A stretch of DNA of 47,428 nucleotides. Origin: a virus. This document shows positions 1-47,428 of the stretch, piece by piece. The stretch spans positions 1-47,428 of IMG/VR virus record IMGVR_UViG_3300032579_001181. One strand, 5' to 3'. Each line of letters begins with the position of its first letter. Within the stretch, counting starts at the first letter, position 1. The notes under the pieces are model-generated. The model searched no databases. It was not told the DNA's origin and saw only the letters and a list, made by a program, of their open reading frames with translations. The position numbers and the translations under genes were made by a program.

Positions 1-711
1 CTAAGCAATACGCTTCCAGACATTATAAACTTTAGAAGGCTGTACATTATTATGTGCTTTGTCGCCACCCACAGTATTGGTTCTTAAATTAGGTGACGCA
101 TTACTTGAACTATCAGTGGCAGGGCTGCCAGTTCCTCCAATAGTTCCACTTACAAATTTGATTTCAAAATCATGTTTGGGTATCTCATCTATTTTTAGCT
201 GGTGATCATATTCACCAAATATATTTCCGTTAGTTTTAGTCCACTCTGGGCTATCCGTTTCACTTGAGTAACCCACGATACTACGACCTTCTGCCTCACG
301 TTCCCACGTGCCATAGCCTTTATGTATTGCAACTTGAGCAGACGTATCGAAATGAGTAGTGGTAACAAAGACATCACCAACTTTAGTATCTTCGTAGATT
401 CGATTCTCCACAGCAAGGATTCGGCTACCTTGTTGTGCAAACTTATCAATATAGTCATCAACCGCATTTTGTAGAGCAGTGTTTTTGGCAAAGGTAGCCG
501 TTAGAATATTTAATAATTGCTTATTATCTAGTTTATCTAACGCACCGCCAAAGCCTTCGATGACATTAGCAACTTCTTCCTGCACAGTATTACACCATGC
601 AGGGGTAAGATAGGTTGCGTCTTGATTGGGTAAATCAGCATTATCATGAAAGCCATTTTTGCCAGCCCCGTTGAGGTTTTGGCGGGCGGTAGCAGAGTCA
701 ATACGGTGCAT
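1..711 (-). CDS. Mu-like tail fibre / tail collar protein
   Basis: This is probably a tail-fibre or baseplate-tip protein in the position of Mu gp49 (S), directly after gp48. The 236-residue product has a mixed N-terminal half and a tip-like C-terminal half. The end combines glycine-rich stretches, a TNTVGGDKAHNNVQPS segment and a final VYNVWKRIA. This histidine/asparagine-rich NxQP...W.R.A pattern is common at the C-terminal tip of phage collar and fibre proteins. The start has a good ribosome site (AAGGAT) 6 nt upstream, and the stop is the first codon of the window. It is shorter than full Mu S, so it may be a short tip protein, with longer fibre genes lying outside the window. Receptor specificity cannot be read from sequence. 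Confidence 0.7.
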   Translation of the reverse strand: MHRIDSATARQNLNGAGKNGFHDNADLPNQDATYLTPAWCNTVQEEVANVIEGFGGALDKLDNKQLLNILTATFAKNTALQNAVDDYIDKFAQQGSRILAVENRIYEDTKVGDVFVTTTHFDTSAQVAIHKGYGTWEREAEGRSIVGYSSETDSPEWTKTNGNIFGEYDHQLKIDEIPKHDFEIKFVSGTIGGTGSPATDSSSNASPNLRTNTVGGDKAHNNVQPSKVYNVWKRIA

Positions 712-721
712 AGGTTATCCT

Positions 722-1258
722 TTAATCTTGTACAATGAGGTCAATGCGTAGTGCAGCTGGTAGATAGTGCCGCTCCAAGCAAGGCAATGAAACAGTGAGC
801 GGCGCTTTAACAGTGACTGTGGCTTTAAACCTTAGTCTTTCAGTGTTAACTGGGTCAGTGCATTTGCCAGTCGATTGCATTGGTTTATATGTCTTAACTT
901 TTAGAATTTGCTGATTATAACGAGCAAATAAGCTCTCTAATCCTTGGCGATTAAGTAGGACATGACCTTCACGCATGACGCGCTCTAGCTCTGCCAAGCG
1001 GGTCTGTTCATTGAGTTGGGTATTATCGACCCCACAGCCCAAAGGCAGTCCATACTCACGTTCATACTCTGCTAACAGCTCAAGCGGTATGCGGTTGGTG
1101 CTGCCTAAAATCACGTCTGCTTTTGCCAAAATGTCAGCAAAAGGCTTGGCATGAGCCATGATATCTTGGTGCAATAAAGTGTCTATTGCCATATCATAAG
1201 CGCCGTGTGGTAGGTGGGCAATTAGAATATCGGCAATCTGTTCTTGGGTTGTTATCAT
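722..1258 (-). CDS. Mu gp48-like baseplate protein (DUF2313 / YmfQ family)
   Basis: This is a baseplate wedge component expected to join gp47 to the tail fibre. The protein has 178 residues. Its N-terminal helical part contains ILAKADVILGSTNRIPLELL, followed by a YEREYGLPLG motif; both fit the YmfQ/DUF2313 family. The gene overlaps the stop of the gp47-like gene by 4 nt and sits 10 nt upstream of the fibre gene, the same order as in Mu. No defects are visible. Family placement rests on motif style plus strict gene order. Confidence 0.8.
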   Translation of the reverse strand: MITTQEQIADILIAHLPHGAYDMAIDTLLHQDIMAHAKPFADILAKADVILGSTNRIPLELLAEYEREYGLPLGCGVDNTQLNEQTRLAELERVMREGHVLLNRQGLESLFARYNQQILKVKTYKPMQSTGKCTDPVNTERLRFKATVTVKAPLTVSLPCLERHYLPAALRIDLIVQD

Positions 1259-2301
1259 TGCGTCACCTTAATCGTTCCTGCTCTTATCCACCCAACTTGC
1301 TCCATACTTACTGTAGGGTCAATGTTTTGGTTAGGATTGAGCACCACATCTGTCACCCCTGTTACGCCCAAAATCAATGCAGATAACACCGACTCACGGT
1401 AGCTTTCAGCTGGGGCAAGTGCGGTCAAATATCGCTCAATAATGTTATAGATTTCACCATTGTTAATGTTTACGCCTGTCACTTTGGCAGTCACATCTAA
1501 GCTAATAATAGTAGGCTTAAAGGCTTTAATATCTTCAAAAAATACCGCTGCCTGTTGCAAGGCATATTGGGCTTGGGTAAGCAACTCATCACTTGGCAAC
1601 GTCGCGCCATTAGCCCCCACGGCTGTCACAGCGACATCGACAGAACCCACACCGCGTCTACGTGGATAGATATAGGCATTGGCAACACCTGCCACACCTA
1701 GCACTGCTTGGCGTAGGTCTTCGTAGCGTGATAGGCTCTTACCTAATTTCTTTGCTTCCCATAGGCGATTACGCCAGCGTTCTAAGTTTTCGCCGTCACT
1801 GCCACCCGATAATGTGGTAATTGATACAGTTGGCATAACACCAGTGATTGCACTCACCCACATCAGACTACCTTGGCGATTGTAGCTTGCGCCCACATTA
1901 TCCGCCTGAATTTGTAGTGTGACCGCCTTACCTGCGGTTGTGATAGCGCTATTTGTGGTTTTCCAATAGTAGCCTTTAGCATCGGTGAGACGGCTGCCCA
2001 CAGGTATTTCAACTCCTGTAGTGGTGGCAATGGCTTGGATTTGACCTGTTGCCATACTGCCACCAAGACGCGGTAGACCAATTTGGTCGGCATGGATATA
2101 GAGATATGGCTCATCTGCCGTTTGCACAAATAATTGACGTACAATGTAGTTTTGGTGTGCGTATAGCCCTTCGACTATTGCCGCTGTACCATCCGCTCGA
2201 ATACTGGCATCGCTATCGTCAGGAATAGCAAGTCCTGTTTGATTGAGATACTCATTGAGAATAGTTGCTCGTATTTGGTTGAAAGTGGGTATTGGGTACA
2301 T
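1255..2301 (-). CDS. Mu gp47-like baseplate J protein
   Basis: This is the central baseplate wedge protein of contractile tails (Baseplate_J family, P2 gpJ / Mu gp47). At 348 residues it has the usual length. It starts with MYPIPTFNQIRA, carries the typical LGGSMATGQIQAIATTTGVEIPVGS region near residues 80 to 100, and contains TTLSGGSDGENLERWRNRLW near residues 165 to 185, a hallmark of the family. Start and stop overlap the neighbouring gp46-like and gp48-like genes by one to four nucleotides, which implies translational coupling. No frameshift or missing segment is apparent. Confidence 0.9.
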   Translation of the reverse strand: MYPIPTFNQIRATILNEYLNQTGLAIPDDSDASIRADGTAAIVEGLYAHQNYIVRQLFVQTADEPYLYIHADQIGLPRLGGSMATGQIQAIATTTGVEIPVGSRLTDAKGYYWKTTNSAITTAGKAVTLQIQADNVGASYNRQGSLMWVSAITGVMPTVSITTLSGGSDGENLERWRNRLWEAKKLGKSLSRYEDLRQAVLGVAGVANAYIYPRRRGVGSVDVAVTAVGANGATLPSDELLTQAQYALQQAAVFFEDIKAFKPTIISLDVTAKVTGVNINNGEIYNIIERYLTALAPAESYRESVLSALILGVTGVTDVVLNPNQNIDPTVSMEQVGWIRAGTIKVTQ

Positions 2302-2666
2302 TATCCTGCTACCTTGACTGTAAATGTGGTGGTATAAATTTGCCCACTTTGATGTTCAAGTTTTACTAGCAGCTGAATTTTGCCATTAGTAGTTGGTAAG
2401 GTTTGGCTCACATCAATATTGGCTAAAAAGTATCTTGGTTTGAGTGGTTCTAGGGCTTGTTTTGCCCATGCTACGGCTTGCAAACGGATTTGCGGTGTAT
2501 CTTTACTGCGTCTAAGTCGATATAGCTCGCTACCAAAATCTTTATCCGTAAAATAACTACCTTTTTCAGTAGATAGCCTTAGATACGCCGCTTCAACCAC
2601 GTCTTTGATAGGTGGTGCAGTCAGCCTACTTGCGATATAATCATGGGTGACAGTGTTAATTTTCAT
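2301..2666 (-). CDS. Mu gp46-like baseplate protein (GP46 family)
   Basis: This is a small baseplate protein of 121 residues, analogous to P2 gpW / T4 gp25, which link the wedge to the tube. Recognisable parts are the FTDKDFGSELYRLRRSKDTPQ segment region, where the first approximately 70 residues hold the conserved G-S-x-L/Y core, and a beta-rich C-terminus. The gene shares its stop with the first base of the gp47 start and follows the gp45 stop by one base. Order and size match Mu gp46. Confidence 0.8.
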   Translation of the reverse strand: MKINTVTHDYIASRLTAPPIKDVVEAAYLRLSTEKGSYFTDKDFGSELYRLRRSKDTPQIRLQAVAWAKQALEPLKPRYFLANIDVSQTLPTTNGKIQLLVKLEHQSGQIYTTTFTVKVAG

Positions 2667-2667
2667 G

Positions 2668-3123
2668 TTAACTCATCGTGTTAGTTGGTGGTGCACCATC
2701 ACTTGGGTGTGCATGAGTATTGTAGATTTGGCGCATTTCAGCCAATGAGCCTTGTATATCACTGACTTGTCCTGTAGCAGTGACATTGCCATCAATATCA
2801 ACATTGCCTATCATTTTGATACCATCTTTACCAAGGCGAATTTCATGTCCAAACTGGTCATAGATGACCGTTTCACCTTCACCTGCCTTGACTGCCACAG
2901 GGGCATCACCACTGGCGATAATGACCATATTGGTCGCACGTCCACCAATAGGCAACATCACCACTTGTGTATCAACAGGCAAATCACTGGCAAAACCGAC
3001 TTGCTGCATCAATCTAACGCCATCTAATACCTCATCGGATAAGCCACTAACTTGTAGTGGTTCGCCACGGCGTTTGACAAAGCCATACATGGCTTGGCGC
3101 ACTTGTTTAAACGCATTCATCAT
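2668..3123 (-). CDS. Mu gp45-like baseplate assembly / tail spike protein (gpV type)
   Basis: This is the membrane-piercing spike of the tail (P2 gpV / Mu gp45 family). The protein has 151 residues. An N-terminal OB-fold region contains SGLSDEVLDGVRLMQQVGFA. It is followed by short repeated beta strands (GHEIRLGKDGIKMIGNVDID) that would form the triple-stranded helix, and a C-terminal THAHPSDG histidine motif typical of the iron-binding tip. The start overlaps the end of the gpP-like gene (TAATG). No anomaly is visible. Confidence 0.85.
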   Translation of the reverse strand: MMNAFKQVRQAMYGFVKRRGEPLQVSGLSDEVLDGVRLMQQVGFASDLPVDTQVVMLPIGGRATNMVIIASGDAPVAVKAGEGETVIYDQFGHEIRLGKDGIKMIGNVDIDGNVTATGQVSDIQGSLAEMRQIYNTHAHPSDGAPPTNTMS

Positions 3124-4289
3124 TAAGACTTACTCCGCTTTGATTTGATGGTGGTCTGCTTCTTCGACTTCTTAGGTTTAGCATCTTTAATCAAATGAAC
3201 ATGTTGTACAGGTTGCATCCATTCTTGATATTTTTTAAGACGTAATTCGGTGGTTTTGCCCTCATTGCGAGTGAGCTTGAGCGTGCGACCATAGATAACC
3301 CAATCCCCGCTGGCTCTTGGCATGATAGTGCTGATTACTTTTACCCTCCAACCTGTTGCAAATACCTTAGACATCCACCCCCAATGGTTGGTCAAAATTG
3401 AGCATTCATAAGCATCAAGCCAACTATCTCTCAAGGCTTTTTGCGCATACTGCATGGCATCGCTTTGGTTTTCAGCACGAGAGTCACTCAAAATTTTGCG
3501 ACGTTTGATAGTCATTCTGTCATCATTAGCCGCGCCCCTAAAGTTCTTGCCTTTATCATCCTGTCCAATGGCTTCGACAATACTATAAGCATTGGATAAA
3601 TCCTCACTGTAGCTAAGATTTAAACAGTTATTATGAGCATTGTCTTCATTTAAAATAAAAACAGGCGGCTCTTTCGGTTGTTCAACATCGAATGGATTAC
3701 CAATACAGATAGCCCCATCCGATGACATCCAAACATATTGCCCAGATGCTTCAGCGGCTTTATTGATAGCATCCCAAACGCTTTCGCCGTCTTCTACGCC
3801 CGTTTTGGCTTTTAATGAGTTTTCATTGGTTTTGACGTTCCAAGGCAATGATCCTAAGTCACCTCCTAGGATAAACTGCCCGATAATCTCTTCTAGCGTC
3901 ATGTTTTGACCCTGTGCGATGGGTGCAGATGTATCCAGCAATTGCCCTGCTAAGTCTCGACCAGATATTACGACAGATATCTGCCCACGGCTTACAGTCT
4001 GCTGTATTTTATCGATAACACCCACTAATATGGTCTCACGTGCCTCTTTGTTTTCGATATCAATCTGGCACACCGCACCACTTTTGACGCTATCTGGCAA
4101 ATTTGCGATAGTTTTATCTAACCATGCAAATGACCAGCCATCGGCAGGTATGCCAATGTCACTATCAATAGTAATATCGTCCCATTGGCGGCATTCGACA
4201 TCACCGACGGTCAAGATGATATTGCCAAGACGTTGCAATGTTTGGCTACTGTCTGTGCTATCAGTCGTACTTGGCTGATTATCTGACAT
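3123..4289 (-). CDS. Mu gp44 (P)-like baseplate hub protein
   Basis: This is the baseplate hub protein (Mu P, structurally like P2 gpD / T4 gp27), 388 residues. Typical elements are IDIENKEARETILVGVIDK, the VISGRDLAGQLLDTSAP segment around residues 125 to 145, where such hubs carry S-G-R-D, and a lysine/arginine-rich C-terminal tail (KDAKPKKSKKQTTIKSKRSK). It lies between the LysM-like gene (11-nt overlap) and gp45, as expected. The basic tail is longer than I would expect, but its role is unknown. Confidence 0.87.
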   Translation of the reverse strand: MSDNQPSTTDSTDSSQTLQRLGNIILTVGDVECRQWDDITIDSDIGIPADGWSFAWLDKTIANLPDSVKSGAVCQIDIENKEARETILVGVIDKIQQTVSRGQISVVISGRDLAGQLLDTSAPIAQGQNMTLEEIIGQFILGGDLGSLPWNVKTNENSLKAKTGVEDGESVWDAINKAAEASGQYVWMSSDGAICIGNPFDVEQPKEPPVFILNEDNAHNNCLNLSYSEDLSNAYSIVEAIGQDDKGKNFRGAANDDRMTIKRRKILSDSRAENQSDAMQYAQKALRDSWLDAYECSILTNHWGWMSKVFATGWRVKVISTIMPRASGDWVIYGRTLKLTRNEGKTTELRLKKYQEWMQPVQHVHLIKDAKPKKSKKQTTIKSKRSKS

Positions 4290-4494
4290 AAATATTTAAC
4301 TCAGTACCTGCGGTAATGATGGCAGGGTTGATAATGTTTTTATTGAGTTTAAGTAGCTCATCAGTACGGTTGTGGTCAGCATAGAGACGATGAGCTAAAA
4401 GCCTTAAAGTCGTATTACGTTTTACTGTATATTGGATAAGTGGCGGCTTTTTATTGACAGCATCATTGGTAAGCTGCTTGTTTAAGGGCAGCAA
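4279..4494 (-). CDS. Small LysM-like tail protein (tail X type)
   Basis: This 71-residue protein has one LysM-like fold, seen as YTVKRNTTLRLLAHRLY followed by a NKNIINPAIITAGTELNIYV end. The same layout is found in P2 tail protein X and in small LysM proteins placed between gpN and gpP in many Mu-like phages. It probably helps join hub, tube and tape measure. The start overlaps the gpN reading frame by 32 nt and the stop overlaps the gpP start. Mu itself lacks an exact counterpart. Confidence 0.65.
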   Translation of the reverse strand: MLPLNKQLTNDAVNKKPPLIQYTVKRNTTLRLLAHRLYADHNRTDELLKLNKNIINPAIITAGTELNIYVR

Positions 4495-5479
4495 CCTGCT
4501 TACGTGTATCTAATATGATTTTTGGGACATTAATTGTCACGGATGGCTCTGGGTCAATTCGACGAATCAACGTGATAGCGTCATTGATACTTTGACGCAC
4601 GACATTATTTGCCGTTATTAGCTCTAACGGTGTTAGCACGTTTTGTGCCATGTCTAGCTTGATAAGTTCAAGCACTGTTTGAGATTCTAGTGCCACAGGT
4701 AACACAGCACCGACAAAGCGTAGTGGCGCGATATCGGTATCACCAAACATATCACCAATGCTTTTGACTTTATTGATGACTCTGCGCCAGTTTGCCATTG
4801 GATCGGCATCTAGCGGTATATCGTGCATGAGTCCAATCGTATCATTGACAATGCCATTTAGCCAATCAGGCGGGTTAAATAAATCATTGACCTGTTGACC
4901 ATTGACTTGCAATATCTCTCTGGCACGTTTGATTTCTGCACGAATTCTCTCAGGTATTGTTCGCTTTATTTCAACGGCTTCAGACGTGCTCATTTGTTCA
5001 AGCTGCTCTTGATAAACTTCAAGCGTCTCCGCTGGTTTATCAAGTATGACAGCCGTTGGTTGTTCTTCTACCGCTGGGATAGGCGTAGGGATAAACAGCT
5101 CTTTGTTGTCACTTGCTGATACTGCAATCACAAAATTAATGTCAATCATGCAGCTATCAACAACATCAGCGTCATGCTTGACACTGTGGTCTAGCACTTG
5201 GACATCAAGCGACCCGTAAAGTGGGTGTACCAGTTCGCCTTTGCCTTGCATATCCAAGGCGATAATTAGATTATCTCGGTAAATCTCATAATCTACGCCT
5301 TCCAGAAACGCAGTTATCGAATAACGACGTGCGTCATTACCCATATCAGTGACAAAGGCACTGTCACTATAAGGTGACTGCATGATAGCTACAGACTTTG
5401 AGCGTGTTTCATTCATCGCCGTGCATTCAAACGGTATTTGTCTGAATGTTGCTTCAAAGAGTGTGTCTTTCCACGCCAT
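4463..5479 (-). CDS. Mu gp43 (N)-like DNA circularisation / tail protein
   Basis: This tail/baseplate protein belongs to the DNA circularisation (Mu N) family, 338 residues. The family start is clear: MAWKDTLFEATFRQIPFEC, then RYSITAFLEGVDYEIYRDNL and a GKGELVHPLYGSLDVQV motif, all within the first 110 residues. The C-terminal two thirds are helical and variable. It follows the tape-measure gene after an 80-nt gap that contains a hairpin terminator and a late-promoter-like site, so it appears to begin a new transcription unit. Confidence 0.87.
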   Translation of the reverse strand: MAWKDTLFEATFRQIPFECTAMNETRSKSVAIMQSPYSDSAFVTDMGNDARRYSITAFLEGVDYEIYRDNLIIALDMQGKGELVHPLYGSLDVQVLDHSVKHDADVVDSCMIDINFVIAVSASDNKELFIPTPIPAVEEQPTAVILDKPAETLEVYQEQLEQMSTSEAVEIKRTIPERIRAEIKRAREILQVNGQQVNDLFNPPDWLNGIVNDTIGLMHDIPLDADPMANWRRVINKVKSIGDMFGDTDIAPLRFVGAVLPVALESQTVLELIKLDMAQNVLTPLELITANNVVRQSINDAITLIRRIDPEPSVTINVPKIILDTRKQVAALKQAAYQ

Positions 5480-5488
5480 GATTATCTC

Positions 5489-5527
5489 AATAAAAAACCT
5501 GCCAATGTTGCTAGATTGACAGGTTTT
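5489..5527. terminator. Bidirectional hairpin terminator between tape measure and gpN genes
   Basis: The two arms, AACCTGTCA and TGGCAGGTT on the minus strand, can pair over about 9 bp with one mismatch-prone position. They are followed by a T tract on the minus strand and flanked by an A/T-rich tail on the other side. The hairpin lies just after the tape-measure stop and ahead of the gpN start. It overlaps the putative -10 of the late-promoter-like site at 5513 to 5557. Confidence 0.6.
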
Positions 5528-5557
5528 GAGTTTGATAGTTAGGTGGCAAGTTTCCGA
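5513..5557 (-). promoter_or_regulatory. Late-promoter-like element ahead of gpN (Mu PP analogue)
   Basis: On the minus strand TCGGAAACTTGCCAC is followed after exactly 24 nt by CAATCT, a poor -10 hexamer. The same box and spacing occur at four other places in this window (14470, 18679, 23299, 46901). No -35 hexamer is seen, as expected for an activator-dependent promoter. Transcription would begin near 5506 and enter gpN. The activator is likely the Mor protein, which is inference. Confidence 0.6.
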
Positions 5558-5559
5558 TA

Positions 5560-7773
5560 TTAATGCCGATAAGGGATAAACACACCTGTACCACGTTTTG
5601 GATTGTTTTGTGGATTAGCATTGGTGATAGTGTTAAATGCGGTGGGAATGTTCCTAAGTGGATTGCTAATCTGCTGGATAACAGGTGATGGCATAGTGAC
5701 ATTCAGGTCAATCGCACGAATCGCATTTGTCTGTTGTTGAATTGCGGTGCGAGTTTGGCGTTGCTCTTGAATCATTTGGTCGTATTTCTGGCTATTTTGT
5801 TGAGTCTCATTAATCAAGCTATTAAAATGTTGGTCGAGTGCTTCTTTGCTACTTTGCACGCCCATATTAGCTAAAATTGTATGTATCGTGCCACCAATTC
5901 GGTCGGATAAAGTAGCATTATTCTCAACCAATGTTTTGTTGATGATAGTACCAATACCATAGCCAACTGCACCAGCACCTGCTACCATACCAGCAGAACC
6001 AGCCACGCCGCCAATTGCCGCTCGACCTGCCGTCATCAATCCACCTGCACGACTTGCCACCGTACCAGCGATACCGCCAGCTGCTGCGCCACCGCCAAGC
6101 TTACCAAGCAAACTACCTGCCATTGATGCAGCTGCTACTGCGCCCAATGCAACACTGGCACTATAGGCAGCAGTTGCAAGCCCTTCATGCTGTTGCATAA
6201 ATCCAGCAAGTTGACTATTAAATGTCGTCAATGCCCCATTCACATTGAGATAGGCTTGATAGTTAATATTCATTTGCTCATTTTGACGAGTTTGATAATT
6301 TGCCCATTCATCGCCAGAGAATAATTTATGCAATCCGTCAACTGTACCATCAGCACCATTTAAGCCATTTAAAATGCGTTCCTTATCACTGCTGCCGTTA
6401 CGATAAGCCAATGCGGCTTGCAAAGCTTGGCGATCAACTAAGATATTACCGACTTTGGTACCCTGTAACATATCCGCCATTGCAGCAAATTTCATGGCAG
6501 CATCTTGAGGTGTTTTGGCAGATTGGGCATCGGATTTGAGTTTTTGGTACTTGCCATTATTTGCCATTTCACGATCAAGCAACTTCATAAAGGCATCAAG
6601 TTTGTTCACGCCTTTGGCGCGTTCACTAAGGGCATAAGTCTCCCAGTCAAACACTTCGGTTTTTTTCTTACCTTTGCCTTTTAGTCTAGTAGCATCCCCT
6701 TGTCGAATATCGATATTATCACCGATGGCATCAGCAAACTCTTTGGTACTAAGCTTTGCGAGTAAATTGACCACATTGTTCCCAGCCTCATCAGCCGTAC
6801 CAGCCCCACGCCTTGCCAACTGATTCATGAGTACGATTTGTTTGAGACCCTCTTCCCCCGCATAACCTGCATTTTTTGCAAGCGGTAACTGACGACTTAA
6901 CCATTGCGCCATGTCACTATACTCAAAACCACCTAACTCGCCGCCACGCACCGCCATATCTTGTCCACGTTTGATATCTTTAATACCAAACATCTGTAGT
7001 TGCATTGCTACGCTTGCTGCATCAGTAGCATTGGCTCCACTAGCAAAGGCGACCTTCGAGGTGTTAGGTAAAATCTGCCCTAATGTGCGAGTATCATACT
7101 GTCCACTGGCTAAAAGTGTATTTGCTGCCTCAAGTACTTGCTCTCGTGTCGCACCACCATCTCTTGATGCCTGCATGACAATACGGTCAATCTGTGCTTT
7201 ATTAGCAAGACGTTGTTGTATTGATAACCCTTGCCCAGCAGTTGCGGTAGCATTGGCACGAGCAATTTGCTCATCATAACTGCGAGCTGGCTTAATTGCC
7301 GTATTAGCCACAGCCGCACCAGCAGCAACACCTCCGACAATAGCAGTGCCAGTATTTAAACCATTTCTCGCCATTTGTCCCATTCTTTGGAGCAAGCCAA
7401 TTGATTGATTTAAATTTTGATTGAGCCTTCCTGCATCGCCAACCGTTCTACGAAGATTGATATTATTAATCGCCTCTTGCATCCGTCTGGCATTAGCCGC
7501 ATTTTGACGTAATAGATGTACCATTAATTCATTTTGTCGCCTTTGAGCCTGTAGGCTTTGAGTTGTTTGCTGTGTTAGACGGTTGATTTGCTCTTGACTG
7601 GTGCGTGCCGTATTGAGTCCACGGGCATACTGACCTTGCGTGGTACTTACTTGTCGCCAACCTTGATTGATTTGCTGTACACCACGGGTTTGTTGCTGTG
7701 TCAGCTGTTGTAGTTCACGCCCTGCATTGCCAGTGAGACGGATATTGAGATTGACAGTGTTATTATTGCTCAT
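5560..7773 (-). CDS. Tail tape measure protein (Mu gp42-like)
   Basis: This sets tail length and fills the tube; it is the longest late protein at 737 residues. The N-terminal 130 residues are a glutamine- and arginine-rich coiled coil (LTQQQTRGVQQINQGWRQ). Residues about 190 to 460 form the conserved TP901-like core with ALYAQ/LGQILPNTSKVAFASG and MANNGKY elements. A hydrophobic glycine/alanine-rich membrane-like stretch follows near residues 535 to 620, and the C-terminus is helical. The start overlaps the end of the frameshifted chaperone by 11 nt. Tail length would be roughly proportional to this size. Confidence 0.9.
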   Translation of the reverse strand: MSNNNTVNLNIRLTGNAGRELQQLTQQQTRGVQQINQGWRQVSTTQGQYARGLNTARTSQEQINRLTQQTTQSLQAQRRQNELMVHLLRQNAANARRMQEAINNINLRRTVGDAGRLNQNLNQSIGLLQRMGQMARNGLNTGTAIVGGVAAGAAVANTAIKPARSYDEQIARANATATAGQGLSIQQRLANKAQIDRIVMQASRDGGATREQVLEAANTLLASGQYDTRTLGQILPNTSKVAFASGANATDAASVAMQLQMFGIKDIKRGQDMAVRGGELGGFEYSDMAQWLSRQLPLAKNAGYAGEEGLKQIVLMNQLARRGAGTADEAGNNVVNLLAKLSTKEFADAIGDNIDIRQGDATRLKGKGKKKTEVFDWETYALSERAKGVNKLDAFMKLLDREMANNGKYQKLKSDAQSAKTPQDAAMKFAAMADMLQGTKVGNILVDRQALQAALAYRNGSSDKERILNGLNGADGTVDGLHKLFSGDEWANYQTRQNEQMNINYQAYLNVNGALTTFNSQLAGFMQQHEGLATAAYSASVALGAVAAASMAGSLLGKLGGGAAAGGIAGTVASRAGGLMTAGRAAIGGVAGSAGMVAGAGAVGYGIGTIINKTLVENNATLSDRIGGTIHTILANMGVQSSKEALDQHFNSLINETQQNSQKYDQMIQEQRQTRTAIQQQTNAIRAIDLNVTMPSPVIQQISNPLRNIPTAFNTITNANPQNNPKRGTGVFIPYRH

Positions 7774-8289
7774 CTTTCACCTGCTTAGACTTGCGACGTG
7801 TAGCGATTAATTTGGTTGTCCCTGTTTCCGATGTTGCTACATCGACTTGAGGCATGGTGGCATTATTTTGGTTGGATTTAGCGTTAGATTTCTGTCTTTC
7901 TGTTGCCACAGTAACAAATTCTAACGCTAATGGGATAGGCATATTCCATGCGTCCAAGTACGGTACACCCAGACGCATGAGTGCCAAGACTAGACTGACT
8001 CGCTCGCTTGTGCCATCTCTTTTTTTTCGAGATCAAAACGTACATTAGCCAGATGGTCGCCATCGAGCTTGCTTGCTCCTGCTAGCTCATCATAGGTAGG
8101 ATTGCGACCTAAGTCATCGATGGTGGTCATTTGGGCAAGCTCTAAAAGCCCAATGTATTCGTCTTCTTTGGCGTTGGATAATGCCTTGTAGCTATCAGCC
8201 ACCGTCAAGGTAGTGACAGTAACATTTTTATGACGCTTGCCATCAATCTCAATGCCGATAGGTAGGGTAGTTTGTTGTGATAATGCCAT
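7763..8289 (-). CDS. Tail assembly chaperone, long form made by -1 frameshift (gp41')
   Basis: The gp41 frame stops at 7990, but the -1 frame is open across the same region and continues to 7763. It reads RVSLVLALMRLGVPYLDAWN and then a basic tail, a sensible continuation. A run of eight A (minus strand, 8027 to 8020) lies where both frames are open and gives a slippery A-AAA-AAA site. Programmed -1 frameshifting between gp41 and its extension is established for Mu and for most long-tailed phages. The extension has no convincing start of its own, only a TTG at 7987. It overlaps the tape-measure start, the usual arrangement. Confidence 0.7.
7990..8289 (-). CDS. Tail assembly chaperone, short form (Mu gp41-like)
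   Basis: This is a 99-residue tail assembly chaperone (phage_TAC / Mu gp41 type). It should coat the tape measure during tube assembly and is absent from the virion. Recognisable features are IGIEIDGKRHKNVTVTTLTV, then a helical SYKALSNAKEDEY part and an acidic C-terminal half. It lies 2 nt from the tube gene and just upstream of the tape-measure gene, the position these chaperones always take. The slippery A run lies at codons 84 to 86. Confidence 0.85.
   Translation of the reverse strand: MALSQQTTLPIGIEIDGKRHKNVTVTTLTVADSYKALSNAKEDEYIGLLELAQMTTIDDLGRNPTYDELAGASKLDGDHLANVRFDLEKKEMAQASESV
8020..8027 (-). other. Slippery A8 tract for -1 ribosomal frameshifting
   Basis: Read on the minus strand the codons are GAA AAA AAA GAG, so both lysine codons can re-pair one base back. 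The zero frame meets its stop at 7990, while the -1 frame stays open to 7763. No downstream pseudoknot was identified by eye. Confidence 0.6.
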
Positions 8290-8291
8290 TA

Positions 8292-8663
8292 TTATTCCTC
8301 AATCTTATTCAATGCAAACATTTCAAGGCTACGGGTTGCCTCACCATCGACTTTATAGCTCTCTGACACATCAGTGACACTACAGTCAATATAGGTAGTA
8401 CGCTTGCCACCATCAATACTCTCTACCACAACACGCGCATCTTCGACGCTTTCCCAGTCAAAATCGTCCATTTCGTCCACAAAGACCTCCAGCGACAAGC
8501 CAATAGACTTGATAGTTTTGGTTTTTTTGCGGACACGTCCTTCTTTATTCATTGATGGCACAGGTTTGCGACCTGCCATGATTTTTGGGCTAACACTATT
8601 GCAGTCAAACTCACGCCCATTGACGTACAGTACGATAGCGCCTACCAGTTGATTATCGCTCAT
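8292..8663 (-). CDS. Tail tube protein (Mu gp40 / M-like)
   Basis: This is the tail tube subunit, 123 residues, matching Mu M in size. The start reads GAIVLYVNGREFDC and is followed by VDEMDDFDWESVEDARVVVE and a beta-rich end (TTYIDCSVTDVSESYKVDGE), in keeping with the tube beta-barrel. It sits between the sheath and the chaperone genes. A ribosome site (AAGGAA) precedes the start. No defect is visible. Confidence 0.87.
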   Translation of the reverse strand: MSDNQLVGAIVLYVNGREFDCNSVSPKIMAGRKPVPSMNKEGRVRKKTKTIKSIGLSLEVFVDEMDDFDWESVEDARVVVESIDGGKRTTYIDCSVTDVSESYKVDGEATRSLEMFALNKIEE

Positions 8664-8684
8664 GGTTTTTCCTTAGTTTATGGG

Positions 8685-9488
8685 TTAGTAAACATCAAGT
8701 GTCGCAGTGACAATATGCATACCACGTACCCAGTCAGCGGGTATACGAGCATTGGCACGCGTCTTGTCATTGAGGTCTTGCACCACAGTCAACTCTTTTT
8801 GTCGATTTGTGACATTTTGCAAAATTTCAGCAGTTTCAAGCTTGATACATCGTGACAACATCAGACTGCGTAAATCTTTACGAGTTGCCTCAGTGTTTTT
8901 ACGCCGCGGGTTTGCCATGACAGCTGTGCGAATATCTTGACGGACATAACGTAGGACTAATGCCCCATTGATATCTAACAGTAAGTCATCAGGCGAGCCG
9001 TTGGCATCCACTTGGTAGGTGCTAATCAGGCGTACAATCGCAGGGTCATCTTGTGCGTCCAAGCCAATTACTGCCACGCCCTTGTTGAGCGCTTGCTCAA
9101 TGCGTGTACGCGTCAAACGCTTATCGGCTGTGACCACAGGCAGATTTGGCAATTTGATGCCATTAAATGGCACGGCAGGGTCTAGCTCTGCTGAGATAGC
9201 AGCGGCGATACCAGCGGCAATCTCTGGTTCAAAGCCTGTCGCACCGTGATAGCAGACAGTTACCACACGATATGAGGCTTTAACTTTGGCAAATTGTGCA
9301 AACGTCGTCGCTTGGTCGATGTCGCTAAATGGTACGATTAAAATAGCATCGTGCTGTTCAGTCGCCGAGCTGACAAAGTCAAGATGCTCAACCCATGCGT
9401 TAGCAGTCGCTTCATCGGTGATGGGGTAGGACAGAGCGATGATGCTGTGTCCAAGTGGGGCTAGGGCGGTTGCGATAATTGGGGTCAT
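8685..9488 (-). CDS. Tail sheath protein, C-terminal part (gpL-like), separate frame
   Basis: The 267 residues match the conserved C-terminal two thirds of Mu-type sheath proteins. They begin at TPIIATALAPLGHSIIALSY and include SYRVVTVCYHGATGFEPEIA, AVPFNGIKLPNLPV, the RLTRTRIEQALNKG motif, VRLISTYQV, and LLDINGALVLRYVRQDIRTA. The conserved N-terminal sheath arm is not in this frame; it sits 950 nt away at 10442 to 10723. The frame has a strong ribosome site of its own (TAAGGAGCAAGC before ATG), so it could be translated alone. The sheath has therefore been split into two reading frames around a foreign insert. Whether the piece still assembles is unknown. Confidence 0.85.
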   Translation of the reverse strand: MTPIIATALAPLGHSIIALSYPITDEATANAWVEHLDFVSSATEQHDAILIVPFSDIDQATTFAQFAKVKASYRVVTVCYHGATGFEPEIAAGIAAAISAELDPAVPFNGIKLPNLPVVTADKRLTRTRIEQALNKGVAVIGLDAQDDPAIVRLISTYQVDANGSPDDLLLDINGALVLRYVRQDIRTAVMANPRRKNTEATRKDLRSLMLSRCIKLETAEILQNVTNRQKELTVVQDLNDKTRANARIPADWVRGMHIVTATLDVY

Positions 9489-9497
9489 GCTTGCTCC

Positions 9498-10337
9498 TTA
9501 AACATTAATAAAACAGGTAAAATCTTTAACACTACTAATAAAACCACTTAAATCACACTGTCCAACTTCTAAATTTTCACTTTGCAGAATAGTGAGCTTG
9601 GCTTGGGCAGTGTTTGGCTTACCCCCAGTACCACTATTTGTCAATGTCGCATCATTTGTCTGAGTGTCAATATAGAAATTTAGCCTATCTTTTAGCAAAG
9701 GTTGATTCGTATTAAGATCTGATAATAAGCGCATGATAACTGCGTTGCTTGATGATGGGTCTAATGTTGCCATCTCAATCGCATCTCTAAACACCTGACC
9801 GTCTATGCTGTATGTCAATATGCCATATTTATGAGTAGCGTTGTGACTTACCATATTGCTATCAATATAGTAAAAATACACAGGTTGCTCATTAACCCAA
9901 CTGTACGTCTGACTAGACCCCCCACCTATAACGATAGATTTCATTGGCGTTAAACAACCATAAATCACTGGGTGATAGTTAATTGATTGCAAATCATCAG
10001 TAAAGTCATATAAACCATGGATAAAACTCGTGTTATTAGGCTCATTACCGCCTGTGCTAGGCGGTAAAAATCCTGTTTTGTCTGTAGTTCCACGCATCAT
10101 AAAATGATAGCTTGAGTTTGGATTTAAATTCTCAAAAGTAAAAACACGCATCGGTGGGTAAACGATAGAGTTTGAATCATCAACTGTTTCAGGTGCGGGC
10201 ACATCAAAGATAGCTACACTTATGTTATAACCCTTACTTGTAAACGCCTGATTGATATAGTCTGCTGTTACTGTATGCACGTTAAATAGTGGTACAGTTG
10301 CATTTTTAGTATCTGATAACACAGAGCCATCTTGCAT
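9498..10337 (-). CDS. Unrecognised ORF inserted inside the sheath gene
   Basis: I do not recognise this protein. The frame is open from 10478 to 9498 (about 326 codons). The first ATG is only at 10337 and has no ribosome site, so the natural start is unclear. The product is beta-rich and Asn/Ser/Thr-rich. It has cysteines near both ends (C-x-L-S-G-F and F-T-C-F-I-N-V at the end) and no signal peptide or membrane segment. The frame overlaps the N-terminal sheath frame by 37 nt. One extra G in the GGGGG run at 10447 to 10451 would fuse the two. It occupies the place of the variable central sheath domain, so it may be an extra surface domain, a moron, or the product of recombination. Confidence 0.5.
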   Translation of the reverse strand: MQDGSVLSDTKNATVPLFNVHTVTADYINQAFTSKGYNISVAIFDVPAPETVDDSNSIVYPPMRVFTFENLNPNSSYHFMMRGTTDKTGFLPPSTGGNEPNNTSFIHGLYDFTDDLQSINYHPVIYGCLTPMKSIVIGGGSSQTYSWVNEQPVYFYYIDSNMVSHNATHKYGILTYSIDGQVFRDAIEMATLDPSSSNAVIMRLLSDLNTNQPLLKDRLNFYIDTQTNDATLTNSGTGGKPNTAQAKLTILQSENLEVGQCDLSGFISSVKDFTCFINV

Positions 10338-10441
10338 GACCGCACCGATAAGAATTTCAGCGTCTATACATGTGGGGTCAACAGCAATAGATACAAAACT
10401 TGATGCAATATCACAAGTTATTGGACTGGGTAATCCCCAGT

Positions 10442-10723
10442 TTATACCCCCATTTGGGGTGACTGCTTTCCCAACCCTTCAACATTGACCCCCTGCGAGA
10501 TTTGCACCATTGCATCCATCATACGACCTGCAACACTACCCACACCAAACTTGCTATCTGCGGTAGTCTTATCGTAGATAGCCGTTGGCAACCCATTCTC
10601 GACACTTTGCACATCATCAGTGACAATCACAATTTTATGATTTTGACCTGCCAATCCAGTGCGCTGCGTGTTGGTATTAATCTCAGTATAAGTACCTGGG
10701 GTGCGGACTTTTCCAATGCTCAT
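10442..10723 (-). CDS. Tail sheath protein, N-terminal fragment (gpL-like)
   Basis: This is the 93-residue N-terminal part of a contractile tail sheath. It starts MSIGKVRTPGTYTEINT, the usual sheath opening with the P-G-x-Y-x-E-I arm, then GLAGQNHKIVIVTDD and FGVGSVAGRMMDAMVQ, where a full sheath would carry on. The frame ends at a TAA soon after. ATG 10723 is preferred over GTG 10726 because AAGGA lies 7 nt upstream. The remainder of the sheath is at 8685 to 9488. Mu has gp38 (a small DUF2635 protein) between gp37 and L; only 12 nt separate them here, so gp38 is absent. Confidence 0.8.
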   Translation of the reverse strand: MSIGKVRTPGTYTEINTNTQRTGLAGQNHKIVIVTDDVQSVENGLPTAIYDKTTADSKFGVGSVAGRMMDAMVQISQGVNVEGLGKQSPQMGV

Positions 10724-10735
10724 CACATTATCCTT

Positions 10736-11347
10736 CTAAGTTAAGTTGTTGATATCACGGGCTATCGCTTGATAGCCGTGTGCTTCATCCAAGATATAAT
10801 CTATCGCCACCACATCTAGCCACGGCTCATCTGTATCATCTGCCGCGCTCGATGTCGTTGCCGTCACAATCCAGTCATACGCTAGGACGCTGACGGTTTC
10901 GTTTTGGGTGCGAGTATTAAATAGGGTAGTGATTGATCCATCATCTAGCGGTTCAATTGGTAGCCCCAGTCGACTACGCTCTAACGCTTGCTCTACATCG
11001 CTAATAAGCTGATAACTACCCACAGATAGCATTTTGCCAGTTTTATCAAATGCCCCTTGCCGCGCCGTCTCCTCCACCCGTTGTGAGCTTGCACCCACAA
11101 GCACAGTAAATACATACTCACGAGCCTTGCGGCGGTTGGTGATTTTGACTGGGGGTTTGGCTTGCTTGAATGTCACCCAAATAGCAGGGAACTGACTGAC
11201 GACTTGGGCAAACTCATCAGGATTTTGCATATCAAAGTCGCCACCATAGGATTTAATCTGACGCACGTTATGACCGTGTACGTCATAATAAGCCTTAATC
11301 GTGTCCTTGATACCTTGCTCAATCGCTGTGAGAATAGGCGTAGCCAT
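10736..11347 (-). CDS. Mu gp37-like protein (DUF1834)
   Basis: This structural or assembly protein of 203 residues lies between gp36 and the sheath, as in Mu. Helical segments and the QSLDRAR-like element EQALERSRLGLPIEPL, followed by a C-terminal SVLAYDWIVTATTS beta portion, fit the DUF1834/gp37 family, thought to act at the tail terminus. ATG 11347 overlaps the gp36 stop (TAATG), so I prefer it to the TTG at 11353. Confidence 0.8.
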   Translation of the reverse strand: MATPILTAIEQGIKDTIKAYYDVHGHNVRQIKSYGGDFDMQNPDEFAQVVSQFPAIWVTFKQAKPPVKITNRRKAREYVFTVLVGASSQRVEETARQGAFDKTGKMLSVGSYQLISDVEQALERSRLGLPIEPLDDGSITTLFNTRTQNETVSVLAYDWIVTATTSSAADDTDEPWLDVVAIDYILDEAHGYQAIARDINNLT

Positions 11348-11781
11348 TACCAACCCCCATTACCAAAAACCGTGGGGCGACCATTGGTCATCTGTGCCAA
11401 GTTAGTCGCTGCTACAGCATTGGTTGCAGTGGTGCTTGCCCCAATACCGATTTTGCCATCATTGACCTGTTTTAGGTTGCCAACCGCCAGTTGATAGCGT
11501 TTTTCGTCACGCTCACTGACACGACTCGCCCCTAGCACCACATGATAGCGAGCGATGTCGCACGCCATCATCTGCACAAAAGGTGATTGCAAAACCGTCG
11601 GTACGCTCATTTGCTTAGCAAGATACGCATCTACTTCCGCATTGGCACTGTCAATTGCTGCTTGCAGTTTGATTTCATTGATTTGTCCCGTGTAGGGTGG
11701 TTCGTTGTCCGTGATTTCGGTCAAGTCTTGCACCCCAAAACGGGTAATCATGGCAGCGATGGTGGCGTAGGTAGTGGTCAT
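11347..11781 (-). CDS. Mu gp36-like protein (DUF1320), head-tail connector type
   Basis: The 144-residue protein opens with TTYATIAAMITRFGVQDLTE and has AAIDSANAEVDAYLAKQMSV and MMACDIARYHVVLG. These are the known signature stretches of DUF1320, the Mu gp36 family, which resembles small head-tail adaptors. It sits between major capsid and gp37. The stop overlaps the start of gp37. No anomaly is visible. Confidence 0.87.
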   Translation of the reverse strand: MTTTYATIAAMITRFGVQDLTEITDNEPPYTGQINEIKLQAAIDSANAEVDAYLAKQMSVPTVLQSPFVQMMACDIARYHVVLGASRVSERDEKRYQLAVGNLKQVNDGKIGIGASTTATNAVAATNLAQMTNGRPTVFGNGGW

Positions 11782-11791
11782 GGGCTACTCG

Positions 11792-12709
11792 TTACGCTGT
11801 GCCTGTTGATTTATAAGCCAACTGCCAGAATGAGTAGCCAGCACCATAACGCGCTTCGATACCAAATTTATAGACACCACGGCTGAATACATCTGGGCTA
11901 TTGATATCGGTCTGCTGCACAAACACTAGCTTTTTACGCTCTTGGATGATAAGTGGTTTGACAGGCATATGCTGGTCAAGTAAGTACCAAGCTTTGTCAT
12001 CCTCAAGGTCATCTAACACGACTAGTTCAGCCGTACCTTTGTAGATGTTGATGCTGTTATCATCAAACTTGTCCGCAGTGAGCAGCGTTTTAGCCACGTC
12101 TTCTTGAGCAGGGGGCACGACAAGCACAGTTGGGCGTACTTTTAAGCCACGACCATCTTCATCTTTTAGGCTACGCATGGCGGTACGGGCTTTACCATAG
12201 CTAGCTTCCGCTGCCGCACGACTGGCAACAGATAATTTAGCTGTACCGAGGTTACTGGCTTTGCCAACTTTACCGTTGACAGTCACAGGGTGATCAGAAC
12301 TAAAGAAAGGCTTACCGTCATAGCACAGGTTGGTATCACCATCGTTGAGTAGGGCAGCGACCATTTCATCAGGGAGCTGTGCACCTGACCAAGTGGCTTG
12401 TTGCACCATGTTTGAGTATTGCCCGATATTGTCATCTTCGATGTCATCACGCAGTACTTCAACGGTGGATTCATACGATTTGTTGGGGATGGTATAGCCT
12501 TGGGCTTCGAGTTTATGGATGACTTTGTCACCAATCCACTCACGCATTTTGGGAAATTTACCCAGCCATGCATAAGTGTTTTGGGCAGAGCCAGATGATA
12601 CCTTCATCGCCAGTTTTTGCCATTGGGTTTCGGTTTCTTTGAATGCCGTGTTAAAGGTCATGTTAAGACCAGCGGCAATGGCTTGTAGATTTTCACGAGT
12701 TAGTTGCAT
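11792..12709 (-). CDS. Major head subunit (Mu gpT-like)
   Basis: This is the major capsid protein, about 305 residues, matching Mu gpT. The start MQLTRENLQAIAAGLNMTFN is a typical opening. Other characteristic parts are QKLAMKVSSGSAQNTYAWLG, EVLRDDIEDDNIGQYS, CYDGKPFFSSDHPV and the C-terminal RYGAGYSFWQLAYKS. ATG 12709 is chosen over the GTG at 12718 because it fits the family start. It follows the small decoration-like gene by 65 nt. Confidence 0.92.
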   Translation of the reverse strand: MQLTRENLQAIAAGLNMTFNTAFKETETQWQKLAMKVSSGSAQNTYAWLGKFPKMREWIGDKVIHKLEAQGYTIPNKSYESTVEVLRDDIEDDNIGQYSNMVQQATWSGAQLPDEMVAALLNDGDTNLCYDGKPFFSSDHPVTVNGKVGKASNLGTAKLSVASRAAAEASYGKARTAMRSLKDEDGRGLKVRPTVLVVPPAQEDVAKTLLTADKFDDNSINIYKGTAELVVLDDLEDDKAWYLLDQHMPVKPLIIQERKKLVFVQQTDINSPDVFSRGVYKFGIEARYGAGYSFWQLAYKSTGTA

Positions 12710-12774
12710 ATTTTTCACTCTTCATGGTTGATATATAAAATTTTAATCCAGTATTTTTATATCCAGTAATTCTG

Positions 12775-13194
12775 TCATAAAGCCGACAAGGTATTTGTTG
12801 GTACACCGCCCACTTCTACCCAAACATGTGTGCCACCATCCAGCCCCATCATCGTACCTGCGATGAGTTTATCTTGCGTGGCTTTACCAACTGTACCATC
12901 ACCTGTGATAGCTACAGGCTTACCGATATCCGCTTGAGTCAGCGGAGCAGCGGCATCATTGGCGAACATAAAGTGACGATTGCGGGTTACAGCAATATAT
13001 ACTGCGCCATCTGCGCCTTGAGTGTTATCCACATCATGCTCAGCACGACCAAAAAACAGTTTGGCAGTCGCATCATGGGCAGGGACAGCAAAGCCCGCAT
13101 CATTGGTAGCCACCATTTGACTTTCAGTGATAGCGACAGCAGCAGCCACCAACATGGGGATGCGAATACCGTCACGGTAAGGGGTCTGTTTCAT
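12775..13194 (-). CDS. Putative capsid decoration / DUF2190-like protein
   Basis: The 139-residue protein is alanine-, glycine- and valine-rich with an all-beta look (KPVAITGDGTVGKATQDKLI). It lies between the protease/scaffold and the major capsid, the usual site for a decoration (cement) protein in Mu-like and B3-like phages. A strong ribosome site (AAGGAAAAATC) precedes the start. I assign it by size, position and style only, so the exact family is uncertain. Confidence 0.6.
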   Translation of the reverse strand: MKQTPYRDGIRIPMLVAAAVAITESQMVATNDAGFAVPAHDATAKLFFGRAEHDVDNTQGADGAVYIAVTRNRHFMFANDAAAPLTQADIGKPVAITGDGTVGKATQDKLIAGTMMGLDGGTHVWVEVGGVPTNTLSAL

Positions 13195-13231
13195 GATTTT
13201 TCCTTAAAAAGTTATGAGAGGGGATGACGGT

Positions 13232-14335
13232 TTACGCCATTGAACTTGCTAGGTCTTTGGCATCAACACCCAATTGTGCCGCTACCAGTTTGACATCAGC
13301 AGTCAAGGCAACCGTTGTGGGGGCAGTTGAGACTGGTTTACCTGCGGTTTGACTTTGAGTGAGTGCAGCGATTTTTGGTTGGCGGCTTAAATAGTCTTTA
13401 AAACCTTGTAGGTCTTTTTGGGCATACAGCATTGCCCACGACTCTTGAGCAGGGAGTAATTGACCATTAGATAACGCTTCAGCCACTAGCTCTTCGGCAG
13501 GGTCTTTTTGATTACCTTGCAATTCTGCGATTTTTTCATTGAGAGCGGTGACGACTTCAATGGGTACATACTTGGCTGGGTCAGGCTCTTTTTGTTCCAA
13601 CGTAGCAGGGATAGGCTCACCCACTTTGGCAATTTCAGCTGATAGACTTGCCAATAGTTTGCCGTCATCAAGCATCAAGCCTTTTGCTGTTGCTTTGCCT
13701 TTGATGTCTGCAAAGTTTTGATTGAGCGCGGCAATCGCTTGCTCTTCGGTTGTGGTCTCAGCCAAGCCAAGACTGGCTAAAATTAAAGCTAACAATGGAT
13801 TCATGCTGTTTTCCTGTTGTTGAGGTTTGGTTTGTGGAATGGTGATAGCTGCGGTCAGGAGTGCAGGCTTTAATTCATCAAGGATAGATAATGCAGGGTC
13901 ATTGGTAATCGCCACACTATGTAGTCCTAGCACTACGCCAGCTTTGTTGTACAAAACCACAGGCGACTTAAAGCGGTATTCGCCATTGTCGATGTAGTCT
14001 TTGGCTTTAGCAGTGAACTCATAGTTATTGCTACACAAGCCCACACCATCGACATACAAAAAACTACCAGCCTTTAGCCAACCTGCCGCAGGTGCAGGCT
14101 GACCATTTTCTTTTGACAAGATAGTTTGGTGTTCATAATCAATCACCAAATCTTTGGCAGATTGATTAAGCGATGCCGCCAATGCCATGCCATTATCTTT
14201 CTTCATAATCCAAGCAGGCGCGTCAAATGGTCTGCCGTCTTTGGCTTTGACCGCATCACCTTCAGGGAAAATCAAAAAATGATTGGCTGGTACACCTGTT
14301 TGGCTTAGGGTAAGGGATAAGGCGGATAGTTTCAT
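13232..14335 (-). CDS. Head maturation protease / scaffold (Mu gp32, I-like)
   Basis: This is the prohead protease with an embedded scaffold (Mu I and Z), 367 residues. The N-terminal domain carries HFLIFPEGDAVKAKDGRPFD and a DLVIDYEHQ segment, the usual gpI active region. The middle reads SMNPLLALILASLGLAETT and probably marks an internal start for the scaffold form at 13803, by analogy with Mu Z. The C-terminal half is a helical, glutamine/alanine-rich scaffold. A 31-codon ORF and a late-promoter-like site precede it. The in-gene start is inference. Confidence 0.88.
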   Translation of the reverse strand: MKLSALSLTLSQTGVPANHFLIFPEGDAVKAKDGRPFDAPAWIMKKDNGMALAASLNQSAKDLVIDYEHQTILSKENGQPAPAAGWLKAGSFLYVDGVGLCSNNYEFTAKAKDYIDNGEYRFKSPVVLYNKAGVVLGLHSVAITNDPALSILDELKPALLTAAITIPQTKPQQQENSMNPLLALILASLGLAETTTEEQAIAALNQNFADIKGKATAKGLMLDDGKLLASLSAEIAKVGEPIPATLEQKEPDPAKYVPIEVVTALNEKIAELQGNQKDPAEELVAEALSNGQLLPAQESWAMLYAQKDLQGFKDYLSRQPKIAALTQSQTAGKPVSTAPTTVALTADVKLVAAQLGVDAKDLASSMA

Positions 14336-14337
14336 CT

Positions 14338-14433
14338 TTATTTACTTTTAACCTTTGCTTTGGTTTTGATATTTTTACGAGCGTTATGGGCGATTTGCGT
14401 GTAGTGCAAAGGCTGCTTAATCCAATCAAACAT
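14338..14433 (-). CDS. Short leader ORF ahead of the protease gene
   Basis: This 31-codon ORF begins MFDWIKQPLHYTQIAHNAR and is rich in lysine at the end. It has a good ribosome site (TAAGGATGGTTT before ATG) and its stop lies two bases ahead of the protease ATG, whose own ribosome site is weak. That arrangement suggests translational coupling. I do not recognise the peptide. It is the first ORF after the late-promoter-like site at 14470 to 14514. Confidence 0.45.
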   Translation of the reverse strand: MFDWIKQPLHYTQIAHNARKNIKTKAKVKSK

Positions 14434-14469
14434 AAACCATCCTTACAAGTTAGGTGAAAAGATAGGTTC

Positions 14470-14514
14470 ATCATGACAATAACCAGCACTGAAAATTAGG
14501 TGGCAAGTTTCCGA
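14470..14514 (-). promoter_or_regulatory. Late-promoter-like element ahead of the protease operon (Mu PI analogue)
   Basis: TCGGAAACTTGCCAC on the minus strand is followed after 24 nt by CATGAT as -10. It is the same box and spacing as at 5513, 18679, 23299 and 46901. The first 15 bases are identical to the copy at 5543 to 5557. Transcription would start near 14463 and enter the leader ORF. Confidence 0.65.
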
Positions 14515-14566
14515 GTTTTAAAAAGTATTCGATAAAATCCGATGAATGGTTATTGCATTATATATT

Positions 14567-14598
14567 CATGTATATATAATTATATTCATGTATATAAA
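14567..14598 (+). repeat. Short AT-rich tandem repeat in a plus-strand promoter region
   Basis: Two close copies of ATATTCATGTATATA lie 13 nt apart, directly ahead of a plus-strand gene pair. They may be regulator-binding sites or just AT-rich promoter DNA. Confidence 0.4.
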
Positions 14599-14617
14599 CA
14601 CTACCAACGAGGCACTT

Positions 14618-14905
14618 ATGTGTGAATGTGACCTAATTAACTATCACGATAACCAATCAAAGTCATTAACACAGGCAGATACAATGAAGCCAAGATTTTT
14701 ACAAGGCACTGGGCGCCCACGTGCTATGATTAACCCACCAAGCCAACCAATGACAGGAGGTAAGTATGCCGATAACCGAGGCGCAACATCGTGCGACAGG
14801 CAACTATCGCAAGAAGACAATAAAAAAGGAGGTGGTGATCAACCCAGATACCCACCCAAAGGAAGCAGACTTCGTCGAAAACAAAAAATTCGATGGGTCG
14901 TTTAA
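14618..14905 (+). CDS. Unrecognised small plus-strand ORF in the head operon
   Basis: This 95-codon ORF runs opposite to the surrounding late genes. The start MCECDLINYHDNQSK has a weak GAGG upstream. The last 47 codons overlap a better-supported frame at 14766, so either the real gene is shorter or the two are alternative readings. There is no recognisable domain and the C-terminal half is basic. The ORF belongs to a 0.5-kb plus-strand cassette with its own AT-rich promoter region and terminator. Confidence 0.3.
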   Translation: MCECDLINYHDNQSKSLTQADTMKPRFLQGTGRPRAMINPPSQPMTGGKYADNRGATSCDRQLSQEDNKKGGGDQPRYPPKGSRLRRKQKIRWVV

Positions 14906-14975
14906 TGCACTTATGATAAAATTAATCGGTCAGCATATCGACCAATTAGACAATGACAACTCATTAAAAAAATAA
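14766..14975 (+). CDS. Small charged protein, function unknown, plus-strand cassette
   Basis: This 69-residue, lysine- and aspartate-rich protein has no signal peptide or membrane segment. A near-perfect ribosome site (AGGAGG) lies 5 nt upstream of the ATG, stronger than for most genes nearby, and a hairpin terminator follows 20 nt after the stop. It therefore looks like a real, well-expressed gene oriented against the late operon. I do not recognise it. A regulatory or anti-host peptide is possible but unsupported. Confidence 0.5.
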   Translation: MPITEAQHRATGNYRKKTIKKEVVINPDTHPKEADFVENKKFDGSFNALMIKLIGQHIDQLDNDNSLKK

Positions 14976-14997
14976 CTAAAAACCTATTTCACTGTAT

Positions 14998-15020
14998 AAC
15001 GCCTTTTTAGGCGTTTTTTT
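14998..15020 (+). terminator. Rho-independent terminator of the plus-strand cassette
   Basis: AACGCC and GGCGTT form a short strong stem around TTTTTA, followed by seven T on the plus strand. It ends the 14618 to 14975 cassette. Confidence 0.7.
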
Positions 15021-15105
15021 ACATCTGCGGTACAAAGACATAACCGCGCTATTAGAATAAAATCTAACGTATGCCTAACGGGGTTTAAATGGATATTTGA
15101 TAGCG

Positions 15106-15582
15106 TTAGCCAAAGCTACCTGCCAAATAACCATTGACCACCTCACGCACTGCCAAAAATCCGTCATAGCTGATATCACCATTTTTATCTATTGGGATAA
15201 AAGGACGCGCAGGGATATTCCCCCACGGTATGGGGGATTTAGCAGTATGCCCATATTGACCCATCTTAGCCCCAAATTGATGGGTTGGGGCATACACAAG
15301 GTTTGTTCCTATGGTTGCAGTATCATTGCTATGAGTAGCTTTGATACTGCGTTTGAGTTCGCCACTATCTTGTAATATCGCACCTGCACCGCCACGACGT
15401 CTAGCAATGGTTAAAGGCGACAACCCAGCCCATGCAGGACGCCCCCCAAGCTGGAAATTCATCATGGTTTCAGATAGTAGCGCACGGCTAATGTCTTCCA
15501 TCAGTGGGGCAGTATGGGTCAGGTGATTGGCGGCATTGTGTAATACTCGCTCAAGTTCGCTGGTGTCAAGATTGATGGTCAT
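15106..15582 (-). CDS. Phage virion morphogenesis protein (Mu gpG-like)
   Basis: This is a tail completion / virion morphogenesis protein of the gpG (P2 gpS) family, 158 residues. It has MTINLDTSELERVLHNAAN at the start, MNFQLGGRPAWAGLSPLTI near residue 50, a QDSGELKRSI element and HQFGAKMGQYG with IPARPF near the C-terminus, all standard for the family. ATG 15582 with AAGG 6 nt upstream is preferred to an upstream TTG at 15618. It lies downstream of gpF, separated by a tRNA-like segment. Confidence 0.87.
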   Translation of the reverse strand: MTINLDTSELERVLHNAANHLTHTAPLMEDISRALLSETMMNFQLGGRPAWAGLSPLTIARRRGGAGAILQDSGELKRSIKATHSNDTATIGTNLVYAPTHQFGAKMGQYGHTAKSPIPWGNIPARPFIPIDKNGDISYDGFLAVREVVNGYLAGSFG

Positions 15583-15626
15583 ATCATGCCTTGATTTTGT
15601 TAATAATAAGCCATACAATGCAACTA

Positions 15627-15709
15627 TGGCATTGTGTACTCAATAGGAAGGAGCTCGGTTAAGCTTGTCTTATCCGTGTAATGTGCGGTTCGAGTCCCAC
15701 CCAATGCCA
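15627..15709 (+). other. tRNA-like sequence (degenerate) between gpF and gpG genes
   Basis: On the plus strand GGCATTG (15628) pairs perfectly with CAATGCC (15702), like a 7-bp acceptor stem followed by ACC. A GGTTCGAGTCCCAC segment resembles a T arm with one bulged C. A central hairpin (GTTAA, 7-nt loop, TTATC) would carry a TTG anticodon, and an AATAGGAAG loop resembles a D loop. The D stem is short, position 33 is C instead of T, and one stem has a T-T mismatch, so this looks like a decayed or imitating tRNA, not a working one. Confidence 0.35.
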
Positions 15710-15710
15710 C

Positions 15711-17015
15711 CTAATTTGTCGTCATTAACGCGTAATGACTGCCATTTTCGATATTCTCTATCGTATCTACCGTGATTGTCCGTATCACATTGCCTGTAAA
15801 TTTCTGTTTTTCATTAAAGACATTGTGACCTTTGATGTTTTCATTCAAGCGCATGACTAACCGATATTTTGAGTTTGGCACATCAAAGATGAACACAGGA
15901 TAATTTTTTTTGTTATCCCAATACAGGGCATATTTGCCTGTCAAATTCTCGACAATATTTTCTACCCAGCCTTGGCTATGGGTTTTATGCTCACGAGCCA
16001 GATGATGCAGACTAATACGGTCATGCAAGGTAATTACCGCTGTTTGTAGTTCAAAGTTTTTTTCATTTGCCAAAGCCTCAATGAATACACTGGGAATCAC
16101 CCCTACATGGCGAAACTCACCTTTGGCATATTTGGCATCAACGCCTTGCACCCATGTTTTTACTTCTTGATTAACTTGAGTTTTTATACTTGGCTGTGTC
16201 AGCGCTTGGCTCACCACACGACTGGCAAATTTTGGCTCTGCCAATATTGCCTTATCAAATAGCGTCTGCATGGGCAGTATCTTTGGTGCGTGATTAAAGC
16301 CCACATCTGTTTTAAACACCGCCCCATTATCCAGCTCAAACAGCGTCCGCTGGGCTTCCTTGCCATTGGGTAGTTCTACCACTTGGGTAGATAGCTTGCC
16401 CTCACTTTTGCTCACTTTGTAGCCGTAGCGGTCAATCTGTCCCTGTGTCAGCTCCACGATAGTACAGCGACAGTTATAGCCGTTTGGTGGGCTGATAGAT
16501 GACCATGCAGGGTCAGATTTTTCCATGACCTTGCCATGCAAGGCTTTATGCGTAGGACGAGTGCGGTTATCCATGATGGCGGAATACATCACATAGCCAA
16601 ACGGATCATCGTCACGGTCATTAAAGATAACTTGTTGTCGCCCTGCCTCATACGCCGCTGCCACGTTGGTGCGATAGATGGTTTCTAGCCGATGCTGTCC
16701 ACCTGTGACGACTTTTTTGGCATTGCCTTGAGCATCCACATTGATTTGTCCATCGTACCAGCCAGATTTTGCCAGTACTTTATCAATATCCTTTGCCCAC
16801 GCCTTATAGCCCTTACCCTCTTGCATGGCATCAATGATGCTACGCTGTACGGTGGTTGCCAAATCCACATCCACCATCTTAGCTACGACAAAGGCGCGGT
16901 CATGGGCATTGTCCAGCAAATCAGTATATGCCCAGCTGGCTTTTGGGAATTTTTGCTCAAGGTAGCGGATAGCATCTTGTGGCGGTGATTTAAAATCAAA
17001 TCCAGTTTTAGCCAT
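15711..17015 (-). CDS. Minor head protein (Mu gpF / gp30-like) with C-terminal nuclease-like domain
   Basis: This is a head morphogenesis protein (Phage_Mu_F), 434 residues. The N-terminal part has GFDFKSPPQDAIRYLEQKFP and the conserved segment HRLETIYRTNVAAAYEAGR, then MDNRTRPTHKALHGKV and PPNGYNCRCTI, which are family signatures. From about residue 260 it carries an extra C-terminal domain with HHLAREH and FDVPNSKYRLVMRL. The layout resembles the barnase/EndoU/colicin-like (PBECR) nuclease domains reported on gpF proteins; this assignment is inference. If true, the virion could deliver an RNase-like effector. The stop lies beside the tRNA-like segment. Confidence 0.85.
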   Translation of the reverse strand: MAKTGFDFKSPPQDAIRYLEQKFPKASWAYTDLLDNAHDRAFVVAKMVDVDLATTVQRSIIDAMQEGKGYKAWAKDIDKVLAKSGWYDGQINVDAQGNAKKVVTGGQHRLETIYRTNVAAAYEAGRQQVIFNDRDDDPFGYVMYSAIMDNRTRPTHKALHGKVMEKSDPAWSSISPPNGYNCRCTIVELTQGQIDRYGYKVSKSEGKLSTQVVELPNGKEAQRTLFELDNGAVFKTDVGFNHAPKILPMQTLFDKAILAEPKFASRVVSQALTQPSIKTQVNQEVKTWVQGVDAKYAKGEFRHVGVIPSVFIEALANEKNFELQTAVITLHDRISLHHLAREHKTHSQGWVENIVENLTGKYALYWDNKKNYPVFIFDVPNSKYRLVMRLNENIKGHNVFNEKQKFTGNVIRTITVDTIENIENGSHYALMTTN

Positions 17016-18651
17016 TGCTACCTCTAGCAGTCAATTGGTCATCTATGCCCATTGCGGTGCTGATAGCAATCATCTGGGTAAGCGATGCTAACAGCTCTGG
17101 ATTATCTGGCACATTGTCAGATAGATACCCCAAGGCTTCTTCAAAACTATCAAAGCCTTGCAGTTTTTCGACCATATCAGCCGTTAGACGCTGCCCAATT
17201 TGCCCCAGCATATCGTTAGAGAGCAAAGCGTCAAGCCCATTTTCTAACGCCATACGTTGGCTTTCTGCGGTAGTTTCGGCAGGGATAGCCGTATCAGTCG
17301 CTTGATTGAGCATGGCAATCGCTGGCAGTTGAGCGGTGAGTGGTGCTTGCGTAGTTGGGTTTGTGGTTTGCACCATTGACAACACAGGCTCATCACCGCT
17401 GACCATTGGAATACCAAGGCGTTTATGCGCCCAAGGGGCAGGTATTTGCATACCAATACCGACCAGTTTTGGCAGGGCTTCAGAATACACCCCAATATCT
17501 TCCGTTTCTGCCAAGTCAAAGACAAACTTCGGATAGCGACGTGGCGATACATTCGGGTAGTTAATCCGCATCAATGCCCCAATCACGTCACGACTGATAC
17601 TACTAGCAAGCTGTTTGGCATCACTGTCACGGATTTCTAAGCGTGTTTCGTCATGTACTTTGCCAAGGGCATTAGTTGATGACTTGCCATCGGCTTGACT
17701 GGTCAGCGTACCACCTAAGATGGCTTTAGACTGCGACATCTCACACCACTTAATCATATCCATAAATGGGTCACTGCTACCCTTAGCAGCCTCTTTAAAA
17801 TCAATCATCATGCCTTGTGGAATTATCCCTGCTGCACGGTGTCCGATTTCCATCACTGCCCTGAGTAAGGTCAATTTCTCCCCATCCGTTGCCCCAGCAG
17901 GATAAGTACCCAAGCGTAGCGGCAGCCCATAAATCTCAAGAAATTCTGCCAAATCACGCACACTGTAGTTTTTAAACACATACGACCATACCAACGCTCG
18001 GTGTAGTCCACCACGCACCAAGTAGCCCGATTTGGCTTTGTGGGTATGCACCAGCCACGCATTTTCCCAGAGCGGCTCATCATCACCTAAGCCATTACCC
18101 GCCAAGAGCAGCTCACGTTGATTAAATGGGTCAATGATAAACCGCTGCGGCACGTGCCACTGCATGTCATTAATTAGCCATACGTTACCTTCACGCACCC
18201 AGTGTAGCTCATGACAGCTAAACCCTTTACCGATGGCATCTAGGCTATCCGTGATAATGTCTTCAAAGTTTTCGATAATACCCATTAACTCACTGATAAC
18301 TTCGGTATATTTTTGCTCATTGGCATCGGCATTTTTGGGGGCTTTGATTGACCAGTCCAGCTTGGCAACTGTGCGTTTACGCTTGCTCATCTCAGCGAGC
18401 AGGTGCAAGTCACGCTCTTCCATGTCTTCAAATAGGGCAAGCATGGCATTCATGTTTCCCGCTTCAGCTTGAGTGAGTAGGGCATGGACTTTAAGCGGGG
18501 TGAGTCCGATGGCAGGGTGTTCAAACTCTGCACCGTATGCGGTCATGCTGCGGTTTTCGGTTTGGCTTTGGGTGAGTTGGTCTTTGTTAAAGAGTTTGGG
18601 GATGTTTTTTAGAGCAGCAATGGCGTTAAGGGGTTGGTTGTACCATGACAT
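17008..18651 (-). CDS. Portal protein (Mu gp29, DUF935 family)
   Basis: This is the portal of the head, 547 residues. Family features include GLTPLKVHALLTQAEAGNM near residue 50, LHLLAEMSKRKRTVAKLDW, and CHELHWVREGNVWLINDMQW around residue 165. GLPLRLGTYPAGATDGEKL lies near residue 245 and GGTLTSQADGKSSTNALGKV near residue 320. GAGGA lies 7 nt ahead of the start. It overlaps gpF by 8 nt. A late-promoter-like site lies 28 nt upstream, so the portal appears to start its own transcription unit after the plus-strand moron at 18752. Confidence 0.92.
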   Translation of the reverse strand: MSWYNQPLNAIAALKNIPKLFNKDQLTQSQTENRSMTAYGAEFEHPAIGLTPLKVHALLTQAEAGNMNAMLALFEDMEERDLHLLAEMSKRKRTVAKLDWSIKAPKNADANEQKYTEVISELMGIIENFEDIITDSLDAIGKGFSCHELHWVREGNVWLINDMQWHVPQRFIIDPFNQRELLLAGNGLGDDEPLWENAWLVHTHKAKSGYLVRGGLHRALVWSYVFKNYSVRDLAEFLEIYGLPLRLGTYPAGATDGEKLTLLRAVMEIGHRAAGIIPQGMMIDFKEAAKGSSDPFMDMIKWCEMSQSKAILGGTLTSQADGKSSTNALGKVHDETRLEIRDSDAKQLASSISRDVIGALMRINYPNVSPRRYPKFVFDLAETEDIGVYSEALPKLVGIGMQIPAPWAHKRLGIPMVSGDEPVLSMVQTTNPTTQAPLTAQLPAIAMLNQATDTAIPAETTAESQRMALENGLDALLSNDMLGQIGQRLTADMVEKLQGFDSFEEALGYLSDNVPDNPELLASLTQMIAISTAMGIDDQLTARGSNG

Positions 18652-18678
18652 AGGGTAGTCCTCAAGATTTTAGCCTTG

Positions 18679-18723
18679 AGTGTATTTGTTTGTCATTAAT
18701 TCAGTAATGTGGCATTATTCCGA
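18679..18723 (-). promoter_or_regulatory. Late-promoter-like element ahead of the portal gene
   Basis: TCGGAATAATGCCAC on the minus strand is followed after 24 nt by TACACT, a fair -10. It matches the family of sites at 5513, 14470, 23299 and 46901. It sits next to a plus-strand moron that breaks the terminase-portal order, so it could restore late expression past the insertion. Confidence 0.65.
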
Positions 18724-18751
18724 TTTATGCCGTTAGAATTCTGAGGGATAT

Positions 18752-19360
18752 ATGTTAGTTATTCTATTTTTAATATGGATTGTTGCTCTAGCTATTGGTA
18801 TTTTGTTGGCTAATTTATTCAAAGCCAAGCAGTCACTTGTAATTGGCTTCATGTTAAGCATTTTATTTACCCTTGCCACTTTGTTGTTTTTCCCTAAAAT
18901 TTTATTATTTGGTAAAGATGAACCATTACCACCAGTTACAAAACAAATATCCCCAATGCCTTCAGAACCTAACAAAAAATATTCACTCAATATGATTACC
19001 GCCATGCAAAAGGATGCTGAAAAAGTAAATCGCTACTCTAATAAATTTAGGGTAGAGGCAGAAAGAGCATTCGAAAATCATGATTTTGAAGGCATTAGTG
19101 ACATTGATAGACAAATTGAACAATTCAAAAAATCCGTAGAAACGGGACGTGGTGAAAATGCTAAAGCATTCAAGATTTGTGATGATAATATTTTTGTTGA
19201 TTTACCAAACTATACATTTGTAATGAGTGAGTTATCAACAGGAGCTAAAGACACTGAAAATGACTTTCAATTAACCAAAACCGATTACGAAAAGAGTTTT
19301 GAAGCCTGTAAAGATGTAGTCTATCGCATGACAGCAGAGCAGATTTACCAGAATCAATGA
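18752..19360 (+). CDS. Membrane-anchored moron protein, function unknown
   Basis: The 202-residue protein has two membrane segments in the first 55 residues (VILFLIWIVALAIGILLANL and about residues 31 to 53). A soluble, charged domain with two helices follows (DAEKVNRYSNKFRVEAERAF and EQFKKSVETGR). A good ribosome site (GAGG) precedes the start. It reads against the late operon. Its stop and the terminase stop share TGATCA with no gap, so transcripts collide without a terminator. I do not recognise a family. Superinfection exclusion or host change is plausible for a moron but unproven. Confidence 0.65.
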   Translation: MLVILFLIWIVALAIGILLANLFKAKQSLVIGFMLSILFTLATLLFFPKILLFGKDEPLPPVTKQISPMPSEPNKKYSLNMITAMQKDAEKVNRYSNKFRVEAERAFENHDFEGISDIDRQIEQFKKSVETGRGENAKAFKICDDNIFVDLPNYTFVMSELSTGAKDTENDFQLTKTDYEKSFEACKDVVYRMTAEQIYQNQ

Positions 19361-20917
19361 TCAACAAAACCCCTGCATACCACCCATATGCCAATCATCA
19401 AACATATCTTTTAGTTTGCCAGATAACTCACTTGCGGTAGGTACGGGCGTCCATGCCATCGTTGCCATCGGCATGGTACTGGCATAATCGCATAGCAAAT
19501 GCGCGATGCCTGAGTCACCATGCCTTTTGTTACTGCCATCTTCCGACTTGGTACGCTGCTCAGGGATTTTTGCCACCCCTTTGACCTTACGAAACAGCAA
19601 GTGATCATCACGGATGTCTTTGTTGGCTGGCATATTTTCAATCATGCCATCTTCAAGACTGGCTTTAAAGTGTGGTGTATGCTCTCGATACCACCCTTCA
19701 GACAACATCACCGCCTCGACACGCTCACCCCACTTGATTTGCATCTGCTCCGCCAGATAACCACCGTTACCTGTGGCATCATGTGCGCCTTTGGCAAAAC
19801 GTGGCAAACAGTCTGTTACATGGGAAAGGATTTGCTTTTGCTGATTATACGGAACTTTAATCATCTCCAGCACAAACGGACAGTAACGCTTTAGGTTCAG
19901 CCGTTGACCTTGTACCCACATCGATGACGCATCGCGCTTACGGGCAAAGTCTAGCCCATAAAAATGCGTATCTTGCGGTTGCAAGCCCACTAGCAGCGGC
20001 TCAACCGTTGCTTTTAGCCAAGTCTCTACTTCTGTAGTGCGTGCTTCTTCTGTCCACGTATCAAAGCCTTTGGGTGCAGTAAAGGTCACAACTTGCGACT
20101 GCTCATCCGCCAATTTTTCAAGTAGGGCGGTGGATAGCCAACGCCCAGAGCCTTGAGATGGGATAACATCAAGCTCCTCGTCGGCATCATCGCCATAGAA
20201 GTCATAGACTTCCTTGACCCACTTGGTTTCCTCATCCGCATCGTACTCGATACCACGCCGCAGACAAACGCGCTTGTACAGCCCATCTTTGACAGCTTCA
20301 TGAAAGTCGCAGCGAAACACCGAGCCTTTGCGCTTGCCACTACGAATCTCATTGATAAGTTCGTTAAATAAATTCTCATCACCATTGTGCGTTGAGATAA
20401 TACGGACTTTACCACCCCAAATCAGTAGTGCCAGTGCCGCCTTGATTAAGCCAGCAAGGTCTTCATGGAATGCTGCCTCATCGATGACCACCACGCCTTG
20501 CTTACCACGCAAGTTAGATGGGCGACTAGATAGGGCAGTGATACGGTGCTTTGAATTAGGAAAGCGAATGGTAAAGGTTTTAATTTGCTTGTCTTCATCT
20601 TCCCACAATCCTTCTTCGATTTCGCTTGCCACATAATCAAACGAGCGTGCCCACATCGCACACGCTTCGATGAACTCCATTGTCATGTCTTGGTTATAGC
20701 CGACATAATAGACGTTTTGCCCACCACTTTTTTTATCACTGGCAGCGATTAGCACATCATCGGCAGCCTCTGCCCACGTCAGACCAATACGACGAGACTT
20801 CTCAGCGACTTTAAGCTGGCTTTTATCCGCCACCCATGCCTGCTGATACGGCAATAGCACCGCAGGCGCAACGATACTGGCGGTGCTATCTAGTAGTGGT
20901 GGATTTTTACTTGGCAT
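19361..20917 (-). CDS. Terminase large subunit (Mu gp28-like)
   Basis: This is the packaging motor, 518 residues. The N-terminal ATPase has the Walker A-like EKSRRIGLTWAEA near residue 38, WARSFDYVASEI, the Walker B GVVVIDEAAF near residue 140 and an IISTHNG motif III near residue 173. The C-terminal nuclease half has YGLDFARKRDASSMWVQG with acidic residues. It starts at the stop of the small subunit (TAATG overlap). Convergent with the moron at 18752. Confidence 0.93.
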   Translation of the reverse strand: MPSKNPPLLDSTASIVAPAVLLPYQQAWVADKSQLKVAEKSRRIGLTWAEAADDVLIAASDKKSGGQNVYYVGYNQDMTMEFIEACAMWARSFDYVASEIEEGLWEDEDKQIKTFTIRFPNSKHRITALSSRPSNLRGKQGVVVIDEAAFHEDLAGLIKAALALLIWGGKVRIISTHNGDENLFNELINEIRSGKRKGSVFRCDFHEAVKDGLYKRVCLRRGIEYDADEETKWVKEVYDFYGDDADEELDVIPSQGSGRWLSTALLEKLADEQSQVVTFTAPKGFDTWTEEARTTEVETWLKATVEPLLVGLQPQDTHFYGLDFARKRDASSMWVQGQRLNLKRYCPFVLEMIKVPYNQQKQILSHVTDCLPRFAKGAHDATGNGGYLAEQMQIKWGERVEAVMLSEGWYREHTPHFKASLEDGMIENMPANKDIRDDHLLFRKVKGVAKIPEQRTKSEDGSNKRHGDSGIAHLLCDYASTMPMATMAWTPVPTASELSGKLKDMFDDWHMGGMQGFC

Positions 20918-21471
20918 TATTCTGCAATCCCCAAAATCTCTTTTCTAATCATCTGGACGGTATCACCCGATAATCCACCTTTTGACACGATATTTTCTAC
21001 CGCATCTGCTGCCTTTTGCGCCTTGTCACGTACTTCAACCTGCCATTTTTTCTGATTGACGGATGCCGTGGTGACATTGGCAATGCCTTTACCTGCTTGA
21101 CCAAACAGCTTGATACGGTCAGCAGGACTCATGGCGTTTTCATCATCTTCAACCACGGATTGAAAATCAACGAGCGCGTTAAACAGTTCAGTCTGTACCA
21201 ACGACAACACCGCCTGACTACGCACATCCGCGTCATCAGGTGCTTGCTCGGCTATCATCATTGCCGCTTGTGTTGACGCTTGGACAGCCGCTAATTTGCG
21301 CTCTACCTTTTGTCCATAGCGATGAATTGATGACTTGCTAATCTCATAACCTTGCTCACGTAGCCATGTTTCAAGGTCAACATAGCCATTAAAGCCATTA
21401 TCAAACAGCTTATCATCTAACAGTTTCTTGATATCTGGTGGCAATCTATCAATCGCGCTTTCACGTCCCAT
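20917..21471 (-). CDS. Terminase small subunit (Mu gp27-like, DUF3486)
   Basis: The 184-residue protein matches the DUF3486 (Mu gp27) pattern. It has RLPPDIKKLLDDKLFDNGF at the N-terminus, the LETWLREQGYEISKSSIHRY helix-turn-helix near residue 32, and a long helical C-terminal half. It should bind phage DNA ends and hand them to gp28. It overlaps gp28 by one base and follows a very short TM ORF. Confidence 0.88.
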   Translation of the reverse strand: MGRESAIDRLPPDIKKLLDDKLFDNGFNGYVDLETWLREQGYEISKSSIHRYGQKVERKLAAVQASTQAAMMIAEQAPDDADVRSQAVLSLVQTELFNALVDFQSVVEDDENAMSPADRIKLFGQAGKGIANVTTASVNQKKWQVEVRDKAQKAADAVENIVSKGGLSGDTVQMIRKEILGIAE

Positions 21472-21480
21472 GTTTACCCC

Positions 21481-21567
21481 CTATCGCCACAAGGCTACAG
21501 CAGTCACATAACCAATCACAAAGCCAACAATGCCGCCAAGCAATACACCCACACCAAGCATTTCCAT
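21481..21567 (-). CDS. Tiny single-span membrane peptide in the lysis/packaging block
   Basis: The 28-codon ORF starts MEMLGVGVLLGGIVGFVIGY and then runs to ALWR. It is almost entirely one hydrophobic segment with a short positive end. It begins 3 nt after the stop of the gp25/26-like gene and ends 9 nt before gp27. Such tiny membrane genes in lysis regions can act as holin partners. The ribosome site is weak, so it may not be translated. Confidence 0.4.
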   Translation of the reverse strand: MEMLGVGVLLGGIVGFVIGYVTAVALWR

Positions 21568-21570
21568 GAT

Positions 21571-21885
21571 TTAGCCCACCCAATACTTAGCAGGACGAGC
21601 GATACCGCTTGGGCAATCACTGGTATATTCGACCACATCGACACCATCAGCCGTCAGGCAGCCATGCCAATGACCAGAGGGTTGACGTTGCACCTCAATC
21701 ATGCCTTTTTGCTCCAAATAACCCATCTGAGTATGTAGCTCATTAGCGGTGGCGTCAGGATAAATTTCACGCATCACATCAAGCAGCAAAGTATCCAAAG
21801 CTCCGATAGGACGGGCTTTATCAAGGGCGTTAATTAAATGCCAACGCATACCTGCACGCCGAGTTTTCAGCAAATCTACACTCAT
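21571..21885 (-). CDS. Mu gp25/gp26-like winged-helix protein
   Basis: The 104-residue protein contains LINALDKARPIGALDTLLLD, MREIYPDATANELHTQMGYL and a YLEQKGMIEV helix. This is a winged-helix-like fold found in a conserved small protein just upstream of the terminase genes of Mu-like phages. The C-terminus holds a DCPSGIARP cysteine segment. ATG 21885 with AAGAGA 7 nt upstream is preferred to TTG/ATG starts further out. Confidence 0.7.
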   Translation of the reverse strand: MSVDLLKTRRAGMRWHLINALDKARPIGALDTLLLDVMREIYPDATANELHTQMGYLEQKGMIEVQRQPSGHWHGCLTADGVDVVEYTSDCPSGIARPAKYWVG

Positions 21886-21886
21886 G

Positions 21887-22222
21887 TTATTTCTCTTTAG
21901 CAAATTGGGTTAAGGTTGTCTGTACGGCATCAATCTTGGCTTCAACAACCGTAAATGAACGAATAAAATCTTCTTTGGCAACATATTCGCGGGGCAACTC
22001 AGCTTTTAGTTTTAAGATTTCACGGTCAAGCTGGCGGATGGCTTCCGATTCTTTGCTCACATTGTCATTAACCTTGGCGATTTCAGCCTTCAGACCATCA
22101 TCACGATCTTTTAGTGAGGTTTCAATACGTCCAAAAAATGCTTTACCTGCCCCAAAGATTGACCCACCAATGGTAATGGCAAGCATAATCGCTTGGTAGC
22201 CTTCAAGTTCCAGTGTCATCAT
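21887..22222 (-). CDS. DUF2730 protein, membrane-anchored coiled coil (lysis block)
   Basis: The 111-residue protein has an N-terminal membrane span (YQAIMLAITIGGSIFGAGKA) followed by a long coiled coil (AEIAKVNDNVSKESEAIRQL). This is the DUF2730 layout found between the lysis genes and terminase in Mu-like phages. It lies 6 nt from the zinc-finger gene and one base from the gp25/26-like gene, so it is co-transcribed. A spanin-like role is sometimes suggested, but the sequence does not prove it. Confidence 0.75.
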   Translation of the reverse strand: MMTLELEGYQAIMLAITIGGSIFGAGKAFFGRIETSLKDRDDGLKAEIAKVNDNVSKESEAIRQLDREILKLKAELPREYVAKEDFIRSFTVVEAKIDAVQTTLTQFAKEK

Positions 22223-22228
22223 CTGCCC

Positions 22229-22426
22229 TTATCCCTTTTGCTCTTGGGCGGTTTGACATCTGATACAGCGTACTGCCCAAGGCACAGCTTGTTTGCGTTG
22301 TTGTCCGATTGGTACCCCACAGTCAATACACTCGGTATTATCTGTGGCTGCATGATGATTTTTTGCGATTTGTTCATCTAGCCATGCTTGTGCATTACTA
22401 TTGGCTCGGTCTATCAAGTCAGTCAT
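22229..22426 (-). CDS. DksA/TraR-type zinc-finger protein
   Basis: The 65-residue protein has a C-terminal ECIDCGVPI...VRCIRCQ zinc ribbon (four cysteines) and an N-terminal coiled helix MTDLIDRANSNAQAWLDEQI. Such short TraR-like proteins bind RNA polymerase through the secondary channel. The start is set at ATG 22426, which fits the family; a longer frame upstream lacks a ribosome site. It overlaps the holin-like gene by 8 nt. A near relative is at 34687 in the other element. Confidence 0.8.
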   Translation of the reverse strand: MTDLIDRANSNAQAWLDEQIAKNHHAATDNTECIDCGVPIGQQRKQAVPWAVRCIRCQTAQEQKG

Positions 22427-22643
22427 TATCAACGACCTTGGTATCTGATTTGATGATGCCTCTTGATGTGTTAAAGCGTAGTACTGCATTGATTACGCCT
22501 ACCACAGGGGTGGCACTAGTAATCAAGCTTGCAAGGATGACAAAAGCGTTAAACCAGATTACTTTTGACTCCCACCAATGTTTGACTGGTTGGACTAGGA
22601 CAACTTTAGGTTCTTCGTCAATTGGTTTGGTAATATCTGCCAT
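22419..22643 (-). CDS. Putative holin (single membrane span)
   Basis: The 74-residue protein has a charged N-terminus, one clear membrane span (VIWFNAFVILASLITSAT) with further hydrophobic residues behind it, and a basic tail. It lies 8 nt downstream of the lysozyme, the normal holin position in Mu-like phages. Assignment is by size, span and context. Confidence 0.6.
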   Translation of the reverse strand: MADITKPIDEEPKVVLVQPVKHWWESKVIWFNAFVILASLITSATPVVGVINAVLRFNTSRGIIKSDTKVVDND

Positions 22644-22651
22644 TGCCTATC

Positions 22652-23269
22652 CTATGCCAAAAACAATTGGCGTTCTTTTTGACGACGATTCAGCAAGCCT
22701 GATAAAAACTTACCACCCGAATATTTATAAGCCAAAAACGCATCAGCGGCGGCTTGTTTATCACCATTTTTGAGATGTTTAATCACACTTGATTTTGCCA
22801 GTGCGCCTGTACCGATGTTATAAGCAAGGCTTACTAGAGCATCAAACATATTTTGTGATATTTTCCCTTGAGCGATTTCGCCCCGTAGCATAAGATTAAC
22901 CGCAGGGACAAAGTCACGATTAGTCACGTACTGCTTAAGCTCTGCTGCTTGTGGCTCACTAATCGGTGCATCACGAGAAGTAACCGAGCGACCATTAGGG
23001 TAGTAAGTATTACCATACCCGATTGTCCATACGCCTTTACTATCACGGTAAGGACTTGCACGGTAGGCTTCAAATTGCTTAATAAGGCTTGTGCCACTGG
23101 CGGATAATGACATACTGTCTTGCCAGTTATTAATTTCCATCAGCCATTGTTTAAGGTGGTCAGCCGACATGGTTTTGAGCAGTTCATTTGCGACATCTAC
23201 TTCATTTTGTGATAGTTTTTTGTCGTTTTGCATGGCACGTAGCCAGTCAAAAAATTCTTTTTCAGTCAT
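22652..23269 (-). CDS. Lysozyme / endolysin (glycoside hydrolase 24 type)
   Basis: The 205-residue lysozyme cuts peptidoglycan at lysis. The catalytic region starts near residue 60: SLIKQFEAYRASPYRDSKG, then VWTIGYGNTYY, giving the E...D...T triad of T4-type lysozymes. ALVSLAYNIGTGALAKSSV and SGLLNRRQKERQLFLA follow at the C-terminal end. The first 55 residues are a charged helical extension without a clear signal peptide. A late-promoter-like site lies 30 nt upstream, and a terminator separates it from mor. Confidence 0.9.
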   Translation of the reverse strand: MTEKEFFDWLRAMQNDKKLSQNEVDVANELLKTMSADHLKQWLMEINNWQDSMSLSASGTSLIKQFEAYRASPYRDSKGVWTIGYGNTYYPNGRSVTSRDAPISEPQAAELKQYVTNRDFVPAVNLMLRGEIAQGKISQNMFDALVSLAYNIGTGALAKSSVIKHLKNGDKQAAADAFLAYKYSGGKFLSGLLNRRQKERQLFLA

Positions 23270-23298
23270 CTCTTAAGCCCTCGTATGCGGTTGATAGC

Positions 23299-23343
23299 AT
23301 CATAGGCACAATCAATACTTAGCAATACGTGGCACAGTTCCGA
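23299..23343 (-). promoter_or_regulatory. Late-promoter-like element ahead of lysozyme (Mu Plys analogue)
   Basis: TCGGAACTGTGCCAC on the minus strand is followed after 24 nt by TATGAT, the best -10 of the five copies. It lies 30 nt upstream of the lysozyme ATG, so the leader is short. The terminator of the mor operon lies just upstream. Confidence 0.7.
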
Positions 23344-23366
23344 TTTTCTGATTGCCAAATTTTAGG

Positions 23367-23407
23367 CATAAAAAAACCGTTAGACGGATTCACTTCTAAC
23401 GGTTTTG
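23367..23407 (-). terminator. Rho-independent terminator of the mor operon
   Basis: CCGTTAGA and TCTAACGG pair around a short loop, followed by a T tract on the minus strand (TTTTTTT). The complementary side also has T residues. It separates the early/middle genes from the lysozyme promoter. Confidence 0.75.
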
Positions 23408-23421
23408 ATGGCGATGATTAG

Positions 23422-23820
23422 TTAATCAAACAGCCTAAACTGACTTCTAGCATAGACCGCATTAGCTCTATCTCTAATATCTTTTTCGATGATTTTGCGG
23501 ATGGTTCTCACATGCAGGGCAAACTTAGTTGCAAGGCGATTGGGACATTCACCAGATTTTGCCAAGGCAATGATTTGCTGATTGCGTTTGACTATTTCTG
23601 CTTTTTTGTTGAGGGGTACATTGAGTACTTGACCATGCCAATAGCGACATAGACGTTTTGCCGTATCGATGCCCAGTGACCCAATCAGTTTATGGTCATT
23701 TTTTAGGTTGTCGACATGGGGAATATAAAGTTCAGTACCACCAAACTCAGACACGATTATTTGAGCCGCCTCAATCCCGACTATCATAGCAATGTTTTCA
23801 TAGGTGGTGGTGACTGACAT
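23422..23820 (-). CDS. mor: Mor/C family transcription activator
   Basis: This activates middle or late phage promoters. The 132-residue protein has the Mor signature: an N-terminal helical dimerisation half with SEFGGTELYIPHVDNL and IGSLGIDTAKRL, then VLNVPLNKK and a helix-turn-helix around residues 95 to 125 (CPNRLATKFALHVRTIRKII). It is the only Mor/C protein I find, so it may drive the late promoters directly. The gene lies at the end of the early operon, followed by a terminator and the first late-promoter-like site. Confidence 0.9.
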   Translation of the reverse strand: MSVTTTYENIAMIVGIEAAQIIVSEFGGTELYIPHVDNLKNDHKLIGSLGIDTAKRLCRYWHGQVLNVPLNKKAEIVKRNQQIIALAKSGECPNRLATKFALHVRTIRKIIEKDIRDRANAVYARSQFRLFD

Positions 23821-23868
23821 AGATGCCTCTTAATTTTGTAAGATAAACCGTTAGAATTACTCAGTTTT

Positions 23869-24288
23869 TTAAGTTTTACGTTTTTTATTATACTCTAAAG
23901 CAGCAACAATACCACGCAATTCATCACCATTGCAGAAGCGCAAATCTTCTTTGTTATACATCTTTTTTGCCATACCTTTGGCATACGCCCAAGGGTAGCC
24001 GCCATCAGCAAGTAATGCACCAATTTTATCCAGCATTGGCTGATTGTGGTTGACGACATCAGGCTGTGGCTCTTTGGGTGTAACGGTGAAACCTTTGGAT
24101 TTTAGCGTGTCGAGTATTTTGCGTAGTTCTGGCATGGTGCAGTCTTTAGACGATGTTTTGCCCACAGTGTTTTGCAGTACTTCACGATAAGTACTGTCAT
24201 CGAGTGCCAGCTCATTTTTGGCGACATGAATCAACTTGATGAGCTTGCCTCGTTCAATTTGGGCTTTGGTTTTGGGTTTGGCTGCCAT
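23869..24288 (-). CDS. gemA: GemA-like regulatory protein (Mu gp16, DUF1018)
   Basis: The 139-residue protein contains KLIHVAKNELALDDSTYREV, the DUF1018/GemA hallmark, and a C-terminal PWAYAKGMAKKMY followed by LRFCNGDELRGIVAALEY. In Mu, GemA alters host gene expression and DNA supercoiling. It lies 2 nt from the DUF2786 gene and 48 nt ahead of mor, the expected order. Confidence 0.9.
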   Translation of the reverse strand: MAAKPKTKAQIERGKLIKLIHVAKNELALDDSTYREVLQNTVGKTSSKDCTMPELRKILDTLKSKGFTVTPKEPQPDVVNHNQPMLDKIGALLADGGYPWAYAKGMAKKMYNKEDLRFCNGDELRGIVAALEYNKKRKT

Positions 24289-24290
24289 GA

Positions 24291-25007
24291 TTAATTCTCC
24301 AATAGTCCAGTGTGATGTGATCCATTCATCGCATTGTGCAGTTGTGCATTTTTGCCTTCCATGTGACCATTCAAGTAATCATTCACCGATGCAGTAGCTT
24401 TTGAGTTACTAACCCTATCCAAGGCTTTGCCAGTGGCTAGGTTTTTAGATTTCATTTTTTGCTTAATCAAATCCTTGTTCACGCTAGGTGGTGCAAGATT
24501 TCTAATAATCTTTTCCACACTATCTACCCATCCAAGACAAAATTCATCCGCTCGAGCGTATTTATTTTTTGCCAGTCGAACACGATTGAGCTTGGTCTTG
24601 ATATATTCACGTCGGGCGGTTTTAAGCTGACGATTGAGTACATCAAAAGCATAACTAGCAATTTCCGCATACATATCTAAACCAACAAATACCCAGCTAT
24701 TTTCATACTTAACTTTATCCCAATAGAATCCATCCGACTTACTTTGAATATAAAAATCACAGCCAAAAATATGAGCAATCAAGTAAGCTAGATTTACTTG
24801 GTATTGGACAGGTTTTCGACTTGCTGAAGTATCAGCCTTTGACTCTTTTATATCGGCTAATTCAACATCATCCAAACTAATACTATGTTTTTGCATCATG
24901 GCATGAGCCTGACGCAATGCCGTTGCTGCTTCATTCTCATTGGATGATTTGCTCAGACCTAGGCAGTGTTTTATTTTTCGTAAAATACTATCTCTATCAT
25001 TACCCAT
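24291..25007 (-). CDS. DUF2786 protein of Mu-like phages
   Basis: The 238-residue protein begins with RDSILRKIKHCLGLSKSSNE, NEAATALRQAHAMMQKHSIS, a clear DUF2786 domain in the first 55 residues. The rest is a basic region (ARREYIKTKLNRVRLAKNKY) likely to bind nucleic acid. Its role is unknown. It follows HU after a strong terminator, so it may be read from a separate promoter or by read-through. Confidence 0.8.
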   Translation of the reverse strand: MGNDRDSILRKIKHCLGLSKSSNENEAATALRQAHAMMQKHSISLDDVELADIKESKADTSASRKPVQYQVNLAYLIAHIFGCDFYIQSKSDGFYWDKVKYENSWVFVGLDMYAEIASYAFDVLNRQLKTARREYIKTKLNRVRLAKNKYARADEFCLGWVDSVEKIIRNLAPPSVNKDLIKQKMKSKNLATGKALDRVSNSKATASVNDYLNGHMEGKNAQLHNAMNGSHHTGLLEN

Positions 25008-25032
25008 AACTTTTCCTTATTTTTGTTACAAA

Positions 25033-25062
25033 AAAGGCGTGTCACCAACGCAACACGCCTTT
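25033..25062 (-). terminator. Rho-independent terminator after the HU gene
   Basis: AAAGGCGTGT and ACACGCCTTT pair perfectly over 10 bp with a 10-nt loop, followed by T residues on the minus strand. It separates HU from the DUF2786-GemA-Mor group. Confidence 0.8.
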
Positions 25063-25081
25063 GGTTAGCGGTAGATTGTGA

Positions 25082-25354
25082 TTAGTTCACAGCATCTTTT
25101 AACGCTTTACCTGCCTTGAAAATTGGGGCTTTTTTGGCAGGTATTTGGATGGCTTCGCCTGTAGCAGGGTTGCGCCCTTTCTTTGCCTTACGTTCGGTGA
25201 CTTTGAATGTGCCAAAACCAACGATTGATAGACCATCACCATGTTTAAGCTCTTCGGTTATTACCTTACCAATCAAGTCCACCACTTCAGTGACTTTGGC
25301 TTTAGCTAGACCTGTATCATCAGCGATACGGGCGATAAGTTCAGATTTATTCAT
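25082..25354 (-). CDS. Phage-encoded HU-like DNA-bending protein
   Basis: The 90-residue protein matches HU/IHF in full length. It starts MNKSELIARIADDTGLAKAK, has LSIVGFGTFKVTERKAKKGR and the GRNPATGEAIQIPA arm motif with its conserved proline, and ends in ALKDAV. ATG 25354 with a strong AAGGAAA ribosome site is chosen over an upstream frame. Mu uses host HU and IHF for transposition, so a phage copy may replace the host factor; that is inference. Confidence 0.92.
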   Translation of the reverse strand: MNKSELIARIADDTGLAKAKVTEVVDLIGKVITEELKHGDGLSIVGFGTFKVTERKAKKGRNPATGEAIQIPAKKAPIFKAGKALKDAVN

Positions 25355-25414
25355 GATATTTTCCTTTTTGGGTTTAGTAAGTGACTTGGAAGCCGCCAAG
25401 CCGTCGGGTTTTAA

Positions 25415-25930
25415 TTATTTAACGTCAACTTCAAACGGTTTAATTTCAAAAAACTCTTGACCGCTTTTGATAGTCACACCTGCCACATCCTTTACTGCTA
25501 GTGGGTCAGCCAAAATAGCTTCTTTATTCACCTCTTCTTTGACGCGGATAAACTGGGTCAAACCCTTTTCTTTGAAACTTGCCAATACATCTTCAATCTT
25601 ACGCAGGCTCACACTCGGTGGGCTAAATCGCCAAGAGACTTCACCCGTGATTAGGTTTGCCGTTTTCAGTCCTTTTTCTAGGATTTTGGTACGATTGGCA
25701 GCGCACCAAATTTCCACCGCCCCTGTCATCTGCTCAATTTCTTGCTTTAGCCCATTGATAGATTCCGTGTAGCCGTTGGTAATGGCTGCCACTTCGTCAT
25801 TCATCTTGGTTTGCAGTCGCAGTACCTCACGATTTTTGTCGCCGATATGACGAATAAAGTCTTGTACTTGCTCAAGGCTTTGACACGCGATGATAGTGGC
25901 GACTGCTTTGATTTTTACTTTTTTAGCCAT
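25415..25930 (-). CDS. gam: Gam-like host nuclease inhibitor
   Basis: The 171-residue protein matches Mu Gam, which binds DNA ends and protects them from RecBCD-type nucleases, much like bacterial Ku. Signature stretches are a long N-terminal helix with QDFIRHIGDKNREVLRLQTK, NRTKILEKGLKTANLITGEV, WRFSPPSVSLRKIEDVLASF and the C-terminal QEFFEIKPFEV. It lies between the zinc-ribbon gene and HU, as in many Mu-like phages. Confidence 0.92.
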   Translation of the reverse strand: MAKKVKIKAVATIIACQSLEQVQDFIRHIGDKNREVLRLQTKMNDEVAAITNGYTESINGLKQEIEQMTGAVEIWCAANRTKILEKGLKTANLITGEVSWRFSPPSVSLRKIEDVLASFKEKGLTQFIRVKEEVNKEAILADPLAVKDVAGVTIKSGQEFFEIKPFEVDVK

Positions 25931-25944
25931 TTGGCTGCTCCTTG

Positions 25945-26508
25945 TTAGTAGTTGGATTTGATACGTTCATAGGTTTCATCTAGGGACTCCCCCGGGTCTC
26001 GTGCTTGGTTTACGATATCCCAAGTTTCTTGCTGGGTACGCCCAGCAAATACAGGCTTTTTCACCCCATTAAATGCCACTGTCTCGCCATGCGCTGCACT
26101 GGCATTGGTGGTTTTAGCAGGCGCATCTTTGCGTGGATCAAACTGCCGCATCACGGCATACAGCCAGTTATGGTTTTTCAGCGGTAAGCTCAAGCGACCT
26201 TCATCACGGGCTTTAATAGCTTGCTCAATTGCCCACACCCACGCAGGGATTGGGGTATCAAACGTGTGACGATCAAATGTTACTTTTCCAGCTTTTACTA
26301 CTGGGTTTAGCTCAGCCAATAGCTTGGCAACACGGTCAAAACTCAAGTCACGACCCACCGAGCGGAACAGTCCAAGATACTGGATAATGGGCGTTTTTAG
26401 TTCTGGTGGCACATCAAACGCTTGCAAAAACGCATCCCCGCCTTTGTTAGCCATGACAAGGCTGTCAAGCGAGTGGGTCGCACCACAGTTTGGGCATTTA
26501 GTTTTCAT
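25945..26508 (-). CDS. Zinc-ribbon early protein of unknown function
   Basis: The 187-residue protein opens with a CPNCGATH zinc-ribbon half and continues with GLFRSVGRDLSFDRVAKLLA and IPAWVWAIEQAIKARDEGRL, a pattern I recognise from unnamed early proteins of Mu/B3-like phages. Only one cysteine pair is visible, so any metal site would need a partner or histidine. The gene starts overlapping the stop of the upstream HTH gene (TAGATG). A replication-related role is a guess. Confidence 0.55.
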   Translation of the reverse strand: MKTKCPNCGATHSLDSLVMANKGGDAFLQAFDVPPELKTPIIQYLGLFRSVGRDLSFDRVAKLLAELNPVVKAGKVTFDRHTFDTPIPAWVWAIEQAIKARDEGRLSLPLKNHNWLYAVMRQFDPRKDAPAKTTNASAAHGETVAFNGVKKPVFAGRTQQETWDIVNQARDPGESLDETYERIKSNY

Positions 26509-26870
26509 CTATCCCCCTTCGGACAACTAGCTTTTGGACAGTAATCACATTTCTGACACGCTTGCCAGTGCCGCAGCTTAGCAGGGTGATGCGTTGGCGC
26601 ATCCCCGTTTGCATGGTCGATACAATATTGACGGCTCACTGTTTCCCCAACGTATGGGCATAGCACTTGCTTGCGGTACTCAATGTACGCATCACGGATT
26701 TTGTCAGTCTTGCCCACATAGTTGCCACTGATAGCCAGTGACAGACTAGGGCGGGCATAGCCGATTTTTTCAGCAATGAGCGTCAGGCTACAGCCATCTT
26801 GCTCCGCTTCTTCTTTGACCGCTTCCATCCAGTTATCGACAGTGACAGGGCTGATTCTTAAAGCACACAT
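26505..26870 (-). CDS. Early HTH protein with C-terminal cysteine cluster
   Basis: The 121-residue protein has an N-terminal helix-turn-helix (CSLTLIAEKIGYARPSLSLA) typical of phage DNA-binding proteins. Its cysteine-rich C-terminus, with ACQKCDYCPKASCP, could bind metal. It overlaps both neighbours, so it belongs to the early operon. No named family; a role in early control is likely. Confidence 0.6.
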   Translation of the reverse strand: MCALRISPVTVDNWMEAVKEEAEQDGCSLTLIAEKIGYARPSLSLAISGNYVGKTDKIRDAYIEYRKQVLCPYVGETVSRQYCIDHANGDAPTHHPAKLRHWQACQKCDYCPKASCPKGDR

Positions 26871-27226
26871 ACCAACAGTCCCCCACAGCTAATCACCAAG
26901 CAAACCACCACAACTTCAAGCCAGCGCAAACGATTCATCACATGACGCATCTGAAATTCAAGCTTCATGATGTCGCTATCAAGCACTTCTTGATTGCGGT
27001 ATAAAGACTCGTTAGTCATACGCTGTTTGCGTAGCCAGTCATCAATCGACTTACCATCCTTCGGCACACGTTTTTTGGGTGCTTGCAGGTGTGGAAATTC
27101 ACTATCTTCATCGGTTGGCACTGGGTAGATGGCACAAGGTTTTAAGGGCTTGTCATCAATTCTTTTCGTGTCGCCCACCCACTGAGCCATTCTTGGGGTG
27201 GTATTTGGAGTTAACGTATTAGTCAC
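26858..27226 (-). CDS. Early protein with C-terminal membrane anchor
   Basis: The 122-residue protein has a polar N-terminal two thirds with a basic helix (MTNESLYRNQEVLDSDIMKL) and ends in one hydrophobic segment (WLEVVVVCLVISCGGLLVCV). That fits a tail-anchored membrane protein facing the cytoplasm. The GTG start at 27226 has a strong AAAGGAAA ribosome site 8 nt upstream and overlaps the previous stop. A longer frame from ATG 27262 would overlap by 43 nt. Function unknown. Confidence 0.55.
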   Translation of the reverse strand: MTNTLTPNTTPRMAQWVGDTKRIDDKPLKPCAIYPVPTDEDSEFPHLQAPKKRVPKDGKSIDDWLRKQRMTNESLYRNQEVLDSDIMKLEFQMRHVMNRLRWLEVVVVCLVISCGGLLVCVL

Positions 27227-27938
27227 GGTCAGTTTCCTTTTGATTTTGTGGTTTTGGGTCATACACGATGATGCCTAGATTTTGGTCAAATACTTTTTTA
27301 CCCCGCAGGATTTGCGGTGGTTTAGCCCCTGTATCTTCGACTAGTCGGTAGGTTGTAAACTCATTAGCATTCACACTCACAGGTTGTAGATAACCAGCAA
27401 TCATCAATAGACGCAGATAAGTGACAATTGCCCCAAGCTGATCAGCGCGTCCAATGACGGCGTTGATTTGACGAGCGTTAAATGTCTTTTGAATGCGCAT
27501 GGCGCGCCAAGCCGCTTCATTGAGCTGCTGTGGTACATATTCACCATGTCGGTTTACACGCGGTGGCTCTTGACCGATATCTTTAATCAGAACAAAGGTC
27601 GGTATGGATTTTTTCCAAATCCCTTTGTTTTTTTGTACATAACCCGTGGCTACCCAGCCATTGATGAGATATTCGATTTGCTTGATGGTGAAAGGCAGCG
27701 TCAGCGCCACATCTTGCACACTTAGCTCTTTACCTGTGCGCAGCAAATCCCACACTTGTTCACGCATGTTGCGGACGGGTGCAGATGGCTTGAAGTCAAA
27801 TGCAGGATTACGCTGCCATTGTTGTTTGATATCACGACGAGATGAACGTGATTTTTTGATGGTTTGATTTTGCTCCAACATAGCTACTCCAACGCTTGGA
27901 GTCAGCTCAGTATCGTTTTTAGTACAGCAACAACACAT
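27219..27938 (-). CDS. Early protein with two winged-helix-like parts
   Basis: The 239-residue protein contains MREQVWDLLRTGKELSVQDV with LPFTIKQIEYLINGWVATGY (residues 57 to 105) and a second similar unit (residues 140 to 190, KTFNARQINAVIGRADQLGA). Both look like winged helices. The start has an excellent AGGAGG site and gives an odd N-terminus of MCCCC. The gene follows MuB by 9 nt. It may bind DNA or a replication partner; I do not know a named family. Confidence 0.65.
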   Translation of the reverse strand: MCCCCTKNDTELTPSVGVAMLEQNQTIKKSRSSRRDIKQQWQRNPAFDFKPSAPVRNMREQVWDLLRTGKELSVQDVALTLPFTIKQIEYLINGWVATGYVQKNKGIWKKSIPTFVLIKDIGQEPPRVNRHGEYVPQQLNEAAWRAMRIQKTFNARQINAVIGRADQLGAIVTYLRLLMIAGYLQPVSVNANEFTTYRLVEDTGAKPPQILRGKKVFDQNLGIIVYDPKPQNQKETDRD

Positions 27939-27947
27939 AACTACCTC

Positions 27948-28730
27948 CTAAAATGACCGTGGTTTTGGCGACTCGCCAGTGATAAAGCCATTGGGCAATA
28001 GACGACGCAAATCTTCCATCACCACGCTACGTTGCCCATTTTCTAAGGCACGTTGCGCTAGCATCTCAAGATTGGTACACACACGGCGAGTCGAGCCGCG
28101 CACTGCGCCAACAAGTTCAGCCAGCACATTTTCATCAATCGCCACTTTTGGGCTATACACTTGTGCCAGTAGCACCGCGTCCGCCACGCTAGCAGGTTGC
28201 GCTTGCACCCAATTCAAGACGCGCCCGTGGAATCGCTCCCAGCGCTCAAGCTTACGTGGTAGCATTTCTTCACCAATGATGATGATTGTGCCTTGACTAG
28301 ACTCATAAATATCCCGAATCATCTCAACTTTCCCAGAGGCAGTAGCTAGGTGGTCAAACTCATCTACGATGAGCGGCTTACCACTTTTTGCCAACTCATC
28401 GGCGATTAGCTGTAGCATCCCAGTCGCGGTACCCACAGGCGCAATGTTCATCTCACGCAGTACTTTTTCAAGAAATGATTTCTTGGTATCGATACTTGAT
28501 GCTTGCACATAGTAGGCACGGGTATGTGTCGCCACAAAACTCGCTGCCACTGACTTGCCAAAGCCACTAGGCGCATAAAACACACAGATACCGGGCAAGT
28601 TATGATGACGGTCAGTGGTGCGAGCGATGGCATCATGCAGTACTGCTACATTGGTCACTTGGGCAATCCCACCCACCGCTTGCACATGCGTCTGGGGAGC
28701 AGAATTGACATTTTTTGCATTTTCTTTCAT
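27948..28730 (-). CDS. Transposition ATPase MuB-like
   Basis: This AAA+ ATPase binds target DNA and activates the transposase; it has 260 residues. The Walker A motif is FYAPSGFGKSVAASF near residue 53, and Walker B is KPLIVDEFDHLA near residue 118. An arginine-rich RGSTRRVCTNLEML sits in the C-terminal helical domain. The N-terminal helical region is shorter than in Mu, a common feature of non-enteric Mu-like phages. It follows MuA by 70 nt. Confidence 0.9.
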   Translation of the reverse strand: MKENAKNVNSAPQTHVQAVGGIAQVTNVAVLHDAIARTTDRHHNLPGICVFYAPSGFGKSVAASFVATHTRAYYVQASSIDTKKSFLEKVLREMNIAPVGTATGMLQLIADELAKSGKPLIVDEFDHLATASGKVEMIRDIYESSQGTIIIIGEEMLPRKLERWERFHGRVLNWVQAQPASVADAVLLAQVYSPKVAIDENVLAELVGAVRGSTRRVCTNLEMLAQRALENGQRSVVMEDLRRLLPNGFITGESPKPRSF

Positions 28731-28756
28731 AATAAAAATTCCTATGTGATTTCGAT

Positions 28757-28784
28757 GTTAGATTGCAACTAACATTTAAATGTT
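28757..28784. promoter_or_regulatory. Palindromic sequences between MuA and MuB
   Basis: GTTAGATTGCAACTAAC is a dyad with GTTAG/CTAAC arms, followed by a perfect 14-bp palindrome AACATTTAAATGTT (28771 to 28784). They lie in the 70-nt gap between the transposase and MuB genes and may be operator or processing sites. Confidence 0.35.
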
Positions 28785-28800
28785 ATTTCCATCATTACGC

Positions 28801-30993
28801 CTATTTCGATAGGCGTTTTGCTATTTCCTCCTCTCGTTCAAGTTGCTCTAAGTGCGCTTCATGTTGCGCCATCTTAATTCGCCAAGTTTTTGACAAAGCG
28901 AATAACTCATGAAAATCAAAATCGTTAGAATCCAACGTTTCACCAGCCGTTTTGCGTTTATCTAACGCAAGCCACCGCTCAAACCTGTCATCATCCGTTT
29001 CTGTCATGATTTTCATATCTGGCACATCATTGACGGCACTGGTCATCATTGGCATTGGCATTGAGATAACCTCCAGCGCTTCAGCTTCGATAGTTTTATT
29101 CAAGGTTGCAAACGCCTTATCAATCTGCTCTTGAGGTAGTCGCATGGTATCGATATGCTCAAGCACACGGCTTGGCGACATCGTTTCAAGAATTTCATTG
29201 CGCTTGACATCATTGCGTTTAAGCTGACCCAATGCCCGTTTCTCATGCGCCTGTTCGATGACAGGTTGAGCAAAGTAAGCCCGCGTATTGGCTTCAAATT
29301 TCGCTACAGCGAGCAGTCGACCACTCACATCACGCACCCACACTTGGCTGGCGTCATGAATGTCATAACCGACATGTACTGTTTCACCGTGGTACTGCTC
29401 AAGCTCACGGCTAAAGTACACATGGTTAAACATCTTGATTTCACCGCGCAGTACCTTGCGCTCAATATATGGACGAAATAAATCGACCACATCCGCCTCA
29501 TGCACCTGTACCAGTGGCTTGCCTAGATTGACCATCATTGTCAATTTTTCATCCCATACTTGTTGCGGTGTCAAATGCTCCTTGCGACCTGTCAACTTGT
29601 TATGGCGTCTTGGATGCGCATGGTGTGGACGGTTGTTATATCGCTGCATCTCGTCATGGCATAGGGTCATAAAATCATCCCAAGCAAGTAGCAGCTTAGA
29701 TTCGCCAAACGTAGCGATATCTTTACGCGTTTTCTTAAACACTTTTTGGCGGGCTTCCTTATCCATGTCCACGCCGATATAGGTTGGCAACCGCTTCGCT
29801 GCCTGTATCCATATTGACTGGTGCGAGCGTTCCACCACGCCTTTAGCTTGACTGTTATAGGGTAGGGAATGGGTCAAGGTTGAGCCAAGTCTATCCATCA
29901 AGCCACTACCATCACGGCTCATCATGGCGTTTTTGTACCCCGAGCCGTTATCCACGTAAAACAGCGCCATTACCCCATTGGTACACACAGCCGTCCGAAT
30001 CGCATCCAGTACTGCTAAGCCACTTTCAGCTAAATCAATACTAAATCCGACCAATTTACGGCTTGCCACATCAATGATGGCGGTAATCTCTGGGCGAAAT
30101 GGTCGACCCGATATGGGATGAGCCACTTCGGCATCAAAAGTATGACCATCGGCGGTATACACGTCAGTGGGGAACAGCTCAGACGTATCACGGCGAATAA
30201 ACGGCTGGATATTTTTAAGCTCACGCGCCCCCATGCGTCCACGTTCCAATTCGACATTGCCCACATGAGTACGCAAAAAATAACTGGCTTGAGCATAGCT
30301 AGGCACATTTTCACCGCCCATCACATTTACCAATTCACGCATGACCATCGATAGGCTAGGCTTAGTCGGCTGCCCCCATAGCTTGAGCAAGGTCGCACCC
30401 CACACTGGCATGGTTACATCACGGTGTTTAGGGGCAAGTACAGCTACTAGACTGTTATCACCTGCATTTTCAGCGAGTTTTAGCCAGTTAAATAGCGTGG
30501 CACGGCTTACTTTGGCATTGCCATCTTTACCGGCTTTCGCATTGGCACGGCGCACGGTGTCAGCAAGGGTCGCGGTTAGCTGACCGTTTTTGCTATCCGT
30601 GGCGAATTTTTCGACGGCTTTGGTTTTGCCCAGTAGGTCAGCCATATCTAAGACATGGCGCACGATAGCAAGGCGAGCGGTACCGCAATCACGCTGCCAG
30701 TCTGCCAATAGGGTAGGGTTGAGGGCTTCCACAGTGGCGACGGGTTTATTTTCAATGGTCGCAGGAAGCTCAACGCTGTCCGCCATTTGCTTAATTTGAA
30801 TACTTTTAGCTACTTCTATATATTCAGTTGGCAATCGATAAGCCTTAGAAACACCACCTTTACCAACATTTCCTTTAACTTCAATATATTCCCAATCTTC
30901 TTTCTTAGCTTTATAATCTAAAGCTTGCCTTGAGTTTGGAAAGTCTGGAATATTCAAAGCCAGTATTTCTTGTAAAGTTAAATACTTTTTCAT
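28801..30993 (-). CDS. Mu-like transposase A (DDE transposase)
   Basis: This catalyses phage transposition and integration; it has 730 residues. The catalytic triad is visible as VYTADGHTFDAEV (D282), ALFYVDNGSGY (D348) and GVVERSHQ (E388). The spacing is like MuA D269/D336/E392. An N-terminal Ner-like DNA-binding domain, a central helical domain, the YNNRPHH region after the catalytic core and a charged C-terminus complete the layout. It overlaps the Ner stop by 4 nt (ATGA). No internal defects. Confidence 0.95.
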   Translation of the reverse strand: MKKYLTLQEILALNIPDFPNSRQALDYKAKKEDWEYIEVKGNVGKGGVSKAYRLPTEYIEVAKSIQIKQMADSVELPATIENKPVATVEALNPTLLADWQRDCGTARLAIVRHVLDMADLLGKTKAVEKFATDSKNGQLTATLADTVRRANAKAGKDGNAKVSRATLFNWLKLAENAGDNSLVAVLAPKHRDVTMPVWGATLLKLWGQPTKPSLSMVMRELVNVMGGENVPSYAQASYFLRTHVGNVELERGRMGARELKNIQPFIRRDTSELFPTDVYTADGHTFDAEVAHPISGRPFRPEITAIIDVASRKLVGFSIDLAESGLAVLDAIRTAVCTNGVMALFYVDNGSGYKNAMMSRDGSGLMDRLGSTLTHSLPYNSQAKGVVERSHQSIWIQAAKRLPTYIGVDMDKEARQKVFKKTRKDIATFGESKLLLAWDDFMTLCHDEMQRYNNRPHHAHPRRHNKLTGRKEHLTPQQVWDEKLTMMVNLGKPLVQVHEADVVDLFRPYIERKVLRGEIKMFNHVYFSRELEQYHGETVHVGYDIHDASQVWVRDVSGRLLAVAKFEANTRAYFAQPVIEQAHEKRALGQLKRNDVKRNEILETMSPSRVLEHIDTMRLPQEQIDKAFATLNKTIEAEALEVISMPMPMMTSAVNDVPDMKIMTETDDDRFERWLALDKRKTAGETLDSNDFDFHELFALSKTWRIKMAQHEAHLEQLEREEEIAKRLSK

Positions 30994-31307
30994 GACATCA
31001 ACTCGGCGACTGTGGTATATTTAGCTGCATAACGTGGACGCACACGGTTGCCTTTAACATCCCAACGAGTAGGAAAAATATACTGTACGGGAATATTTAA
31101 AAAAGTAGCCAACGCAATTTCGCCTTTGGTATATGGTTTTTTAAAAGCTACGCTAACAGCAGAGCGACCAAGACCAGCATTCAGCGAAATTTGCTCAAGT
31201 GTAGAGCCTTGTTTCTCAATCAATGCCTTGATATCAGCAGGATGATAGCTACCATCTGGCTTTTTAGTTAAGCCTTTTAATAATGGATAATCATCAAATA
31301 AAGCCAT
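30990..31307 (-). CDS. Ner-like DNA-binding regulator
   Basis: The 105-residue protein has a helix-turn-helix (LEQISLNAGLGRSAVSVAFK) at residues 33 to 55 and a P-V-Q-Y-I-F-P-T-R-W motif near residue 74, typical of Ner/Nlp proteins. Ner limits early transcription and repressor expression. The ribosome site AAGG lies 8 nt ahead, behind a small hairpin. It lies divergent to the repressor gene, sharing a 262-nt control region. Confidence 0.85.
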   Translation of the reverse strand: MALFDDYPLLKGLTKKPDGSYHPADIKALIEKQGSTLEQISLNAGLGRSAVSVAFKKPYTKGEIALATFLNIPVQYIFPTRWDVKGNRVRPRYAAKYTTVAELMS

Positions 31308-31319
31308 TGTAAAAACCTT

Positions 31320-31339
31320 AAATCAGCTTCGGCTGATTT
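31320..31339. promoter_or_regulatory. Hairpin at the ner leader
   Basis: AAATCAGC and GCTGATTT pair over 8 bp with a 4-nt loop (TTCG on the plus strand). It lies just upstream of the Ner ribosome site and is followed by a T tract on the plus strand, so it may also stop antisense transcripts. Confidence 0.5.
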
Positions 31340-31355
31340 TTTAAAATAGGGTAAT

Positions 31356-31383
31356 GTTAGAATTAATTAACCTTGTTTCTAAC
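31356..31383. promoter_or_regulatory. GTTAGAA-N14-TTCTAAC dyad upstream of ner
   Basis: Two 7-bp arms GTTAGAA and TTCTAAC (8 bp with flanks) are separated by exactly 14 nt. An identical arrangement lies just past the repressor gene (32048 to 32075). Operator for repressor or Ner is likely. Confidence 0.5.
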
Positions 31384-31387
31384 ATTA

Positions 31388-31429
31388 TAGTAAGCAAAAA
31401 AGTATGTGTAAATACTTTTTTGCTTACTA
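31388..31429. repeat. 17-bp perfect inverted repeat in the immunity region
   Basis: TAGTAAGCAAAAAAGTA and its exact complement are separated by 8 nt. Each arm contains a TAAGCAAA box like the other repeats nearby. Either an operator or a strong hairpin. Confidence 0.75.
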
Positions 31430-31481
31430 AATTGAAAAATAAATACTATTCTATTTATGTATATGATTTTAAAAGATAATT

Positions 31482-31541
31482 ATTTTTGCTTAGATTAAAA
31501 ATATTTTTGGTTGCTTTTGCTTAGTCTAAGCAAATCTAAGC
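31482..31541. promoter_or_regulatory. Cluster of TTTGCTTAG operator-like boxes
   Basis: Boxes read TTTTTGCTTAG, TTTTGCTTAG, CTAAGCAAA and CTAAGCAAAAA. Two form the near-perfect palindrome TTTGCTTAGTCTAAGCAAA. They end 28 nt before the repressor start, as autoregulatory operators do. A further copy lies at 32108. Confidence 0.65.
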
Positions 31542-31569
31542 AAAAAATAATAAAGGTATTTAAATTGGT

Positions 31570-32046
31570 ATGAAAAAGAATAAAGAACAGTTGGGCTTAG
31601 AGTTTTGGGAAAGGATGAATACCCTTATTGGAGATGAACGCCCGTATAGTTGGGCAGTTAGACATGATATTCCAAAAGGCTCATTCCAAAGTGCCTATGA
31701 AAGAAAGGCAAAGCCCCTAGATAAAACGCTTGATAAATGGGCAGAATTGATAGGCGTCAATGCTCATTGGCTTAAGACAGGGCAGGGCAACCCACAAGTT
31801 CCTACTATTACCCTAGACCTGCCACCGGAATACAATGACCACCAGCAAGCTATACAGAACATTAGCATGGGCAGACTTATGGAAGCTCTCATCTTTGTCG
31901 ATGAATTCCTAGAGGAAACCAATCGCACCATGACCGCAGAGCATAAAGCAGAACTCGTTATCAAAGTCTGCCACCTGCTTGCCATCATGCCAGAGCTAGA
32001 CGATGACCAAAAACAAGCTCTCAAAGATACTTTAAAAATCGCTTAA
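31570..32046 (+). CDS. Mu-like prophage repressor (CI-type HTH protein)
   Basis: The 158-residue protein has an N-terminal phage CI-like helix-turn-helix (YSWAVRHDIPKGSFQSAYER; the LDKWAELIGVNAHWLKTGQG tail follows). The helical C-terminal half (MEALIFVDEFLEETNRTMTA) is likely to form oligomers. It is divergent from ner and lies on the left-end side, the place of Mu c. No peptidase (LexA-like) domain is visible, so induction would not be through RecA cleavage. Confidence 0.8.
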   Translation: MKKNKEQLGLEFWERMNTLIGDERPYSWAVRHDIPKGSFQSAYERKAKPLDKTLDKWAELIGVNAHWLKTGQGNPQVPTITLDLPPEYNDHQQAIQNISMGRLMEALIFVDEFLEETNRTMTAEHKAELVIKVCHLLAIMPELDDDQKQALKDTLKIA

Positions 32047-32078
32047 CGTTAGAAGTTAATAAAAAACATTCTAACGTT
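32045..32078. promoter_or_regulatory. AACGTTAGAA-N14-TTCTAACGTT dyad after the repressor gene
   Basis: Arms of 10 bp are exact complements with a 14-nt gap and start at the repressor stop. It has the same core and spacing as the dyad at 31356. It may be an operator or, with its A/T-rich loop, a weak terminator. Confidence 0.55.
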
Positions 32079-32305
32079 CATTAAAGCAAAACAATTTCGC
32101 AAAAATCATTTTTGCTTAGTTTTGCAAATCATTGAAATATATACATATTATTTTTGTCCGTGCTGCCTAATTCTTTGCAAAAATATGGAGTTAATTACAG
32201 CGTCATATATTGACGTTTACCGTGTTACTACCGTGTTTTCAATCCTCTTTTTAGCGTTAGAATCTGCTACCATAACACTCCATCACACAACAAAGGAGCG
32301 TTAAA

Positions 32306-32530
32306 ATGTCAGCACAACCCAACCCACTACACGTTATTTCCGACAATGGAAAATCGACGCCAGACGGTATAAAACGTGAACTTGCTGGGTACTTAGCTGC
32401 CCATTCAACGCCTGCCTTTACCGCCACCATCGACCATGTCACAGGCTCACGCATCATCCTAACCGCGCCATCGACATCTGACTTGGTTCAACTCGTCCAA
32501 GCCACCCTTCTACCAGTAAAACTACATTAA
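32306..32530 (+). CDS. Small protein of the left-end region, function unknown
   Basis: The 74-residue protein begins MSAQPNPLHVISDNGKSTPD with a clear AAAGGAGCG ribosome site 5 nt upstream. It has no membrane span. It lies between the repressor and the transposase-binding sites at the prophage end, followed by a terminator. The 259-nt gap ahead of it contains the dyad above, another TTTTTGCTTAG box (32108) and an AT-rich promoter-like stretch. Confidence 0.6.
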   Translation: MSAQPNPLHVISDNGKSTPDGIKRELAGYLAAHSTPAFTATIDHVTGSRIILTAPSTSDLVQLVQATLLPVKLH

Positions 32531-32533
32531 ATT

Positions 32534-32545
32534 AGTCTAAAATAA
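32534..32545 (-). repeat. Putative transposase-binding site L3
   Basis: The 12-bp sequence TTATTTTAGACT (minus strand) is identical to the copies at 32585 and 32768. It lies 248 bp inside the prophage end. Confidence 0.6.
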
Positions 32546-32584
32546 CTTCTAAAAAAACCGCCCTAAAAAAAATTATCCACATTT

Positions 32585-32596
32585 AGTCTAAAATAA
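32585..32596 (-). repeat. Putative transposase-binding site L2
   Basis: The exact 12-bp match lies 197 bp from the end, 40 bp from L3. Together with the terminal copy this imitates the uneven L1-L2-L3 layout of Mu attL. Confidence 0.6.
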
Positions 32597-32601
32597 AATA
32601 T

Positions 32602-32637
32602 AAAAAGCCCCATCACACGATGAGGCTCTTTTTTTCA
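32602..32637 (+). terminator. Bidirectional terminator near the prophage end
   Basis: AGCCCCATC and GATGAGGCT pair around ACAC with one bulge or mismatch, followed by TTTTTTT on the plus strand and by TTTTT on the minus strand. It shields the prophage control genes from the integrase side. Confidence 0.7.
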
Positions 32638-32767
32638 AAAATTTTCTTATCAGATATTCAATTACCCACTGCTCAATGCCTTACTACCACTACATTTAAA
32701 AAAACCAAATCCATCCCATCATATCCAACATCTTCCCATTTCTTCCCACTTTTTTCCAACCCTTCCA

Positions 32768-32793
32768 AGTCTAAAATAAAGTATCAAATCACA
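32768..32793 (-). mobile_element. Left end of the Mu-like prophage with site L1
   Basis: Read outward-in on the minus strand, the end is TGTGATTTGATAC, then TTTATTTTAGACTTGG, which contains the third 12-bp site (32768 to 32779). The sequence starts with TG, as Mu ends do. Beyond it (32794 onward) the reading frame is integrase. The exact end could be off by a base or two. Confidence 0.7.
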
Positions 32794-33840
32794 CCATTCT
32801 GCTGTTACTGCACCTGTCGATAGCACTTGGCTTGCATAGGTGTGCCTGCCATTATTGACAGGTCGGTATCTAACCCCACAGGAGTCAAGATGGGCAGTCC
32901 ATCGTCTTGATAACTGGCTATATGTAAAATGGCTGATCTCATCATACCAAAGCCAAGTTAAAGATTGTGATTTGATTTTTTTGTTGTCGCGGTCTGTGAT
33001 AGCGATTGTATTTTTGGGATTGTCTTTGACTTGGTTGATTTGTGATTGTAAGGCGCTGATAACTTCGGGCAATAAATCAACTTGGCGTTTGCGGCGGCGG
33101 TTTTTTGTTACGCGGTATTGGTCACGAACAAAACTGCGATTGACGAATAAGCAGCCTTTTTCTAGGTCTAAGTCTTCGACCGCCAAACTTATCAGTTCGT
33201 GGAATGATAATCCGCTCCATAGCATGACTGTATAAAGGTTATGCAGGGTAGGGGTCGTTGGGTAGTTTAATATTCTTGTTATTTCGTCGCGGTCAAATGG
33301 GTCGATATCATCTGGGTCAGTTTGTCCTAGTGATATGTACTTGGTTGGGTCGTTGATAGTTTTTTGATGGCGCGCCCAATAACTATAAATTTTTCGCCAT
33401 AACATTATTATTTCTTTGACTGTTTTGGTCGATAGTTTTTGTAATAGTACGTTATAAACCCATTCCTCTATATCTTCTACGCCAATCTTAGCGATAGGTT
33501 TCATGCCCCAATATGGTTCGATGTGGGTTTTGACTTTGCTGTCGTAGGTGTCAAATGATATTTTGGCGACTTTGTTGGTCTCAACTTTTCGCCATTGGTG
33601 GATATAGTATCCAAAATAGCGGTCAGCTCTCTTCGATGAGTCGGGGAATACGGTATCACGGTCAAAAATACCCATGCGTAGTTGCTGGGCTATCATGTCC
33701 GCAGTGGCTTTGGCGGCGGCAAGGTTGGCATCGGTGGGTGGGCTGTTATGTATAGTCTCGCGGTGACGCTCACCGTCGATTTTCCACCAGATTCTGATGG
33801 CGGTTTTGAGCGGTTCAATGCCTGATGATATTTTTTGCAT
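32794..33840 (-). pseudogene. Tyrosine integrase cut off by the Mu-like insertion
   Basis: This is a site-specific phage integrase of 349 native residues; the frame then runs 24 codons into Mu-like end DNA (to 32719). The N-terminal arm, core-binding domain and catalytic domain start are present. These include WSGLSFHELISLAVEDLDLE, the lysine-bearing TKNRRRKRQVDLL loop, and GRHTYASQVLSTG with the second arginine and histidine. The last piece with the nucleophilic tyrosine is missing. The first arginine position in SGLS-F-H-E also looks changed, unless my alignment is off by a residue. It should be inactive, trapping the second element in place unless Mu excises. Confidence 0.85.
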
Positions 33841-33908
33841 GAGGTATCCTTAATTTCAGATTTGGATAGGTCTTTTTACGCGCGTTTTTGGGGCAAACGA
33901 AGGGTTAA

Positions 33909-33932
33909 AAACACGGCTTTTTTGCCGTGTTT
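33909..33932. terminator. Hairpin terminator upstream of the integrase
   Basis: AAACACGGC and GCCGTGTTT pair perfectly over 9 bp around six T. It lies in the 145-nt gap between integrase and the gene at 33986. Confidence 0.6.
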
Positions 33933-33985
33933 CTACCATGTTTTTTTTGGTGGTAAAAAATAAAGGTGATAAGGTGATATTTTTA

Positions 33986-34531
33986 CTATCTTTGGGTTAA
34001 AGCGTGCGCGATTGCCCAATCTGCGTGTGATTGCCAATTGGTGATTTTTTGGTGATTGCTGGGTGATTTTTGGGTAATACGGTACGCCAAAGGCAACTTT
34101 AAATAGTATTTTTTATCTTCACGCTGGATGTGTACTTCCATTTTATCTGTGATTCGCTGAATGGCTGTCATGAATTGCTGTTTGGTGTAGTCTTTGGCGT
34201 AATCATCGTAAGCAAGAATGATCTGACCCTCAGCTATTTTGTCGATAAAAATATGCAATAAGGTTCTAGTCTTATCGGCGACAACGGGGACAATTTTACC
34301 ATTGACTAAAATTGATAGGTTTTCATTAAACGCAAAGCCATCGTTACGAGCCTTATTTTTGTAGTAACAAGTAAGGTCATGTAGATCAAATAATCTGCCA
34401 TCAATGCGAATTAGTGTATCGTCATCCAACTGCTCAATGGTTCTTTTTACTCTATTGATGTGTTCAACAACATTCCTTAGGCGAGAACTTAAAAAAATGT
34501 CGTCATTGGATTTAAATAGCTGCATTTTCAT
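33986..34531 (-). CDS. Unknown protein next to the integrase
   Basis: The 181-residue protein contains a helical start (RLRNVVEHINRVKRTIEQLD), beta-rich middle and FMTAIQRITDKMEVHIQRED helices. No family recognised. AGGA lies 8 nt ahead of the start, which overlaps the stop of the zinc-finger gene at 34512. It belongs to the primase-side operon of the second element. Confidence 0.55.
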   Translation of the reverse strand: MKMQLFKSNDDIFLSSRLRNVVEHINRVKRTIEQLDDDTLIRIDGRLFDLHDLTCYYKNKARNDGFAFNENLSILVNGKIVPVVADKTRTLLHIFIDKIAEGQIILAYDDYAKDYTKQQFMTAIQRITDKMEVHIQREDKKYYLKLPLAYRITQKSPSNHQKITNWQSHADWAIAHALTQR

Positions 34532-34697
34532 GATTAGTGTCCTGTGAAAGTTTTACTTGGCATTGGTCGCAGATGATGCCCACTTCTGGGATATAGATGC
34601 AGAGGTGAGCAGGTCGATAGTTTTTGCAAACATCGCATGGGCATGGCTGATATTTTTTAAATACCTGTGTGCCTAGTGCTAATGTCTTAGTTGCCAT
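34512..34697 (-). CDS. Small zinc-ribbon-like protein
   Basis: The 61-residue protein has CPCDVCKNY...LCIYIPEVGIICDQC, a pattern of two or three cysteine pairs that may bind zinc. ATG 34697 (MATKTLALG) is preferred over an upstream frame start. It overlaps both neighbours, so it is co-transcribed. Confidence 0.5.
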   Translation of the reverse strand: MATKTLALGTQVFKKYQPCPCDVCKNYRPAHLCIYIPEVGIICDQCQVKLSQDTNHENAAI

Positions 34698-34896
34698 GTC
34701 GGTGCTTCTTGTCATGGTATTCTTGGCAGTCAATACAGCGAGTCACGCCGCCAAGTTGTTGCCGTTTTAGTGGAGTTGGTTCGCCACAGTCTTTACATTC
34801 TGTTAACGATGGGCGATTGAATTTTGGGGTGTTGGCAATGGCTCGCTCGATGGATTGTTGGGCGACGTCATTGGCTTGGTCGATAATGTCGGTCAT
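34687..34896 (-). CDS. DksA/TraR-type zinc-finger protein
   Basis: The 69-residue protein has MTDIIDQANDVAQQSIERAI and the four-cysteine ECKDCGEPT...TRCIDCQ zinc finger. It closely resembles the protein at 22229 in the Mu-like prophage. It follows the replication gene by 10 nt with a GGAAA ribosome site. Likely RNA-polymerase-binding regulator. Confidence 0.8.
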   Translation of the reverse strand: MTDIIDQANDVAQQSIERAIANTPKFNRPSLTECKDCGEPTPLKRQQLGGVTRCIDCQEYHDKKHRHGN

Positions 34897-34906
34897 CGTA
34901 TTTTTC

Positions 34907-37567
34907 CTATTCAGTAGGTTTAGTAAAAATCCAGCACTTCATGGTTTTAAAGCCATCAATTACTGACATAACGCTGATATTGCTATCAACGAATTTATAA
35001 CGGCTACTATTTTTTAGCAGGCGTTTCATTTGGGTGATGTCTGGTAAGTCTTGGTAATTTTCCCTTGCCACCTTATAAAAATGGTTGAGATTGATACCGA
35101 TTTTTCGACTTTGGTCGTTTATGTTGGTATGACAAACAAACTTGCCTGTTGACATCAAAAACTCGAAGACGCTCCAGAATTTATCAACGTCTGGGTGGTC
35201 GGCTTGTAAGCGTTGAACTCGGGTTTGCGCCATTTCAAATAATGCTTGCTTGGCTTGCTCGGCTTGTTGGTCCGTCATCAATCCAGACAGTACGTGTGTT
35301 TGCAAACAGTCAATCATGGCGGCTATTTGTGCATGATTGAGGGCAATACGAGTATGGGTAACACCAAACTCGTGATAGCGTGCCTCATACATACGGATTC
35401 GCTGTTGGTAAGTTTCTAAAATCGCCTGTTCATTTTTCAGTGCATGCGCCATAAAGCGACTGGTTAGCTCGATGGGCAATCGATCAAGGCTGTCGACGAT
35501 GTGCTTGGTTTCTAAGGTCTGACCATCACGGGTGAGTTTGACGTGAATAATACGGGTTAGCATCGCCTCACTGGCTTGGATTTCCTCATTTTGGCTAATC
35601 ATCACGGCGGCACGAAATGGCGGACTGTAAGTGTCATTGCCATTGTTTTTGACGCCTTTAGAGCGGATGGAGCGACCATTAAACGCGTCTTTGAGTGAGT
35701 CCCACTCAAAGGTTTTAAATGATTTGGCTTTGCCGTCTTCATCGTTACGGTCACCTTCGATGAGGGCAATCGGCAGGTTGGCCACTTGGGCAAAGTTGCG
35801 GTACACCGCCACGCTTGTAGATTTGGATGGGTCAAACCCTTCGTAGTCTTCTCGACCTGAGAGTTTCCACATAAATTCAAGCAGACGTGATTTACCTGCG
35901 CCTGCTTGTCCTACCAATTCAAAGAATGGATATGAGCGATCAAGTCCGCGGATTTGCTCGGCAAAGTAAGTGCCAAGCCACCAAGCCATGACAATCGTAC
36001 CGTATGCACCGCGAACGCGATGAAAGTTATGCCACCAACTAAAATCAGGCTTGTCTTTGGTGTTGATGTGCAATACAGGGTCATTGGCCAATGACTTAAT
36101 CTCAAGTCGGCCTAATTTGAAGTAGTCCATACTATTTTTGGCGACGACTTTGCCCTTGGCGATTGCCACGTCATTAAAAATATAGGCTTGGTGTTCTTTT
36201 GCGTAGCCGATAAAGTCGGTGGTCTTGACTTCTTTTAACCCTTCCATTTGATGCTTGGCGATAATATCAAGCTGCATGGCTGAGCCTGTCCAAAGAACAC
36301 CAGCAAATACCGATAATAAACGTGGTTTTAGTTTACTTGGGGAAGATAACTGGTCACCGGTGATGGTGGTTTGCTTGTCGCCTTTGTTAGTAGTGACACG
36401 GGTGAAGTACCAGGATTCGTCTGTGACGTCATTGCGCTGAAAATACAGGGCTTCAATCTTGGCATTTAAAATCTCATGCGTGTTGGATGTCTGACGGACA
36501 AATTTCGCCATCTGTTCGTCTTCGTCTGGCATATTACCCATGATGTCTTCAACCTCATGGTCAGGCACATCCATTAGTTTTGACAATTTATTAGTATCAA
36601 GTTCAAACCAGTAGGTGCGGTTGTCATGCTCAAAATAAAATTGGTTAATTTTCCTGTGCATATAGCGAATGACTGCCGCGTCAGTTGGTGACTTGGCAGT
36701 GAGTAAGTCGCCATAGTAGCGGTAGTTTTTGAGGTGTTCAGGCTCTAAGAGTTTGAGCTCGTGCAGGTCATTCCAGTCGAGTTTGCGGTGTTTGTCATAA
36801 GGGGGCTGGGCAGCAGCACAATCAAAGCCCATCTTTGTGGCTATTTCAAAGCCTTTAATTGTGCCGTTATGACCTGCTTTATCATTATCAAGAGCAAATA
36901 TTAATTTTGGCAAAGTTTGGCGTTTTGCATTGTATTTGTCTTTTAGATTTTGCAAACCTTCGATTGGAATATTGCCACTATCCATCTGACTAGCAGTATT
37001 CAAGCCATGCTCAGACAAAGCGATGGCATCAAAAATACCTTCAGTTATCCATAACTCTTTTGGAAATTCTGAATTATTTGGATGCCACCACCATTGCCCT
37101 TGTTTGACATATCCGTATTTAAACTTGGCTTTTTTGTCGAAACGCTCAGCTTGGTCAATGAAGCGCTCCCACCAACCATCATTTGGTAATGCAAAACGAA
37201 CGGTGGCAGTGCCTTGGTTGATTTTATTGTCAAAAAAAGATTCTTGGGTGTAACTACCTTTGATTTTGCTGATATCTAAGCCGCGTCCTTCTGTTAGATA
37301 AGCGTCAGCGGCAGCGTTGGGGTTGGTCGGGGTACGTTGGTAAGTTTTTGACCAGTCTTTGAATAGATCGTCAAATAGTTCCTTAACATGGATTTCCAAA
37401 CCGCATTTATTGAGCCGCCCGCATTTGACGACGCGGGGGCTATGGGCATGGGTGAAAAGTGACTTTTTGCTACAGTCTGGGCAAACGCCTTCACGTAGCC
37501 ATTCGCCGACTTGCTTAAAGCCGTACTCGGATTTCAGACGCGAGACGACTTGGTCATTAATACTCAT
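34907..37567 (-). CDS. Replication protein: zinc finger, TOPRIM primase and ATPase/helicase
   Basis: The 886-residue protein combines three parts. An N-terminal zinc-binding domain has CPDCSKK...KCGRLNKCG. A TOPRIM fold has LWITEGIFDAIALSEHG (about residue 173) and FALDNDKAG (about 225). A P-loop ATPase has ELVGQAGAGKSRLLEFM (about 555), and LPIALIEGDRN serves as Walker B. Such toprim/DUF927-like proteins start replication of P2-type satellites and islands. It overlaps the Ogr-like stop region by 4 nt. The C-terminal 150 residues are helical and unassigned. Confidence 0.85.
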   Translation of the reverse strand: MSINDQVVSRLKSEYGFKQVGEWLREGVCPDCSKKSLFTHAHSPRVVKCGRLNKCGLEIHVKELFDDLFKDWSKTYQRTPTNPNAAADAYLTEGRGLDISKIKGSYTQESFFDNKINQGTATVRFALPNDGWWERFIDQAERFDKKAKFKYGYVKQGQWWWHPNNSEFPKELWITEGIFDAIALSEHGLNTASQMDSGNIPIEGLQNLKDKYNAKRQTLPKLIFALDNDKAGHNGTIKGFEIATKMGFDCAAAQPPYDKHRKLDWNDLHELKLLEPEHLKNYRYYGDLLTAKSPTDAAVIRYMHRKINQFYFEHDNRTYWFELDTNKLSKLMDVPDHEVEDIMGNMPDEDEQMAKFVRQTSNTHEILNAKIEALYFQRNDVTDESWYFTRVTTNKGDKQTTITGDQLSSPSKLKPRLLSVFAGVLWTGSAMQLDIIAKHQMEGLKEVKTTDFIGYAKEHQAYIFNDVAIAKGKVVAKNSMDYFKLGRLEIKSLANDPVLHINTKDKPDFSWWHNFHRVRGAYGTIVMAWWLGTYFAEQIRGLDRSYPFFELVGQAGAGKSRLLEFMWKLSGREDYEGFDPSKSTSVAVYRNFAQVANLPIALIEGDRNDEDGKAKSFKTFEWDSLKDAFNGRSIRSKGVKNNGNDTYSPPFRAAVMISQNEEIQASEAMLTRIIHVKLTRDGQTLETKHIVDSLDRLPIELTSRFMAHALKNEQAILETYQQRIRMYEARYHEFGVTHTRIALNHAQIAAMIDCLQTHVLSGLMTDQQAEQAKQALFEMAQTRVQRLQADHPDVDKFWSVFEFLMSTGKFVCHTNINDQSRKIGINLNHFYKVARENYQDLPDITQMKRLLKNSSRYKFVDSNISVMSVIDGFKTMKCWIFTKPTE

Positions 37568-37785
37568 CGTGGTTGTCCTTTTAGGAGCTGCCCCGTTATT
37601 TCAGGTTTTGGGGCAAGGCTTGGTTGGATTTGTCTTGCTATCTCGACATAGACGCTGGCGCTAAATAAGCAATCTGCATTGCGACAAGTGGCTGTCAGTT
37701 CTTTTAATAGCTCATTCATCTGACGGTGCCGTGCGGTAGTCATTTTGCTACCGCAATGCGGACATCTGATATATGCCGTTGACAT
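37564..37785 (-). CDS. Ogr/Delta family late-transcription activator
   Basis: The 73-residue protein has the Ogr/Delta zinc-finger layout: IRCPHCGSKMTTARHR, then TATCRNADCLFSASVYVEI. The C-x2-C...C-x4-C spacing and the aromatic end are as in P2 Ogr and P4 Delta. These proteins activate late promoters of P2 and its satellites through RNA polymerase alpha. Its presence marks this element as P2-related. An AGAGG site lies upstream. Confidence 0.88.
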   Translation of the reverse strand: MSTAYIRCPHCGSKMTTARHRQMNELLKELTATCRNADCLFSASVYVEIARQIQPSLAPKPEITGQLLKGQPR

Positions 37786-37792
37786 ACGACCT

Positions 37793-38056
37793 CTATTGCT
37801 TGGTTGGGTTTAGCACGGTAAAACCACCGTGTGGAAGGTGATATTTCACAGTTTGTTTCATTGCTGACTGTGGGTTATTCTTACGGTGCTCGGCGATGAT
37901 TTGTTGGCTTCTCTCCACAATCATCTGACGTGCTGCTTTACCTTGAATGGCTAAATCCTGGATGCGCATGGCTTCTAAAAATGCGTTTAGCTCTTTTTGA
38001 TTGAGGTAGGCATAGATACGATGGTCGCGGATATTTTGATACTGTCTATACGCCAC
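37793..38056 (-). CDS. Unknown small basic protein
   Basis: The 87-residue protein starts with GTG at 38056 (MAYRQYQNIRDHRIYAYLNQ). An AGGAGG ribosome site 6 nt upstream decides this start against the ATG at 38071. It is helical and basic. No family recognised. The start overlaps the ribbon-helix-helix stop by 11 nt. Confidence 0.55.
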   Translation of the reverse strand: MAYRQYQNIRDHRIYAYLNQKELNAFLEAMRIQDLAIQGKAARQMIVERSQQIIAEHRKNNPQSAMKQTVKYHLPHGGFTVLNPTKQ

Positions 38057-38273
38057 GAGACACCTCCTCATCTTGGGTGATTGATGCCAATGCGGTAAGG
38101 GAGTCAGTTACAGACTGGTGTAACTGCTGTTGATAGCTGGTATCGTTCTTTTGGAAAAAGCTAAGGGCTTCATTGGCGACTTCTTGGAACGTTTTGCCTT
38201 CGGCTGCGGCCTTAACTTTGATGTAAGTGTGCATACTTTCAGGGATGCGCACTGATATTAGTTTTAGGGTCAT
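38046..38273 (-). CDS. Ribbon-helix-helix DNA-binding protein
   Basis: The 75-residue protein has an opening KLISVRIPESMHTYIKVKAA and EGKTFQEVANEALSFF, the strand-helix-helix pattern of Arc/CopG-like regulators. It lies divergent from the XRE repressor, with two dyads in the gap. AAGGAAA precedes the start. Probably a Cro/Cox-like early regulator of the second element; inference. Confidence 0.75.
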   Translation of the reverse strand: MTLKLISVRIPESMHTYIKVKAAAEGKTFQEVANEALSFFQKNDTSYQQQLHQSVTDSLTALASITQDEEVSRGV

Positions 38274-38323
38274 CGTGATTTCCTTTTTAATTTTAAAAAG
38301 TAGGTTTGTGTTAAAATGAACTT

Positions 38324-38345
38324 GCTAGTTTGTCAACAATCTAAC
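38324..38345. promoter_or_regulatory. 22-bp operator dyad (RHH/XRE intergenic)
   Basis: GCTAGTTTGT-CA-ACAATCTAAC is an imperfect 10+2+10 palindrome. Similar dyads are at 40617, 41016 and 44219. It lies in the 107-nt control gap between the divergent regulators. Confidence 0.6.
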
Positions 38346-38356
38346 AAAGATTATTA

Positions 38357-38380
38357 TGACTTACGAAAAATCATAAGTCA
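38357..38380. promoter_or_regulatory. TGACTTA-N10-TAAGTCA dyad upstream of the XRE gene
   Basis: Two 7-bp complementary arms touch the XRE start codon. It is a candidate second operator or autoregulation site. Confidence 0.45.
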
Positions 38381-38722
38381 ATGGGTATTATTATGAATAA
38401 TGAAAACTTAAAAATCGTAAGTGAGCGGCTAAAGAGCGAACGTATAAGATTAGGTCTTAAGCAAACGGATGTCTTGAAGCAGATTGATGTGGCGATTTCA
38501 ACCTTTAGTAACTATGAAAATGGTATACGGTCGCCTGATGTAGAATTTTTGCTGAAACTTGCTGAATTGGGTTATGACGCAGGTTATATACTGACGGGTA
38601 AACGTTTGGATGAAGCGTCATCAGATTTGACAGAGTCTGAGCAAATTTGGCTTGAGATCTATCGCAAACTACCCAAGGATGACAGTGAGCGACTTATGAA
38701 AATGGCGAAGTCTTTATTATAA
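38381..38722 (+). CDS. XRE-family repressor of the second element
   Basis: The 113-residue protein carries an XRE helix-turn-helix (RIRLGLKQTDVLKQIDVAIS, then NYENGIRSPDVEFLLKLAEL) and a short helical C-terminal tail. It is the likely lysogeny repressor acting on the 22-bp dyads. Starts at 38381 or 38393 (MNNENLK) are both possible; neither has a good ribosome site, so the transcript may be leaderless or nearly so. Confidence 0.8.
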   Translation: MGIIMNNENLKIVSERLKSERIRLGLKQTDVLKQIDVAISTFSNYENGIRSPDVEFLLKLAELGYDAGYILTGKRLDEASSDLTESEQIWLEIYRKLPKDDSERLMKMAKSLL

Positions 38723-38781
38723 CAATAAGTTTGCTTTTTATGCGTTTTACTCAGCAGCTTAAAAAACTTTTTGGAATAAAA

Positions 38782-38805
38782 AACCCCTGTCAGGTGACAA
38801 GGGTT
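38782..38805. terminator. Bidirectional terminator after the XRE gene
   Basis: AACCCCTGTCA and TGACAAGGGTT pair with one mismatch around GG and are flanked by T on the plus and A on the other side. It separates the convergent genes at 38381 and 38823. Confidence 0.75.
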
Positions 38806-38822
38806 TTTCTGGAACTAACTAT

Positions 38823-39071
38823 TTAGTTGCCTGTTTGAGATGGCATTGGTGGCTTATCATAATTATCGACGAATGGGCAATCATCGTTAATGATAGATTG
38901 AATTTCTGCATATGCTAAACCTGTGACTTTGGCGATATCAGAAAAGATGGTTTGTAATTGCGCCGTGTCTACTTTGGTGCTGTTGCCATTATTCGCCAAT
39001 CGTGACATAACCCCCGCATAGCTTGAGATACGCAATAGTTCGCTACTGATAGATGCTTGGTTGGGGGTCAT
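38823..39071 (-). CDS. Unknown small protein, second element
   Basis: The 82-residue helical protein contains ELLRISSYAGVMSRLANNGN and ends in a proline-rich tail. AAGGAG precedes the start and the upstream stop overlaps it (TAATG). It is the last of a four-gene minus-strand operon (40330 to 38823). No family recognised. Confidence 0.5.
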   Translation of the reverse strand: MTPNQASISSELLRISSYAGVMSRLANNGNSTKVDTAQLQTIFSDIAKVTGLAYAEIQSIINDDCPFVDNYDKPPMPSQTGN

Positions 39072-39421
39072 TATTTTACTCCTTGTATAAAGTCAGTGAT
39101 TTGGTGAAACATCGTCCAAGCCGCTTCATGCTCTGCATAGCTTGCCGTGTTATCACCATAAATAATCAATAGTGCTTGCGTCGCTGATAAATTTAAGGCG
39201 GTGTCATCGCGATTTGGCACGTAAATATAATCTTGTTGTTCTCTTAATCTAACCGTCTTAACCATATCCTGCAATCGTTGAACGCTGATCTCACGACATG
39301 ATTTGTCATGTGGATTGTTATCGTTTGTTAAGTCATTGATATGCTTAACGATGTCGCTGAGATAAAAAACAAAGCGACGTTTTCCTGCGATATGGGTGCG
39401 AGAAATGGGGAGCTTAGACAT
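39071..39421 (-). CDS. Unknown small protein, second element
   Basis: The 116-residue protein from ATG 39421 begins MSKLPISRTHIAGKRRFVFY, with GGAGCTT just upstream. It has a helix LSATQALLIIYGD. It overlaps the previous stop by 8 nt. No family recognised. Confidence 0.5.
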   Translation of the reverse strand: MSKLPISRTHIAGKRRFVFYLSDIVKHINDLTNDNNPHDKSCREISVQRLQDMVKTVRLREQQDYIYVPNRDDTALNLSATQALLIIYGDNTASYAEHEAAWTMFHQITDFIQGVK

Positions 39422-39809
39422 TGGCAAGCTCCTTTTCATAACTGGTGATGATGTCATAAGCCATCCACGGGTCAATCAATCCTTGATGCTGGAGTGCCAA
39501 TAAGTATCCTCTCATTGTCTGCACTTTATCTTGTCCGTAGCGGTCAACTGCCAGATAGGCTTTGAGGCGGTTGACTAGTACCATAGCGTCGTCATATTTT
39601 GATGTCTTCGGCTCGCATGATAATTTTTTTTCATACTCGGTAAAGATATCCCGCATTTGATAGCCTTCAATCGCCGCAAAATGGCACATACAGGTTAAAA
39701 ATCCGCTAAAGCGTTGTAAGCGTTCCGCATGGGATAGACCACGACGTGCCAATTCTGCTTTAAACATATCAATGAGTTGAGTGGCTTGGGTGTCAGTCAT
39801 CATGTCCAT
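39414..39809 (-). CDS. Unknown helical protein, second element
   Basis: The 131-residue protein has repeated amphipathic helices (LIDMFKAELARRGLSHAERL) and no membrane span. A GGAGG site and a TAATG overlap with the gene at 39809 support the start. No family recognised. Confidence 0.5.
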   Translation of the reverse strand: MDMMTDTQATQLIDMFKAELARRGLSHAERLQRFSGFLTCMCHFAAIEGYQMRDIFTEYEKKLSCEPKTSKYDDAMVLVNRLKAYLAVDRYGQDKVQTMRGYLLALQHQGLIDPWMAYDIITSYEKELANV

Positions 39810-40330
39810 TATGCCACCTCCGCTAATTGGGCTTTAACTATTGGTTGATTGAGATTGATTAGCGTGGCGATGGGTAGACGGTAGGCAAGGCGTGGCTCAC
39901 CTTGACCCGTGGTATCGATTGATTGCTCACTGATAATCTCTGCTTCAACACCACCCAATAAGGTCATGATGGTGCGAAATTCGAGGCTCGTTAGATCAGC
40001 TATCGGTAACGATACGTCGTCTAATAATCCACTAATGCGCTCAAATGATAGATAAAGTAAGCCTTGTTTAAGTTGGCTTGGTCGATCGGTAAGTGTAGTT
40101 AAATCTAATTGCCCTGCGATGATGGCATTATTAATGATGCGCCATAGTGTGCTGACTTGGATAGGCAAGGGGGTGTGTAGCCTATTGGATGGCTTAGTCA
40201 GGTGATTGACGATGTTATGCTGTGCTGCCTCTATGCGCTTGGCTGCGTGGCGGCGATGGGGAATGCCGTAGATACGGCGTTTGATTTGGCTTAATAGATT
40301 TGGCTTGGTTGCCAAGGCGATTGTGGTCAT
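39809..40330 (-). CDS. Unknown protein, first of a four-gene operon
   Basis: The 173-residue protein has a basic start (QIKRRIYGIPHRRHAAKRIE) suggestive of nucleic-acid binding and an RLAYRLPIATLI end. AGGAGG lies 6 nt upstream of the ATG. The 287 nt upstream (40331 to 40617) hold no gene I can support; I see a short overlapping frame, a T/A-rich tract and a half-site like the 22-bp dyads. Confidence 0.5.
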   Translation of the reverse strand: MTTIALATKPNLLSQIKRRIYGIPHRRHAAKRIEAAQHNIVNHLTKPSNRLHTPLPIQVSTLWRIINNAIIAGQLDLTTLTDRPSQLKQGLLYLSFERISGLLDDVSLPIADLTSLEFRTIMTLLGGVEAEIISEQSIDTTGQGEPRLAYRLPIATLINLNQPIVKAQLAEVA

Positions 40331-40616
40331 GATGACCTCCTGATTGTTTAGTTAATTTGTCGCTTAGTAGGCGACGGGCTTCAACTACCGCAATCAGGCG
40401 GCGGAACTTATTTCCCATAGGGTATTTTATTCGGTTCTCTCGACCCGTCATAAGACGTTTTTGACGTGCGTATTATCCACCAATGCCATAATGATAACAA
40501 TGGCTTGGTAAATTTTAGGCACAAAAAAAGCACGCTAACGGGGTGATTTTCGAACCGCTGATTGTTTAGTAGTGAGTAAATCATAAATCTTTTGTTTGTC
40601 GGTTGCAAGTTAATTT

Positions 40617-40638
40617 GTTATTTTGTTGACAAACCAAC
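40617..40638. promoter_or_regulatory. 22-bp operator dyad ahead of the lipoprotein gene
   Basis: GTTATTTTGT-TG-ACAAACCAAC lies 11 nt before the ATG at 40650. A TTATTT -10-like hexamer forms the left half, so a bound repressor would block it. Confidence 0.6.
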
Positions 40639-40649
40639 TGGATATTCTT

Positions 40650-40988
40650 ATGAAGCATTTTTTTATCATTTTGATTTTTGCCTTAACCAGCTGTCAAAAG
40701 GTTCCTGATGATGCACTACATGGTAATACGAAAATGATTAGCAAATATTTTTGGGGTGATGGCTGGGCTTTTGTACCAGATGAGGTGCAGTTGTACTGTC
40801 ATCCAGCTACCCATGCTGTTGCTGTTTTATATCCTTTTGATACCGAAAATGAGACGGTCTATGCGCTTAATGGCGCGGCAAAAATCTATGCTCAAAAGTG
40901 GAAAATGCCTTGGCAAGATATTGGGACCATTAGTAATAGTAAGGATTTGAAACCATTTGAGACCATGGCTTTGGAGCTATGTAATTAG
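40650..40988 (+). CDS. Small lipoprotein, DUF2511-like
   Basis: The 112-residue protein has a short signal peptide with lipobox (FFIILIFALTSCQK; lipid-anchored cysteine at residue 15), so it should sit in the outer or inner membrane. The mature part (FWGDGWAFVPDEVQLYC...TVYALNGAA) resembles the DUF2511/YebY type, a guess from memory. It is controlled by an adjacent dyad. Lysogenic conversion genes often encode such lipoproteins. Confidence 0.7.
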   Translation: MKHFFIILIFALTSCQKVPDDALHGNTKMISKYFWGDGWAFVPDEVQLYCHPATHAVAVLYPFDTENETVYALNGAAKIYAQKWKMPWQDIGTISNSKDLKPFETMALELCN

Positions 40989-41015
40989 TTTTGATTGTAG
41001 GGTATAAATTAATTT

Positions 41016-41037
41016 GCTATATTGTTGACAATATAAC
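41016..41037. promoter_or_regulatory. 22-bp operator dyad ahead of the DUF2158 gene
   Basis: GCTATATTGT-TG-ACAATATAAC, the most symmetric copy: only one position breaks the pairing. TATATT inside could be the -10, with TTGTAG 17 nt upstream. Confidence 0.7.
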
Positions 41038-41057
41038 AAATTATTTAAGGAATGGGT

Positions 41058-41285
41058 ATGGCAGAGTTTAAAGTTGGTGATGTGGTTCAGTTGAAATCTG
41101 GTGGTCCGAGAATGACGGTACATCATATTTATGATCCAAATAGTGGTCTACAAATTGATAATATGTTCCGAGCTGCAAATTTAGTTAAGGGGGCTGTTTT
41201 GGTTACTTATTTTGACAATAAAAATGAAGTTGTCAAAAACAACTTTGCCCCTGAGCTACTTAGAATTATCGATGAAAGGGCTTAA
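41058..41285 (+). CDS. DUF2158 (YodC-like) small protein
   Basis: The 75-residue protein begins MAEFKVGDVVQLKSGGPRMT, the unmistakable DUF2158 signature, and ends in a mixed helix. AAGG lies 7 nt upstream of ATG 41058, preferred over ATG 41052. Function of the family is unknown. It has its own dyad and is the second gene of the plus-strand island. Confidence 0.8.
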   Translation: MAEFKVGDVVQLKSGGPRMTVHHIYDPNSGLQIDNMFRAANLVKGAVLVTYFDNKNEVVKNNFAPELLRIIDERA

Positions 41286-41362
41286 GCAAAAAATAGTTAA
41301 ATATTTAGTTAAGTTGTAAAATATGAACTAACTTTCAACTAATCTCCCAAAGGGAGCATCTT

Positions 41363-41557
41363 ATGACGAGTCAAAAGCCGAAAGAGAAACATGATGAGAC
41401 TACTAATAAAGACACCAATCGTTTTGGTAGTGTTTTTATGACCCATTTTGAAAATTTTTGGACAGACTTTGACCATGAATATGATGAAATGGATAAAAGA
41501 ATAAAAGAGCGAAAAAAATTAAATGGCAGAGCAACGCACCATGAAATCGATTTATGA
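41363..41557 (+). CDS. Small charged protein paired with the DUF6414 gene
   Basis: The 64-residue protein is highly charged (KERKKLNG near the end) with an aromatic stretch FENFWTDFDHEYDEMD. AAGGGAG lies 6 nt upstream of the ATG. It overlaps the next gene by 35 nt, so the two are a pair. No family recognised. Half-sites like the 22-bp dyad (GTTAAGTTGT) lie just upstream. Confidence 0.55.
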   Translation: MTSQKPKEKHDETTNKDTNRFGSVFMTHFENFWTDFDHEYDEMDKRIKERKKLNGRATHHEIDL

Positions 41558-42380
41558 TTTTATTTATATCGATACCAATAAAATCCATTCTTATTATGCT
41601 CAATTAACTGATGGGCTACCCAACCAAAAGAAAGTATCCAATAAAGAGGGTATGGTCAGGTCTGCTCGTGGCGTTATTGGCTCAACACAAGTAGCATTGG
41701 GGGAAGGGTCAGGCTCTAGTGCACGAGAAGAAAGTCTCGAAGAAATGATGGATATGGCGCATGTCTTGCCTAGAGATATGATTAATTTACTTGATGCACA
41801 TAAGCTTATAGCTAGAAAACTTGGCGCAAATAACCTTGGGCGTTTAGTCTTGGTCAAAGGATTGCTCCACATGTTTGATGCTCATAGCTTTAATAAATTA
41901 TCTGGTCCAATCTTAACAATTACTAAAAGAAACTTAGGTGAAGAAGCCTTTAAAGAGGCACTTGGTGACTTTGATGATGTAATGATGGGTGCTGTTAAAG
42001 AACTTTTATCTAGTTACCCAGCTCGCATTCAAGCGAATATCCAAGTAGAAGGTGAAAAAATTACTAGTTATGCATGGATGTCCCTTGATGAAGCCTTATT
42101 TACATCAGGCTACATTGATTTTTCACTAAAACATAATCAAGCCTCTATCGAAGATTTTCATGTACTTGGCATTCTTGATTCTTTACCGTCGCAATTTGAA
42201 GATGAACAAGTAAAAATAAAAAGAGAAAAATTGGTTAATAAAGTCACTAGTTCAATGCCTTTAGGCTTGTTTGGCTCTGAAGCATCGCAAAAGACCAAAG
42301 TTTTTATGGGTAGACCAGAAGACTTCTATGGGATAACGCCTGTATGTATTTTTAGGAAAATAGATATACCCGAAAGTTAA
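41523..42380 (+). CDS. DUF6414-like protein
   Basis: The 285-residue protein opens with SIYDFIYIDTNKIHSYYAQL and then glycine/serine-rich GEGSGSSAREESLEEMMD. The start resembles the DUF6414 type often carried on phage and defence islands; I am fairly sure of the opening only. No membrane span. It overlaps the small gene upstream and is followed by a terminator. Function unknown; an RNA or immune-related role has been suggested for relatives but cannot be read here. Confidence 0.6.
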   Translation: MAEQRTMKSIYDFIYIDTNKIHSYYAQLTDGLPNQKKVSNKEGMVRSARGVIGSTQVALGEGSGSSAREESLEEMMDMAHVLPRDMINLLDAHKLIARKLGANNLGRLVLVKGLLHMFDAHSFNKLSGPILTITKRNLGEEAFKEALGDFDDVMMGAVKELLSSYPARIQANIQVEGEKITSYAWMSLDEALFTSGYIDFSLKHNQASIEDFHVLGILDSLPSQFEDEQVKIKREKLVNKVTSSMPLGLFGSEASQKTKVFMGRPEDFYGITPVCIFRKIDIPES

Positions 42381-42397
42381 TTTCTATTTGATGTTTT

Positions 42398-42424
42398 AGC
42401 CAATTTGATAATTGGCTTTTTTAT
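42398..42424 (+). terminator. Terminator after the DUF6414-like gene
   Basis: AGCCAAT and ATTGGCT pair over 7 bp around TTGATA, followed by a TTTTTTA tract on the plus strand. Confidence 0.75.
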
Positions 42425-42453
42425 TGTCTTAAACTTTATCAAAAGAGCGATAT

Positions 42454-43125
42454 ATGGACATATTAGATACTGCTAAAACTATTGCTACATTTATAGCTGC
42501 TATAATTCCAGCTTTAGCAATTTTAGGTAAATTTAAAGAATTTTTTGATGTCTATGAAAAGTTCCCTTGGAGTAAGCGAAATAGAATTAAAAAGGCTTTA
42601 GAAAATCCTTACTTATCAGCCAATTCGAAGGCATCATATGGTAGAACGCTAACAAGATTGGAATTCAGATCAGTATATAGATTCTCCCCACCTATAAACT
42701 ATATTAATAAAATGATAAAAGTTGAACAGTTATCTCAAAATAACATTGATATGGAGGATTTCGCTATAGCCGCTCAGTATTTAGATTTTAAAAATGGTGA
42801 AATTAGGATTAAGGATAGAATAAAATGGTATTCGTTAAATAGGGATTACAAATTTTGGTTATCATTTTTATTATTGGCAATTAGTTTTATAGCATTTGGG
42901 TACTACTTTTTAATATTTACAAGTCAGCATTTTTTAAATGCATTCCATTTTAACAAACCTATTTTGTTTGATGATTTTGTTCTGACTGCTTGTATTCCTA
43001 TTTACCTTATTGCTGCTTTTATTACAAGAGATGAAGCAAGAGGATTAACCAGTCTAATTAAAATAATCGATTTTGCGAGAGTCAATCCATCTTTAATAAC
43101 ACTTGTATCGTCTAGGGTTCCCTGA
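42454..43125 (+). CDS. Membrane protein of the accessory island (A)
   Basis: The 223-residue protein has an N-terminal membrane span (FIAAIIPALAILGKF), a charged helical middle with KFKEFFDVYEKFPWSKRNRI and two C-terminal spans (WLSFLLLAISFIAFGYYFLI and LTACIPIYLIAAFI). It resembles the protein at 44257 in layout. Both are more AT-rich than the neighbours. It converges with the thermonuclease gene. No family recognised; a defence or exclusion role is possible. Confidence 0.6.
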   Translation: MDILDTAKTIATFIAAIIPALAILGKFKEFFDVYEKFPWSKRNRIKKALENPYLSANSKASYGRTLTRLEFRSVYRFSPPINYINKMIKVEQLSQNNIDMEDFAIAAQYLDFKNGEIRIKDRIKWYSLNRDYKFWLSFLLLAISFIAFGYYFLIFTSQHFLNAFHFNKPILFDDFVLTACIPIYLIAAFITRDEARGLTSLIKIIDFARVNPSLITLVSSRVP

Positions 43126-43131
43126 ACCGCA

Positions 43132-44175
43132 TTACTGACATAAGCTTTCACATGGTACACCATCACCATCTCTATCCAGTCGACTCACACCACAATCATT
43201 CAAATAATGGCGTGCCTCAGCGCAGGTTGCCATTTGTTTGCAATATCGTTTTGAGCCACAACTGCTCCCTGAATCTGCAATGGCCTTTTGCTCGACTTGT
43301 TGGGTAATGGTTTGCGTTTGAACAGGGGCGGTCTGTTCGCCACGTTCGCCCCGTCTAAAATCACTCGGATAGATTGGGTCAGGTTCTGACCATAAGCCTT
43401 TTGTATTTGAGCGTGCGCTAGTCTCTAGGTCACCATAGTCGTTATCCGTCATGTATTCACGATATGCCCAAGCATAACCATCGGCGACCATTGCTTTGTT
43501 GATATTTTTATCGCCGACAAACACTTCAGCAACGGTACGTCCATATTTATCGGTACCATTGGTTTTTAAGCCAACTGTTTTGCCAAACACATAACCCGAT
43601 AATGCCTGCTTGGCGGCAGTACCAAATGCCTGTGATTTTTCTGGAGCGTCAATTTGGTTGAGACGTACTTTGATTTGGGATTTGTCATTGGTGAGACAAG
43701 TGAGCGTGTCGCCGTCAGATATACCGACAACCTTACAACTGATATCAGCGTCACTTTTAATTGCTAACGGTTGTTCAATTGGCGGTTGTTGAGTAGTCTG
43801 ATTGGATTTGACGATAATTGGCGGCGTTTGCTGCTCAGGCTGAGCTGCTGAATTATTCTGAGGCGTTGCGACTAGTGCTTGCGGTTGTGTGGTATTACTT
43901 GCTGTTGGCGCTGAACTGCCTAACGCAATAATTGATAAGATAAATCCAATGCTTGCAATGACATTGCTCTTTACTCTGTTGCGTAATTTGTTCATGATCC
44001 AAACGGAAACGGGTGGGAGTATAGCCAAGGCGCTAAAAAACAGAATCAAGTTGGCTATTGGGTGCTGAAAAAAATTTATTAGTGCGCCTAAAGCTAAAAA
44101 TGAACCGAATATCCATTTAAGCAGATTTAATAAAAAGTTTAATAGTATTGTAAGGTGGTTATTTCTCATATTCAC
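43132..44175 (-). CDS. Membrane-anchored thermonuclease (SNase) with excalibur domain
   Basis: The 347-residue protein has up to three hydrophobic spans in the first 105 residues and a proline/glutamine-rich linker. A staphylococcal-nuclease fold follows, with KVRLNQIDAPEKS (R and E of the active site) and KYGRTVAEVFVG (the second R) near residues 168 to 218, so all three catalytic residues are visible. The C-terminus is an excalibur calcium-binding domain (RLDRDGDGVPCE) with cysteines. The topology could place the nuclease at the envelope, where it could meet incoming DNA; that is inference. Confidence 0.85.
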   Translation of the reverse strand: MNMRNNHLTILLNFLLNLLKWIFGSFLALGALINFFQHPIANLILFFSALAILPPVSVWIMNKLRNRVKSNVIASIGFILSIIALGSSAPTASNTTQPQALVATPQNNSAAQPEQQTPPIIVKSNQTTQQPPIEQPLAIKSDADISCKVVGISDGDTLTCLTNDKSQIKVRLNQIDAPEKSQAFGTAAKQALSGYVFGKTVGLKTNGTDKYGRTVAEVFVGDKNINKAMVADGYAWAYREYMTDNDYGDLETSARSNTKGLWSEPDPIYPSDFRRGERGEQTAPVQTQTITQQVEQKAIADSGSSCGSKRYCKQMATCAEARHYLNDCGVSRLDRDGDGVPCESLCQ

Positions 44176-44218
44176 ATTCTATCAATTGGACATATGATTG
44201 AATCATAACAAAAGTTTT

Positions 44219-44240
44219 GTTAAATTGTTGACAAATTAAC
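44219..44240. promoter_or_regulatory. 22-bp operator dyad ahead of membrane protein B
   Basis: GTTAAATTGT-TG-ACAAATTAAC, with one mismatched pair. TTAAAT within it can be a -10, with TTGAAT 16 nt upstream. The ATG of the next gene is 16 nt away. Confidence 0.7.
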
Positions 44241-44256
44241 TAGTTTTAAGTGCGAT

Positions 44257-44955
44257 ATGTTTGAATTTTTTAAATACGTAGTAGCTACATTTGGAGGGTT
44301 TGGTGCTTTTCTGATGGCTACATATTTTTTAGTTTCAAAGATTCCTAAATTCTTAGAAGGTTTTGATCAGTTATCTGAAAAAAAATATAAACGACTAGAA
44401 AAGATATTAGAAAATGAAAAGTTATCTTATGAAGTCAAGCGGCTAACATCCGCCATTCTTGATGAAGAATATATCAATAGAGCAACGAGTTCAAATCTTA
44501 GTAGAAGTAGTATTGAAATTTTAAATGATGTTTATGAAAAGTGTGATAAAGGATTTAGGATAAAAGATGTTTTGAGTTCAAGTTATATTGTTATAAATAC
44601 TGTTGAAAGAACATTAGAATTTAGAAAAGTGTCAGAAGGTAAAAAAGAAATATTTTACTATTTTGGATTTATTTACTTATACGTAACTTTAATATTTTTT
44701 ACGTTCTCTATAACTCTAGTGATGAGTTTAATGATGAGAGAAATGTTATATCCACAAGTTGCTTTAAGTACTGTATTAAAAAATTTTCTCCACTTTATGC
44801 ATACAATTGATAACCTATTTATTCTAGCTTCAATTATGTCGGTAATCGCCACAATATCTTTTAAATCATTGAGAGAGTATGGCGAGATTAGTAAAGCATT
44901 AGCAATAAAAAAAGTATTAGATTCTAAGAATATTACTTACATTTCTATCGACTAA
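44257..44955 (+). CDS. Membrane protein of the accessory island (B)
   Basis: The 232-residue protein has an N-terminal span (YVVATFGGFGAFLMATYFLV) and a helical middle (KYKRLEKILENEKLSYEVKR). Two more spans lie near residues 133 to 155 and 187 to 205. The architecture parallels the protein at 42454, and the helix after the first span (KIPKFLEGFDQ versus KFKEFFDVYE) is alike, so the two may be distant relatives. Regulated by an adjacent dyad. Function unknown. Confidence 0.6.
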   Translation: MFEFFKYVVATFGGFGAFLMATYFLVSKIPKFLEGFDQLSEKKYKRLEKILENEKLSYEVKRLTSAILDEEYINRATSSNLSRSSIEILNDVYEKCDKGFRIKDVLSSSYIVINTVERTLEFRKVSEGKKEIFYYFGFIYLYVTLIFFTFSITLVMSLMMREMLYPQVALSTVLKNFLHFMHTIDNLFILASIMSVIATISFKSLREYGEISKALAIKKVLDSKNITYISID

Positions 44956-45113
44956 AAATATAAGTGGGATGCTAACTTATTAAAGCTGAGAGCTTGGGGC
45001 TGAAATCCGTACACGATGAGACGGCAGTCTTATTCGTCCAATCTGGGAAGTTGGCTTATCTCGACACACCCAAGCATAACTATTTTAGCATAATTATAGC
45101 TAACAAAAACTCG
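44956..45113. other. Intergenic segment with a short coding-like stretch
   Basis: The 158-nt region after protein B holds an open plus-strand stretch reading SLGLKSVHDETAVLFVQSGK and more, which looks like a decayed protein C-terminus, perhaps of a transposon or phage gene. I see no start, no ribosome site and no terminator. It may also be just spacer. Confidence 0.3.
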
Positions 45114-46157
45114 TTAAATAGCGGCTTTACTATCTTTTTTATCAACAGGTTTGGCGCCAAACTCTTCATTTATCGGCGCGGTCAAGTCAAGCTGCGTGGT
45201 TAATCCCTGCGATTTGCTATAGCTATGCGTGGCTTTGTCCACTGTCCACTTCAAACTATCAATTTCAACCTTGAACCCCTGAAGCTCAATTGGCGATTCG
45301 GTGCTAATTGCCGGATAACCAAACGCACAGTTAATGCTAAATTTGCCTTGTTCACCCTCAATGCGTTTTTTCTCAGCATTGGCGGCGGCGGTAGCGGTCT
45401 TTTCATCCTTAAAATTGCCTTTTATTTTTTTTGGCTTTTGCCCGCCCTTGTCGGTGTTGACCGTTACTTTCTTGGCTTGCTTGGCGTCATGATAAGTGGC
45501 TTGCACATTATCAACGTCACCTTGTCGGTCTTCAATACTGAAACGGAATTGGTCGCCTTTGTCGCGCTTTAGCACAGTGAGCGTAAGCGATTGCCCAGAT
45601 ACGGTCTTATTTTCATACGGCTGGAAGATAAGTAACTTACCGTGTTTGACGTTGACAACCGCCCCAAACTGCCAACAAAGCCGTGTCAGTAAGTGTAGGT
45701 CGGACTCATCGGTCTGATCAATATGCCCGACTTCAATGCTCATCAAGTAGTCAGTCATAGCAAGTTCCAGCTCATGACGAGTGGCGACTTCTTTGGCAAT
45801 TTCGCCTAATTTTTTATCATGATAGCTTTGGGTGCGTCCAGACTTAAGACTGCCTTTCATATCGGCTGATTTGGCTTTTACAGTGATGGTGTCGGGGGTA
45901 CCACCCCATTCAACGCTATCGACCGTATATATCCCCATATCATGGACACCGGCATCGATATAACCCATCCAACATTGCAATTTGACGCCACGCTTTGGCA
46001 TGGCAAGTTTGCCGTCGTGGTCATCAAGTGTGAGAGACAGCTCATCGGCATCGCCTGACTTGTTATCGGTAACAGATACATCCATCAAACGTGACATGAT
46101 GGCGTCGTCGAGTGGCTCATTATCAGCAGTGAGTTTAATTATTGGGGTGCGAAGCAT
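45114..46157 (-). CDS. D: P2 gpD-like tail protein (late control D)
   Basis: This is a baseplate hub/tail protein of the P2 gpD family, about 347 residues from ATG 46157. It begins MLRTPIIKLTADNEPLDD and then has VTDNKSGDADELSLTLDDHD, the family hallmark. GVKLQCWMGYIDAGVHDMGI, MKGSLKSGRTQSYHDKKL and FQPYENKTV follow, and it ends with a charged lysine tail. An alternative start at 46184 would overlap the previous gene by 50 nt. It is the second gpD-type hub here besides the Mu gpP at 3123. Confidence 0.9.
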   Translation of the reverse strand: MLRTPIIKLTADNEPLDDAIMSRLMDVSVTDNKSGDADELSLTLDDHDGKLAMPKRGVKLQCWMGYIDAGVHDMGIYTVDSVEWGGTPDTITVKAKSADMKGSLKSGRTQSYHDKKLGEIAKEVATRHELELAMTDYLMSIEVGHIDQTDESDLHLLTRLCWQFGAVVNVKHGKLLIFQPYENKTVSGQSLTLTVLKRDKGDQFRFSIEDRQGDVDNVQATYHDAKQAKKVTVNTDKGGQKPKKIKGNFKDEKTATAAANAEKKRIEGEQGKFSINCAFGYPAISTESPIELQGFKVEIDSLKWTVDKATHSYSKSQGLTTQLDLTAPINEEFGAKPVDKKDSKAAI

Positions 46158-46434
46158 AGTCAACGGTTTCCAAGTCTTTTTCATCAAAATAAATTAGACA
46201 GCTTTCAATGGCTGGCAAACTACCAATCGATATTTTTTCGCCAAATATTTTTATAAATTGGTGCATTTGGAAGTGGTAAAGACCGTCTTTTTTCGGAATA
46301 ATCGGCTTTTTGTAGTAATCTGACTTAATCCAGCCTTTACTCAATGATAAAGAATGATAATCTGCTAGTACTTGTCTTCCAAAGTCGTTAAGTTTTACCT
46401 TAATAACGCTATTCATATTAAAAATGAGCATCAT
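46135..46434 (-). CDS. Unknown protein between tail genes U and D
   Basis: The 99-residue protein from ATG 46434 begins MMLIFNMNSVIKVKLNDFGR and contains KGWIKSDYYKKPIIPKKDG. AGGA lies 5 nt upstream, and the previous stop is 5 nt away, so the two genes are coupled. It overlaps gpD by 23 nt. Not a LysM tail-X protein. No family recognised. Confidence 0.6.
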   Translation of the reverse strand: MMLIFNMNSVIKVKLNDFGRQVLADYHSLSLSKGWIKSDYYKKPIIPKKDGLYHFQMHQFIKIFGEKISIGSLPAIESCLIYFDEKDLETVDYASHPNN

Positions 46435-46439
46435 TATTC

Positions 46440-46604
46440 CTAATGGGTCATGACCCAAGTAATTGCACCAATGATTAATGCAAGGGCAAGTCCAATTGCT
46501 ATAATGATCCATGCAATTGCTTGTAATTGTCCAACTTTATCTGCACCTTCAGGGGTCATTTTGCCGTCCACCTTTAACTGAGAGTTTGAATTGAATTTGT
46601 ACAT
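46440..46604 (-). CDS. Small membrane protein between tail genes U and D
   Basis: The 54-residue protein reads MYKFNSNSQLKVDGKMTPEG at the start, then one membrane span (AIAWIIIAIGLALALIIGAI) and a short tail. AGAGGAA lies 9 nt upstream. It is the first gene after the late-promoter-like site at 46901, with a 290-nt leader. Function unknown. Confidence 0.6.
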   Translation of the reverse strand: MYKFNSNSQLKVDGKMTPEGADKVGQLQAIAWIIIAIGLALALIIGAITWVMTH

Positions 46605-46659
46605 ATGCTAATATTCCTCTGTAATTTCGAACGTCACACGAAGTTAAGTTTTACCAAAG

Positions 46660-46682
46660 CCCACTTGTTGCAATCAGGTGGG
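46660..46682. terminator. Hairpin with T tract in the leader of the gpD operon
   Basis: CCCACTTG and CAGGTGGG pair (one G-T pair) around TTGCAAT, followed by TTTTT on the plus strand only. On the minus strand, the sense strand of the operon, it would be a leader hairpin. It lies in a 390-nt region without a gene. Confidence 0.5.
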
Positions 46683-46837
46683 TTTTTGCTTTTTTACTGT
46701 TATGAAACTAGTTTAACTAGTATCAATAACAGGTACCAAATTTGATTTGTTCATCATAATCACTTTTTTAAATTATCTATAACCTTACAGAACTACAGTT
46801 TTATGAATCTATTTTATCCCTTATAAAAGCTAGCATT

Positions 46838-46853
46838 GGGGGGGTTCCAATTT
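46838..46853 (+). repeat. GGGGGNGTTCCAATTT repeat, copy 1
   Basis: This 16-nt stretch is repeated with one change at 46983 to 46998. The two copies flank the late-promoter-like site. Confidence 0.5.
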
Positions 46854-46900
46854 TGCCAGTAATGAAAAATGCGTGTTACCTGATGCTGTTCAGTAGTTTA

Positions 46901-46945
46901 ATTTTTACAAATTTGACACTGCTGATTAAGGTGGCATGTTTCCGA
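46901..46945 (-). promoter_or_regulatory. Late-promoter-like element between U and D (second element)
   Basis: TCGGAAACATGCCAC on the minus strand is followed after 24 nt by AAAAAT (or TAAAAA one base shifted). The box differs from the copy at 5543 by one base. It lies in the P2-like part, so the two elements share a promoter motif. Transcription would start near 46894 and enter the small membrane gene, the unknown gene and gpD. Confidence 0.6.
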
Positions 46946-46982
46946 TGTTTTAATATTTTATTGGATTCATGAATATGGTTTA

Positions 46983-46998
46983 GGGGGTGTTCCAATTT
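46983..46998 (+). repeat. GGGGGNGTTCCAATTT repeat, copy 2
   Basis: The second copy lies 145 nt from the first and overlaps the gpU stop codon. Its role is unknown; recombination junction or operator are options. Confidence 0.5.
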
Positions 46999-47428
46999 AA
47001 TATTGCTGGCTTTCGGGAATATCGGATGATTTGTCCGCTTGGATGCGGTTGTCATCAACCCGTGTCAATTTGAGTGTGCCGTCAACTTTGCGCGGTACAC
47101 CATTGATTGTCAAAAAGCTACGGTTATCATCGATGCTATCAATGGCAAATACCCCATAAATATAGCCGCTGCCATCTATTAGTACATATCCTGCGCCTGT
47201 ATCTGCCATCTCTGCCAAGTCATCCACCGATTGGCGATTGCCAAAGCCGTGTTCCTGGTATATCAAAAACGGAATTGATATCGTCTCTTCGCCCGTGCCT
47301 GTAAATTGGTATTGGGGTCTGCCTTGCGCGATATCATTGCTGGCAAAACTCCAACTGCGGGAGCGTTGTAGCTCGTTAAAGGTGAGCGTGTCGACGCTAA
47401 ATACAAATTGTCCCAACGATAAAATCAT
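46997..47428 (-). CDS. U: P2 gpU-like tail protein
   Basis: This is a tail terminator/completion protein of the P2 gpU family, 143 residues and complete. It has VFSVDTLTFNELQRSRSWSF near the start, QYQFTGTGEETISIPFLIYQ near residue 45 and AGYVLIDGSGYIYGVFAIDS near residue 80, which are the family core. The start codon is the last codon of the window, so upstream tail genes (such as tape measure T) would lie beyond it. Confidence 0.9.
   Translation of the reverse strand: MILSLGQFVFSVDTLTFNELQRSRSWSFASNDIAQGRPQYQFTGTGEETISIPFLIYQEHGFGNRQSVDDLAEMADTGAGYVLIDGSGYIYGVFAIDSIDDNRSFLTINGVPRKVDGTLKLTRVDDNRIQADKSSDIPESQQY

Follow-up and report, generated by a model that had tools for sequence, protein, structure and literature searches.

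The Mu-like prophage in this stretch of viral DNA (47,428 nt; called the window here) raises the question of how its late genes are turned on. A pattern search for TCGGAA-N3-TGCCAC (the box) revealed five exact copies, all on the minus strand. The first-pass annotation had listed four of these, and each was found as an exact copy where it had been placed. Its set was incomplete, as the copy at 46931–46945 had been overlooked. The five boxes are:

23329–23343, minus strand: Plys-like candidate promoter box TCGGAACTGTGCCAC; −10 TATGAT at 23299–23304; predicted start 23292
18709–18723, minus strand: portal box TCGGAATAATGCCAC; −10 TACACT at 18679–18684; predicted start 18672
14500–14514, minus strand: PI-like box TCGGAAACTTGCCAC of the protease/scaffold operon; extended −10 TGTCATGAT with hexamer CATGAT at 14470–14475; predicted start 14463
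5543–5557, minus strand: gpN box TCGGAAACTTGCCAC; extended −10 TGTCAATCT with hexamer CAATCT at 5513–5518; predicted start 5506
46931–46945, minus strand: fifth box TCGGAAACATGCCAC; extended −10 TGTAAAAAT with hexamer AAAAAT at 46901–46906

At all five sites the hexamer begins at +39 from the box start, which is 24 nt past the box end. The 24-nt spacing had been reported earlier for CAATCT, CATGAT, TACACT and TATGAT, and it is exact in each case. The −10 was also described as lacking a −35. This is so, and what had been overlooked is the TGn element: three of the five window sites carry TGT just before the hexamer (an extended −10), and TGn precedes the hexamer at 15 of 19 de-duplicated close-clade sites. 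The box itself is a weak, imperfect dyad (GGAA/TGCC). The genes said to follow the first four boxes (gpN, protease, portal and lysozyme) match the corresponding Pfam families. The genes and other elements around the boxes are:

23422–23820, minus strand: gene for a 132-aa activator of the Mor/C type, at the end of the early operon; product predicted to recognise the boxes
23373–23406, minus strand: intrinsic terminator, a perfect 12-bp inverted repeat followed by a T run, between the activator gene and the putative lysozyme promoter
22652–23269, minus strand: lysozyme gene, head of the first late operon (Pfam PF00959, Phage_lysozyme)
17008–18651, minus strand: portal gene, gpH-like (Pfam PF06074, Portal_Mu)
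13232–14335, minus strand: protease I gene, head of the capsid operon (Pfam PF10123, Mu-like_Pro)
4463–5479, minus strand: gpN gene, DNA circularisation/baseplate hub (Pfam PF07157, DNA_circ_N)
18752–19360, plus strand: 202-aa ORF, inserted between terminase and portal on the opposite strand

Conservation of the box and its spacing in relatives

The boxes are kept in the viral contigs L006/L008, L007, L054 and L055, whose proteins are mostly 95–100% identical to those of the window. The Plys-like box is conserved in L006–L008, the portal box in L008, the PI-like box in L008 and L054, and the gpN box in L055. At the protease site of L008 and L054, the DNA between the box and the −10 and beyond has diverged, with the −10 still at +39. 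Overall, the −10 lies at offset 39 in 18 of the 19 close sites. Most other pattern matches in viral contigs (L051–L053, L056) were set aside as chance-like, their genes being dissimilar to those of the window, and a megablast search against annotated phages gave no match.

A second group of contigs, from Psychrobacter where the source is named, encodes Mor proteins 39–45% identical to that of the window. With gene positions set by tblastn using the window proteins, boxes of the TCGGAACT type were located on the late strand ahead of lysozyme, protease and gpN, the same places as in the window. The hexamers at +39 are mostly [CG]ATNAT-like, and a similar hairpin and T run are present at these loci; a look downstream found no mom-type site in the Psychrobacter prophages. 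Among 28 tabulated sites of the window and the Psychrobacter-type prophages, TCGGAA, C at +12 and A at +40 are invariant, T at +44 is present in 27, T at +36 in 22, and G at +37 in 21. The sequence between the box and the −10 is unconserved among sites. One of the outcomes that the first-pass annotation had named as refuting was a lack of enrichment ahead of the late operons of related prophages. Enrichment was found: among the Mor-bearing relatives examined, all that are complete enough carry boxes ahead of lysozyme, protease and gpN, and the −10 offset is the same.

A Mor-family match is present in 39 of 349 Moraxellaceae genomes. The more distant Mu-like prophages of this family, with Mor proteins approximately 23–31% identical, have GGAA-N4-TTCC palindromes at the same places. 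In six of these prophages the lysozyme-side, protease and gpN regions could be recognised, and we searched the three regions of each for the best shared 16-mer of unspecified sequence, with NANNNT required at +39. GGAA-N4-TTCC was best or tied best in all six, with scores of 9–14 compared to 5–9 in shuffles; the best score for L158 (9) equals the shuffle maximum, and L133, measured from GG, has one base more of spacing. For an unbiased test of the −10, we scanned by the palindrome alone with no −10 requirement. At +39, 29 of the 33 dyads on the late strand had a −10, as did 2 of the 34 on the opposite strand (Fisher p≈2e−12; the phages are related and hence not independent samples, which makes this value a guide only). 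Elsewhere in the range of offsets from 16 to 69, no position reached half the +39 count. A wider set of palindromes gave 36 of 51 versus 3 of 52. Further GGAA-N4-TTCC boxes are seen in the tail region of L133, L156, L158, L160, L162 and L165 (for example, L156 at 14396 and 17528), which suggests that these prophages may have more than four late operons.

A host or chromosomal motif was considered and rejected. Across the 349 Moraxellaceae genomes, the exact box with the −10 gave 7 matches against 11 for reversed-pattern controls, which is background level, and it is therefore not a host signal. Judging by the relatives, the host of the window phage is probably a member of the Moraxellaceae.

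A Mor/C-type activator and the comparison with Mu

The product of 23422–23820 matches Pfam Mor (PF08765) with 52.4 bits against a cut-off of 24.9, which places it in this family. It also matches PHROG 836 and 532, both late transcriptional activators, and it is the only Mor-family gene in the window. BLASTP detected no significant similarity of the activator to Mu Mor or C, and the Mor proteins had no relevant sequence match in the PDB. The AlphaFold model of the protein is of moderate quality (pLDDT 79). Its best Foldseek match is Mu C in the RNA polymerase complex (9l0x_I); the match is weak (E 0.24) and mainly to the HTH, and the VIA Z of 7.4 for the model likewise covers the HTH part alone. 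The assignment of this activator to the boxes is a prediction from its family, the position of its gene and the co-occurrence of box and Mor.

In the Mu middle promoter Pm, the Mor dyad spans −51 to −36 with its centre at −43.5, and there is no −35 (PMC4287176). The window start sites are predicted from the −10; with the hexamer taken to begin at −12, the window box falls at −51 to −37. This agrees with the earlier statement that the box centre lies about 44 nt upstream, a typical place for a Mor/C-type activator. Pm shares with the window sites the −10 without a −35 and the matching dyad position. Unlike most close-clade sites here, which have TGn, it has no extended −10. Pm drives C, whereas here a single activator ends the early operon. 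The activator gene starts approximately 50 nt after gemA with no box between the two, and the window holds no second Mor-family gene; the two-step cascade of Mu (Mor, then C), with two such genes and a middle promoter between them, was not found. Because a second Mor gene and a box ahead of the activator gene are both absent, we infer that there is no middle step and no second activator.

The late promoters of Mu, namely Plys, PI, PP and Pmom, are activated by C (AF083977; PMC4461284). They resemble the sites described here in being several, on the late strand, with a box that lies close to the −35 position on its upstream side, a weak or absent −35, an activator of the Mor/C family, and places at the heads of the lysozyme and I operons. 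The four sites of the Mu-like prophage have several features of a Mu-type late promoter: location at late-operon heads, late strand, a dyad near −43.5, a fixed −10 and no −35. The box sequence is different: it is of the CATAAYCCC type in Mu and TCGGAA-N3-TGCCAC here (GGAA-N4-TTCC in its family form), and the window boxes do not match the C box of the annotated Mu promoters (AF083977). Conversely, no GGAA dyad in the Mu region 8000–36717 is followed by a −10 at +39. The first-pass annotation had seen an echo of Plys, PI and PP with a different box and an added portal site. The lysozyme and I positions do correspond, and the box does differ. Mu PP lies inside gene N (AF083977) whereas the third promoter candidate here is just before gpN, which makes PP an analogue only; the portal site is extra with respect to Mu, but it is not peculiar to this phage (see below).

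We consider it very probable, from the sequence evidence assembled here, that the boxes belong to late promoters and that the one Mor/C-type activator of the window (23422–23820) switches these on. The set is best read as a variant of the Mu C regulon with diverged sequences. The early operon would end in the activator gene, followed by the terminator and then by the first late box. The activator, probably as a dimer, would bind the imperfect dyad centred near −44 and recruit host sigma-70 RNA polymerase to a −10 without a −35, with the extended TGn strengthening the −10 at most sites. The lysozyme, portal, protease/capsid and gpN/baseplate operons would be switched on at one time, and this late timing is predicted to depend on the activator.

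The boxes might instead be sites at late promoters for another protein, either a phage regulator or a host factor, with the Mor/C protein acting elsewhere. The absence of significant BLASTP similarity to Mu Mor or C would fit this reading, but the box and a Mor-family gene occur together in the prophages examined, the box takes the position of the Mor dyad of Mu, the motif does not exceed background in host genomes, and the window offers no other Mor-family gene. We regard it as improbable. We give still less credence to a structural or packaging signal, or to a repeat that recombination has copied from one operon head to another, neither of which would be a promoter. A few extra flank bases are common to the 14500 and 46931 sites, which would fit such a reading, but N3 and the flanks vary among the window sites, the sites stand at operon heads, and the −10 keeps a fixed, strand-specific offset despite the unconserved DNA in between.

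The reading that a 12-base pattern has simply recurred by chance, with the −10 loosely defined, has almost nothing to recommend it. When up to three mismatches are allowed, the window contains 35 matches compared to 33 by chance, which is no excess, and thus the signal is confined to the exact copies. Against chance, the five exact copies compare with approximately 0.004 expected from base composition. This expectation is post hoc, the box having been read off these very sites, and the independent test is conservation in relatives; the place and spacing are conserved across diverged phages, which refutes chance.

Together, the box, its spacing and the extended −10 provide a precise, testable definition of the predicted late promoters in Mu-like prophages of the Moraxellaceae. 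The literature searched on late promoters of Mu-like phages in Moraxella and the Moraxellaceae contained no description of them. Diverged Mor/C proteins (23–45% identical) are paired with diverged boxes at one fixed geometry, and this pairing should be useful for working out how the family reads DNA.

The portal site and its cargo

Where terminase and portal are 709 nt or more apart, the portal site is present in every case (ten of ten prophages, with the window and L008, a close relative, entered as two). It is present in none of the five prophages in which these genes abut. In L133, with a gap of 462 nt, only a degenerate box is observed. The portal site therefore seems to follow cargo insertion, which suggests that cargo genes entering the late cluster may bring a new copy of the late promoter with them. 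In the window, the cargo in this slot is the antisense 202-aa ORF, for which a family search gave no match; elsewhere the cargo is mostly sense. Antisense cargo as a rule was rejected, as the main gap ORF of the window alone is antisense.

A sigma-70-like divergent promoter for this ORF (18690–18718, plus strand; TTGTCA-17-CATTAT with TG) overlaps the portal box. It has 9 of 12 matches, and the number of such matches is not above chance. Activator bound at the portal box could also shut off the antisense ORF.

The fifth box and the adjacent P2-like prophage

The record joins the Mu-like prophage to a P2-like prophage at about 32600–47428, with the following landmarks:

32719–33840: P2-like integrase
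34907–37567: P2-like Toprim protein
45114–46187: P2-like gpD
46997–47428: P2-like gpU

A divergent ORF with DUF6414 (41523–42380, plus strand) is among the accessory genes of this prophage; it had no PADLOC match. The fifth box lies inside an 809-nt insert (46188–46996) between gpU and gpD, which holds the gene of a 54-aa membrane protein and a second ORF, 125 aa at most. The insert is absent from four close relatives (L203–L206), where the U–D junction is seamless, and L202 has a homologue of one inserted ORF and nothing else of the insert. The −10 of the fifth site is poor (AAAAAT), and the leader would be approximately 290 nt. A chance copy is unlikely because host genomes contain the box plus −10 at no more than background level. 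It is conceivable, if rather doubtful, that the Mu-like activator also switches on this cassette, which would have acquired the promoter of an unrelated phage within the P2-like late operon. Such cross-talk between prophages would suggest that a late promoter of this kind can reside within a different phage.

A second motif, TTGGAACNCCCC, flanks the fifth site at 46839–46850 and 46984–46995 (minus strand). A search of viral contigs for TTGGAACACCCCC, the motif beside the fifth site, with a −10 constraint gave scattered single matches and no clear class among the matches listed. TTGGAACACCCCC is also present in L201, a related P2-like prophage, where it follows gpU, and another prophage of the same genome (L199) has three copies of TTGGAACACCCC, all on one strand. 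NANNNT begins at +36 in these four cases, which hints at a different class of late promoter.
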